Virus record (IMG/VR): IMGVR_UViG_3300017964_000030
Coordinates: 1 to 41,185 of that record
Reading direction: 5' to 3' (one strand)
DNA: 41,185 bases
Source of the DNA: a virus
Shown here: positions 1 through 41,185 of the stretch, piece by piece
Layout of the letters: every line of letters begins with the position of its first letter
How positions within the stretch are numbered: position 1 is the stretch's first letter
Notes under the pieces: model-generated
What the model saw: only the letters and a program-made list of their open reading frames with translations
The model's database searches: none
Told to the model about the DNA's origin: nothing
Made by a program: the position numbers and the translations under genes

Positions 1-42
1 AAAGCTAATAAGTTACCCGCTAAAGAAACAGATGAACCCTAA
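1..42 (+). CDS. 3' end of a gene entering from the left
   Basis: Frame 1 is open from the first base to TAA at 40-42 and encodes a 13-residue hydrophilic tail ending in KETDEP. The composition resembles a real C-terminus and nothing else explains this stretch. The fragment is too short to identify a family. It could be a chance open stretch, so confidence is low. Confidence 0.35.
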   Translation, partial: KANKLPAKETDEP

Positions 43-746
43 GAAGGTTTCCAACATAACGAGAGGCGCATTCTACATATCGAATATGCAAAAAAATGGT
101 AAACGCCTCAAAAAGTAGACGAATGACATATCGTCGAACTAAAAACATTCTTTAGGTTTTTTTTTGAAAAACTTAAAAATAAATCCATCTAACCTATTAA
201 ACGCCGCTATTGGTAGCCTATTGGGGTTCGCCCTATAGAGAACCTATATAAAAAGCGAGGCTTATTTCAGTGTTTTCGGGTGTCAGACAAGTGTTTTACA
301 TTTGTAAAACAAAGTTCCATTTTGGCAACAATACACCAAAGATAACGAGGGAAACCGAATAACAGCCTGTTTTGGTCGAAATTGACCCAGGTAGAGGACA
401 AACGGAACGGCAGGAGCGGGCGGAAGTAACCAAGGCGGAACAACATTGTTGCCGGAAGTGTATTTTCTTGTCCGAGAGTAACCTTGGTTCCGCAACTCTG
501 AATCTAATTTCAAAAGTAGACACGGAAAGCGAGTTCCTAAGTATATATAATATTAAAACATTAATACTTAGTAATAATATGCGCGTATATAGTAAGTTGT
601 TACTTACTGTCAAGAGAAAAATTCACGCCGCGTATAAATTAAAATAATTTGAACGGGCGACTTGAAGTTGTTGTTGCACCGATCATGCACTCCTACTATG
701 TAATCAAGCTAGCAAGCACGACGAGCTGTTAGCTTCATTTTTTCTG
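43..746. other. Long stretch with no convincing gene
   Basis: About 700 bases without a gene I can defend. Visible are an AU-rich hairpin with nine T's (CTAAA/TTTAG, 139-165, a possible weak terminator for the gene ending at 42), GAGGCG at 62-67 facing CGCCTC at 104-109, and an inverted pair AACCAAGG (428-435) / CCTTGGTT (482-489). There are AT-rich runs near 541-580 and one copy of the dispersed palindrome at 589-606. Open frames here on both strands overlap one another and lack Shine-Dalgarno sequences. Confidence 0.4.
589..606. promoter_or_regulatory. Dispersed palindrome, site 1
   Basis: ATAGTAA-GTTG-TTACTTA. The right arm is perfect and the left arm has two mismatches to TAAGTAA. A second, overlapping symmetry (AGTAAGT/ACTTACT, 591-608) exists because each arm is itself a 4-bp tandem repeat. 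It lies in gene-free DNA. Confidence 0.7.
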
Positions 747-752
747 TATAAT
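747..752 (+). promoter_or_regulatory. -10 element of putative promoter for the 791 gene
   Basis: A perfect TATAAT lies 2 bases before palindrome site 2 and 39 bases before the next start codon. I see no good -35 at the right distance, so the promoter may depend on an activator or may not be real. Confidence 0.4.
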
Positions 753-754
753 TA

Positions 755-772
755 TAAGTCAATACTGACTTA
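755..772. promoter_or_regulatory. Dispersed palindrome, site 2
   Basis: TAAGTCA-ATAC-TGACTTA. This is a perfect palindrome in which both arms carry the same A-to-C/T-to-G change. Such a paired substitution suggests that symmetry itself is under selection. It begins 2 bases after a TATAAT, over the expected start point, a classic operator position. Confidence 0.75.
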
Positions 773-790
773 CACTATAGGACGCTAAAC

Positions 791-1237
791 ATGGAACACA
801 ATCTAAACGAATCCAAGAGTAAAGTATTTTATCAGGAAAATTTAAGCGAGTTGCTTAAGGATCTTTCACTGGACACCTTCAAAAAAGCAATCTTTCATGA
901 TTGTTATATAACGGATGAAAAGTTCGGAGAGTCCGATCAAGATACAAAGATCATCTTTTTTGAGCTGAATGACATCATGGAGTGTCCTTTAGAGTCTCAC
1001 GAGAATATGACTTGTCTCATTGTTGAGTTAGATAAGCTCACCTTTGAAATTCACATCGACGGAAGTGTTTTCAGCGCGACTCAGTTTTTTATGCTTGATT
1101 TAGAAGACATTCACGGATGGATTGAAGATAGCAAGTATCCAGAAGTCTCTGAAGCTTGGTATGACTATCTAAAGGATACACTTTGCACTTCTATCTCTTC
1201 GAATATTGCGATCTTAAAAGAAAGTTCTGTTCACTGA
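791..1237 (+). CDS. Unknown acidic protein, 148 aa
   Basis: I do not recognise this protein. It is acidic, with no membrane segment or signal peptide; predicted structure is mixed alpha/beta, with a beta-like stretch near residues 75-100 (TCLIVELDKLTFEIHIDGSV). The start is fixed by AGGACGCTAAAC directly before ATG, a leader shared base for base with the gene at 2483 and nearly with the minus-strand gene at 1833. It is probably an early gene under palindrome site 2. An 11-bp inverted repeat (1246-1288) and a strong intrinsic terminator (1296-1319) follow, so it seems to be a single-gene unit. It could be a host-takeover protein, but nothing in the sequence proves this. Confidence 0.75.
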   Translation: MEHNLNESKSKVFYQENLSELLKDLSLDTFKKAIFHDCYITDEKFGESDQDTKIIFFELNDIMECPLESHENMTCLIVELDKLTFEIHIDGSVFSATQFFMLDLEDIHGWIEDSKYPEVSEAWYDYLKDTLCTSISSNIAILKESSVH

Positions 1238-1245
1238 TTTAAAAG

Positions 1246-1288
1246 CTTTCGGATGTGATTCTCCGCTCCAACTTCCTACATCCGAAAG
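1246..1288 (+). other. Inverted repeat after the 791 gene
   Basis: CTTTCGGATGT (1246-1256) pairs perfectly with ACATCCGAAAG (1278-1288) around a 21-base loop, 7 bases before the terminator. It may protect the 3' end of the mRNA or help termination. Confidence 0.55.
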
Positions 1289-1295
1289 TCTTTAG

Positions 1296-1319
1296 GACTC
1301 CGCAAGGAGTCTTTTTTTT
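1296..1319 (+). terminator. Intrinsic terminator
   Basis: GACTCC-GCAA-GGAGTC followed by eight T's. It closes the single-gene unit 791-1237. Confidence 0.88.
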
Positions 1320-1506
1320 GTCTGATTCACACCGAGGTTATTTCTTGCTTAATTTACATTGACTGAAGTTAGCGTCAAAGTATCCACAGAGAGCAGTCCG
1401 GTAGAACTCTGGTGTGAGGAGTTTAGAGTTAATTAGTGTCATTGTGCGCGTCGAGCTAAAACGCTCTGAGATGCGCTCTAAATAAACGGTAAAAACAGGT
1501 TGAATA

Positions 1507-1524
1507 TAAGTAAGTTATTACTTA
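1507..1524. promoter_or_regulatory. Dispersed palindrome, site 3
   Basis: TAAGTAA-GTTA-TTACTTA with perfect arms, extended by one more base pair on each side. It lies 36 bases before an orphan terminator and has no gene immediately downstream. Confidence 0.8.
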
Positions 1525-1559
1525 TTATTCTTTACCGCATAGTCATTAAATTACTCAAT

Positions 1560-1586
1560 ACCTCGGCCGCTACCGAGGTTTTTTTT
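1560..1586 (+). terminator. Orphan intrinsic terminator
   Basis: ACCTCGG-CCGCTA-CCGAGGT followed by a T run. No plus-strand gene lies between the previous terminator and this one. It also argues against the long open frame that spans it. Confidence 0.8.
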
Positions 1587-1683
1587 GGCCTGAAGAAAAG
1601 CCTCCGAAGAGGCACAGGAGAAGAAAAAGAGCGGGAGAACGCATCTCCCAAAGTGACTGCACTATGGCACAGTCGGACGCTCG

Positions 1684-1833
1684 TTAAGCTATTCGATCAA
1701 GGTATCTCAGCGCCTTGATGATCTTGTTTGTCCCAAAGAAGGGTGTGTTGTTAATGGATGCAATGAAGAAGTTGCCTTTCTGATGAATCCTAACAACACC
1801 ACGTTTTTTCTTTGCTCTGTAAATCGTTTTCAT
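1684..1833 (-). CDS. Unknown small basic protein, 49 aa
   Basis: ATG at 1833-1831 is preceded by AAAGGACGCAAACG, a Shine-Dalgarno leader nearly identical to that of the genes at 791 and 2483, which supports translation. The product is basic (MKTIYRAKKKRG at the N-terminus), with a hydrophobic middle (FFIASI, residues 22-27) and a helical, basic C-terminus. It could bind nucleic acid or host RNA polymerase, but no family is recognised. It is the only gene in its neighbourhood on this strand and ends at TAA 1686-1684. Length alone makes it easy to miss. Confidence 0.6.
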   Translation of the reverse strand: MKTIYRAKKKRGVVRIHQKGNFFIASINNTPFFGTNKIIKALRYLDRIA

Positions 1834-2031
1834 CGTTTGCGTCCTTTATATGTTTTGTTTTGATGATTCCATTAAAAGCAACTGACTCCGGTGACTCCAT
1901 GTTAGGCAGAACGAAGTTTTTCTCTGTGTGTTACCGAGGTTTCATTGTGTCATTTTGGCGACTTAAACAAGCGGAAGTGCCTGCATCAGCAAGTGAAAAT
2001 GGATGTGCTTATTAAGACAGGAGAGAAGAAA

Positions 2032-2349
2032 GTGAGCACAGTTAAACAAGTATTTCAGGACGAAATGACAGGAACATCGGTTTTCAGACAACAAGCTATT
2101 CATAACGGAGAGTCGCTTTACTTTGTCGCAGTAAGAGATAAAAGCCGAACAATGAAAGGACTTCGGTTTGAGCTGTCCGAAGAAGAGTCGAAACACCTAT
2201 TCAACGATCTTGTGAAATACATCGTAAATCACGAGCCGATGTTCGTTGAGTTGGAAGATTGGATCACTGGTAGATTGATGGAAGCTAAAGACGATCAGTT
2301 ACAACCAAGCTTCATCAAAAGCATGTTCCACCGAGTCCAAGCATCCTAG
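2032..2349 (+). CDS. Unknown protein, 105 aa
   Basis: I chose GTG at 2032 because AGGAG sits 8 bases upstream (2019-2023); an in-frame ATG at 1999 lacks a comparable site. The product begins with a beta-like segment (SVFRQQAIHNGESLYFVAVRDKS) and continues into an acidic helical half rich in Glu and Asp (ELSEEESKHLFNDLVKYI). No transmembrane segment or known motif is visible. A modest hairpin with a short T run follows the stop. Function unknown; its position among small early-type genes is the only clue. Confidence 0.65.
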   Translation: MSTVKQVFQDEMTGTSVFRQQAIHNGESLYFVAVRDKSRTMKGLRFELSEEESKHLFNDLVKYIVNHEPMFVELEDWITGRLMEAKDDQLQPSFIKSMFHRVQAS

Positions 2350-2355
2350 CAGTAG

Positions 2356-2376
2356 AGAGTCGCTTGCGGCTCTTTA
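2356..2376 (+). terminator. Weak intrinsic terminator
   Basis: AGAGTCG-(CTTG)-CGGCTCT with one G-T pair, then TTTAAG. The stem follows the 2032 gene by a few bases. The T run is short, so termination may be partial. Confidence 0.5.
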
Positions 2377-2412
2377 AGTATCACCTTGGTAAGACATTCG
2401 TTTTACAGGAAG

Positions 2413-2440
2413 TTGCCACAGTTATGAACGCCTCTATTGA
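2413..2440 (+). promoter_or_regulatory. Putative sigma70 promoter
   Basis: TTGCCA (2413-2418), a 16-bp spacer, then TATTGA (2435-2440). The palindrome site 4 starts at the very next base, so it would cover the start point. The promoter would drive the 2483-2755 gene pair. Confidence 0.45.
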
Positions 2441-2458
2441 TAAGTAATAATTTACTTA
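2441..2458. promoter_or_regulatory. Dispersed palindrome, site 4
   Basis: TAAGTAA-TAAT-TTACTTA with perfect arms. It abuts a -10-like TATTGA on its left and stands 24 bases before the start of the 2483 gene. Confidence 0.85.
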
Positions 2459-2482
2459 CAACATAACAACAGGACGCTAAAC

Positions 2483-2758
2483 ATGATCAATCTAGAAGTC
2501 TCATTCACTGACTACGGAGACGACACCTATCAAGTCGTTGTCTTCAAAGACGGACGCGGATATGGAGAGTTCAAGGTAATTGCACAAAACGAAGTGCTCA
2601 GAACCTCAGATCTAACATGGGACTTAGATCAGATGATCTATTTGGCTGAAGTTGCGGAAGAAGTGTTTGAAGAGATCAGACGTATGCGGGCATGTCGCTC
2701 ATTTGATTTCTCATTCGAAATTCAGATTCAAACCAATCAAGAGAGGATAGCGGCATGA
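2483..2758 (+). CDS. Unknown protein, 91 aa
   Basis: The start is fixed by AGGACGCTAAAC directly before ATG, the same leader as the 791 gene. Residues 1-35 alternate as beta strands with an aromatic/glycine turn (DGRGYGEF), and residues 40-70 form an acidic helix. No cysteine motif or membrane segment is seen. The stop overlaps the start of the next gene (ATGA), so the two are translationally coupled and probably work together. Function not recognised. Confidence 0.7.
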   Translation: MINLEVSFTDYGDDTYQVVVFKDGRGYGEFKVIAQNEVLRTSDLTWDLDQMIYLAEVAEEVFEEIRRMRACRSFDFSFEIQIQTNQERIAA

Positions 2759-2979
2759 TCAATCCTTCCTATTCACGAGCCGAATTTAGAGAACAGCTCG
2801 ACAAAGACATCCAGGTGTATCTTGACGCCGGAAACGCAGTTCAAATCATCGAACCTGAGTTACCACCAAAGAAACGCACCGCAAAAGACCCGGTTCAAGC
2901 TCACCGGGATGAAATTAAGCGTCAAACGCAAGAGTGGTTAGCGCCTTACTCCGATAAGCTCGGGGTAGTGCACCTGTGA
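2755..2979 (+). CDS. Unknown small protein, 74 aa
   Basis: It overlaps the preceding gene by 4 bases (ATGA) and relies on GAGAGGATAG upstream as ribosome site. The product is hydrophilic: a helix around residues 7-26 (AEFREQLDKDIQVYLDAGNA), a proline-lysine linker (PPKKR, residues 38-42) and a second helix at residues 48-65. This layout fits a small adaptor or DNA/RNA-binding protein, but I recognise no family. It closes the two-gene unit governed by site 4. Confidence 0.65.
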   Translation: MINPSYSRAEFREQLDKDIQVYLDAGNAVQIIEPELPPKKRTAKDPVQAHRDEIKRQTQEWLAPYSDKLGVVHL

Positions 2980-3032
2980 ATTTTTTCTCCTTTATTTTTT
3001 GGCTAATAATTGCTTTAATAGCCTTTGCTTAG

Positions 3033-3050
3033 TAAGTAAGGTCTTACTTA
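3033..3050. promoter_or_regulatory. Dispersed palindrome, site 5
   Basis: TAAGTAA-GGTC-TTACTTA with perfect arms. Its last base is the A of the ATG at 3050, so a transcript starting inside it would be leaderless or nearly so. The AAGG within it (3038-3041) may serve as the ribosome site for longer transcripts. Confidence 0.8.
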
Positions 3051-3352
3051 TGAAATTGAAGATTCTGTTTGCCTCAGTAGTTTACATTGAGGTTGAAGTG
3101 ATTACCGAAAACAACCAGAAAGCTCTGTGCGTTTTTCACCAGAACACTCTAACAGGAAAGATCGTTGGGGATATGGTCTTAATGAACGAAACGGGGATCG
3201 ACAAGGACAAGCTCTTGAAGGTCTGCGAAAAAGCCGTTTATAGACAATATCGAATTCATAAATCATTGGATGGCCTGAGAAACCTATCAATGAATCTAGA
3301 AAGCGAGGGGAAAAATGCTTCCAGTATGGTGGTATTGGCTTCGACTGCTTGA
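3050..3352 (+). CDS. Unknown protein, 100 aa
   Basis: I begin at ATG 3050, which directly abuts palindrome site 5. A later in-frame ATG near 3173 has a purine-rich GGGG upstream and is an alternative. Residues 2-30 alternate hydrophobic and polar residues (KILFASVVYIEVEVITE), suggesting a beta hairpin, and residues 50-90 look helical and basic. No known motif is visible. The 3' end overlaps the next gene by 38 bases in another frame. Confidence 0.5.
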   Translation: MKLKILFASVVYIEVEVITENNQKALCVFHQNTLTGKIVGDMVLMNETGIDKDKLLKVCEKAVYRQYRIHKSLDGLRNLSMNLESEGKNASSMVVLASTA

Positions 3353-3506
3353 AGCGCTGCTCGCACCGAACTATGTTGCTGTCACACGGGATTACCCGAC
3401 TTCTTCATACCAGAAGATCAGCACTTGTCAGGTGGGACATTCTTTAAGCATTCAACCGCATGATGTGGGGTCATGTATGGGGAAAGTATTTAAAGAAGAA
3501 AAGTAA
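3315..3506 (+). CDS. Unknown small protein with hydrophobic N-terminus, 63 aa
   Basis: GAGGGG lies 4 bases before ATG 3315, a strong ribosome site. Residues 2-22 are hydrophobic and tryptophan-rich (LPVWWYWLRLLEALLAPNY), enough for one membrane-interacting helix; the remainder is polar, with two cysteines (residues 38 and 54). It might be a small inner-membrane protein. It overlaps the upstream gene and is followed by a bidirectional terminator. Function unknown. Confidence 0.5.
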   Translation: MLPVWWYWLRLLEALLAPNYVAVTRDYPTSSYQKISTCQVGHSLSIQPHDVGSCMGKVFKEEK

Positions 3507-3541
3507 GAATATTGCACCTGTCAATTGCAAAATTCAGATGT

Positions 3542-3567
3542 AAAAGGCCAGCTTATGTTGGCCTTTT
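3542..3567. terminator. Bidirectional intrinsic terminator
   Basis: AAAAGGCCAGC-TTAT-GTTGGCCTTTT forms an 11-bp stem with one G-T pair. Both flanks have a four-base A/T run, so it can serve plus-strand genes ending at 3506 and minus-strand reading frames ending at 3592. Confidence 0.75.
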
Positions 3568-3591
3568 GCGTGTCTGGATATAACCAAGGTG

Positions 3592-3684
3592 TTAATGGGT
3601 CTCTGGCAACCAGGCATCTCGTTTATCTGTTCCTGGCATTCCGGCATTCATCGACCAACAACCCCACGCCGGGTCGCTTCCCAT
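3592..3684 (-). CDS. Possible micro-protein, 30 aa
   Basis: ATG at 3684 follows ACCAAGGTCACA, giving AAGGT as ribosome site. The product (MGSDPAWGCWSMNAGMPGTD at the start) is rich in Gly, Trp and Met. It lies just before a bidirectional terminator and just after another tiny frame on the same strand. The local base composition is richer in G+C than the surroundings. It may be real or chance; no family is recognised. Confidence 0.35.
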   Translation of the reverse strand: MGSDPAWGCWSMNAGMPGTDKRDAWLPETH

Positions 3685-3695
3685 TGTGACCTTGG

Positions 3696-3809
3696 TTAAG
3701 TCATTTCCCTCTTGCCCAGGTGTGCCAGCCACACAACGACAATCTTCCCGTCACCCAGGTAGACCGATCCCAGAACAATGTCACCTTGGTTAACCTTGGT
3801 AAAGCTCAA
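3696..3809 (-). CDS. Possible micro-protein, 37 aa
   Basis: The frame opens after a stop near 3820 and offers TTG at 3809 as the first usable start, with a weak GAGA upstream. The product alternates strongly hydrophobic beta-like stretches with glycine turns (GDIVLGSVYLGDGKIVVVWL), which is protein-like rather than random. The stop is 11 bases before the next tiny frame, as in an operon. The start codon is uncertain. Confidence 0.35.
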   Translation of the reverse strand: MSFTKVNQGDIVLGSVYLGDGKIVVVWLAHLGKREMT

Positions 3810-3943
3810 TATCTCTCAAAGACACAATTTGCCACGCTAACTCATAACAGCAGTGTTTCTGCTCGCGGAGATAGATTCACCGCTCATGCGCTCTAGAATT
3901 CGTCTTAACAACAGAAGATCAACAAAACAAAGGAACAAACACT

Positions 3944-4135
3944 ATGAGAGGTGTAAACAGCTATCAGTCACTTGTGGATTCATTCAATCGAGCCAGTGTT
4001 ATGCAATGCAAAGACGCCTGTGGAGATCAGTCCCGTGGATCAATTCAAACCGAGTTAGAGGAGACTCTCGAAAGTCATCAGTTTGACCAAGACAACAGAA
4101 GAGGATTGCCGTTTAAGATAAAGCCGCCTAAGTGA
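3944..4135 (+). CDS. Unknown small hydrophilic protein, 63 aa
   Basis: AAAGGAAC lies about 9 bases before ATG 3944. The product is hydrophilic, with a helical N-terminal half (YQSLVDSFNRASVMQCKDAC, residues 6-25, including two cysteines four residues apart) and an acidic middle. A longer frame in another register overlaps it but lacks a ribosome site. A structured RNA candidate begins 8 bases after the stop. Function not recognised. Confidence 0.6.
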   Translation: MRGVNSYQSLVDSFNRASVMQCKDACGDQSRGSIQTELEETLESHQFDQDNRRGLPFKIKPPK

Positions 4136-4142
4136 TTCGCAA

Positions 4143-4212
4143 GACGCAGGGAAGGGTAAGATAGAACACTCCGGTTCTTCATGATCCCATCGGAGACGCC
4201 CTTCCTGTCGTC
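4143..4212. ncRNA. Structured RNA candidate
   Basis: A 13-bp helix with one bulge on each side is formed by GACG-CAGG-(G)-AAGGG (4143-4156) and CCCTT-CCTG-(T)-CGTC (4199-4212). Inside it AGAAC (4163-4167) pairs with GTTCT (4174-4178), presenting the loop ACTCCG, whose CTCCG is complementary to CGGAG at 4191-4195. This allows an H-type pseudoknot or, alternatively, a larger nested hairpin. No T run follows, so it is not a simple terminator. The strand is undetermined; the plus strand is more likely, as the 3' region of the 3944 gene transcript. Confidence 0.5.
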
Positions 4213-4283
4213 CACCACTCACGCTTAGTCTCACAATATAGGGAACGGCTCTATCTAGTAACATCTCCGGTCAATTCAATCGT

Positions 4284-4424
4284 CAAATGATAACTCCCTC
4301 AAACAAGGTCAACCTCATTTGCATTTGAGAATAACCTCAAATGAGGGAGCACCTCATTTAGCATCATCATTTCATTTAACAGTTATTCATATTTAATAGT
4401 TATTCTCAATTGAGAATAACCTCA
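4284..4424. repeat. Operator-like repeat cluster
   Basis: This holds CTCCCTCA (4294-4301) facing TGAGGGAG (4342-4349), CCTCATTTG (4313-4321) facing CAAATGAGG (4338-4346), and a direct repeat TTGAGAATAACCTCA at 4325-4339 and 4410-4424. It also holds a perfect 22-bp palindrome at 4399-4420 (GTTATTCTCAA and its complement). The shared word is TTGAG/CTCAA. It lies about 100 bases upstream of the strong promoter of the 4629 gene and fits a multi-site regulator region or a replication origin. Confidence 0.6.
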
Positions 4425-4488
4425 TCAAACTTAGCTATATAGATAGCAGTTAGAACGCATTTTATAGAGGTAAAACTTTTTTTAAAAA

Positions 4489-4506
4489 AAAGTAAGTTTT
4501 TACTTA
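4489..4506. promoter_or_regulatory. Dispersed palindrome, site 6
   Basis: AAAGTAA-GTTT-TTACTTA, one mismatch in the outer left position. It ends 8 bases before the -35 element of the 4629 promoter, an upstream position more typical of activator binding than of simple blocking. Confidence 0.75.
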
Positions 4507-4514
4507 TTTTTTGC

Positions 4515-4543
4515 TTGACGCTTTTTGAATATTCAAATAATAT
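4515..4543 (+). promoter_or_regulatory. Strong sigma70 promoter of the 4629 gene
   Basis: TTGACG (4515-4520), exactly 17 bp, then TAATAT (4538-4543), preceded by an A/T tract that could act as an UP element. This is the best sigma70 promoter on the plus strand of the window. The expected start point is about 4550. Confidence 0.75.
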
Positions 4544-4550
4544 GAGTATC

Positions 4551-4593
4551 AGAAAGTGAGGAAACAGAGACTAATCAACTCTATCCACTTTCT
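4551..4593 (+). other. 5'-terminal leader hairpin
   Basis: AGAAAGTG (4551-4558) pairs with CACTTTCT (4586-4593). It would sit at the extreme 5' end of the transcript, a placement known to protect mRNAs from RNase E. Confidence 0.5.
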
Positions 4594-4628
4594 ACTAAAC
4601 AAATTACTCTCTTTAAGGAATTAAAATC

Positions 4629-5294
4629 ATGAACAAATCTATCTCTTTCGAAAACACTCTAAATCGCGTAGCTCGTGCTGAGAACAATGTAGAAGCTCTT
4701 AACAAGCTAGACACTACAAAGCTATCAAAGAACGCTCAAAACTTTGTTGAGGACGTTCTAAGCTACGCTGAGATCGTTATCGAACAAGCTAACAAGATCT
4801 ACACAAAACTAAATGAAGTCGAAGATCTAGCAGCAAAAGACGAGCTAACAAAAGAGCTTTCACGCTACGCTACAGAAGCGGAGTATTGCGCTAAGATCTC
4901 ACAACTTTCTGAGGATGCTATCAAGTCACTAGCAAGCAAGCTAACAGCAGAACAGTTCAAAGATTTTGCGCGTGAAGAGCGTAAACACGTTCTTTCTATC
5001 ATTGAAGCACTGAAAACAAAGGACGCTAAAAAGCTATCCAAAACAAACGCGCTTCCTTTTGTCGCGACTTTGAAAGAGCTAGCGAAGAGCAATAAGAGCA
5101 AGTTTTCACGAAACAAACTAACACGAGCTTTTGAACATGCAACAAACAGACAATCGGACTCAACAATTAAATACGCTTTCGCTTTAGGAATCATTAAAGA
5201 AGTAGAAGAGCTACGCGACGGACGAACAATTACAGATCGTAACTTCGAGATTGATTTTGATAATGCGACTACTAAAGCGCTTCTCAAGCTATAA
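4629..5294 (+). CDS. Unknown helical protein, 221 aa, probably highly expressed
   Basis: AAGGA lies before ATG 4629. The product is almost entirely alpha-helical by composition (Ala, Leu, Lys, Glu; heptad-like spacing around residues 15-110), with no membrane segment or signal peptide. The last 60 residues carry a basic segment (SNKSKFSRNKLTRAFEHATN) and a final acidic turn. A consensus promoter, a 5' hairpin, a clean ribosome site and a strong UUCG-loop terminator suggest abundant early expression. That would fit a host-takeover or nucleic-acid-coating protein, but I recognise no family. It stands alone as a single-gene unit beneath a complex regulatory region. Confidence 0.85.
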   Translation: MNKSISFENTLNRVARAENNVEALNKLDTTKLSKNAQNFVEDVLSYAEIVIEQANKIYTKLNEVEDLAAKDELTKELSRYATEAEYCAKISQLSEDAIKSLASKLTAEQFKDFAREERKHVLSIIEALKTKDAKKLSKTNALPFVATLKELAKSNKSKFSRNKLTRAFEHATNRQSDSTIKYAFALGIIKEVEELRDGRTITDRNFEIDFDNATTKALLKL

Positions 5295-5309
5295 GAATAG
5301 CGACTGGAT

Positions 5310-5336
5310 AAGGGACTCTTCGGAGTCCCTTTTTTG
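5310..5336 (+). terminator. Strong intrinsic terminator
   Basis: AAGGGACTC-TTCG-GAGTCCCTT with a stable UUCG tetraloop, running into a T tract. It ends the 4629 unit. Confidence 0.92.
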
Positions 5337-5460
5337 TGTCTGAAATTTGTTTGTAGGATTGTAGGACAAAGAGGAGGAAATCTTAAAAAGTGAAAGTCCT
5401 AGAAAAAAGGTAAAAAATAGTAACCCCCTCCCGCCATTGTGCCACCATTTTCGCAACTAC

Positions 5461-5580
5461 TAACCTTACACAGCCACACCAGATCTCACCGTTAACGCAT
5501 AACCTTACAGAGCCGCATTTTTCACCAGATCGCAACCTTACACGACCAGCCCAGACTTCGAGTTATGCGTTAACCTTACA
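5461..5580. repeat. Four-copy repeat block with inverted 13-mer
   Basis: AACCTTACA occurs four times (about 5462, 5501, 5534 and 5572), three of them as TAACCTTACA. CACCAGATC occurs twice (5477-5485, 5523-5531). GTTAACGCATAAC (5491-5503) and its exact reverse complement (5562-5574) flank the third copy. Spacings of 33-39 bases are about three to four helical turns. There is no coding potential. It could be an origin, a partition or attachment-like site, or a protein-binding array. Confidence 0.6.
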
Positions 5581-5584
5581 TGAC

Positions 5585-6061
5585 CTATTTGGTAAGAATG
5601 AAATTGTTCTCTTGGTTAGCTGCAACCGTGACCTTTCTGCAAACCAATCCGCCTGACCAGTTTCCATTAGGCAGCATCCACTTTATAGTAGTCACCAGGT
5701 AATAGTCGCCTTCGGCGACATTACTGAATTTGAATCGGCCGTCCGCATCGCCAATTTCCGTTTTGATGTATTTTAGGTATCTTGAGTCAGCCTTGGTAAG
5801 AGCGCCTTTACCTTTGCAGTGATATTCGAAAAACTGATCACTGTAGCTGGTCACAGGATTGAGATTGATCTCGACGCCTGCCGCTCGCTTAACGTCACCG
5901 CCGTTTGTAGTAAGAAACGCTTGGCCGCTTACCACTTGTTCGCCAGAAGTAACCAGGCTTTCGTATTCAGCCACAGGGAAGGGGATTCTTTGAGTCTTTT
6001 GTTGTGGGGCAGCACAGCCAGCGATAACACCGGCAACAAGAAGAGCAACAAGGGCTTTCAT
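5585..6061 (-). CDS. Predicted phage-encoded lipoprotein, 158 aa
   Basis: The N-terminus MKALVALLVAGVIAGC is a type II signal peptide with lipobox VIAGC and lipid-modified Cys16, so the mature protein should be anchored in a membrane, probably facing the periplasm. I chose the ATG at 6061 because GGAG lies 6 bases before it; an upstream ATG touches the ribosome site. Residues about 105-135 (DGRFKFSNVAEGDYYLV) resemble the carboxypeptidase-regulatory-like/transthyretin beta fold. It is monocistronic, opposite to its neighbours, with its own promoter and leader, as expected for a moron. Superinfection exclusion or surface change is a reasonable inference, not shown. Confidence 0.8.
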   Translation of the reverse strand: MKALVALLVAGVIAGCAAPQQKTQRIPFPVAEYESLVTSGEQVVSGQAFLTTNGGDVKRAAGVEINLNPVTSYSDQFFEYHCKGKGALTKADSRYLKYIKTEIGDADGRFKFSNVAEGDYYLVTTIKWMLPNGNWSGGLVCRKVTVAANQENNFILTK

Positions 6062-6079
6062 AGTCATCTCCATATAACA

Positions 6080-6238
6080 GGTAAAGAAAAAGGGGCTTTC
6101 GCCCCTTTCTATGAGTGTAACACTCAACCCACTATCGTCAGGTAATCAGCCATCAGGGTCACGGTGTTTTGAGATCTCTCATCTGGTGAAAAAAGTCACC
6201 AGCACTTTTAAGGATTTGTGGTCATGAACGAACCACAA
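6080..6238 (-). ncRNA. Leader RNA or small RNA, about 155 nt
   Basis: Read on the minus strand from about 6237, there are three perfect inverted repeats: TTGTGGT/ACCACAA (6216-6238), CTGGTGA/TCACCAG (6183-6202) and TGAGTGT/ACACTCA (6112-6126). The terminator hairpin (6082-6108) follows. A 9-codon frame beginning MADYL lies between the second and third. The set of consecutive hairpins with a final terminator resembles a regulatory leader (attenuator, riboswitch or protein-binding leader). It may also act in trans as a small RNA. No known riboswitch class was recognised. Confidence 0.5.
6082..6108 (-). terminator. Intrinsic terminator in the leader of the lipoprotein gene
   Basis: On the minus strand, AAAGGGGC-GAAA-GCCCCTTT runs into TTTTTCTTT. 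It stands after the minus promoter and just before the ribosome site of the lipoprotein gene, so every transcript from that promoter must pass it. This is the layout of an attenuator or of an independent small RNA. Confidence 0.75.
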
Positions 6239-6243
6239 TTCGC

Positions 6244-6272
6244 AGTATCGGTTGTCCAAAAAAATGTGTCAA
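6244..6272 (-). promoter_or_regulatory. Sigma70 promoter, leftward
   Basis: On the minus strand, TTGACA (6272-6267), exactly 17 bp, then GATACT (6249-6244). The -35 is a perfect consensus. Palindrome site 7 overlaps the -35. The transcript would run into the hairpin leader and the lipoprotein gene. Confidence 0.7.
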
Positions 6273-6282
6273 CACTTACTTA
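6265..6282. promoter_or_regulatory. Dispersed palindrome, site 7 (degenerate half)
   Basis: On the minus strand TAAGTAA-GTGT-TGACACA. The distal arm is perfect and the arm over the -35 matches at four of seven positions, as if changed to keep TTGACA. It is the weakest member of the family. Confidence 0.5.
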
Positions 6283-6378
6283 CTTTTTATCTGACATTTG
6301 TCAGGTGTAAATCTATACAGTAAATGCTCTACAGATCCCAAGTTTCAAAACATCCAGCGTTTAGGATCTAATCTAATA

Positions 6379-6516
6379 TTGATAGAGAAAAAAAATAAAA
6401 AAGTTTTAAAACACCCCCTTTTTGAGGTCATCCCAGAGCTGATGCGGGATTCAAGCAAAATAGTGCTTGATTTTTTGAAAAAGGCACATTCAGGGGCAAG
6501 AAGTCAATCCTTGTAA
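6379..6516 (+). CDS. Doubtful small protein, about 45 aa
   Basis: The frame from TTG 6379 encodes a lysine-rich N-terminus followed by an amphipathic segment (HPLFEVIPELMRDSSKIVLD). AGGA lies 12 bases upstream, too far for a good ribosome site, and no ATG is available. The composition is protein-like but the start is not defined. It may be the remnant of a longer gene. Confidence 0.25.
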   Translation: MIEKKNKKVLKHPLFEVIPELMRDSSKIVLDFLKKAHSGARSQSL

Positions 6517-6594
6517 TTGGTTTTTTATCGCTCTATCTTGTGCTCATCGATTCATTAAAAACAAATTATCTACCTACAATCGGAGACGGATTTA

Positions 6595-7038
6595 GTGACG
6601 AGAATTTTAAGAGACGAAATGTTTGGCCAACACGTTCATGTTGTTAAAGGCCAAGTAAAAGAGATTTGGGACTATGCGTATAACAACGCCAACCCAGACG
6701 AAATCAATGAGATTGAGCTTACTAGCGTGTATGTAATCTTCGGCAATACTGTCGTTAAGAATGCTCATGCAAGCAATCCAATCGAAAACATTTGCCAAGC
6801 TTTATATAAGTTAGCCAAAAATAATGCTTTCGATGTTCAGGCTTTTATTGCAGAAACATCTCTCAAACGTCAGTTTGAAATGATGCTCAGGGCGTTTAAG
6901 CAACATTCTTCTAAAGAACTTAAAGAAGAATTGGAAAATAGGGGTGTTCCTAGTTGGATAACTGGTCGTGATGATCGTATTGAGGTTTCATCAAAACGAA
7001 AAATCCAGTTAGATCCTTATGGGGATAGAACCTACTAA
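6595..7038 (+). CDS. Unknown protein, 147 aa
   Basis: GTG at 6595 has GGAG 9 bases upstream (6582-6585); an in-frame ATG at 6619 is the alternative. The product has mixed structure: an N-terminal third with aromatic residues (VKEIWDYAYNNANPDEIN), a central helical part, and a basic C-terminal tail ending in the PYGDRTY turn. No motif or membrane segment is evident. It is followed by a strong terminator and converges on the helicase unit coming from the right. Function not recognised. Confidence 0.7.
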   Translation: MTRILRDEMFGQHVHVVKGQVKEIWDYAYNNANPDEINEIELTSVYVIFGNTVVKNAHASNPIENICQALYKLAKNNAFDVQAFIAETSLKRQFEMMLRAFKQHSSKELKEELENRGVPSWITGRDDRIEVSSKRKIQLDPYGDRTY

Positions 7039-7065
7039 TACTCAGATTTCGTCTCGTCGTTTTAA

Positions 7066-7095
7066 AGCCCACCTGAAAAGGTGGGTTTTTTTTTG
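7066..7095 (+). terminator. Intrinsic terminator between convergent units
   Basis: CCCACCT-GAAA-AGGTGGG followed by about ten T's on the plus strand. It ends the 6595 gene. The minus-strand side has only a weak A/T flank, so termination of the helicase unit is less certain. Confidence 0.9.
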
Positions 7096-7100
7096 GTTAT

Positions 7101-7349
7101 TTAAAGCAGATCGTCAATAAAGGTCATGCTTTCGAGTAATTCTTGAGAGACGCGACACCGGACGTAGGATGAAAAGTTGGACTTGGGAGGGATCTCTTCT
7201 TTGTAGATCATCAGTAGAGATTCCGCATCCAGCGATTGACTGGCTGCTATCTTATCAATCGCCTCCCAGAAAACCTTTTCAAGAGTTATGGAAGAGCGTT
7301 TACCGTTAAACGATACGTTTCGCTTTTCATTATCAAACGGAGTCATCAT
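7101..7349 (-). CDS. Ribbon-helix-helix domain protein, 82 aa
   Basis: Residues 17-45 (KRSSITLEKVFWEAIDKIAA, then SQSLDAESLL) fit the ribbon-helix-helix RHH_4 type (PF13467): a basic beta strand with Ser-Ser-Ile-Thr-Leu, an acidic-aromatic first helix with Phe-Trp, and a second helix. Such proteins dimerise and insert the strand into the major groove. AAGGAGG lies just upstream. The ATG at 7349 overlaps the TGA of the helicase gene, so the two are co-translated. As the only clear ribbon-helix-helix protein here, and lying in the unit whose divergent control region contains palindrome site 8, it is a candidate binder of the dispersed palindromes. RHH_4 members are not all proven repressors. 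Confidence 0.7.
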   Translation of the reverse strand: MMTPFDNEKRNVSFNGKRSSITLEKVFWEAIDKIAASQSLDAESLLMIYKEEIPPKSNFSSYVRCRVSQELLESMTFIDDLL

Positions 7350-8833
7350 GCTGCCTCCTTAAGTAAGCTGAAATCAAATTCATCAACAATGCCCTCGCAG
7401 AAGCCAGGTGTTTCCTCAACGATGGCCCTACGTTCTCGCGCATGATCTCTAAGATGCTTGTTGAAACGGTCAACGAAGTCCACGACAAAGCAGATATTAG
7501 CGCCTTTCTTTTTGGCTCGAAGTCCACGACCAATTCTTTGTCTATTTGCCACCTCTGCTTTGCCTCCGCCCGCAAGAATGACCATACCTACGGCGGGAAC
7601 GTCCACACCAACGTCCAATATAGTTGTTCCAATCAAAACGAAATTGCCGCCCGCTAGTTTAGCCAGTCGCGCTTTCCGTTGTTCCTGATTGTGTTGCGAG
7701 TAAATGAAATCACTATCGATGCCGAGTTCTGTGAGCTTCTGTGATAGGATTTTTCCATGATCCTTGCGCTGAACTAGGATCATCACTGGAAGTCCTTGCC
7801 GGACTCCTGAGATTGCTTTATCCACAATGTCATTGTTTCTAAATTCATTGTGAACGATTCCCAGTTTGTAAGCCCGTTGATAACCCGACCCAGATCTGAC
7901 TTCTTTAGGCGCTTTAGAGTTGATGAACTGGAAATAGGGTTTTGCCAGGATACCGCAGTTGATCAGATACTCCTCTGATACCTTGATACCAATGATTCCA
8001 GACGAAGCCATTAATCGCATGTTGTCGCATTCGTTTGATTTCATGAATGGCGTGGCTGTTAGCGCTAATCGATAGTGCGCGTTTTTGCATAGCTTCATAA
8101 TATTGAAAAACGATTCCCCAGAGGATTCATGAGCCTCTTCAAGAATAACGAACTCCATACACTGTAAAACACGAACGGTCTCCTCCCGTCTTTTAAGATG
8201 AGCATCGACCTTTTCACTGTCCCATTCTGGATCTGGATCTGACAATCGGGCGGCCAATGTTTGAACCATTGCTACATTCATTCCCTTCTTTGGAGACCAA
8301 ATCCCATCTCCCATGTAACCAACGTCAAGACCATCACCCTTGAAGGCGTCAGCCATTTGGTGCATAAGCAGACCGCGAGTTGTTAAAAACATGGTAGGGC
8401 GCTGAATTCGTGCGTAAGCCAGTCTAGCAATTCGAGATTTACCACCACCCGTTGCGACTTGGGCGATCATCTGTCTTAACGAAACCAGACGATCAACGGT
8501 TTGCATTTGATAGTGATACCGAGGATCTTCAGGAAAGGAATCGATGATCGGCTTTTCGGGACCGAGTGGTTCGGGAGCTGGCAGTGACTTAACTATCACT
8601 CTATAACCTAGCTTTTCCAATTTCATTTTGACCAGGCGAACAAATCCGGCAGGGAAAGTTGCGCTGTCATAATCAAAGAATGTGGATCTTCCGTCCCAAT
8701 CCCCGGCAGACATATACTCAGAGCCAGCCACCTTGTAGCTAAGAATGTCATTCATAAGGAGTTTCAAGTCTGTGCTGGCCTCCTTAATTTTGGCTGCCAC
8801 AGCATTGTGAGCTATTCGTGCAATTTTCGACAT
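7346..8833 (-). CDS. SF2 DEAD/DEAH-type helicase, UvsW-like
   Basis: A 495-residue superfamily 2 helicase. Visible motifs: motif I ATGGGKS (127-133), motif II EEAH (232-235), motif III TAT (259-261), motif V region TTILDVGVDVP (403-413) and motif VI QRIGRGLR (432-439). A segment RYHYQMQTVDRLV (105-117) sits where the Q-like region should be. In phages such helicases unwind branched DNA or R-loops during recombination and replication, as T4 UvsW does. The N-terminal 100 residues are not recognised. It is leftward, divergent from the ParB operon, and its stop overlaps the start of the ribbon-helix-helix gene. No strong ribosome site precedes the ATG at 8833. Confidence 0.9.
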   Translation of the reverse strand: MSKIARIAHNAVAAKIKEASTDLKLLMNDILSYKVAGSEYMSAGDWDGRSTFFDYDSATFPAGFVRLVKMKLEKLGYRVIVKSLPAPEPLGPEKPIIDSFPEDPRYHYQMQTVDRLVSLRQMIAQVATGGGKSRIARLAYARIQRPTMFLTTRGLLMHQMADAFKGDGLDVGYMGDGIWSPKKGMNVAMVQTLAARLSDPDPEWDSEKVDAHLKRREETVRVLQCMEFVILEEAHESSGESFFNIMKLCKNAHYRLALTATPFMKSNECDNMRLMASSGIIGIKVSEEYLINCGILAKPYFQFINSKAPKEVRSGSGYQRAYKLGIVHNEFRNNDIVDKAISGVRQGLPVMILVQRKDHGKILSQKLTELGIDSDFIYSQHNQEQRKARLAKLAGGNFVLIGTTILDVGVDVPAVGMVILAGGGKAEVANRQRIGRGLRAKKKGANICFVVDFVDRFNKHLRDHARERRAIVEETPGFCEGIVDEFDFSLLKEAA

Positions 8834-8863
8834 TTGTTATTTACCATCTAAACAGGTTAAAAT
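8834..8863 (+). promoter_or_regulatory. Putative rightward sigma70 promoter
   Basis: TTGTTA (8834-8839), an 18-bp spacer, then TAAAAT (8858-8863). Palindrome site 8 begins 2 bases later. It would drive the ParB-ATPase-GNAT operon. Confidence 0.5.
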
Positions 8864-8864
8864 G

Positions 8865-8882
8865 TAAGTAAGCGTTTACTTA
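8865..8882. promoter_or_regulatory. Dispersed palindrome, site 8 (divergent region)
   Basis: TAAGTAA-GCGT-TTACTTA with perfect arms. It lies between the divergent helicase and ParB units, right after a -10-like TAAAAT, so one bound protein could control both directions. Confidence 0.85.
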
Positions 8883-8940
8883 CTTAGATTAGAGATTATT
8901 TGTGTTTGAGTCAAATTTAACTCAAGCCGTGGAGGGGGAA

Positions 8941-9609
8941 ATGAAACAGCTTGAAATGAGTCCACACGAGCTGAGGCCAAATCCGTGGAACACCAACAGT
9001 GTTGATCCTGTGAATATGGATAAGCTCAAAGCATCCATGAAACGACTTGGCTGTTTCAAGCCGATCATCGTCCGAGAAGTTGAAGAATCAGGATTGATGA
9101 TCAATCAAATCATAGGCGGTGAACACCGTTGGAAAACCTCAATTGATCTTGGGTTTGAGAAAGTGCCTGTAATCAACATGGGAGAAATTTCTGACGCCCA
9201 CGCTAAAGAGATTTCTATCGTCGATAACGGTCGATACGGAACGGATAACCACGATGAGTTCATTAAGCTGATCGAGAGTATTGGTGCTGAAGACATTATC
9301 GACATCATGCCGTTGAGTAGTGATGAATTAGAAGATCTGATGTCCGGCTCAAGCGATGATGACTTGAAAGAACTTGAAGATCTAACTCTTGCAGACATGG
9401 AGATTGAGGCTGCACCTGAAAAGGGAGAGAAGCTTCAGTCCAACCAGGTAGTTCGATTCAAAGTGCCTATGGAAGATGCGGGCGGCGTTAAACGTGTAAT
9501 CGATAACATCAAAAAAGAGCAAGGATTCAAAGATTCAGATGCTCTTACAAATGCAGGTGACGCACTCGTCTTTCTGTGTGCCAAATACGAGGAGTTGACC
9601 GGGCTATGA
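8941..9609 (+). CDS. ParB-like domain protein 1
   Basis: The start is ATG 8941, because GGAGGGGG lies 2-9 bases before it and the conserved domain begins at once; an in-frame GTG at 8902 lacks such a site. Residues 5-90 form a ParB/Srx-like domain: LRPNPWN (11-17), a Leu-x-x-Ser helix, PIIV (41-44) and GGEHRW (59-64), the counterpart of the ParB GxxRR box. The last 120 residues are acidic and end in a segment (VVRFKVP) also seen in the next gene. Phage ParB-like proteins may be DNA-binding, nuclease or modification-associated; there is no ParA here, so plasmid-style partition is unlikely. Confidence 0.8.
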   Translation: MKQLEMSPHELRPNPWNTNSVDPVNMDKLKASMKRLGCFKPIIVREVEESGLMINQIIGGEHRWKTSIDLGFEKVPVINMGEISDAHAKEISIVDNGRYGTDNHDEFIKLIESIGAEDIIDIMPLSSDELEDLMSGSSDDDLKELEDLTLADMEIEAAPEKGEKLQSNQVVRFKVPMEDAGGVKRVIDNIKKEQGFKDSDALTNAGDALVFLCAKYEELTGL

Positions 9610-10265
9610 GCAAACTAAATATCAAGTATTTAGACCCAAAGAAGATCACCGAGTATGAAGGTAACGCAAAGATTCATACTGACGAACAGGTTAGCAAGAT
9701 TGCAGCCTCCATTGAAAAGTTTGGTTTTGACCAGCCTATCGTGGTGGACAGAGATCATGTGGTCATCAAGGGGCATGGCCGCCGACTAGCCTCCATCAAG
9801 TTAAATCTAAGTAAAGTTCCTGTCGTTGTTCGTGACGACCTTTCCCTGGCTGAAGCCGCAGCCTCTCGATTAGCTGATAACCGTGTAGCAGAAGGCAAGA
9901 ATGATCAGTCAAAGCTACAGGCAGAAATTGAGCGCATCTCAAGCGAGATGGAGGGCATGGAATTCGATTTATCAGACATGGGATTTGATGATAAAGAGCT
10001 GGATTTCTTGACGAGTGACCTGGGTGAACTCGATATGGATTCCATTGTTCAAGATATGGATGAAGAGATAGGTCGTCAGGAGGTTCATACGGCTGAAGCC
10101 ATCGATAAGGCTGAAGATGAAGTCGTGACCTTCAAGAGCGTCTTCGGGACAAACAATTTGACCTTAAAGCAAGCCAGAACTATTCGATCAATTATTGCCG
10201 AAGCCGACTCTGATGATCGAGTTCAGGGTTTTGTTAACTATCTCGAAGAGCATTTGGTGGCCTAA
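9606..10265 (+). CDS. ParB-like domain protein 2
   Basis: ATG 9606 overlaps the previous stop (ATGA) and has GAGGAG upstream. Residues 5-85 form a second ParB-like domain with EYEGNAKIHTDEQV (16-29), QPIVVD (43-48) and KGHGRR (55-60), closer to the classical GxxRR motif than its neighbour. The middle is very acidic (Asp/Glu/Met-rich, residues 110-160). The C-terminus has VVTFKS, matching VVRFKV in protein 1, so the two are probably paralogues after a tandem duplication. It is tightly coupled to the ATPase gene (TAATG overlap), which suggests they act in one process. Confidence 0.82.
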   Translation: MSKLNIKYLDPKKITEYEGNAKIHTDEQVSKIAASIEKFGFDQPIVVDRDHVVIKGHGRRLASIKLNLSKVPVVVRDDLSLAEAAASRLADNRVAEGKNDQSKLQAEIERISSEMEGMEFDLSDMGFDDKELDFLTSDLGELDMDSIVQDMDEEIGRQEVHTAEAIDKAEDEVVTFKSVFGTNNLTLKQARTIRSIIAEADSDDRVQGFVNYLEEHLVA

Positions 10266-10921
10266 TGAAGTTTTCAGTGACTAAGAAGTTCAACACAACG
10301 GTAGATCGATCAAGCCGAGTTATGGAAATAGCAGAGTCATTCGGCCTTGGTCTGGAAGATAAAGAGTTTGTTTTGTATGACAGCCTAGAGATCAACATCA
10401 AACCAGGCGATGTCATATACATCACCGGACAATCAGGAAGTGGTAAGTCAGTCATTTTGAACGAGCTTGCTAACGAGATGAGCACGATCGGGATTAAGGT
10501 GGCCAACATTGACCAGGTGGAACTAAAAGAGGTCGCCTTGATTGATCAGATCGGCGAAAACACCAAACACGCAATGAAGTTATTGAGTGCAGCGGGTGTG
10601 AATGACGCCTATCTGACACTGCGAAAGCCATCAGAACTCTCTGACGGTCAGCGTTATCGATTCAAGCTGGCCAAGTTAATGGAGATGAACGCAGACGTTT
10701 GGGTGGCCGATGAGTTTGGTGCAGTCCTAGATCGCCCAACTGCGAAAGCCGTTGCCAGTAATCTACAAAAGACCGCTCGTAATATGGGTAAGCCCGTGAC
10801 GGTGATGGTTGCAACTACTCATACAGATTTGATTGATGATTTGAATCCCAACATGGTCATTCACAAGCGATTCAGAGACGTAGTGGACATTAGAACAGGT
10901 TTGGAGGTTATTGACGTATGA
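10265..10921 (+). CDS. ABC-type ATPase, COG2401-like ATPase half
   Basis: 218 residues. Walker A GQSGSGKS (55-62), a signature-like LSDGQ (125-129), Walker B VWVADE (145-150) and a switch histidine in VATTH (182-186). The segment before Walker A (SSRVMEIAESFGLGL, then YDSLEINIKPGDVIYITG) is typical, from memory, of the COG2401 family, in which this soluble ATPase is fused to a GNAT acyltransferase. Here the GNAT part is a separate gene two positions downstream. There are no membrane segments and no permease gene, so it is not a transporter. A role in DNA modification or DNA loading with the ParB and GNAT proteins is inference. Confidence 0.85.
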   Translation: MKFSVTKKFNTTVDRSSRVMEIAESFGLGLEDKEFVLYDSLEINIKPGDVIYITGQSGSGKSVILNELANEMSTIGIKVANIDQVELKEVALIDQIGENTKHAMKLLSAAGVNDAYLTLRKPSELSDGQRYRFKLAKLMEMNADVWVADEFGAVLDRPTAKAVASNLQKTARNMGKPVTVMVATTHTDLIDDLNPNMVIHKRFRDVVDIRTGLEVIDV

Positions 10922-11496
10922 GCAGACCAATCATTGTGGTTATCAGCAGAAATGTCGAGGAATTTGCGGATTATACAACCAATGAAGTTCGGCTCGGTTA
11001 TGAGATTAGTGTTCCACTAACCGACTTCATTAACATGTGTAGAAAAGACGACACTATGGTTGCCTCCCGAATCGTTTGCCTCCCGAACTGTCAGATGATC
11101 ATTGAGCGCTATAAGAGAACTGTGATCAAGCTAACTTCGGGGCAGGAAGTCGTTGTCGGTGACTTACAGGTTAGTGGTGAAATAAACATTGTTGAACCAG
11201 ACGAAAACACCAACAAAGAAAGTGACTCTGAAAGTCTAACTGACGCCCAAGTCGACATGCTTGAAGAGCTTGATCGATACAGAGATCTCGTAATGAAAGG
11301 CGAGATGAAAAACTTAATTATCATTGGAAGAGTGAATACTGAAGAAGGTGCACTTCAAGATGCCGTAAGTATTCAAGATACTAACGTCGACTATTCAGGC
11401 ATTCTTGGGGAACTGGAATTTGCAAAGCACACGATGGTTTACAAAAACCTGACAGAAAATACGCTGACGGGCATGTTGGAGCCGTTTGATGAGTGA
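10918..11496 (+). CDS. Unknown protein of the ParB-ATPase-GNAT operon, 192 aa
   Basis: The start overlaps the ATPase stop by 4 bases (ATGA). Residues 1-85 read as a beta-rich domain (PIIVVISRNVEEF, then ASRIVCLPNCQMI and IKLTSGQEVVVGDL). A low-complexity acidic linker (ENTNKESDSES) follows. Residues 115-180 (LDRYRDLVMKGEMKNLIIIG, later GILGELEFAKHTMV) resemble a small domain seen in many phage and prophage proteins of unknown role. It lies between the ATPase and GNAT genes, so it may be a third component of their machine. I do not assign a function. Confidence 0.75.
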   Translation: MSRPIIVVISRNVEEFADYTTNEVRLGYEISVPLTDFINMCRKDDTMVASRIVCLPNCQMIIERYKRTVIKLTSGQEVVVGDLQVSGEINIVEPDENTNKESDSESLTDAQVDMLEELDRYRDLVMKGEMKNLIIIGRVNTEEGALQDAVSIQDTNVDYSGILGELEFAKHTMVYKNLTENTLTGMLEPFDE

Positions 11497-12367
11497 AAAC
11501 TGTCTTGTAAACATTGAGAATCGTGACGCAGAGCCAAAACCATTTTCGCTTTTGAGTGAGATGGTCGTTACTCATGGCACAAAAGATGATTGGTATGCAC
11601 TTCACCATCTCCATTACAAGGACGAAGGGCTAACGCCGGCCCCGAGATTTTACGCTTGTCGCTTGAATGATGAGCTTGTAGGGGTAGTGGTGCTTTCGAC
11701 TTGCACATTGATGTCTGCTCCCAGGCATGAGCTGTTTAAGACAATCAAGACGGGCGGCGATACTTCACTGACAAACACAATGAGAGCAACCTTTTTGAAT
11801 GCCAATTTCAGAAGGGCTTCTCGTGTTGTTACTGACACATTGTATCGTGGTGTAGGCGTTAGCTATCGAATGCTGAATATCGCCGCTAGGATGTCAGGTT
11901 TTCGATTCATTGAAATCCAATCGTCTATGGCAAAACATAATCCATTCGCAGAGAAGGCAGGATTTGTTTACGCGCCTATCAAAAGATCTTCCGTGTATGA
12001 CAAAGGCATACGATTTTTCCGTGAGAGATTCGAAGCTCACCCGGCTGATCATGAGGCCGTTTTGGATGAATTTAATTCGTTTCGACCAAAATATCGTGAC
12101 CAATTGTTTAAAGAAATTTTAGATTTTTACTACGCCAATTCCACAAGGGAAAAGACAGGTGGAAACAAGCTGACCGGTAAAATTCGGGTTTACAATGAAT
12201 ACACGCCATCAATGGCCATTAAGCAATTGCAGCAGCTTGTGTTTGCGTCACCTGCTTATGGTGTATATCAGAATCCAGACCACAAGATAGAGCTTCCTAA
12301 TGAAATACCTCTATCTGCATTCGATCTTCAAAAGCCATCAGAAGCTCTTAGGGTGGACTTATTGTGA
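11489..12367 (+). CDS. GNAT-fold acyltransferase, COG2401/Mom-like
   Basis: ATG 11489 has GGAG 8 bases upstream; a TTG one codon earlier is less likely. The 292-residue product has a substrate-side HYKDEG (42-47), a core beta segment ELVGVVVLS (62-70), SRVV (111-114) and the acyl-CoA motif YRGVGVSYRML (119-129). It continues with MAKHNPFAEKAGF (147-159), a signature I associate with the acyltransferase half of COG2401 and with the Mu Mom neighbourhood of GNAT enzymes. Mu Mom modifies adenine in DNA. The C-terminal 100 residues are helical and unassigned. With the ATPase upstream it recreates a split COG2401 pair. DNA is the suspected substrate, not proven. Confidence 0.78.
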   Translation: MSENCLVNIENRDAEPKPFSLLSEMVVTHGTKDDWYALHHLHYKDEGLTPAPRFYACRLNDELVGVVVLSTCTLMSAPRHELFKTIKTGGDTSLTNTMRATFLNANFRRASRVVTDTLYRGVGVSYRMLNIAARMSGFRFIEIQSSMAKHNPFAEKAGFVYAPIKRSSVYDKGIRFFRERFEAHPADHEAVLDEFNSFRPKYRDQLFKEILDFYYANSTREKTGGNKLTGKIRVYNEYTPSMAIKQLQQLVFASPAYGVYQNPDHKIELPNEIPLSAFDLQKPSEALRVDLL

Positions 12368-12642
12368 GATTGACGACTAAGCAAAAGCAAATCTTAACAG
12401 TCATCTACAAGGGACAGGGAGAGTCTGGTAATAGAGTGGATGTCGATCTTTCCAATCTTATTGCGTCATTACCCTACGAGACGACAAGAGACTCTATGCA
12501 GTTTTCTATCCGGGCGCTAATCAAGAAAGGGCTTATCAGTAAGAATGAGCTTGAGCTGAGAGAAGAGCGGTTCCATGTGACCTATAAGTTGAGTCCACTT
12601 GGCATCGAGGTTGTGAAAAAATTTGGCTTGGAGAATAAGTAA
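12364..12642 (+). CDS. Winged-helix DNA-binding protein, 92 aa
   Basis: GTG 12364 overlaps the GNAT stop (GTGA). The product fits a winged helix-turn-helix: helix 1 TKQKQILTVIYKG (4-16), a second helix around DLSNLIASLPY, a recognition-like helix SMQFSIRALIKKGLIS, and a two-strand wing (ELREERFHVTYKLSP). It closes the ParB-ATPase-GNAT operon. Palindrome site 9 overlaps its stop codon and stands before terS. It is therefore a second candidate for the protein that binds the palindromes, perhaps as the switch from this operon to the late genes. Confidence 0.7.
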   Translation: MRLTTKQKQILTVIYKGQGESGNRVDVDLSNLIASLPYETTRDSMQFSIRALIKKGLISKNELELREERFHVTYKLSPLGIEVVKKFGLENK

Positions 12643-12653
12643 GATTTTACTTA
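12636..12653. promoter_or_regulatory. Dispersed palindrome, site 9
   Basis: TAAGTAA-GATT-TTACTTA with perfect arms. Its left arm contains the stop codon of the winged-helix gene (AAG-TAA), and it ends 9 bases before the terS start. Confidence 0.85.
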
Positions 12654-12662
12654 TTTTGTGGT

Positions 12663-13280
12663 ATGGCAAAAGAAAACAAAAACAAGGTAGCAAAAAAGAC
12701 TGGAAGACGACTTTCCAAAGCTCAGTGGGCGGAAGCAACTCGTCTCTATGAAATGGGTGTAATGAACCAAACTCAGCTCGAAGAGAAGTTCGGTATCAAT
12801 CGTGAAAATTTCTATCGCAGATTTAAAAGAGACGGAGTTGAATACGGATCAAAAACCGCCGCTGTTGGCGAAGCTGTAACTGAATCCGTAAAAGAAGAAT
12901 TAGAAACTCTTCAAAAGGACTATTTGAAGCGCCTTGTTCAAAGCTCAGAAGAAGATTATCAGATCTCCCATTACATCTCTTTGGTGTCCAAGAAGCTTAT
13001 ACGAGACGCACTAGATCCAAGGTCAGGAACGGGGCTAGCGAGCATAGCGGAGGACGTGAAGGTTTTAAGAGGACTCAGTGCCGTTGTAAAAGATGTTACA
13101 GCCAACAAGCGTGATATTTGCAACTCGATTCTTCGAATGACTCAAGAGAAAGACGAAGATCAAACACCAGTGCTTGAGGTGTCTGAGTTATCCGCAGAAG
13201 AAATCAAAGAGATGCGTGAGGCTCAAGAGCTTGATGACAATATGGGCTTAGAGAGTCACGAGGAAAAACATGACTCTTAA
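12663..13280 (+). CDS. terS: Terminase small subunit
   Basis: 205 residues immediately before the large terminase and overlapping it by 11 bases. Residues 16-55 form a helix-turn-helix (SKAQWAEATRLYEMGVMNQT, then LEEKFGINRENFYRRFK) of the kind small subunits use to recognise the packaging site. The central part is helical (oligomerisation), and the C-terminal 35 residues are acidic. The ring-forming small subunit binds phage DNA and regulates the large subunit. There is only a poor ribosome site (GTGG) before the ATG, with palindrome site 9 just upstream. Assigned by position and architecture. Confidence 0.8.
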   Translation: MAKENKNKVAKKTGRRLSKAQWAEATRLYEMGVMNQTQLEEKFGINRENFYRRFKRDGVEYGSKTAAVGEAVTESVKEELETLQKDYLKRLVQSSEEDYQISHYISLVSKKLIRDALDPRSGTGLASIAEDVKVLRGLSAVVKDVTANKRDICNSILRMTQEKDEDQTPVLEVSELSAEEIKEMREAQELDDNMGLESHEEKHDS

Positions 13281-14529
13281 TGCAAACAGAAAAAAAGAAA
13301 AGTTGAGACTTCACCCAAAGCAATTTGAGGTGTTCAGAGATGGATCTCGTTTTAAGGTTGTTGTAGCTGGCAGACGTTGGGGGAAAACGCAGTTAGCGAA
13401 AACCAAAATCACAACGAAAGCCAGAATTCCAGATCAGTTGATTTGGTATGTCGCCCCAACTTATCGAATGGCGAAGCAGCTTATGTGGCGAGAGTTGCTT
13501 AAGACTGTGCCTCAACGATGGATTAAGAATATTAACCATACCGATCTGATGATCGAATTAATCAACGGAACTATTCTTGAGTGTAAGGGCGCAGACAAGC
13601 CCGACACATTGCGCGGTGTGGGATTGGACTACATCGTTCTTGATGAATTTCAGGATATGCGCCCTGAAGTGTGGGACGAAGTATTGCGACCAACATTGGC
13701 CGCAACAAAGGGTGGCGCACTATTCATTGGAACGCCAAAGGCGTTTAACCATTTGTATGACAAATATCAAAATGGTCAAAAACCTGAATTCATAAAATCT
13801 GGTCTATGGAGAAGCTGGCAATTTCCAACGATCACATCCCCATTCATCCCTCAGTCGGAGATTATGGCGGCCAAGGAGGAGATGGATCAAAGAACCTTCA
13901 GACAGGAGTTTGAAGCAAGCTTTGAGACAATGAGTGGTCGAGTTTACTATCCCTTTGACAGACGGGTTCATGTTAAACCTTGCCCATTCAATCCAGAGCT
14001 TCCAATTTGGGTGGGGCAAGATTTTAACATCGACCCAATGTGCTCTGTGATTATGCAACCACAGGTAAACGGTGAGATATGGGTGGTAGACGAGATATAC
14101 CAGAGATCGTCAAATACAATGGAGATATGCCAGGAACTTGAAAGGCGATACTGGAAGCATCAAAAGCAGGTGATAATCTATCCCGATCCTGCCTCTTCAA
14201 GTAGACAACACGCTAGGGGAGAAACTGACCTTGATATTTTCAAAGAACACGGCTTTGAAACTATTAAAAAGCGATCTAAGCACCCTAGAATCAGAGACAG
14301 GGTAAACTCGGTAAATTCTATGCTCATGAGTTCAACAGGTGAGGTAAGCCTTTACTTCGACCCGAAGGCAAAAGAGACCATTAAAGGGGTAGAGCAAACA
14401 ATCTATAAACCAGGCACTTCGGATGTAGATAAATCGGCAGGAACGGAGCACCCTACGGATGCTTTGGGCTACCCAATCGAGCTTGAAAGAGGGTTGCACA
14501 AGATCAAAATCATGGGAACAAATTTATAG
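13270..14529 (+). CDS. terL: Terminase large subunit
   Basis: 419 residues, a normal length. ATPase domain: Walker A AGRRWGKT (33-40), an adenine-side IWYVAPTYRMAKQ (58-70), Walker B YIVLDEF with the catalytic acid (121-127) and a coupling motif IGTP (153-156). RNase H-like nuclease domain: VGQDFNIDP (248-256), VVDEIY (272-277) and IIYPDPAS (302-309), giving the acidic metal-binding residues. It powers packaging of concatemeric DNA into the prohead through the portal and cuts the ends. The start lies inside terS, so the two are coupled. Confidence 0.95.
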   Translation: MTLNANRKKEKLRLHPKQFEVFRDGSRFKVVVAGRRWGKTQLAKTKITTKARIPDQLIWYVAPTYRMAKQLMWRELLKTVPQRWIKNINHTDLMIELINGTILECKGADKPDTLRGVGLDYIVLDEFQDMRPEVWDEVLRPTLAATKGGALFIGTPKAFNHLYDKYQNGQKPEFIKSGLWRSWQFPTITSPFIPQSEIMAAKEEMDQRTFRQEFEASFETMSGRVYYPFDRRVHVKPCPFNPELPIWVGQDFNIDPMCSVIMQPQVNGEIWVVDEIYQRSSNTMEICQELERRYWKHQKQVIIYPDPASSSRQHARGETDLDIFKEHGFETIKKRSKHPRIRDRVNSVNSMLMSSTGEVSLYFDPKAKETIKGVEQTIYKPGTSDVDKSAGTEHPTDALGYPIELERGLHKIKIMGTNL

Positions 14530-14538
14530 GTGTAAAAG

Positions 14539-14556
14539 TAAGTAAGCGCTTATTTA
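14539..14556. promoter_or_regulatory. Dispersed palindrome, site 10
   Basis: TAAGTAA-GCGC-TTATTTA, one mismatch in the right arm. It sits in the only gap between terL and portal, 32 bases before the portal start. Confidence 0.75.
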
Positions 14557-14588
14557 CATATAGGCTTATTTATGTTTCAATACCAACT

Positions 14589-16103
14589 ATGAATGATAAA
14601 GTTGATGCTACTAAGGTTATTAAGCGAAAGCACCCAGAATACGACTCATTGTCTGATCACTGGGAGTTTTTGTATGCAACCTATTATGGTGGCCGCAAGT
14701 GGTTCAAGGATAACATTTTTCGTTATCACAAAGAGGGCAATGATGAGTTTAATCAACGCCTGGAACGCGCTTATCGATTTAATCATTCACGAGAGATTGT
14801 TGATCTGGTCAATAAGTATTTATTCCGACCAACAATTGAAAGGCCAGAGGAAAATGTAAACTCTGATCTTACCAAGTTCCTCGAAGATACCCGAGGCTCT
14901 GGAAAAGCTTCGTTTTCAATCGATGATTTTATGAAGTTAGCGAGCAGGCTATCTTCGATGGTTGGACGAAGCTACGTTGTGATCGATAGATCTGGCGAAG
15001 TTAGTGGAAGAAGCAAATCTGACGCTAATCACGTTAAGACCTACGCCTACATTGTTTTGCCAACAGATGTGTTGGATATGGCGTTTGACGACAGCGGAGA
15101 TCTGGTTTGGATATTGATTAGAGAGTTCACCCGAGATGATGACAATCCGTTTGAGGGATCAGGTGAAGTTTCCGAGAGATACCGCCTTTGGACAAAAGAA
15201 AAATGGTATTTGATTGAGAAGCCCAGTAAAAAAAGCAAAAGCGCTAAGTATCATGTTACAGATGAAGGGGATCACAAACTTGGCCGTGTTCCCGTAGTAA
15301 TCATCGACAATGCAGAGACAGACAGTAAATACAGTTGTCCGGCTCTGATTGGTGACATTGCATACCTAGATCGAGCTATTGCTAATTATCTGTCTAACCT
15401 TGACGCCATTATTCAGGATCAAACGTTCTCGCAGCTTGCGATTCCCGCACAAGCGTTAACGCCTGGTTCTGATGCAGAAAGGCACATGGTTGAAATGGGA
15501 ACAAAGCGTGTATTCACGTTTGATGGAGAAGGTGGAACTCCGTTCTTTCTTTCGCCAGACCCTAAGCAAGCTCAATTAATTATCACCGTTATCCAACAAG
15601 TCATTAATGAGATTTATCACTCAGTAGGTGTAGCCGGAGAGCGAACTAAGCAGGACAACTCTGCTGGAATCGATAACAGCTCTGGCGTTGCAAAAGCTTA
15701 CGACTTTGACCGTGTGAATTCACTTTTATCATCCAAAGCTAAAATCCTTGAGAGAGCCGAGAATGAGATCTGTGAAATCGTATGTCTGTGGAGTGAATCT
15801 GACATTGGTGACTACAAAGTTTCTTACCCAAGAGAGTTTGATGTTAAGTCGCTTTCTGACGAGATAGAGATTGCCAACGATTTGTTGCTTATCTCTGCAC
15901 CTATGGAAGTAAGAAAAGAGCAGTTCAAGTCTGTCATTAAGAAGCTGTTTAAGGCTTCAGGAAAAGACAAGCAAGAGCGGCTAATGAAAAGCCTTGAAAC
16001 CTGGGAAGACTCTCTGGATTTAAGCAAAAGTTTATTAAGTAATTCTCGGCCTGAAGCCGAATCAGACCCTAAATCTGAGGATTTGGAGTCCAATAATAAG
16101 TAA
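14589..16103 (+). CDS. Portal protein
   Basis: 504 residues directly after terL, the standard place for the portal. The sequence has the expected mixed N-terminal region with aromatic residues (HWEFLYATYYGGRKWF, 18-33), a wing/crown body and a long helical segment in the second half (AQLIITVIQQVINEIYHSVG, then AKILERAENEICEIVCLW). The acidic Ser-rich C-terminus is probably flexible. The dodecamer forms the DNA channel at one vertex and the docking site of the terminase. No clear Shine-Dalgarno sequence precedes ATG 14589. The stop codon lies inside palindrome site 11. Confidence 0.85.
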   Translation: MNDKVDATKVIKRKHPEYDSLSDHWEFLYATYYGGRKWFKDNIFRYHKEGNDEFNQRLERAYRFNHSREIVDLVNKYLFRPTIERPEENVNSDLTKFLEDTRGSGKASFSIDDFMKLASRLSSMVGRSYVVIDRSGEVSGRSKSDANHVKTYAYIVLPTDVLDMAFDDSGDLVWILIREFTRDDDNPFEGSGEVSERYRLWTKEKWYLIEKPSKKSKSAKYHVTDEGDHKLGRVPVVIIDNAETDSKYSCPALIGDIAYLDRAIANYLSNLDAIIQDQTFSQLAIPAQALTPGSDAERHMVEMGTKRVFTFDGEGGTPFFLSPDPKQAQLIITVIQQVINEIYHSVGVAGERTKQDNSAGIDNSSGVAKAYDFDRVNSLLSSKAKILERAENEICEIVCLWSESDIGDYKVSYPREFDVKSLSDEIEIANDLLLISAPMEVRKEQFKSVIKKLFKASGKDKQERLMKSLETWEDSLDLSKSLLSNSRPEAESDPKSEDLESNNK

Positions 16104-16114
16104 TAAATTACTTA
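16097..16114. promoter_or_regulatory. Dispersed palindrome, site 11
   Basis: TAAGTAA-TAAA-TTACTTA with perfect arms. The portal stop codon is part of the left arm (AAG-TAA), the same design as site 9. Confidence 0.85.
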
Positions 16115-16169
16115 CGGTAGGTCGAGATAAAGACCAAAGAAAGATCAAGATAAAGATCAGGAGAAATGT

Positions 16170-17048
16170 ATGAATTTACGCAAATGGTTAGAAATGCAAA
16201 ACCGACTTCTTGAACAAGCCGATGGCGGCGAAGGCGGTGGTGGAGCAGGGGGCAACGGTGGATCAGAAGGATCTGACGGTAGCAACTCTGGTTCTGGCGG
16301 CAACGGTGAATCTGACAACGATGGTGATGACGTTGACGGGTTAAAGAAAAAGTTGGAGTCGGAAAAAGGCGAGAAACAAAAGGTTATCGCCGAATCCATG
16401 AAGCGTAAAGACAAAATCAACGACCTAAGCGAGCGACTAAAGCAGTTTGATGGTGTTGATCTTGATAAATACAAAGACCTGATCGAGAAAGAAGAAAAGG
16501 CTCAAGAAGAAGCCAAGAAGCGTGAACTTGAAGACGCTGAGAAGAAAGGCCAGTTCGACAAGATCAAAGCTCAAATGATCGAGCAGCACAACGAAGAAAT
16601 TGACGGCCTTAAGACTGAACTTGCTGCCAGCAATGCTGAGTCTGAAAAGCTACGAGGCCAAATCGTTGAGCTAACTGTTGGCGCTGAATTCTCAAACAGT
16701 AATTTCCTGACATCGGAAACTTTGCTGACAGGAAAAATGGCGAGACGCATGTTTGGCGATCACTTTGACGTTGAAGACGGCAAGGTAGTTGGTTATGACA
16801 AGCCACGAGGCGCAAAAGATCGCGCTCCTTTAGTGGATGCCCAGAGCAACCCAGTAAGCTTCGATAAGGCCATTGAAAAGATTATCAGTCTTGAACCCAA
16901 CAAAGACGACTTCCTGAAAGCCAAGGGCAAAGACGGCGCGGGAAGTAAGTCTAACAACCAGGGTTCAGGCAAAGGTAAGAGTAATACGGAAGATCTACAT
17001 GGCAAAACTCGCATTGGCCATGCTCTTCTGAAACAGCAAAAGAACTAA
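16170..17048 (+). CDS. Capsid scaffolding protein (probable)
   Basis: CAGGAG lies shortly before ATG 16170. The 292-residue product has a Gly/Ser/Asp-rich flexible part (about residues 18-50), then a long highly charged coiled coil (about 52-170, Lys/Glu/Asp/Gln-rich), then a globular C-terminal region with basic patches. This is the design of siphovirus scaffolds (gp20-like minor structural family) located between portal and major capsid. The scaffold fills the prohead during assembly and leaves before packaging. No protease gene or protease motif is visible nearby, so release may not need cleavage. Confidence 0.75.
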   Translation: MNLRKWLEMQNRLLEQADGGEGGGGAGGNGGSEGSDGSNSGSGGNGESDNDGDDVDGLKKKLESEKGEKQKVIAESMKRKDKINDLSERLKQFDGVDLDKYKDLIEKEEKAQEEAKKRELEDAEKKGQFDKIKAQMIEQHNEEIDGLKTELAASNAESEKLRGQIVELTVGAEFSNSNFLTSETLLTGKMARRMFGDHFDVEDGKVVGYDKPRGAKDRAPLVDAQSNPVSFDKAIEKIISLEPNKDDFLKAKGKDGAGSKSNNQGSGKGKSNTEDLHGKTRIGHALLKQQKN

Positions 17049-17075
17049 AGACAGTGTGATCCCCACATTGTCTTT
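17047..17075 (+). other. Stable stem-loop after scaffold gene
   Basis: AAAGACAGTGTG-(ATCCC)-CACATTGTCTTT, 12 bp with one G-T pair, overlapping the scaffold stop codon. No T run follows, so mRNA processing or stabilisation is more likely than termination. It separates scaffold from capsid messages. Confidence 0.6.
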
Positions 17076-17100
17076 GATGGCGCAAATGCGTCTCGAATAG

Positions 17101-17118
17101 TAAGTAAGAAATTACTTA
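17101..17118. promoter_or_regulatory. Dispersed palindrome, site 12
   Basis: TAAGTAA-GAAA-TTACTTA with perfect arms, 29 bases before the capsid start and right after an A/T-rich GAATAG. It would allow separate control of the capsid gene. Confidence 0.85.
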
Positions 17119-17147
17119 CATTATTTTAGGCAATGTGGAGGAATACC

Positions 17148-18047
17148 ATGCCATTACTTCGTGAAGAAGCAGCAAAACTATCTGAAGACGATTTGGTGCG
17201 CGGCGTCATCGAAGAGTTTATCGATCAAGATGAAGTCTCTGTGATTCTGCCGTTCACACCAACTTCAGGCAAAGCTTACACCTACAACCGTGAAAAAACC
17301 TTGGCTACTGGCTCTTGGTTGAATGAATACGAAAAAGTTACTGAAAGCGCGAGCACCTTCGAAGAGGTAACTGCTGTAGTTCGTAAGTTGATTGGCGATG
17401 TTGATATTGACAAGCTGATCGCTCTACAAACATCTGACGTAACCTCTCAGTTGGCGGTTCAAATTGCAGCCAAGATCAAAGGTATGACTCGTCAATGGCG
17501 TCAAGCCTTCATCACTGGCCAAGCAGCAAACAAACAGCCTGATGGCCTTCAAGTTATGGCTCAAGGCTCTGACATCATCGATACAGGCGTAAACGGTAAT
17601 GCCCTGACATTCTCCATTCTGGATGAGTTGTTAGATGCAGTGCCTAACGGTGCTGATGCGATTTTCATGCGTCCAGGCACAATCCGCGCTTATAAAAACT
17701 TGCTTCGCACAGCAGGCGGTCTAGAGCCAGCAATGGTGATGATGGAAGAGTTTGGTCGCCCAATGTTGACCTACAACGGCGTCCCAATTCTTAAGAATGA
17801 GTTCATCGCTGGCGATGTCACCAAGGGTTCAACCAGCAACACATGTAGCATCTACGCTGCTCGCTTGAATGAGGCCGACGGCCTACATGGTATCTACCCA
17901 GAAGGCGCTCCTGCTGGCTTCCAAGTAGAGAACATTGGCACTGTTCAAGACGAAGATTCTATCCGCACCCGTATGAAGGCTTATCTTGGCTTGGCTCTTA
18001 AGTCAACCAAGTCTCTTGCGTCTGCTGATGGTATCACCAACGTATAA
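17148..18047 (+). CDS. Major capsid protein, HK97-fold (probable)
   Basis: I start at ATG 17148, since GGAGG lies about 5 bases upstream; an ATG five codons earlier would have no ribosome site. The 299-residue product has an N-terminal acidic helix, an E-loop-like region (PTSGKAYTYNREKTLATGSW, about 35-54), a spine helix (SQLAVQIAAKIKGMTRQWRQAF) and a P-domain, with ADAIFMRPGTIRAYKNLLR typical of short HK97-fold capsid proteins. There is no delta domain, in line with a separate scaffold. It has its own palindrome site, a perfect ribosome site and a terminator behind it, as expected for the most abundant protein. Confidence 0.85.
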   Translation: MPLLREEAAKLSEDDLVRGVIEEFIDQDEVSVILPFTPTSGKAYTYNREKTLATGSWLNEYEKVTESASTFEEVTAVVRKLIGDVDIDKLIALQTSDVTSQLAVQIAAKIKGMTRQWRQAFITGQAANKQPDGLQVMAQGSDIIDTGVNGNALTFSILDELLDAVPNGADAIFMRPGTIRAYKNLLRTAGGLEPAMVMMEEFGRPMLTYNGVPILKNEFIAGDVTKGSTSNTCSIYAARLNEADGLHGIYPEGAPAGFQVENIGTVQDEDSIRTRMKAYLGLALKSTKSLASADGITNV

Positions 18048-18052
18048 ACATT

Positions 18053-18076
18053 AGGGGCGAAAGCCCCTTTTGTCTT
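18053..18076 (+). terminator. Intrinsic terminator after capsid gene
   Basis: GGGGC-GAAA-GCCCC followed by TTTTGTCTTT. It lies in the middle of the head operon, so it probably works as an attenuator that makes less message for downstream genes than for capsid. Confidence 0.8.
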
Positions 18077-18090
18077 TGAGGGTTTGATTC

Positions 18091-18564
18091 ATGCCAAAAG
18101 TCAAAATCATAAATCAAGGTTACGAGCAATTTTCAGATTACTTGGGGCCTTGGAAGTTTGAGAAGGGTGTGTCAGTTGATGACATCCCACAGGCAGAAGT
18201 TAATCGTTTGGGCGCTGTTTTTAATCTCAAGAGTCTTAAAGGCGAAGAGGTTACCGACTACGAGCACAGCGATAAATACAAAGACACTGCCGCTCCCAAC
18301 AATGATCTGGGCGTAGTTAAAGCTGAAGATCGAAAGGTTGAAAAACCTGAAGCCAAAAAAGAAGTTGCCAAATCGGACGAGCCCGTGAAACAGGAAGAGC
18401 CGATTACTGATTCAGAAGTCACTAAGTCTTATACCCGCGAAGAGCTGGATAAGATCGCTGATGAAAAAGGGCGTAAGGCAATTGCTGAGATTGCTGAAGC
18501 AAAAGGCATCAAAACTAAGGGCGTAAGAATTACGACTTTGATTAATAAAATTTTGGGTGAGTAA
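18091..18564 (+). CDS. Head-associated protein with SAP-like C-terminus (probable)
   Basis: 157 residues after the capsid gene. The N-terminus (residues 1-50) looks beta-rich, the middle is a long Lys/Glu/Pro linker, and the C-terminus (YTREELDKIADEKGRKAIAE, then AKGIKTKGVRITTLINKIL) resembles the SAP/Rho-N-like helix-extension-helix found at the ends of phage head proteins. It may decorate the capsid or join the head-tail connector. The family is not certain. The preceding ribosome site is GAGGG. Confidence 0.6.
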   Translation: MPKVKIINQGYEQFSDYLGPWKFEKGVSVDDIPQAEVNRLGAVFNLKSLKGEEVTDYEHSDKYKDTAAPNNDLGVVKAEDRKVEKPEAKKEVAKSDEPVKQEEPITDSEVTKSYTREELDKIADEKGRKAIAEIAEAKGIKTKGVRITTLINKILGE

Positions 18565-18566
18565 TC

Positions 18567-19307
18567 GTGGATAAGATCGCAAGTGGCCAAAGCAAAGTTA
18601 TTTCCTTCGATATTGGAGAAGGGAAAATTGCGTCTTCTGCTTCATGGGTATTAACCGATCCATTTAGTAATGAAGAGCTAACGAGTGGCTCAGTTGCGGA
18701 TTTATCAACGAACATCCTTGAGGTATCAATAGACCCCTCTTTCAATGTGGTTGATGAGTCTATCGATACCGATCCCTTAGTGGGTCGTGTAGTCACTTTA
18801 ACCTGTGACGTTTCAGGTGAGACGTTAGAGTTTAAAGAGCTTTATGCCATTGAGAGCAAAGACTTCCTGATGAAAGGAAGAAATGGGTTTGCGGGATTTA
18901 ATGCTTACCTAATAACGGCCGAGTTGACCCCAGAAATTGCTTACTTCAAAAGAGCATCAGAACTGGATAAGAAGATGGCTTTGGATTTTGCATTTAAGCA
19001 AATGTCCAAAATGTCATTGGTTGGTTTTGAGCCTTATTCGAAGCTAGAAGATATTCCTGTTGAGGATTACGAGAAATTCAACGACAAGTTAAAGCTTTTC
19101 ATGATGGCTCAAATCATCCAGGCAGATGATTTACTTGGTGGAAACCCTATCGAAGATCAGAGACAGTCAGGTGTTTTGTCTAAAACAATTGGCGAATCAT
19201 CTCATTTCTTCAGAACTGCTAAACCAGTCGATTACCCCATTTGTCAGAGAGCGATGAAGTTAATCAAAGGCTACGTGACATTCAGAGTTCGGATAGGCAG
19301 AGCGTAA
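18567..19307 (+). CDS. Putative head completion/adaptor protein
   Basis: GTG 18567 follows the previous stop by 2 bases. The 246-residue product has a beta-rich N-terminal 115 residues with serine-rich turns, then a helical half (ASELDKKMALDFAFKQMSKM, then YEKFNDKLKLFMMAQII). The position between capsid and neck genes suggests the head-tail adaptor ring that docks under the portal. I cannot match it to a named family by eye. Its stop overlaps the next start (TAATG). Confidence 0.5.
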   Translation: MDKIASGQSKVISFDIGEGKIASSASWVLTDPFSNEELTSGSVADLSTNILEVSIDPSFNVVDESIDTDPLVGRVVTLTCDVSGETLEFKELYAIESKDFLMKGRNGFAGFNAYLITAELTPEIAYFKRASELDKKMALDFAFKQMSKMSLVGFEPYSKLEDIPVEDYEKFNDKLKLFMMAQIIQADDLLGGNPIEDQRQSGVLSKTIGESSHFFRTAKPVDYPICQRAMKLIKGYVTFRVRIGRA

Positions 19308-19984
19308 TGTATAAGTCCAAGGCTTTAGAGTCCTCAATGTTTTATAAGTCCATTATTGACGCAATGGGCTACAGAATCATCGAGTTGGCCAAACATCGAA
19401 AGTCTCACTTTGGTCATGTCGCCAGAACCTTAAGCCATGAATTTTCATCTCTGACCAACGGCTTTATTGACAGTCATGTAACTCTCATTGATGAGGCTTA
19501 CAAGTTATCTCTATCAAAGGTAATTGAGCAATTTGAAATAGAGACCGTCCACTCTTTGTATGAAGACATGAACGTTATTTTCGAGCTTCATAAAGAACAG
19601 CTCAGAGACAAGTTAACTTTGATTGCAGGATTTGACGCTTCAAAGATTTTGTCTGCTTACCGAGCTTCTCAGATACGTTCTAGACGATCAAGCGCTATGG
19701 ATGGAGCTATTAAGTTTTCTATTCCTGACGCTATGGGACGAAAGGTTAAGAGCGAAGAGGTTGTTTACCGAGAGTTGTTGAGTGCAATGACTTCGATGCA
19801 CAACGAATTGGTTTTTTTAGTTGCAACGAATTCAGGTGTTACTGAGTTCTCAGTGAATAATCCAGACGCGGAATACAACGAAATGACGATTCCGGTCATT
19901 AATGACAACTACCTTGACACTATCGAGGCGGCTGGTCGTTATTTTCATTCGCGTTCTGGATCTTTGTTGGAGCCTTTGAAATGA
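19307..19984 (+). CDS. Putative head-morphogenesis/neck protein
   Basis: ATG 19307 overlaps the previous stop (TAATG); an upstream TTG at 19241 would lie inside that gene and is less likely. The 225-residue product is mostly helical with many Ser and His, for example HVARTLSHEFSSLTNGFIDS and YKLSLSKVIEQFEIETVHSL. It ends at a 4-base overlap with the next neck gene. The location fits a minor head or connector protein. No catalytic motif is seen. Confidence 0.55.
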   Translation: MYKSKALESSMFYKSIIDAMGYRIIELAKHRKSHFGHVARTLSHEFSSLTNGFIDSHVTLIDEAYKLSLSKVIEQFEIETVHSLYEDMNVIFELHKEQLRDKLTLIAGFDASKILSAYRASQIRSRRSSAMDGAIKFSIPDAMGRKVKSEEVVYRELLSAMTSMHNELVFLVATNSGVTEFSVNNPDAEYNEMTIPVINDNYLDTIEAAGRYFHSRSGSLLEPLK

Positions 19985-20337
19985 GCTTGATCCATACATC
20001 AACCTGCACGATTCAGAAGTTAGAGTCGAAAGATCTCCGGGGGAAACCCACCTATGGTGATCCTATTGAGAACATCCCGTGTTCAATCGTAAGAATGAAA
20101 GGCACATTGAGACAAACTTCGGTAAGGGCTGATCGATCAGGTTCACGAGCAAGGGCAATGGAAACGACCGATGATGTTCGCTTGCTTATTGACCGCGAAT
20201 ACCCAGTTTCTCTTGGCGACAAGATCACACTGAAGGATCGAGTTTTAAAGGTTGAAGATTCTCAGGCGAGATATGACTTATTTGATCGCCTAGATCATCA
20301 CCAGGTTGACTGCATGGTGCTGAACTATGAGTCGTAA
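19981..20337 (+). CDS. Head closure (stopper) protein, probable
   Basis: 118 residues with a beta-barrel-like pattern: TCTIQKLESKDLRGKPTYGD, then VRLLIDREYPVSLGDKITLKD and KVEDSQARYDLFDRLDHHQV. This size and layout is typical of the SPP1 gp16/HK97 gp7-type head-tail joining proteins that plug the portal channel after packaging. It overlaps both neighbours by a few bases, as neck genes often do. The family is assigned by size, order and pattern rather than by a diagnostic motif. Confidence 0.65.
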   Translation: MSLIHTSTCTIQKLESKDLRGKPTYGDPIENIPCSIVRMKGTLRQTSVRADRSGSRARAMETTDDVRLLIDREYPVSLGDKITLKDRVLKVEDSQARYDLFDRLDHHQVDCMVLNYES

Positions 20338-20773
20338 ACAAGTTTTTAAGACATCTCAAAATGGCGGCGATCTACTAGCGCATGAAATTGAGAACATACT
20401 TCGCCGGACATCCAGACGACTTTCTAGATTGCTAGAGAAGGGTGCTGAAGAGATTAAGGACAAGGCTGTAGATTTTGCCCCCAAAGATACAGGCGCTCTT
20501 GAAGACTCTATTTCCCTTAAAAAGAACAGTAGAGCGGGCGTGAACGGAAGAAACACTTTCTCTGTTTTTGTTGATGGAGAAGCTGAGAGGTCTGACGGCC
20601 GTAAGGTTGGTGAATACGCGCATCATGCTCACTATTCAAATGAGGCCAGAGGCGCAGGAACAGTTGCAAAGGGTGAGCAAGCTGGACCGATGTTTATGGA
20701 ACGAGCCTTGGACGATGTTAAACCTCGTTTAGAAAAACGAGCTAAAGACATTGTTAAGGAGGAATTGAGATGA
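20327..20773 (+). CDS. HK97 gp10-like neck/tail completion protein
   Basis: 148 residues with the hallmark KAVDFAPKDTGALEDSISLK (about 47-66; compare A-P-x-D-T-G-x-L in HK97 gp10 proteins), a middle beta region, the GEYAHHAHYSNEARG segment and GPMFMERALDDVKPRLEKR near the end. Members occur at the head-tail junction and help attach the tail. The start lies 11 bases inside the preceding gene, and the stop overlaps the next start. Confidence 0.85.
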   Translation: MSRKQVFKTSQNGGDLLAHEIENILRRTSRRLSRLLEKGAEEIKDKAVDFAPKDTGALEDSISLKKNSRAGVNGRNTFSVFVDGEAERSDGRKVGEYAHHAHYSNEARGAGTVAKGEQAGPMFMERALDDVKPRLEKRAKDIVKEELR

Positions 20774-21198
20774 ACGTAGATCCAGTTGCCGTCCATTTAG
20801 CCAGCGTCTTCAATTCATCATTAGATGCTGGCGATCCAGGCTATTTTGAGGATCTTGTGCCAGGTGAAAACCTTTTTGCAGAGCACATGCCTAATTGTGA
20901 TCGGAAGACGTTTTCTGTCTTGGTAACTTCAACATATCAACCGACAACGATTAACCCTTACATCAAAGCACTGAGAGAGGGGAAATTCAGAGTCATTGTT
21001 AGGTCAAAAGATATTTTGATCTCAAGAGATATTTCGAACCGAATCGTGAAGGTTTTGGATTTGGTTAACATAAATTTGGATGGGATGAACTTTCGTTACA
21101 TCCGACCAAATAGTGAGCCACTAACTTACCCTGCATCTCAGCGCGGAGATCTTTATGAGGGTGTTGTGACTTACGACTGTAAATTTACTGTCGAATAA
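20770..21198 (+). CDS. Tail terminator/minor tail protein (probable)
   Basis: 142 residues between the gp10-like gene and the tail tube gene, the usual place of the tail terminator (lambda gpU position). It has a mixed alpha/beta pattern with KFRVIVRSKDILISRDISNR in the middle and a short extended C-terminus. The terminator ring caps the tail after the tube reaches its length. GGAGG lies before the ATG. Assigned by gene order and size. Confidence 0.6.
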   Translation: MNVDPVAVHLASVFNSSLDAGDPGYFEDLVPGENLFAEHMPNCDRKTFSVLVTSTYQPTTINPYIKALREGKFRVIVRSKDILISRDISNRIVKVLDLVNINLDGMNFRYIRPNSEPLTYPASQRGDLYEGVVTYDCKFTVE

Positions 21199-21209
21199 GA
21201 GGTTAAGAA

Positions 21210-21746
21210 ATGGCAAATAACGATGCTAGTAACATCAAGCTTGGCACATGCCAAATTAAGTTTGGTGGCGTAGATTTAGGCTTTACTATGGGCGGAGTGG
21301 AAGCAACGGTGGAAACATCAACGCACACCACTCAAATTGATCAACATGGTGATACACCTGTTAACGAACGAATCACTGGTCGAACCGTTAAAGTGAATGT
21401 TCCTTTGGCTGAAACCACTTTGGAAAACTTGGTTGCAATCATGCCTGGTTCAACTCTTGTGACTGACTCTGTTGATGCCAACAAGAAGAAGGTTGTGGTA
21501 TCGACAGGTATTGGCACATCGCTTTTGGATTCCGCTCAAGAATTGGTTTTGCGACCAATTGATAAAGTGGGCACAGATGACGCAAGTGAAGACTTTACCG
21601 TGTTCCTGGCAAACACACCGGGCGGCATGTCGTTCGCTTACAAAATCGATGAAGAGCGAGTGTATAACACCGAGTTCACCGGTTACCCTGATATTGCTAA
21701 TAACGGTAACTTGTTCTCCTACGGTGACAACTCTGCAACTCCTTAA
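21210..21746 (+). CDS. Major tail (tube) protein
   Basis: 178 residues just before the tail chaperone pair. The sequence is beta-rich and glycine-rich with LGTCQIKFGGVDLGFTMGGV (12-31), TTQIDQHGDTPVNERITGRT and VKVNVPLAETTLENL, the pattern of phage tube proteins that stack as hexamer rings. The C-terminus (YPDIANNGNLFSYGD) is aromatic. There is a good ribosome site AGAGG, and a terminator soon after the gene matches the need for very high expression. Confidence 0.85.
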   Translation: MANNDASNIKLGTCQIKFGGVDLGFTMGGVEATVETSTHTTQIDQHGDTPVNERITGRTVKVNVPLAETTLENLVAIMPGSTLVTDSVDANKKKVVVSTGIGTSLLDSAQELVLRPIDKVGTDDASEDFTVFLANTPGGMSFAYKIDEERVYNTEFTGYPDIANNGNLFSYGDNSATP

Positions 21747-21761
21747 TTATTAGCTAGAAAG

Positions 21762-21779
21762 TAAGTAAGTATTTACTTA
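21762..21779. promoter_or_regulatory. Dispersed palindrome, site 13
   Basis: TAAGTAA-GTAT-TTACTTA with perfect arms. It overlaps a TATAAT (21778-21783); a TTGACA-like TAGAAA lies 17 bp upstream of that, so the palindrome would fill the promoter spacer. A terminator stem begins 5 bases further on. Confidence 0.85.
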
Positions 21780-21784
21780 TAATG

Positions 21785-21809
21785 GGCGTATCTATGATAC
21801 GCCTTTTTT
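21785..21809 (+). terminator. Intrinsic terminator before the tail chaperone genes
   Basis: GGCGTATC-TAT-GATACGCC followed by six T's. It lies between tube and chaperone genes, probably lowering expression of the latter. A transcript starting at the TATAAT just upstream would lack the left arm of the stem and escape it. Confidence 0.85.
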
Positions 21810-21831
21810 ATTTTTGAATGGAGAAAGAAAA

Positions 21832-22137
21832 ATGTCTGAAATCCTTAATGTGGAAGAAATCATCGAACCGGAAAAGGTATTGACCATCGGCGGTGAGCGA
21901 CACGTTAAAAAGGTAATGACCGTTGAAGAGGTTCTTACGGCGATGAAAGCCGAGAAGGACGCTGACAACAAAGAAAAGACCCCAGATCAAGTTCTTGAAG
22001 GACTCGTTGATGCGGTAAGCATTGCCTTTCCTACTGTTGACCGTGAAAACCTGCTTTCTCTGTCGATTACCCAGGTTACGCACATCATCAAATTCATCAA
22101 CGCTCCCGCGAAAAAGGAAGATGAGTCGGGGGAGTAA
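21832..22137 (+). CDS. Tail assembly chaperone, gpG-like
   Basis: GGAG lies 8 bases before ATG 21832, which I prefer to a TTG six codons earlier. The 101-residue product is acidic with an N-terminal beta part (VEEIIEPEKVLTIGGERHVK), a helical middle and a short linker AKKEDESGE. It lies directly after the tube gene and before the tape measure, the lambda G position, where the chaperone coats the tape measure protein and recruits tube subunits. A G5 run near its stop allows a -1 shift into the next frame. Confidence 0.8.
   Translation: MSEILNVEEIIEPEKVLTIGGERHVKKVMTVEEVLTAMKAEKDADNKEKTPDQVLEGLVDAVSIAFPTVDRENLLSLSITQVTHIIKFINAPAKKEDESGE
22125..22137 (+). other. Putative -1 programmed frameshift site
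   Basis: TCG-GGG-GAG-TAA: five G's (22128-22132) precede the gpG stop codon. Slipping back one base puts GGG on GGG and opens a frame that is free from 22125 to 22487, joining gpG to the next gene. The -1 frame has a stop at 22122-22124, so the shift can only occur in this short window. The heptamer is not the classical X-XXY-YYZ, so strength is uncertain. Confidence 0.65.
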
Positions 22138-22172
22138 GTTCGAGACCTGCTGACCCTATTGATATTGGTTAC

Positions 22173-22487
22173 ATGATCACTAGGGTCTGTCGCTTCTATG
22201 GTATGAGCGATGAGCAAGTCTTGAATATGCCATACAACAGGTTTTGGGTGTTCAGCAAGAACATTGATCGAATAAGAGCGGAAGAAAATTTAATCAATCT
22301 TGAGATGTTAATAGCATCTCGGAGCAAGTCGGAAGACAACATCAAGTCGGTAATGAACGGCTTAAAAGAGCGAATTGATTTGCCTACCAAAAGCGTTTTC
22401 GAGGCTTATGAAATTCACCCTGAATATGGCGTCCCAATTGTTCCTCCTGAAGATGGGGTAAAAGAAAAGTTTGATAGATTGAAGTGA
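22173..22487 (+). CDS. gpT-like extension of the tail chaperone
   Basis: The frame encodes ADPIDIGYMITRVCRFYGMS, then DEQVLNMPYNRFWVF and a helical body. The coding pattern begins before the first ATG (22173) and runs back to the G5 slip site, and no ribosome site precedes that ATG. I therefore regard this as the T part of a G-GT fusion made by -1 frameshifting, as in lambda and many siphoviruses. GT bridges the tape measure and tube subunits during tail assembly and is absent from the virion. Confidence 0.75.
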   Translation: MITRVCRFYGMSDEQVLNMPYNRFWVFSKNIDRIRAEENLINLEMLIASRSKSEDNIKSVMNGLKERIDLPTKSVFEAYEIHPEYGVPIVPPEDGVKEKFDRLK

Positions 22488-22499
22488 GGTAACTAAGTA

Positions 22500-25400
22500 A
22501 TGTCCCTTGAATTGAATATTGATTTGGCACTAGATGACTCCGGCGCTATCAGGGGCATTATTGGTTCTCAAAGGAATCTAAAAAAACTTCAAAACCAAGC
22601 ACAGAAAACCTCCGGTGCTATCACGGAAATTGGCGATAAGTCAGAATGGTCTTTAGCCAAGCTTCGTGATGTCTTGGTGACAACATCGATCACCGCTCAC
22701 GCAATATCTCATTTATCCTCAGCGGTTACTGCATACGGAAGCTCTCTGATCGGCGCTAACGCTGAAATCGAGAGGATGAATACCTTACTTCTTGGACTCC
22801 AAGATCGTTCTTTAGAGTTTGCAGAGAAGCAAGCCAGAACGAACAAAGAGCTTGAATACCTACTTGATCTAACCCAGTCATCACCGGTTAACCTAAATGC
22901 TCTTTCAGACGCATTCGTAAAACTCAAAACCGCAGGTTTAGATCCGACGCAGGGTTCACTTCAGGCGCTTACTGATTCAATCGCCAGGTTCGGCGGCACA
23001 GACGAGCAATTCAAACGAGCTTCAATCGCTATCCAACAGATGTCCGGTAAGGGCGTTGTTTCGATGGAGGAATTGAGACAGCAGCTCGGTGAAGCCATCC
23101 CTGATGCTTTGAAAACAATGTCTGACGCTTTGGGATTAGAGATTGGTCAGTTAACCAAAGAAGTTTCGATGGGGACAGTGGCCGCATCCTCAGCGATTGA
23201 TGCAATGCTCAACCAAATGGCAATCCAGAATGAGGGATACGCCAAAGAGATGTCTAAAACTTGGAATGGCACAGTTCAACGTTTGCAGTCCAAGTGGATG
23301 ATCTTTCAAAAAGAAGTGGGCGATGCGGGAGCATTTGATGAGCTTAAATCAGCGCTTACCGAGTTCACTGATGGATTTCTTGGTTCAGAAGAGGCTTTCC
23401 AGTTAGCGACAAAACTTGGTGGCGCACTGGCTGACATCATTCGAGTGGCAGCAGATGTTGTTGAGTTTGCTTATGAATGGGCTGACGCTCTGGAATATGT
23501 TGCCAAAGCGCTAATCGCAATGAAGATTCTAAGTGTAGTGAACAACAACACTGCCACGTTAGGAAAGACCTTCAAATCGACTGGTGCAACTGTCGTTTCT
23601 TCGGTAGCTAACATGGCCAGGTCTTTTGATAAGTCAGTGACCTCTATGGCTGCCGGAACTATGAATATCGGCAAGACCTATAAATCCACGTTGAGAGAGA
23701 TTCAAGGCTTAAACAAATCCTATTACTCGATGGTTGATGAGCAAGCATCAAGAATGCACGTCATAAATGACCGGGTAAGAGCAAGCGGCGTGGCTACAGC
23801 AACCGCCTTTAATAGCATCGGCTCTTCTGCGAGAACCGCAGCCGCAGGAATTCGCTCTTTTGGTTTGTCCGTGTCTTCTATGGTGGGCGGGCCATTCGGG
23901 ATTATGGTTTTGTCAGCAGAAGCAATGTTGTTTGCTTATGACGAAATGTTCCGTAAGACCGATAAGCTCAAAGACAAGCTTTCAGAGCTAGATGCCAGAT
24001 ACTTCAAAGAAGAGGATGTTCAGGATCAGAAGGAGATTATTAAAACCCTTCGTGATGATCTTGATGAATATCGAAATGACCTTTTCTACTTGGAGAAAGA
24101 ACGCGAGAACATGGCGGCTTCTCGTGATCGTCATGGCGTGGGAACTGGCGGATACCGAGATCGTGACCAGGCGGTGCAAAACTACGACCGCCGTATAGAA
24201 GAGATGAAAGCGAAGATCTCTGAGGCCGAGCGCGAAATTGAAGCAGGGCTGTCCAAGGTTGACGCTGCTTATGTGTCGATAGCCAAGAGACAAGGTGAAC
24301 AAGCATTTAAGGTCATCAAGAATAATCTTGAGAGTGCTATCGACAAAGCCAATCAGGATATTAAATCTGGATCTGAAGCGATCACTGCGGAAGCAAAAAA
24401 GGTTGCTGAAGCCTCTTTGAAAGAGGGCGAAGATCTAATCAAGAAACAGTCACAGATAGCAGGCAAGCTTCGTAAAGAACTTGTTGAGAAGTCTTATGCG
24501 CCAATCCTTTCAAAGATCACTGATGAGATTGCAGAAGCAAAGGCTCAATACTCTGAATACACATCCCAGAGTTCCGGCTTGCTTCTGGATAACTTGACTC
24601 AAGATCAAAAAAGTCGAGCGACTGAGTTGAGCCAACAAATCAAGTTACTTGAGGATTTGGCCAATACCTATCAAAACCGAATCGATAAGGCTGATACGAG
24701 CCTGACTCGAATGGAGAATCAAGGTAACAAGTTCTCTTCTCCCAAGAAAGATACGCTTCAAGAGTATGTCAATCGCACCAATAAAGCGTTAGAGAAGTTG
24801 AAGGCTAAGTCTCAAGAGGTTAACCCTCATCTGGCAGAGCTAAACGAGTTGCTTACTCAGGGCGTTTTCAAAGGCAAAGACGGCTCTAAATACACTCAGG
24901 ATGACGAGCTATTCATTGAGGCCAAGAAGATTGCTGAATCTCGTTTTGAGGTTGAAAAAGCCATTAAGAGCGAGAATGCCGCCAACGAAACCAAACTAGC
25001 TCTGGACTCGAAGTTAATTGAGATGCAGAAGCAGCTAGACCTGGCCAAACAAAAAAGCTTCGAGGTTATGGATGAGTCGAGCGAAAAAATCATTAAAGAG
25101 TCTGATGCCAGCATTAAAGCTGAAGCATCTATTCAGGCGCTTATAGAGTCTGCGACCGCCGACGGAGCTTTAAGCAAAGAGTCAGTTCTTGAGAAGTTTT
25201 CCAAAGAATTCAAACAGATCAGACAGGCAGCCAAGGACATCGATGACGTAAATCAGAAAATAAAAGACTTCAATCAGAACGCCAAAGATATGGAGTTTAA
25301 GAATTCAATTTCTGACCGGATTTCCAGACAGACTCAGGCCGCTAAAGAAGCTCTGATGAGCGAAAGACAGATAGAAGAGCAGAACCATCTAGAAAGACTT

Positions 25401-26192
25401 AGAAGGCTTGATGAGTATTACAAAGAGCTTGAGAGAAAAGGTTTAGCAACAGAAGAGTTCGGCAAGAAAATCAATAAAGCCAAAGAAGCCGAGAATGAGC
25501 GATATGCGACTAGATACGAAACGCGAGTTCAATCTTTGGCGCATGAGTGGAATGACACAGCCAAACAAATTGAAAATTTCCAAGTTGCTACCTGGAATAG
25601 CGCTTCGGCCGCGCTAACCGATTATCTAGTTGAAGGTGAATTGGACTTTGATAAGTTCGCCCAATCAATTTTGAAGATGATTCTTGAGATCCAAATCAAG
25701 AAGGCTATGGCCGGAATTGTCAGTGGAATCGGTAGTGCAATCGGCGGCTACCTCGGAGGTGGAGCAACGGCCGGCGCTCAGATAGATACTAATCCAGTAA
25801 GCTTCGGAAGCACTTTGCAGTTCAACTCTAACACCGTTGGTATTACACCTCATGCTAATGGCGGTATTTTCGGTGCATCAGGATCAATCCCTTTAAATGC
25901 CTATTCAAATGGAGGAATCGCCAAAGAGCCTCAGTTAGCTTTATTCGGAGAAGGCAGGATGAACGAGGCTTATGTCCCTCTGCCTGACGGAAAGACCATC
26001 CCAGTAACAATGTCGGGCGGTGGCGCACCAAATGTTGTTGTGAACGTTATTAACAAAGGTGGCAAGGATATGGATGCCAAACAAGGTAAGTCTCATTTTG
26101 ACGGCAAGAAGATGATTCTTGATGTGGTGTTGACCGAAGCGAATAGACCAGGCGGCTTCAGAACTGGAATGAAGGAGGCGCTGAATGGATAA
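22500..26192 (+). CDS. Tape measure protein
   Basis: 1230 residues, the second longest gene of the window. The N-terminal part contains the conserved segment MSGKGVVSMEELRQQLGEAI (about 181-200) typical of tape measure proteins. Hydrophobic segments lie around 300-345 and 440-480, then long coiled coils (about 490-1030), and a lambda gpH-like C-terminus (LVEGELDFDKFAQSILKMIL near 1050, followed by glycine-rich repeats). At roughly 1.5 A per residue the tail would be near 185 nm. It sets tail length and is thought to enter the cell envelope with the DNA. Its end overlaps the next gene by 8 bases. Confidence 0.93.
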   Translation: MSLELNIDLALDDSGAIRGIIGSQRNLKKLQNQAQKTSGAITEIGDKSEWSLAKLRDVLVTTSITAHAISHLSSAVTAYGSSLIGANAEIERMNTLLLGLQDRSLEFAEKQARTNKELEYLLDLTQSSPVNLNALSDAFVKLKTAGLDPTQGSLQALTDSIARFGGTDEQFKRASIAIQQMSGKGVVSMEELRQQLGEAIPDALKTMSDALGLEIGQLTKEVSMGTVAASSAIDAMLNQMAIQNEGYAKEMSKTWNGTVQRLQSKWMIFQKEVGDAGAFDELKSALTEFTDGFLGSEEAFQLATKLGGALADIIRVAADVVEFAYEWADALEYVAKALIAMKILSVVNNNTATLGKTFKSTGATVVSSVANMARSFDKSVTSMAAGTMNIGKTYKSTLREIQGLNKSYYSMVDEQASRMHVINDRVRASGVATATAFNSIGSSARTAAAGIRSFGLSVSSMVGGPFGIMVLSAEAMLFAYDEMFRKTDKLKDKLSELDARYFKEEDVQDQKEIIKTLRDDLDEYRNDLFYLEKERENMAASRDRHGVGTGGYRDRDQAVQNYDRRIEEMKAKISEAEREIEAGLSKVDAAYVSIAKRQGEQAFKVIKNNLESAIDKANQDIKSGSEAITAEAKKVAEASLKEGEDLIKKQSQIAGKLRKELVEKSYAPILSKITDEIAEAKAQYSEYTSQSSGLLLDNLTQDQKSRATELSQQIKLLEDLANTYQNRIDKADTSLTRMENQGNKFSSPKKDTLQEYVNRTNKALEKLKAKSQEVNPHLAELNELLTQGVFKGKDGSKYTQDDELFIEAKKIAESRFEVEKAIKSENAANETKLALDSKLIEMQKQLDLAKQKSFEVMDESSEKIIKESDASIKAEASIQALIESATADGALSKESVLEKFSKEFKQIRQAAKDIDDVNQKIKDFNQNAKDMEFKNSISDRISRQTQAAKEALMSERQIEEQNHLERLRRLDEYYKELERKGLATEEFGKKINKAKEAENERYATRYETRVQSLAHEWNDTAKQIENFQVATWNSASAALTDYLVEGELDFDKFAQSILKMILEIQIKKAMAGIVSGIGSAIGGYLGGGATAGAQIDTNPVSFGSTLQFNSNTVGITPHANGGIFGASGSIPLNAYSNGGIAKEPQLALFGEGRMNEAYVPLPDGKTIPVTMSGGGAPNVVVNVINKGGKDMDAKQGKSHFDGKKMILDVVLTEANRPGGFRTGMKEALNG

Positions 26193-26538
26193 GATGCCAC
26201 TTAGCAACATTCAAGACTCATCAAAGTTTACCGAGAAGCATCCTGATTCTGGTGTGACCTCAGATACAGATGGTGGATACGTTACTTCGAGGGCGAGGTT
26301 TACGCGAAGAGCCAGGATCGTTTGGACAACCGGATTCACAGAGATTTCATCCGAGGAAAAGACGGAGTTGACCGAGTTTTATCACAAAATAAAAGGCTCG
26401 GCAAAGGTCTTCCAGTGGTGGAATCCTCAGACGCTTGAGTGGATTAATGTGAGATTTTCGGGCGATCTGGATTGGACTTATGACGGTATTGGCTATCAAT
26501 CCCTCTGGTCAACGAAGTTCACTTTGGTAGAGGCATAA
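26185..26538 (+). CDS. Minor tail protein, gpM-like
   Basis: 117 residues directly after the tape measure. It carries TSRARFTRRARIVWTTGFTE, then FQWWNPQTLEWINVRFSGD and a beta-rich end. The position and size match lambda gpM-type distal tail proteins at the tail-tip ring. It overlaps the tape measure gene by 8 bases (GGAGG upstream) and its stop touches the start of the gpL-like gene. Assigned by order and pattern. Confidence 0.7.
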   Translation: MDKMPLSNIQDSSKFTEKHPDSGVTSDTDGGYVTSRARFTRRARIVWTTGFTEISSEEKTELTEFYHKIKGSAKVFQWWNPQTLEWINVRFSGDLDWTYDGIGYQSLWSTKFTLVEA

Positions 26539-27153
26539 ATGAAAAATTTAACCATAGATTCAGTCATTGAAAAGAACAAACTGTTTTCTGACACACCATA
26601 TCTTTTGTTGCTTGAGATAAGCGTTTTAGATCCAGAAACAAAGGCTCTTGAAGAGGTGTTAAGAGTTTGCCAAAACAATGAGGACTTTGAGTTCAATGGC
26701 CAAGTTTATGCCGCTGCCAATTTCATGATCGACATTCGATCCGAAGTAGGTGAAATGCCTACATTGCAGTTGAGCATCAATGATACGACCGGAGCTTTTC
26801 ACACCCAAATAGAGCCTTATGACGGTGGGCTTGGGTTTGAAGTAAAACTGATGGTTGTCGACGGAAGCCTGGTAATTGGTAAACCAGAGATTGAAGAAGA
26901 ATTTGAAGTGACATCAGCCACGGTATCCGGTTTTGCTGTTTCATGGGATTTAGGCATTTCTAATCCTCTGGCCATATCTTTCCCAAGGAGAATGCAACAC
27001 AGGGAGTTATGTTCCTGGCGCTTCAAATCCAGAGAGTGCGGATACTCAGGTGAGAAGTCTTCGTGTGACTATACGTTAGACGGAGGGGATGGATGTGTGG
27101 ATAAGGACAACACCCGCAGATTCGGTGGCTATCCTACGATGTTGAGGAATTAA
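26539..27153 (+). CDS. Minor tail protein, gpL-like with four-cysteine cluster
   Basis: 204 residues. The C-terminal third carries four cysteines, C158, C167, C176 and C186, in CSWRFKSRECGYSGEKSSCD and DGGDGCVD. Lambda gpL has a C-terminal domain with cysteines that bind an iron-sulfur cluster, and the spacing here fits that family. The N-terminal two thirds look beta-rich. It forms part of the tail-tip hub between gpM-like and gpJ proteins. The gene follows its neighbour without a gap. Confidence 0.82.
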   Translation: MKNLTIDSVIEKNKLFSDTPYLLLLEISVLDPETKALEEVLRVCQNNEDFEFNGQVYAAANFMIDIRSEVGEMPTLQLSINDTTGAFHTQIEPYDGGLGFEVKLMVVDGSLVIGKPEIEEEFEVTSATVSGFAVSWDLGISNPLAISFPRRMQHRELCSWRFKSRECGYSGEKSSCDYTLDGGDGCVDKDNTRRFGGYPTMLRN

Positions 27154-27154
27154 C

Positions 27155-27580
27155 ATGAGAAAGATGGTTATTACTAAAGAAAGCGTTGATGAGCATTTGG
27201 AGACACCTTTTGAGTGGGGCGGCAATGATAAGAATGTCTCATTTGATTGTTACGGTTTAATTGAGTCCCTTTACAAAGACAACGAAATCTCTATTCCAAC
27301 CCTAAAAACACGCCCTAAGTCGCACCAAGAGTTTCTTCAAAAATTTAGGGCTGGAATAACCTCGCAATACTGGGTGACAACCAAAGAAAAGATTGGCGCG
27401 ATCGTAGTTTTCCAGAAAGGGCAAAACGAGTCTGACATTCATTTTGGCGTTATCACCAAAATTGGGTTTGTAACCCACGCATGTCCTGATCACGGGAAGG
27501 TAGTAACACAGCGATTGGGAGAGGTAGGCAGAATCGTTGGGTTCTATGAATACAGAGGAAAGCCAGATGCGGTCATATAG
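27155..27580 (+). CDS. NlpC/P60-type tail protein 1, gpK-like
   Basis: 141 residues with the papain-like NlpC/P60 layout: catalytic Cys32 in SFDCYGLIESLY, a histidine at 96 in SDIHFGVIT and a third polar position at His108. Such domains cut peptidoglycan peptides or assist tail-tip assembly (lambda gpK C-terminus). It is shorter than gpK, lacking the Mov34-like metallopeptidase part. A paralogue follows directly. Confidence 0.82.
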   Translation: MRKMVITKESVDEHLETPFEWGGNDKNVSFDCYGLIESLYKDNEISIPTLKTRPKSHQEFLQKFRAGITSQYWVTTKEKIGAIVVFQKGQNESDIHFGVITKIGFVTHACPDHGKVVTQRLGEVGRIVGFYEYRGKPDAVI

Positions 27581-27935
27581 AGACTTGATTGGCACTCCAT
27601 ATAAGGTTGATGGTCGATCTAAGAAAGAGGGATTCGACTGCTATGGACTGGTTCACTACCTCCACAAAGAGAATGGAATCAAGATTCCTGACTATAAAGC
27701 CCCTGAAGATGCCTGTGGGATTACCGCTCTGATATTAGGTGAGTCTGTTAGATGGAAGCCCACGGAGCTTAAAGAAGGTGCTGTTTTGGTGTTTAAGCTG
27801 ATGGGACACACCCATGTTGGATACGCCATCGATGAGAACACATTTATCCACGCCTGGGAGCAGACGGGCGGCGTTACTATCGAGCGCATATCACGCTGGA
27901 AATACAAGATTATTGGAGTTTATAAGTGGCAGTAG
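27567..27935 (+). CDS. NlpC/P60-type tail protein 2
   Basis: ATG 27567 has AGAGGAA upstream, so I reject earlier in-frame starts. The 122-residue product repeats the first protein: Cys25 in GFDCYGLVHYLH, His83 in HTHVGYAI and His95 in FIHAWEQ. Both keep the catalytic trio, and shared motifs (FDCYGL, then IKIP/ISIP) show a tandem duplication. It overlaps the first copy and the tail-tip gene. Two active copies could act on different peptidoglycan bonds or form a heterodimer; that is inference. Confidence 0.8.
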   Translation: MRSYRDLIGTPYKVDGRSKKEGFDCYGLVHYLHKENGIKIPDYKAPEDACGITALILGESVRWKPTELKEGAVLVFKLMGHTHVGYAIDENTFIHAWEQTGGVTIERISRWKYKIIGVYKWQ

Positions 27936-30900
27936 AAAAGGTCGTTACGGTAAAAAGCATTGATAATCCGCTTCAACCATCAGTAAGCGGCATTACTGAG
28001 CATAAATTACATTGGCGCGAAGGAATGAATCTTAGCGCCGTAATTGCGGTTTTAAACCCATCCTTGGATTATGTAATGGTCTTAAATGGCCAGTTAATCC
28101 AAGAAGGCGATTGGGGCAGCACAAGACTTCGAGCGGGCGACTTTGTTGTAATTTCTGACATACCAAGAGGCGGAGGCGGAGGAGGTAAAGGCATTCTTCG
28201 TATAGCTTTGACAATCGCTATCGTGGTGGCAGCAGCCTATACGGGTGGCGCGGCAGCAGGTTTTTTGCAAACAACATACGGTTTATCAGCGGCAGCGACT
28301 ACTGCTGTTGGAGCAGGTATCACGGCAGCAGTAACCATTGCAGGAACAATGGCCTTAAACGCTCTTTTGCCACCTCCGACTCCTGACACTTCGGCTAGAA
28401 GCTACGATGTGACACAAGACTCACAGACCTATGGGTTTGAGGGGCCAAAAAATACCGCTAGAGAGGGTATCGCCGTTCCAATTTGTTATGGACGGCATAC
28501 GATGGCCGGTAACTTAATCTCATTGTTCAATCAGAACGATGGCGATGATCAAAATCTCTATATGCTCATTAATGCAGGAGAGGGATCTATTGCCGGATTC
28601 TCAGATATTAGAATTAATGATCAGCCATACCGTGACTTTGATGGGGCAAATGTAGCTACAAGATTAGGATCTGAAGATCAGTCACCGATTCCTTGGTTCG
28701 GCTCAGTTGTTGAGTCTCACAATATGCAGGGACAGAGATTGGCTGATGACGATTATATCTACTTTGAAAGCCCTGAGATTGCCGAGCGCTTTCAGTTTGA
28801 CTTTTACTTCCCGCGTGGCCTTGTTGCTTATGGCAGAGACAGTGGCAATAAACTTACGGCTAAAACAAAGATTTCAATTGAATATTCACCCGTGGATGAG
28901 AATACCTGGCAGAGCTTGACGGTATTAAGTTCTCTTGATCGATCTAGGCACACCTCGGACATTTATTTGTCAGATCTAGATCTTGATGAAGAGGTCTCAT
29001 TAGAGTGTGACTACGAAGATTACGACGCAAGCCCAAACTGGATTGCAAACAAACAAAAAGTGTATGGCATCGCAAGCGGGAAGGTTTTTGAACACACTGG
29101 CGGAGGCGGCTCTTCGGTAATTGAATTCTCATCGAAAAAGAATTCTACAGTTAGACGAAGTGTGACCTCAGTAGGTAATCAACTCGATAGCGGAACAAGA
29201 TACAAATTTCGTTTTAAAAGATTAACGAAAGAGGCAGATTCAAACTATCTAGTTAACCAAATCAACATCTCTGAAGTGAAAGTAATCAGAGATTACGGTG
29301 TTGGCATGTCTAACACGGCTCTTTTAGCGCTAAGAGTCAAAGCTACTGATCAACTAAATCAAACACCGAAAGTTACATTCAGACACTTAGGTAAGTTGGT
29401 AAAAGTTTATGACCCATCAAGCGACAAATGGTTTTGGAGAAATTCTTCGAATCCAGCTTGGATTGTTTGGGACATGATGACCAATACGAGGTATGGAGCT
29501 GGAATAAAGAGAAATCGAATTATATTGAGCGCATTTATCGAGTGGGCTGAATACTGCGAAGAGCATAATCTTCAATTTAATGGTGTTTTCGATGTTCGTC
29601 AGGGCGTTTGGGATGCCATTAAAAATGTTGCTCGTGTTGGCCGTTCACAGATCATCATGGAAGGGACTAAGTTTTGGCCAGTAGTATATCAACTGAAAGA
29701 TCCGGTAATGCTGTTCAACAATGCCTCTATCATTAAGGACAGCTTTTCGATTACTTACATTCCTTCATCTGATCGAGCGAATGTTATCAATTACTCGTAT
29801 TTTGATAAGACCGACTCCAACCGACAGAAGACGGTGAAGCTTGTCAGCACCCGCTCTCTGGATAGAGGGGATGACATAAAAGAACTTTCGGTTGTTGGTC
29901 TTGGTATCGACAATTATGAGCAAGCCAGAGAAGAAGCTAAATTGATGCTCAATATGAACGAGTTTATCAATCGCCAGGTTTCTTTTTCCGTTCCTACAGA
30001 ATCACTCGCTGTAACTCTGGGCGATGTTGTTATGATCCAACATGACATGCCATCGTGGGACTTTGGCGGTCGTGTGGAGGAAGGCTGCACTACAACAGAA
30101 ATCATCTTAGACGGCGATTACTCTCAGCTTAATCAAGAAGATGACTATCAGGTATTTATCCAAACCAACGCCAAGGATTTAGGTTCTGTGCAATTGACAC
30201 AGATCGTTGGTGATTATGTGTATGTCGACGCCATTCCTGAAGGAAATAACATCAAGCGCTTAGTTGTTAATGGTAACGACTATGAGGTGAAGTCCGTAAA
30301 AGAGTTCGAAGGTATTGGATTCGCTTTGGAAATGGATTCAGTTCTAGGTCTTCTGCCAGGAATGGCTGTTAACCTTTGGGATACCGATGTTATTGAGATG
30401 CAAACAGCCTCATTCAGTGCGGATGCTCCCGATAGAGTTACAACCTATGCGCCATTTAGTTTTGTCCCATCCAAAGGGGATAAGTTTATGGTTGGCCCAT
30501 TAATAAATAAAAGAGCAACTTACCAGATCCAAGCAATTTCTGGGGATGGATTTCACGAGCGCCAGATTACTTGCATCGAATACACCCCGGAGTTGTTTAT
30601 TTCGGGTGAAGTTTATGAGCAGCCTGGATACGGCAATCTCAATAAACTTAGCCACTCAGTGTTAAGTGATAATGGATTTGAGGAAGAATTACTTCCTATC
30701 GGTGACGTTGTAAAAACCAGATTATCAATCGACTTTTACAACGACAGCCCAATCTATCGAGAGACCAAAGTTTTACTTTCCAGAGCCAATGGAGAGTTTA
30801 TCGATTACGGTAATCATTTCAGCTCGTTCCAAATTGACGTTACAGAAGGCGAGTTGATTAGGATTAAGTTGGTTGCTAGGGACACTTTAGGTCGATACAT

Positions 30901-32425
30901 GGCTGAAACTTCAGCCCCAGAGTATTCACATACGGTTGTTGGAAAATTAGCACCCCCTCAAGATGTGAAGAACGCAATAATCGAGAAGGTGATTGGCGGG
31001 ATTCGCATGTTATGGGACAACGTGAGTGATATTGACCTTGCGGGTTATTCAATCAAAGAAGGCGATTCATGGGATTCTGGCGTGACTTTGGCCGATCTTC
31101 ACAAATCCACAAATATCTTTATCCCTATTTCTAGCGAAGGTCAGAGACGTTATTGGATCAAAGCGGTAGATACATCCGGCAATGAATCTGAGAGTCCATT
31201 GTTAGCTGAGGTTGATATTGACCCTCCTTCTCAAGTGACTGGTTTCTTGGCCGTCCAAGACGGTAACTTGGTTAGCTTAAGATGGGACGTGCCTATCACA
31301 GCAAAAGAAACTGGTATTGAATACATTATTCGTAAGGGCGATACCTGGAAAACTTCTGTTGAGGTGGCTCGAACCACAGGTGACACATATAAGATCAATT
31401 CTGAAACCAAAGGGGATAAGATTTACTGGATCAAAGCGAGAGACATTATCGGTTTGATGAGTAAAGAACCGTCTTTTGCCACCGTGAAAGTTGATTATTT
31501 GAAGGATCGAAATGTCATCAAGACAGACGACCATTCAGCAGACGGTTATCCCGGTCGACTTGTTAATCTTGAGAAATCTGGGGATAGGCTTCAGAACATC
31601 AAAGGTCGAGTAGAAGGGGATTATCTCTTTAAAGCGACAACGCCATACCCCGTTTACGCCCGTAATTTGGTTGCCATGACCCTGACAGCCGTTAAGGATG
31701 TGGGAATTCCTTGGGAGGATGCAACTTTTACCTGGGACAGCGAAGAGGCGAGACAAAGGTGGCTTCCAGAGGGAGAGATCACGGATGTTGATGCCAAATT
31801 GTTTATGTCCGGTAAATCAGACAGTGTTATCACCAGCACTAAAGATTTGTTAAAAGTTGGCTTGCATGATGACACCAACATTGATGGATACAACACGGTT
31901 TACGATGAGAATGGTGACTGGCTTCCGGCAGACGAAACACCTTCAATTGAACAGAATGTAGTTGTAGATCCAAATGACGGTCGATTTGTTGGAGGTGCGG
32001 TGATCACAACAAACTCTCAATTGGAATATGACTGGCCAATAGCAGTCTCACCGATTGATTCTATGTTCCAGTTTTGGGTAAAGGCGAATTCAAACTCACA
32101 AGATCAGGTGATTTATTTCCAAACAGAGTTGTATGTATCAAGCCAAGCAAACCTCAAGACCAAGATCTTCATCGGAAGGGATGGTCACGGTCGCTTCTTC
32201 TGTCGAGATGATTTTGGCAGGAAAATGAGATTGAGCATGGAATTTAACGATGGCGAGTTGGTTCTTATTGCCTTCAAGCAAACTGAGGATGTCAGAAAAT
32301 TCTATGTTGGCAAGCAGGGCGGAGAGATTTTAGCTTCGGAGCTTGAGCATTGCCCGTTAATTCCAGAGGGAGACGCTCTGTCAGGGGTGAATTTTGATAG
32401 GCGTAAAGTTAAGTTTTCGGCTTAA
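27926..32425 (+). CDS. Tail-tip host specificity protein, gpI-gpJ fusion
   Basis: 1499 residues from GTG 27926, which overlaps the previous stop. Residues 1-90 look like gpI: a small beta domain ending in a glycine run. Residues 95-150 are hydrophobic (LTIAIVVAAAYTGGAAAGFL, then TAVGAGITAAVTIAGTMALN), as in gpI/gpJ junctions, followed by LLPPPTPDTSARSYD. The body is the gpJ-type hub, with fibronectin-III-like repeats at about 1010-1190 (LWDNVSDIDLAGYSIKEGD; SLRWDVPITAKETGIEYI). The C-terminus is a jelly-roll-like beta domain. It forms the central tip and determines receptor choice. Confidence 0.88.
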   Translation: MAVEKVVTVKSIDNPLQPSVSGITEHKLHWREGMNLSAVIAVLNPSLDYVMVLNGQLIQEGDWGSTRLRAGDFVVISDIPRGGGGGGKGILRIALTIAIVVAAAYTGGAAAGFLQTTYGLSAAATTAVGAGITAAVTIAGTMALNALLPPPTPDTSARSYDVTQDSQTYGFEGPKNTAREGIAVPICYGRHTMAGNLISLFNQNDGDDQNLYMLINAGEGSIAGFSDIRINDQPYRDFDGANVATRLGSEDQSPIPWFGSVVESHNMQGQRLADDDYIYFESPEIAERFQFDFYFPRGLVAYGRDSGNKLTAKTKISIEYSPVDENTWQSLTVLSSLDRSRHTSDIYLSDLDLDEEVSLECDYEDYDASPNWIANKQKVYGIASGKVFEHTGGGGSSVIEFSSKKNSTVRRSVTSVGNQLDSGTRYKFRFKRLTKEADSNYLVNQINISEVKVIRDYGVGMSNTALLALRVKATDQLNQTPKVTFRHLGKLVKVYDPSSDKWFWRNSSNPAWIVWDMMTNTRYGAGIKRNRIILSAFIEWAEYCEEHNLQFNGVFDVRQGVWDAIKNVARVGRSQIIMEGTKFWPVVYQLKDPVMLFNNASIIKDSFSITYIPSSDRANVINYSYFDKTDSNRQKTVKLVSTRSLDRGDDIKELSVVGLGIDNYEQAREEAKLMLNMNEFINRQVSFSVPTESLAVTLGDVVMIQHDMPSWDFGGRVEEGCTTTEIILDGDYSQLNQEDDYQVFIQTNAKDLGSVQLTQIVGDYVYVDAIPEGNNIKRLVVNGNDYEVKSVKEFEGIGFALEMDSVLGLLPGMAVNLWDTDVIEMQTASFSADAPDRVTTYAPFSFVPSKGDKFMVGPLINKRATYQIQAISGDGFHERQITCIEYTPELFISGEVYEQPGYGNLNKLSHSVLSDNGFEEELLPIGDVVKTRLSIDFYNDSPIYRETKVLLSRANGEFIDYGNHFSSFQIDVTEGELIRIKLVARDTLGRYMAETSAPEYSHTVVGKLAPPQDVKNAIIEKVIGGIRMLWDNVSDIDLAGYSIKEGDSWDSGVTLADLHKSTNIFIPISSEGQRRYWIKAVDTSGNESESPLLAEVDIDPPSQVTGFLAVQDGNLVSLRWDVPITAKETGIEYIIRKGDTWKTSVEVARTTGDTYKINSETKGDKIYWIKARDIIGLMSKEPSFATVKVDYLKDRNVIKTDDHSADGYPGRLVNLEKSGDRLQNIKGRVEGDYLFKATTPYPVYARNLVAMTLTAVKDVGIPWEDATFTWDSEEARQRWLPEGEITDVDAKLFMSGKSDSVITSTKDLLKVGLHDDTNIDGYNTVYDENGDWLPADETPSIEQNVVVDPNDGRFVGGAVITTNSQLEYDWPIAVSPIDSMFQFWVKANSNSQDQVIYFQTELYVSSQANLKTKIFIGRDGHGRFFCRDDFGRKMRLSMEFNDGELVLIAFKQTEDVRKFYVGKQGGEILASELEHCPLIPEGDALSGVNFDRRKVKFSA

Positions 32426-32428
32426 TAG

Positions 32429-32446
32429 TAAGTAAGTTCTTACTTA
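32429..32446. promoter_or_regulatory. Dispersed palindrome, site 14
   Basis: TAAGTAA-GTTC-TTACTTA with perfect arms, 3 bases after the tail-tip stop. A TATAAT (32445-32450) starts in the right arm, with TTAATA 17 bp before it, so a promoter may run through the palindrome. Confidence 0.85.
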
Positions 32447-32485
32447 TAATGTTAGAATAGGCAAAAATTAATAGAGGTTATTAAG

Positions 32486-32935
32486 ATGAGCGTTAAAGAT
32501 AGTTTACAAGTTATTGGCAAGATGTCAGCGACCCTTAAAAAAGCTGATGGAACAATTGAGAAGTTCAATAAGAACAACCTAATTGTTGATATTGGTTTCG
32601 ACTTTATTGCAGATGCAATAGCAAAAGCGTCCGGCCGACCTCCTGTTATGAGTCACATTGCAGTGGGAACTGGGACGACCGCGCCCGCCAGTGGCGATAC
32701 AACACTTGAAAGTGAGTTAACTCGTAAACAGATCACTTACTGGCATTCTGCTGGCACAAAAGAATTCGCTGTAGAAGCTACGTTTGATCAGGGCGAAGCT
32801 ACTGGTGCTTTGACAGAAGCAGGTGTGTTCAATGATGGCGTTTCAGGCATCATGTTGGATCGTGTCGTTTATGCGGTTATCAACAAAGGTGTAAACGACA
32901 TTCTTACAGTTCGATTCACTTTTGATCTTTCTTAA
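32486..32935 (+). CDS. Tail-associated fibre base protein (probable)
   Basis: 149 residues. The segment MSHIAVGTGTTAPASGDTTL and the following ESELTRKQI are typical of small phage proteins near receptor-binding genes. The rest is beta-rich and ends in an extended LTVRFTFDL. The gene has GAGG in the loop of a weak AT stem (32468-32484) and opens the fibre gene set under palindrome site 14. It probably links fibres to the tail tip. Confidence 0.6.
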   Translation: MSVKDSLQVIGKMSATLKKADGTIEKFNKNNLIVDIGFDFIADAIAKASGRPPVMSHIAVGTGTTAPASGDTTLESELTRKQITYWHSAGTKEFAVEATFDQGEATGALTEAGVFNDGVSGIMLDRVVYAVINKGVNDILTVRFTFDLS

Positions 32936-32946
32936 GAGGTCTTGCT

Positions 32947-34056
32947 GTGGGCGTTACTTTCTCTGAAAGCGGTGTTAATCACACTTGGACGACAGCCAAG
33001 TTTTCTTGGAACTCAGTTGAGGCAAGATTAGCTTGGCGATTGTTTAACTACGTTATAAAGGTGATTGACGTTGATGAGTTTATGAACTTTGAATCGCCCG
33101 CCGCCGACTCTACTGATGAAGATTTTTATTCACTTCTGGATAAACGATATTTCAGTCGTGAGTCGATCACCATTCAAGAGTCCGTGTCGAAAAGCATTAG
33201 CAAGCCTTTCGACACCTCTTCAGTAACATTCGGAGATAAGTTTGGGCGAGTAATCCCTATTGAGAGTGGATTTACTTTGTCAGAGACAAACCCTCCAATG
33301 TTCACTCTTGATATGGATATTCAGGTTTCAATGCCTTTCTTTGAGATTGATTCGAAACATTACAAGCCAGAGGCTTGGGTCGAGTCGATCAGTCTAAACG
33401 ACAACAGACCGAACTTTGGTTTCAGTCTATCCAATAATGAATCTCTTCAACTTGTGGACGTTATGGATAGGGAAACTCAGTTCAACCGAGAGTATTTTGA
33501 GGCTTTGGATGTTGATAGTGCTGGTCTAAGCAAGGATCTTTCATTGATTCAATTGGAGAACATACCTGTTGACTCAATGATGTTCAGAACACCAGATATG
33601 ACGGTATCCGACCTTAAAGTCTCAAAAGTCGATCTGGACTTCAACTCATTTGCGGCGGCTCTGTCATCCGACTCTCCGGTGGGTTATTCAGAGTTCAAGC
33701 GGTTTGTGCCAGGTGACTACGAGTATACAGAGGCTTTATTCAAACTGTCTCTTACAGGGCGGAACGGCTCTCAAGCTCACATTACCGATTTAAGTTTATC
33801 TATCGATCTACCTGATGTTCATGACAGAGGCAGGGTGATAGTCGATTCAGCAGGTTGGATCGAAGTTAACTTTAACCGACCTTTTTATGTTGCCCCAGAA
33901 GTTAATGCAACTGTCGAATCAGGAAGTGGTTCTTCTGTCCCTTATGCCGTTGTTCGGGATGATGTAACCAAAGATAAGTGTTTCGTGGCGCTGGTAGATC
34001 CAGCAACCAGAAACTTTACAACGGGAACATTGAGATACCACGCCATAGGATATTAA
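32947..34056 (+). CDS. Tail fibre protein (probable)
   Basis: 369 residues from GTG 32947 with AGAGG upstream. The N-terminal KFSWNSVEARLAWRLF resembles TFTWDSEEARQRWLP inside the tail-tip protein, so the two share a module. The middle has repeated Asp/Ser-rich beta units (LSETNPPMFTLDMDIQVSMP). The C-terminus (GWIEVNFNRPFYVAPEVNAT, then FTTGTLRYHAIGY) has the look of a fibre tip domain. It is followed closely by another fibre gene. Confidence 0.7.
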   Translation: MGVTFSESGVNHTWTTAKFSWNSVEARLAWRLFNYVIKVIDVDEFMNFESPAADSTDEDFYSLLDKRYFSRESITIQESVSKSISKPFDTSSVTFGDKFGRVIPIESGFTLSETNPPMFTLDMDIQVSMPFFEIDSKHYKPEAWVESISLNDNRPNFGFSLSNNESLQLVDVMDRETQFNREYFEALDVDSAGLSKDLSLIQLENIPVDSMMFRTPDMTVSDLKVSKVDLDFNSFAAALSSDSPVGYSEFKRFVPGDYEYTEALFKLSLTGRNGSQAHITDLSLSIDLPDVHDRGRVIVDSAGWIEVNFNRPFYVAPEVNATVESGSGSSVPYAVVRDDVTKDKCFVALVDPATRNFTTGTLRYHAIGY

Positions 34057-34065
34057 GAGGTAATT

Positions 34066-34707
34066 ATGCAATCGTTTATTCAAATTCCAATTACCGAAGA
34101 GTTGGATGACTCCTTACCGCTTCTACTAAACAACACTAAGACAGCATTGTCCCAATCATCCGGCAGTTCATTTCCTGATGACGATGCGGATTTTATTGGT
34201 AGACCTTGCTATCGAACCGATCAAAAGAAGCTGTATGTTTGCACCAGCATTTCTCCGTCAGTGGTTTGGACATTGATGTTCGACTTCAATATTGGCAAAG
34301 GTTATGCAGCATTAAACCACAACCACGATTCTGATTACGCAGCTAAGGATCACTCTCACAATGACTATGCGCCAACTGACCATAGCCATTCAGAGTATTT
34401 ATCTAGTAATGGCGTGACGAGCACTTATCACTCAGGCAATGGCGGTCGCGGTAAAGTTGTGAGCCGAGATTCATCAGGAAGAACAACGCTTGAAGGGCTC
34501 TATTATCGTTATTCAGGTGCTTACGCATCCAAGGACGATGTTTCTTACGTGTTAGGTGTGAAATCCAAAGATGCAGATCAGAGCATGGTGAAACCATTGA
34601 GCATTGCGGATCTCAAAGAAGCGCTGAATATCCCAAGTATGACTGTTTCGACTGATTCACCATCTGGCGGTAAAGATGGTGATATTTGGTTTCAAGTGGG
34701 GGCTTAA
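34066..34707 (+). CDS. Tail fibre protein with His-x-His repeats
   Basis: 213 residues. Residues about 84-120 contain repeated HNHDSDY, DHSHNDY and DHSHSEY motifs; HxH repeats in trimeric fibres (T4 gp12/gp37 type) bind metal along the axis. The C-terminal part ends with TDSPSGGKDGDIWFQVGA, a phrase common at phage fibre ends. The gene is between a fibre gene and the glycine-rich adhesin, with a 1-base transition to the latter. Confidence 0.78.
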   Translation: MQSFIQIPITEELDDSLPLLLNNTKTALSQSSGSSFPDDDADFIGRPCYRTDQKKLYVCTSISPSVVWTLMFDFNIGKGYAALNHNHDSDYAAKDHSHNDYAPTDHSHSEYLSSNGVTSTYHSGNGGRGKVVSRDSSGRTTLEGLYYRYSGAYASKDDVSYVLGVKSKDADQSMVKPLSIADLKEALNIPSMTVSTDSPSGGKDGDIWFQVGA

Positions 34708-37203
34708 ATGAGTTCATCAATTAGAACGCCTGAAGCCTGGAATTTTCTTTCGACTTACGCTAGGAGAGACGGTGAGTGGCAACCTTCAAAGGTCTGGGGA
34801 AAAGTTAACGGCCAGTGGCTTTCTATGGGTGGCACAGTAGCCACCATCTCAGTTAATCATGATCGTTTCAAAACAATTGATGTTTGGGAAATCCTGAAAA
34901 GCAGAGGCGAGGAAGATTCCAGAATTATCGTCGTAGAAATTGGGTTGGATGTTGTTGTTACACCAGAGCCAGAAGCCTATCGATTAACACCTGAAAAAGA
35001 AGAGAAATACGGCTGTGCTATTTATGCGGTAGGAGATTGGCTGCCAAATCAAATTCTCGTTATCAAAAACAGAGGTTATCTATTCGGCAAAGGTGGAGAC
35101 GCAGGTCGCGGGGGTATTCCTATGTTAAGACCTCCTTCAGATGGTGAAGATGGTCATCCCGCAATCATTACAAACATCCCAACGCAGGTCGAATCTGAAC
35201 AAGGTTTGATTTGTGGAGGTGGTGGAGGTGGTGGCGCAGCCGGAACTATCCCGCCAGATGCAGGGCGATACTACGCTAGTAAGACGCCAAAGTATAAATA
35301 CACTGGCGAAAGGCATCAGGGTTATCAAGCTAAAGGCTATAGTCACTTGATCGCATCATGTTACGGCTCTTATGCGTATTCTATAAGGCACGGAAATTGG
35401 GCTGGTGTGATCTCTAATTCTGATGAAGAAAACAGCCTCTATGGATCTGGCGAATGGGGCTACTCACAGGGCAACATGTCGGGACACATCACCAAATACC
35501 CATCCCTTTTGTCTGAAGAGCAAAGAGGTGGATACATGGGCGGCCTTAGCCTGGGAATGTCTGCGGGCGGAGGGGGTGGCACTCCAAACGGAAGATATGC
35601 CGTTCGTGCTGTGCCAAATACGGTAAACCCCACGGGCATTCCTGTTTCTCAAGCCACTCATTACGGGGATTTTGATACCAAGACAAACTCAGGCTCGAAT
35701 CAAGCAGGTAAAAGCGACATCAGCGCCTTGTCTGCACCATTGCAGAGAGTAATTCTTTATTCGCCTTACAGAGTGTTTGGGCCATATAACTCAAACGCCA
35801 AGTCGTCTGCTGTGGGTGATATGTATGATGACTACACAAATTTGTCCTTATCTGCCACCAAAGGATCTCAGAGCGCGAGCGGCAAAACTCTGCAATACGC
35901 CTTTATGGATGACGATACGGGAGATGTGAACGAGGAAACCTTTGCAACACAGTTAGATCCCGAAAACACCGTAAGCACTGGGCAGCGAGTTGTTAAGCCA
36001 AACCCAAGACATCACTTTTTAGGAACAACAGGGGGATTCGGCTATGACTTTGCTAAGATTGTTCGAGAATCCTTCAAGCCTCTATTGAGACCCGACAATG
36101 CGGCAGACATAAACGTCACTAAGTTCTCATCATTGGTTGGAACAACTCATCGATTCGTTCATCAGGGTTATTACTACAAGCCGCCTGGATTAGAGATTCA
36201 GGATGTCTCAGATAGCGGTTTGGATGCAATGAAGCTTCAGAGAGGATCACCTGGGTTTGCCAGTGGGAATAATTATAATTTCTCACCTGGACTTGGTTAC
36301 TCTTACACGCCTTACAGCGCAAATTTAGGTGTGGTTGCGGGTTCTGTCCCTAAGCCTAGAAGTTTGCCTTACGACTATGAAAGAAGTCATTTAATCAAAC
36401 GGACATTGAGAAGCGAAAGAACGCCGACTATTGGCAGAATCACCAAGGGCGACACCTGTTATTTTGATGCGCTTCATCTTGCGATTCACAGTCCAACATG
36501 GGGTATGCCAGGTATGAATCAATGCCTGGGAATGTATTTGCCTTTCAATAATGACGAGTTGTTGGATTGGGATGTTTACACAGCCAAAAAAGGCGAAGTA
36601 TCTCAATCTGCTGATGGCTACGAGCGCTTTTATCACAACGGCTTTGCTCAATCCTCCAAAATCACAAAGGCATCAGAGGCTATCTTTTGGTGGGCTAAAT
36701 GTGGTGGCGTAGAGTCTTCAGGAACAATCATGCCTCGATTACATGCTCTTGAAGAAAAGAGTTATGGAACTGGATCAAATATCTATTACTACAAACGACC
36801 TGTAACTGAATTAACACCCCCGATGCTTACTGGAATTCACCCAAGTCACTCTTACTATAAGCAAAAGAACAACCCTCAACTTCGAGATGCCCAAGAAGCT
36901 CCAATACAAAAAAACTTCGAAGAGTATATGGTTGTGGATAGCGCCGGAGAAAAAATCGAAAAAGCGCTATTCCGTATTATGTCTGCACAGGGGAGTGGTG
37001 GTTACGGAGGTGCACCCGGTCAAGATGGCCAAGATGGGACGGACGGTTGGAGTTTTTTCACGCCACACCGGAAATTCTTTGGAGGATCTAAGGGTGGTAA
37101 AGCTGGTCCAGCCATTAAAGGCGCTCAATATATTATGAGCATCAAAACAAACGCTCATGACCCAACCTGGAATGGTTTATATGGTGGCACAATAAATATT
37201 TAG
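34708..37203 (+). CDS. Large glycine-rich tail adhesin
   Basis: 831 residues. The N-terminal 60 residues (EWQPSKVWGKVNGQWLSMGG) look like a fibre attachment region. Glycine-rich stretches occur at about 125-180 (GKGGDAGRGG, GGGGGGGAAG), about 285-300 and near the end (GSGGYGGAPGQDGQDG, then GGSKGGKAGPA). Polyglycine sandwiches of this kind are known from the gp38-type adhesins of T-even phages such as S16. The long aromatic Tyr/Ser-rich parts between them probably carry receptor loops. It is likely the main receptor-binding protein. There is no enzyme motif. Confidence 0.75.
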   Translation: MSSSIRTPEAWNFLSTYARRDGEWQPSKVWGKVNGQWLSMGGTVATISVNHDRFKTIDVWEILKSRGEEDSRIIVVEIGLDVVVTPEPEAYRLTPEKEEKYGCAIYAVGDWLPNQILVIKNRGYLFGKGGDAGRGGIPMLRPPSDGEDGHPAIITNIPTQVESEQGLICGGGGGGGAAGTIPPDAGRYYASKTPKYKYTGERHQGYQAKGYSHLIASCYGSYAYSIRHGNWAGVISNSDEENSLYGSGEWGYSQGNMSGHITKYPSLLSEEQRGGYMGGLSLGMSAGGGGGTPNGRYAVRAVPNTVNPTGIPVSQATHYGDFDTKTNSGSNQAGKSDISALSAPLQRVILYSPYRVFGPYNSNAKSSAVGDMYDDYTNLSLSATKGSQSASGKTLQYAFMDDDTGDVNEETFATQLDPENTVSTGQRVVKPNPRHHFLGTTGGFGYDFAKIVRESFKPLLRPDNAADINVTKFSSLVGTTHRFVHQGYYYKPPGLEIQDVSDSGLDAMKLQRGSPGFASGNNYNFSPGLGYSYTPYSANLGVVAGSVPKPRSLPYDYERSHLIKRTLRSERTPTIGRITKGDTCYFDALHLAIHSPTWGMPGMNQCLGMYLPFNNDELLDWDVYTAKKGEVSQSADGYERFYHNGFAQSSKITKASEAIFWWAKCGGVESSGTIMPRLHALEEKSYGTGSNIYYYKRPVTELTPPMLTGIHPSHSYYKQKNNPQLRDAQEAPIQKNFEEYMVVDSAGEKIEKALFRIMSAQGSGGYGGAPGQDGQDGTDGWSFFTPHRKFFGGSKGGKAGPAIKGAQYIMSIKTNAHDPTWNGLYGGTINI

Positions 37204-37242
37204 AAAGCTTATACCGCGCCCAATTCTTTTATGAGAAAATAA

Positions 37243-37260
37243 TAAGTAAGTAATTACTTA
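37243..37260. promoter_or_regulatory. Dispersed palindrome, site 15
   Basis: TAAGTAA-GTAA-TTACTTA with perfect arms, between the adhesin and lysis genes and 14 bases before the holin start. A -10-like AATAAT ends inside it. Confidence 0.85.
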
Positions 37261-37274
37261 TTGATGGTATTGGA

Positions 37275-37646
37275 ATGTTAGTCATAAAAGAAGAGGGCGT
37301 AAAAGCTGTAGTCATTCATCGTGACCAGACCGTCAATGTTGGCGCGTTAAACCCAAGCTTGCCCGAAGATCATGGGGACACCTTCGTGTATCTATCGATC
37401 ATCATGGTTTTAGGCGTCATTGCAAAGAAGCTCTCTTCAAAAGAGCCACTTGATTGGAAGCGATTCATAGGTGAGATGATCTTCTCATTTATCGGAGCAA
37501 TAGCTGTCTACCTGGCGGGAGACATTCAGGGCTTCGATAGCAAAATGATTCTTCTTATGGGCGCTCTGATGAGTCTTGGAACGGTCAGAGCATTTGAGTG
37601 GTTCGTCAAGATACTTGGTGTATTAAACAAGATGGTGAAACCGTGA
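37275..37646 (+). CDS. Holin (probable)
   Basis: 123 residues with three hydrophobic segments: about 36-51 (DTFVYLSIIMVLGVIA), 66-82 (GEMIFSFIGAIAVYLAG) and 90-105 (KMILLMGALMSLGTVR). The C-terminus is basic (KILGVLNKMVKP). It overlaps the endolysin gene by 4 bases. This fits a three-helix holin which opens the inner membrane at lysis. The ribosome site is weak, in line with tight timing. Confidence 0.78.
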   Translation: MLVIKEEGVKAVVIHRDQTVNVGALNPSLPEDHGDTFVYLSIIMVLGVIAKKLSSKEPLDWKRFIGEMIFSFIGAIAVYLAGDIQGFDSKMILLMGALMSLGTVRAFEWFVKILGVLNKMVKP

Positions 37647-38122
37647 AATGGCCTAAAAACTTCAAATTGTGGGAATTCCTTAAGTCCGATGTTGCCGCTC
37701 GAAAAGGGATAGACAACACACCCGACGACCACTCCATAGTTGAAAATCTAAAGCACACCGCCTGGATTCTTCAAGAGCTTAGAAACGAAATTTCTAGGTT
37801 CAAAAATAAAGACACTCCGATGACGGTATCTTCAGGTTTCCGTTGCAAGAAATTGAATCAAGCCATAAAGGGCGCGAAGAACTCTGATCACATGAAAGGA
37901 TTGGCGGCAGATGTCAAAGTGATTGGCGTTAAACCTGCCGACTTCTACAAGTTCATCAAAGAAAGACCTTACCTTCATGATCGAATCAGTAAGGTAATTT
38001 TGGAGTTTGATTCGTGGGTTCACATCTCTATTGCGGAAGAGTCCACTAAAACCCAGTTCTTAATCGCAAAGAAAGTAAGAAAGTGGGGACGACTCGTGAC
38101 AGTCTACGAGTCAGATACTTAA
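37643..38122 (+). CDS. Endolysin, M15 peptidase family
   Basis: GTG 37643 overlaps the holin stop (GTGA) and begins a domain that starts KWPKNFKLWEF; an earlier in-frame start would lie inside the holin. The 159-residue product has the zinc site SSGFRCKKLNQAIKG, SDHMKGLAAD (His83, Asp90) and WVHISI (His127), typical of Peptidase_M15_3 (D-Ala-D-Ala carboxypeptidase/L-Ala-D-Glu peptidase-like lysins). There is no signal peptide, so it depends on the holin. No spanin genes are obvious nearby. Confidence 0.88.
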   Translation: MKWPKNFKLWEFLKSDVAARKGIDNTPDDHSIVENLKHTAWILQELRNEISRFKNKDTPMTVSSGFRCKKLNQAIKGAKNSDHMKGLAADVKVIGVKPADFYKFIKERPYLHDRISKVILEFDSWVHISIAEESTKTQFLIAKKVRKWGRLVTVYESDT

Positions 38123-38124
38123 TT

Positions 38125-38166
38125 AGAAGCGCTCAGAAGTCCGGCAGAGCGTTTCTGAGGACTTCT
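38125..38166 (+). other. Two mutually exclusive hairpins
   Basis: Hairpin A pairs AGAAGCGCTC (38125-38134) with GAGCGTTTCT (38147-38156). Hairpin B pairs AGAAGTCC (38135-38142) with GGACTTCT (38159-38166). B's left arm is the loop of A and the linkers are too short for an ordinary pseudoknot, so only one should form at a time. It lies between endolysin and the PhoH-like gene and may act as an RNA switch or processing site. Confidence 0.5.
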
Positions 38167-38211
38167 AAGCGTCCTATCAACAAAAGCTAGTGATGCACGT
38201 TAGGAGTCTTC

Positions 38212-38994
38212 ATGCCGAGACGAAATAAGAACGCACAAAAACAACGCCGCAAGGATCGTCAAAATCTAAAAGAGGCTTATGTCCATAAAGAAGACGATTT
38301 TGATTCATTTGAAGGTGTAGAGCACTTTCAGCACTCCCCAGCCAAACATAAATGTAAACCGCTCGAAGCCAAGAATCAGGCTCAAGGTCAGTATATGGCG
38401 ACCATTCAATCTAAAGTGATCACTTTTGGCATTGGCCCCGCAGGAACAGGTAAAACATTTATTGCCGCTGCTATGGCCGCAGATGCGCTCGCCAATAAGG
38501 AAGTAGATAAAATCGTGATTACGCGACCCGCCATTGGTGCAGACGAAGATCCCGGTGCTCTACCTGGCGACATCGATGAGAAATACGATCCATACATTGC
38601 CCCGTTTCTTGAAGTGCTTAATGACCGCTTGGGCGCATCTCATGTGAGATTGTTAAGAAATAATGGCCGTATTTTAAGTGAGCCATTGGCATTCATGCGT
38701 GGAAAGACATTTAACAAGTCTTTTGTGGTATTGGATGAAGCTCAAAACACCACTGTTTCACAAATGAAGATGTTTCTAACTCGCTTTGGTGATGATTCTA
38801 AAGTGGTTGTTAATGGTGATATTAAGCAGTGTGATTTGAAGAATCGAGAGTTGGTAGATGGAATGTCCGGCTTAGAAGATGCTGTAAGGCGATTGCGTAA
38901 GAAGTCTGGTGATATTGCAGTGTGTGAGTTCACCAAAGAAGACTCAATCCGTCACGGATTGACAAAAACCATTCTAGAAGCATACGAGGGTTAA
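38212..38994 (+). CDS. PhoH-like ATPase
   Basis: 260 residues: a basic N-terminal tail (NKNAQKQRRKDRQNLK), Walker A GPAGTGKT (75-82), ITRPAIGADEDPGALPGD (103-120), Walker B VVLDEAQNT (172-180) and VVVNGDIKQCD with sensor residues. These are diagnostic for the PhoH ATPase family, common in marine phages, whose role may lie in RNA handling or phosphate response. AGGAG lies 7 bases before ATG. It is unusual to find it between the endolysin and the hydrolase; it may be expressed late. Confidence 0.92.
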   Translation: MPRRNKNAQKQRRKDRQNLKEAYVHKEDDFDSFEGVEHFQHSPAKHKCKPLEAKNQAQGQYMATIQSKVITFGIGPAGTGKTFIAAAMAADALANKEVDKIVITRPAIGADEDPGALPGDIDEKYDPYIAPFLEVLNDRLGASHVRLLRNNGRILSEPLAFMRGKTFNKSFVVLDEAQNTTVSQMKMFLTRFGDDSKVVVNGDIKQCDLKNRELVDGMSGLEDAVRRLRKKSGDIAVCEFTKEDSIRHGLTKTILEAYEG

Positions 38995-38996
38995 TT

Positions 38997-39284
38997 ATGA
39001 GAATGTGTCACGAGAAAAGATTAAATGTCACTGGCGAACAGACCATCACTGTAATGAGTGAGGCTACAAATTACCAAGTATCTCTGTATGGAACTGGTAG
39101 TGTAGCCATTTACTTTAAAGTAGATAGCTTTGATGTTGAAGAGCCATTGGAAGACGGCAATATCACCCTGTCCTCTACAGAATCAAAGACCGTCCGCATT
39201 GAAAATGTCAGCTTATCTGCAATTATTCTAAAGCCAACAAGTAATGCAGATGCTTACAGTGCTGTCGTTGCGGGTATCAGCTAA
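38997..39284 (+). CDS. Small beta-rich protein, 95 aa, unknown
   Basis: ATG 38997 starts 2 bases after the previous stop, with GAGGG upstream. The 95-residue product alternates in beta fashion: NVTGEQTITVMSEATNYQVS, then GTGSVAIYFKVDSF and ESKTVRIENVSLSAIILKP. It could be a small structural or fibre-accessory protein. Its stop overlaps the start of the hydrolase gene (TAATG), which suggests a partnership with it. No family is recognised. Confidence 0.65.
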   Translation: MRMCHEKRLNVTGEQTITVMSEATNYQVSLYGTGSVAIYFKVDSFDVEEPLEDGNITLSSTESKTVRIENVSLSAIILKPTSNADAYSAVVAGIS

Positions 39285-40516
39285 TGAAGTTTAGATCAAT
39301 GTCGGGGCTAGGTGTTGTAGCCCAGTCTTTAGTTGCGAATTCTGTTAGACCAACATCCTTCACTTTAACTAGAGGTTTACTCAATATTGATACAGTCGTT
39401 GTATTTGGCGCAAGCATAATGGCTCAGTCATTTGGCGACATATCAGGCGTTGAAAGCAAGTTTCTGGATGCTGGAATCCCTGTTGATGTCTATGATCGCG
39501 CTACAAGTGGGGATGATACTGATGCAATGATCCTGAAACTGTCGGCGGTTATTTCTGAGTTTCAGCCTAATGCCTCTAGAACGTTATTCGCTATTCACTG
39601 GGGCGGGAATGATGTATCAAGGGAGGGGCCTTATCCTGGTGGAGCATCAACAATGGAGACTAACATGCGCTCAATGTTATCAGACATTAAGAACGCCGGT
39701 TTTAAGATAATGATGAGCGACATTTCGTATCGAGTGCCCCCAGCTTCGAATCCATCTCAACCATACAATGATGCTTTTATGTATCAATTGCAGTCAGAGT
39801 TCAACGATGTAGATTGGTTCTTATATCAGTTCACATTTGATAATCAGTCAGAGTTAGAAGTAGATGGAATACACCCTGGCTCATCTTTAGAGAGTTCTAT
39901 TAGACAATATCTTGTTGACCAGTCAAAAGAGCATTTGATGAGAGTAGCAGAGGACACTGCAATCGTTAAGGATGTGGTCATTCAGTTCGGCAATAACTCT
40001 CTAATGCAAAGGGCTGCTGGTAGTAATGTCATAGCAACCAATGGAACTATTACAGATATACGCAATTCCGACTATTCAAAAATTTTAGGGTCGTCTGTTA
40101 CCGTAAGCGGTGCTAACTCTGTCAACAATAATGGCAGGGGGAACACTGCTGACATTGGGAACGAAACCATCTCCTTGTTTAACGATGAATGCCTGAAGGA
40201 CAGTTTATACATCACGTCAACAGAGCAAATGGATGTCGATCTTAGTGGTTTGCCCTTGGTTGATTCAGGTCTTTACACCATAGGCATTACTGCCAGTAGA
40301 GGTTCTGACACAGGAACGAGAATTACTGAATACACTGTTGATGGCGTTACAAAGACGCTGGATGCAGAACTAGCTGTTCCTAGTCAGGTGTATTTTTACA
40401 ATGTATCTGGAGCAAATCTGAAGACGAGCGGCATTAAGATAAATGCTCAGGAGGGTAGCGTCTATGGTTATATTTCTATAGCCAAGATAGAAAGACAGGG
40501 AAGTCAAATCATCTAA
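39284..40516 (+). CDS. SGNH/GDSL-type hydrolase with fibre-like C-terminus
   Basis: 410 residues. SGNH blocks: block I VVVFGASIM with nucleophile Ser44, block II DRATSGDD with Gly76, block III HWGGND with Asn109, and block V VDGIHP with Asp194 and His197. The catalytic set is complete. Residues about 225-410 are Ser/Thr/Gly-rich beta repeats that end in SIAKIERQG, resembling a tailspike tip. No signal peptide is seen. It probably de-esterifies host surface sugars as a virion protein. A cytoplasmic esterase is the alternative, though the late location argues against it. Confidence 0.82.
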   Translation: MKFRSMSGLGVVAQSLVANSVRPTSFTLTRGLLNIDTVVVFGASIMAQSFGDISGVESKFLDAGIPVDVYDRATSGDDTDAMILKLSAVISEFQPNASRTLFAIHWGGNDVSREGPYPGGASTMETNMRSMLSDIKNAGFKIMMSDISYRVPPASNPSQPYNDAFMYQLQSEFNDVDWFLYQFTFDNQSELEVDGIHPGSSLESSIRQYLVDQSKEHLMRVAEDTAIVKDVVIQFGNNSLMQRAAGSNVIATNGTITDIRNSDYSKILGSSVTVSGANSVNNNGRGNTADIGNETISLFNDECLKDSLYITSTEQMDVDLSGLPLVDSGLYTIGITASRGSDTGTRITEYTVDGVTKTLDAELAVPSQVYFYNVSGANLKTSGIKINAQEGSVYGYISIAKIERQGSQII

Positions 40517-40571
40517 TCACCCTTAATTTGTCAAAAGTAGATCCGAAGTCCCATCTCCTAATATTTAACAC

Positions 40572-40599
40572 TTGCTAACTTTAAAAAAATACTAATAAT
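40572..40599 (+). promoter_or_regulatory. Putative sigma70 promoter for the last gene
   Basis: TTGCTA (40572-40577), a 16-bp spacer, then AATAAT (40594-40599), one base before palindrome site 16. The geometry is the same as at sites 4 and 8. Confidence 0.5.
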
Positions 40600-40600
40600 G

Positions 40601-40618
40601 TAAGTAAGTAGTTATTTA
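40601..40618. promoter_or_regulatory. Dispersed palindrome, site 16
   Basis: TAAGTAA-GTAG-TTATTTA, one mismatch in the right arm, covering the expected start point of the last promoter. It lies within the loop of the long inverted repeat. Confidence 0.75.
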
Positions 40619-40631
40619 TTAGGAGATGGCA

Positions 40632-41185
40632 GTGATTGAAGAAATCAAAGCTGCTTTTGGTGATAGAGTTCCTTTTCCTGACGAACCTATCGGCATTAAT
40701 CAGTCAGACAAAGATTACGAAATTCTAAGTGCGTTTTTTATTCACCACGAACTTCTTTTAAAGGAGTCCGGCTTATTCAGCTCTAAGTGGTTTGATTACA
40801 AAATCATGCACCCTTACGAAGCCACTATGCACTTCATGTATTACTACATGGTGATGTATTCATGGTATATCAGAAAGTCGGTCGATCAGGGAATGGCTCA
40901 CGGAGCTTGCGGCTTTAAGAAGATCAAAGAAAAGAAAGTCTCTCGATTTAAAGATTTCACAGAGTTAACACCACAAGAGCAAATTGGCCTATGGACTGCG
41001 CGTCAACACGCAGACGATATTGGCTGTCCTTATGATTTCTTTCTGATCACCGCGAACGGATGGTGCGAAGCTCGCGGAAGAAAGAATCTGTTACGACCTC
41101 AACAGTTGTATCACAAAGACTTGCTCCCTCACATCAAAGACGAGTGGGAGCAGAAAAAGTCACGCCAAATAGTCTTTTCAGATAA
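40632..41185 (+). CDS. Unknown protein, 5' part (runs off the window)
   Basis: I choose GTG 40632 because AGGAG (40621-40625) is 6 bases upstream; the ATG at 40626 touches the ribosome site. At least 184 residues are encoded, with no stop. Aromatic and histidine-rich segments appear (FFIHHELLLKESGLFSSKWF, then MHPYEATMHFMYYYMVMYSW) followed by a basic helical part and PYDFFLITANGWCEARGR. The pattern is soluble rather than membrane-like. No family is recognised. As a new unit under site 16 with a hidden ribosome site, it may be an early or middle gene. Confidence 0.8.
   Translation, partial: MIEEIKAAFGDRVPFPDEPIGINQSDKDYEILSAFFIHHELLLKESGLFSSKWFDYKIMHPYEATMHFMYYYMVMYSWYIRKSVDQGMAHGACGFKKIKEKKVSRFKDFTELTPQEQIGLWTARQHADDIGCPYDFFLITANGWCEARGRKNLLRPQQLYHKDLLPHIKDEWEQKKSRQIVFSD

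Follow-up and report, generated by a model that had tools for sequence, protein, structure and literature searches.

A dispersed 18-bp palindrome as the probable operator of a lysogeny repressor in SSU5-supergroup phage-plasmids

Phage lambda has six operators, placed at two promoters. The principle of a repressor acting at sites dispersed over the genome is known from P1, a phage-plasmid with 22 operators for its C1 repressor (PMC8546580), and from mycobacteriophage L5 and its cluster A relatives, which carry up to about 30 stoperators per genome, with a lineage-specific consensus that varies with Rep (PMC6550527). In the current study, we analyzed a 41,185-nt stretch of viral DNA (the window), a fragment of a phage of the SSU5/nickie supergroup, in which a palindrome recurs between genes. 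Like the P1 system, that of the supergroup comprises about 20 or more sites spread over a phage-plasmid genome (here, 12 to 45 per 100 to 120 kb); however, the P1 operator is an asymmetric 17-mer (ATTGCTCTAATAAATTT), whereas the present site is an 18-bp palindrome for which we infer a small XRE-type binder. As in cluster A, the sites are many and their consensus is lineage specific, varying with the repressor. L5-type sites, in contrast, are asymmetric 13-bp sequences that mainly share one orientation and for the most part lie away from promoters, while symmetry and a greater than chance overlap with core promoters mark those described here. A preliminary description of this DNA had drawn the L5 parallel with the same reservation about asymmetry, and both the published sites (PMC6550527) and our half-sites bear it out. 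The symmetric operators, with half-sites suited to a Cro/C1 helix-turn-helix (HTH; Pfam HTH_3), recall the CI proteins of lambda and 434, but unlike lambda CI the system has dozens of operators genome-wide and a protein with no Pfam peptidase domain. We found no earlier description of dispersed operators in the SSU5 supergroup in the open-access papers searched, and searching for the arm sequences as text returned, among the matches listed, only unrelated papers. The system, the symmetric operator and its specificity code look new, the principle being known.

The palindrome in the window

All 16 copies of TAAGTAA-N4-TTACTTA in the preliminary description are present (Table 1). With as many as 3 mismatches allowed and overlapping matches counted, the window holds 24, against 2.0 ± 1.5 in dinucleotide shuffles (largest value, 7; none of 100 approached the observed count), and the reversed pattern gives 2 matches at up to 2 mismatches. 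Ten copies have exact arms, not eleven as first claimed; the eleventh perfect palindrome is site 755, TAAGTCA-N4-TGACTTA, whose compensated change had been correctly recognized. Judged by its sequence, site 6265 is doubtful. All 16 centers fall outside a set of ORFs chosen by hand (window, 10% noncoding; binomial P = 2e-16), in agreement with the initial view that copies are intergenic or touch only a stop or start codon. Half-sites pooled from the window and its relatives are symmetric, and the 18-bp consensus reads TAAGT(A/C)A-N4-T(T/G)ACTTA. The supposed freedom of sequence in the 4-bp center did not hold: 72% of 353 pooled sites have a pyrimidine-purine step there, and G is favored at position 8.

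Table 1. Predicted operator sites in the window
Position	Feature	Strand	Surroundings	Counterparts in relatives
589..606	operator-like site, 2 mismatches (ATAGTAAGTTGTTACTTA)	.	intergenic	
755..772	operator, perfect palindrome, TAAGTCA variant (TAAGTCAATACTGACTTA)	.	19 bp upstream of 791 ORF	variant is lineage consensus in Pararhizobium p5 and RHph_N1_10
1507..1524	operator, exact arms	.	in-register TATTAT -10-like hexamer	
2441..2458	operator, exact arms	.	upstream of 2483 ORF	
3033..3050	operator, exact arms	.	possible ATG overlapped at 3′ edge	
4489..4506	operator, 1 mismatch	.	upstream of 4629 ORF	
6265..6282	weak operator-like site, 3 mismatches; doubtful	.	between divergent ORFs 5585-6127 (-) and 6298 (+)	
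8865..8882	operator, exact arms	.	divergent helicase (7346-8833, -)/ParB-like (8902-9609, +) region	conserved in most site-bearing relatives; SSU5 and pJN2-26 copies more degenerate
12636..12653	operator, exact arms	.	includes stop codon of gene upstream; upstream of putative small terminase/DNA-binding gene 12663-13280	
14539..14556	operator, 1 mismatch	.	between large terminase (13270-14529) and portal (14589-16103)	junction conserved in most site-bearing relatives; Cyrano copy degenerate
16097..16114	operator, exact arms	.	includes portal stop codon; upstream of scaffold-like gene 16170	
17101..17118	operator, exact arms	.	between scaffold-like gene and major capsid gene (17133-18047)	junction conserved in several relatives
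21762..21779	operator, exact arms	.	after Ig-domain gene (21210-21746); last TA opens perfect TATAAT; terminator-like hairpin with T-run 3′ (about 21784-21806)	
32429..32446	operator, exact arms	.	after tail protein J-like gene (27926-32425); last TA opens perfect TATAAT	
37243..37260	operator, exact arms	.	before lysis block (37275 ORF; endolysin-like 37598-38122)	also present in G012 and G015, before the 37275 homologue
40601..40618	operator, 1 mismatch	.	upstream of 40626 ORF	conserved at this ORF position in SSU5, Cyrano and pJN2-26

Sites in relatives and their promoter register

No phage matched the late region in a megablast search. Contig L459 continues the 3′ end of the window (100% identity over 1,092 bp) and adds two sites; no contig extending the 5′ end was found. 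Relatives of the window phage have genomes of 100 to 120 kb, and the palindrome occurs 12 to 45 times per genome in the temperate members of the supergroup, including SSU5, Cyrano, and Klebsiella, Acinetobacter and rhizobial phage-plasmids (the pMT1 group, a virulence plasmid of a listed pathogen, was left out of the sample). At up to 1 mismatch, G003 and G011 to G015 have 20 to 33 sites each and no reversed-pattern match; at up to 2 mismatches, there are 44 in pLM21S1, 43 in Shinella, 21 in Klebsiella pJN2-26, 18 in SSU5 and 12 in A. baumannii p6200, with 0 to 2 for the reversed control. B1VFA has 41 sites and RHph_X66 has 39. Scanning with lineage weight matrices gave 30 sites in Cyrano, 29 in SSU5 and 31 in pJN2-26, and none in nickie or ANB28; the palindrome is absent from all five Nickievirus-type and Stenotrophomonas members tested. 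The preliminary description had proposed a phage-wide operator set, to be abandoned if the motif were equally dense inside genes or not conserved at orthologous positions. Neither was the case: besides the 16 centers in the window, 26 of 28 in Cyrano lie between annotated genes (P = 1e-21), and the same junctions (helicase/ParB, TerL/portal, scaffold/capsid, PhoH) carry sites across relatives despite protein identities of about 42 to 61%.

At conserved junctions, the palindrome lies inside the spacer of near-consensus promoters: TTGATT-17-TACAAT in pLM21S1, TTGCAA-17-TACAAT in G011 and TTGACG-17-TACCAT in Pararhizobium. Over 217 sites, three hexamer registers exceeded flank shuffles (27 versus 7.1, 18 versus 3.3 and 9 versus 2.3; maxima in 200 shuffles, 14, 9 and 9), and all three favor the direction of the genes. 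In the commonest register the palindrome fills the -35/-10 spacer. From these registers, the site centers would lie at about +1.5, -19.5 and -36.5 relative to transcription starts. Could the repressor instead act mostly away from promoters, stopping elongating RNA polymerase as in L5? Many sites do lie within operons, immediately after stop codons, and a recognizable sigma-70 promoter was seen at only about a quarter of sites with the cutoffs chosen. However, the stoperators of L5 lack symmetry and are for the most part found apart from promoters (PMC6550527). With their symmetry and their tendency to fall on core promoters, the present sites are better explained as promoter operators; we consider stoperators unlikely here, although a mixed mode may operate. 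Activator sites or phage-specific promoter elements that turn lytic genes on would likewise account for the presence of sites before nearly every lytic block, but the inferred centers overlap core promoter elements, as is typical of repressor sites, and the linked HTH gene is transcribed in a lysogen in which most phage genes are near background (PMC9928086), making this reading quite improbable.

The candidate repressor and its operator code

We return to a lysogeny (immunity) repressor, of which the palindrome is very probably the operator in SSU5-supergroup phage-plasmids. The most likely binder is an XRE-type HTH protein of about 130 amino acids, whose Cyrano homologue, CYRAN_45, is annotated as a "putative repressor"; transcription of CYRAN_45 in the lysogen reaches 10-fold over background (PMC9928086). 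Pfam assigns the protein to HTH_3, matching only N-terminal HTH families and no C-terminal S24 peptidase domain; the structures of 434 Cro and the lambda and 434 repressors are among its weak matches. The family is present in 14 large records whose sites read TAAGTAA and in 4 whose sites read TAAGTCA (sites quantified in 3), and family and sites are jointly absent from 5 records; 12 bacterial genomes with the terminase have one homologue each. Of 33 K/R/Q-type loci, 13 have a site in the 350 bp preceding the HTH gene (3.5 expected), and in the G011-like lineage sites stand at about -128 from it. SSU5 lacks the integrase-repressor segment yet keeps its 29 sites. Besides SSU5, exceptions are G012, with 26 sites and no detectable HTH protein (the contig may be incomplete), and G001 and the small plasmids W06 and W11, which have a homologue and no clear sites.

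The preliminary description had spoken of two candidate regulators, but no regulator of the needed kind was found in the window; the gene at 5585-6127 (-), beside site 6265, encodes a lipoprotein-like protein and was rejected. Neither the window nor its 5.8-kb extension contains an HTH homologue, and the window phage's own repressor gene, for the same protein and predicted to be of the asparagine type, presumably lies outside the fragment.

Among 67 loci, the base at operator position 6 (A or C) varies with one residue of the recognition helix (N or K/R/Q, respectively). In pooled half-sites, C makes up 21% of base 6 for the N type (35 loci) and 86% for the K/R/Q type (32 loci; Mann-Whitney P = 2e-11 with kinship ignored). 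The terminase tree contains only 3 to 5 independent switches of residue and operator, concordant where scored and too few for significance, and the repressor tree contains one well-supported pair. Mixed A/C operators occur beside some asparagine-type proteins (GYENPN helices, Photobacterium). That operator variation follows the XRE protein also bears on the ParB-type proteins of the phage (8902-9609 and 9576-10265), for which the palindromes might be centromere-like or KorB-like sites. IncP plasmids have a ParB-related protein, KorB, whose operators are dispersed, and one of the two ParB-like genes in the window has a site just upstream; nevertheless, nickie and ANB28 encode both proteins and lack the sites, so we rejected ParB binding as highly improbable.

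Pairing of the arms over the 353 sites equals the product of independent column frequencies, with no within-site covariation: positions 6/13 are C-T in 40 and A-G in 23, and the compensated C-G occurs in only 4. Such independent half-sites point to a DNA site for a dimer and not to an RNA hairpin. The scarcely credible alternative that transcribed intergenic palindromes serve RNA processing (as raised at the outset), stability or termination fails for this reason, even though the arms can pair (about -3 kcal/mol) and many sites directly follow a stop codon within late operons; moreover, mean folding energy is only -2.1 kcal/mol, and core-promoter elements stand beside the sites in fixed register.

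Proposed regulation and its reach

In our model of the lysogeny repressor, the XRE-type protein would bind dozens of operators over the core promoters of the lytic blocks (replication, ParB-like, terminase, portal, capsid, tail and lysis). With the palindrome most often filling the -35/-10 spacer, one protein could silence the lytic program for as long as the element persists in the plasmid or prophage state, and its binding and repression would confer superinfection immunity; in many lineages it probably controls its own gene too. A broader proposal, to which we give about an even chance, is that one repressor family with a readable code (helix N reads A and K/R/Q reads C at position 6, besides other lineage-dependent changes at positions 2 and 3) rules lysogeny, and hence superinfection immunity, in the whole SSU5 supergroup over several proteobacterial classes, free lytic members having arisen by deletion of the repressor, with operators kept (SSU5) or later lost (Nickievirus type).

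The site family is not peculiar to the window phage; it belongs to common phage-plasmids of E. coli, Klebsiella, Acinetobacter, Rhizobium and others. Sequenced Klebsiella, E. coli and Acinetobacter commonly carry SSU5-type elements, and about 900 to 1,000 plasmids in the collection have the HTH protein or a related terminase. Passages of a 2024 review name lysogeny regulators for other phage-plasmids and none for the SSU5 group (PMC11652158). The sites point to a likely master repressor, would allow the regulated operons of any member to be marked from sequence alone, and would predict which phage-plasmids are mutually exclusive. Intact members, repressor-deleted SSU5 and operator-free nickie form a natural series for the change from temperate to lytic life.

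Sites in the window and in related phages

The palindrome TAAGTAA-N4-TTACTTA was confirmed at all 16 window positions named in the preliminary description, although exact arms were found in 10 copies rather than the 11 claimed; site 755 is, as stated there, a perfect palindrome, of the second form TAAGTCA-N4-TGACTTA, and site 6265 is a weak match. With up to three mismatches, the window contains 24 matches (including overlaps), where dinucleotide shuffles (n = 100) led us to expect 2.0 and gave at most 7. The intergenic placement also held, in that the centers of all 16 sites lie outside an ORF set that leaves 10% of the window noncoding.

The gene products of the window include a helicase, two ParB-like proteins, small and large terminase subunits, portal, scaffold, capsid, and tail proteins, an endolysin, and PhoH. 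The capsid protein shares 47 to 55% identity with its counterparts in Stenotrophomonas ANB28, Pseudomonas nickie, Escherichia coli Cyrano, and Salmonella SSU5, and terminase relatives occur on about 980 plasmids, predominantly of Klebsiella, Escherichia, and Acinetobacter; together, these similarities place the phage, by sequence, in the SSU5/nickie supergroup. The record is a linear virus record of 41 kb and is probably a fragment; because genomes of this supergroup span 100 to 120 kb, about 60% of the phage genome is probably missing. A second contig, L459 (IMGVR_UViG_3300017968_002820), overlaps the 3′ end of the window (100% over 1,092 bp) and adds about 5.8 kb to the phage, with long ORFs and two further putative operators.

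Six viral contigs of 87 to 121 kb carry 20 to 33 sites each at one mismatch or fewer (contig scan and whole-record counts), and 12 to 44 sites were found at two mismatches or fewer in pLM21S1, Shinella, Klebsiella, SSU5, Acinetobacter baumannii p6200, B1VFA, and RHph_X66. In the whole-record counts, the reversed-pattern control gave 0 to 2 matches, and no sites were found in nickie, hairong, Nican01, ANB28, or BUCTxx99. A lineage matrix scan returned 30 sites in Cyrano, 29 in SSU5, 31 in pJN2-26, and none in nickie or ANB28. In Cyrano, where 12.5% of the genome is noncoding, 26 of 28 site centers fall between annotated genes (p = 1e-21). De novo palindrome counting recovered the same core among the top families of most site-bearing genomes, with lineage variants in SSU5 (TAGGTAA), p6200 (TAGTAAG), and Pararhizobium (AGTCAAT); in Shinella, the core was not prominent under exact palindrome counting. 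Judged from sequence, the sites are a feature of the phage group.

Conservation at orthologous positions, proposed earlier as a check, was borne out: sites occur at the same gene junctions in relatives (see the table), although gene models were crude in genomes lacking annotation and many of the compared records are related to one another. At the TerL/portal junction, the site center lies about 21 bp past the extrapolated terminase end in most genomes mapped. In Pararhizobium, from which the exact TAAGTAA motif is absent, these junctions carry the TAAGTCA form.

A second dispersed palindrome, AAACAA-N-TTGTTT, occurs in 9 to 11 copies per genome in SSU5, Cyrano, and Klebsiella pJN2-26, mostly 24 to 48 bp before annotated start codons in enterobacterial phage-plasmids; it may be a second operator or a 5′-leader element. 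The leading palindromes in the window do not include it.

Conserved junctions and other located features
Feature	Record	Coordinates	Basis
Helicase/ParB divergent region	Relatives		Window genes mapped on relatives
TerL/portal	Relatives		Window genes mapped on relatives
Scaffold/capsid	Relatives		Window genes mapped on relatives
Around Ig-domain gene	Relatives		Window genes mapped on relatives
Upstream of PhoH	Relatives		Window genes mapped on relatives
Upstream of 40626 homologue	Relatives		Window genes mapped on relatives
AAACAA-N-TTGTTT	Cyrano (OV696614.1)	82, 29259, 32080, 58595, 80549, 81278, 93114, 93165, 96286	
Putative operator with perfect TATAAT, directly followed by terminator-like hairpin and T-run	Window	21762-21806	

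Half-site variation and promoter register

RNA hairpins, the alternative raised in the preliminary description, are very unlikely, and a DNA site is favored, since the arms show no covariation across 353 sites. Arm pairing is no commoner than independent columns predict, and C at position 6, the commonest variant, is partnered by T 40 times and by the compensating G only 4 times; each half-site thus varies independently of the other, which is what recognition by a protein dimer would produce. In 72% of sites, the central step is pyrimidine-purine.

At the TerL/portal junction of pLM21S1, Shinella, Pararhizobium, and three further relatives (G010, G011, and G014), the site forms the 17-bp spacer between −35-like and −10-like hexamers, and the palindrome's last TA is the first TA of the −10. 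When all offsets were scored, the site positions favored for the start of the −10 were −4, 11, 17, and 34. Requiring at least 4 of 6 matches to the E. coli consensus in both hexamers, we found register 17 in 27 of 217 gene-oriented sites (7.1 with shuffled flanks; 9 in the opposite orientation), register −4 in 18 (3.3; 9), and register 34 in 9 (2.3; 2). Window sites 21762 and 32429 continue into a perfect TATAAT. Because the hairpin and T-run immediately follow the former, any transcript initiated at this site would be very short; alternatively, the site lies at the end of the upstream operon.

A candidate repressor and its proposed specificity

Comparison of site-bearing genomes with nickie and ANB28 picked out a protein of about 130 amino acids, annotated in Cyrano as a putative repressor, with hits to Pfam HTH_3 and to transcription regulators in PHROG. 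In its AlphaFold model, the head is a helical helix-turn-helix (HTH; pLDDT, about 90), and the structure is similar to those of phage repressors and restriction-controller repressors, with weak Foldseek matches. By profile search, the protein is present in 14 large records that carry TAAGTAA sites and in four alphaproteobacterial elements whose sites are of the TAAGTCA type (sites were quantified in all but one, W20), and it was not found in the five site-free phages; the exceptions were SSU5 and the relative G012, with sites and no protein, and the relative G001, with the protein and no clear sites. Each of the 12 terminase-bearing bacterial genomes carries a single homologue, in most cases on the contig that holds the terminase. 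In the G011-like lineage, sites lie at about −128, +480, and +760 relative to the HTH gene, and at K/R/Q-type loci, a site lies within 350 bp upstream in 13 of 33 (3.5 expected). The Cyrano gene, CYRAN_45, is one of few transcribed 10-fold above background in an E. coli LF82 lysogen (PMC9928086); among 13 lysogen-expressed Cyrano genes placed by hand from the gene table of that study, only CYRAN_81 has a site within 300 bp upstream, a weak one. Two small alphaproteobacterial plasmids, W06 (CP031754.1) and W11 (NZ_CP036517.1), carry a homologue and lack dispersed sites, so proteins of this repressor family may have a role outside phage-plasmids as well.

In the model, the proposed specificity residue sits just ahead of the recognition helix, and it may correspond to Gln28 of 434 repressor. 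We propose that asparagine (N) at this residue reads A, and K, Q, or R reads C, at operator base 6. This rule was first noticed on about 20 proteins, checked on 22 genomes, and then tested on new loci, using search patterns that themselves selected N or K/Q/R protein types and not operators. Among the 67 loci that have three or more sites, uncorrected for kinship, the fraction of C at base 6 was 0 to 0.83 (median, about 0.13) for N and 0.60 to 1.0 for K/Q/R; pooled, 155 of 740 half-sites had C for N versus 463 of 540 for K/Q/R. Exceptions are mostly GYENPN-type helices with mixed operators. The terminase tree implies five switches and offers three independent pairs with good support; concordance holds in nearly every case, and the numbers are too small for significance. 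Because the window operators have 29 A to 4 C at position 6, the phage's own putative repressor, for which no gene was found in the window, is predicted to be of the asparagine type. Five Xenorhabdus and Morganella elements (L293, L294, and L299 to L301) encode a homologue with a different recognition helix (GYSAHN or GYTAHN) and have few TAAGT-type sites.

Alignment of SSU5 with Cyrano revealed that about 3.9 kb is absent from SSU5 between tRNA-Asn and a CobT-like gene, the location of the integrase and repressor in Cyrano. SSU5 nevertheless retains 29 sites, and this combination fits a plaque-forming derivative that has lost its repressor.
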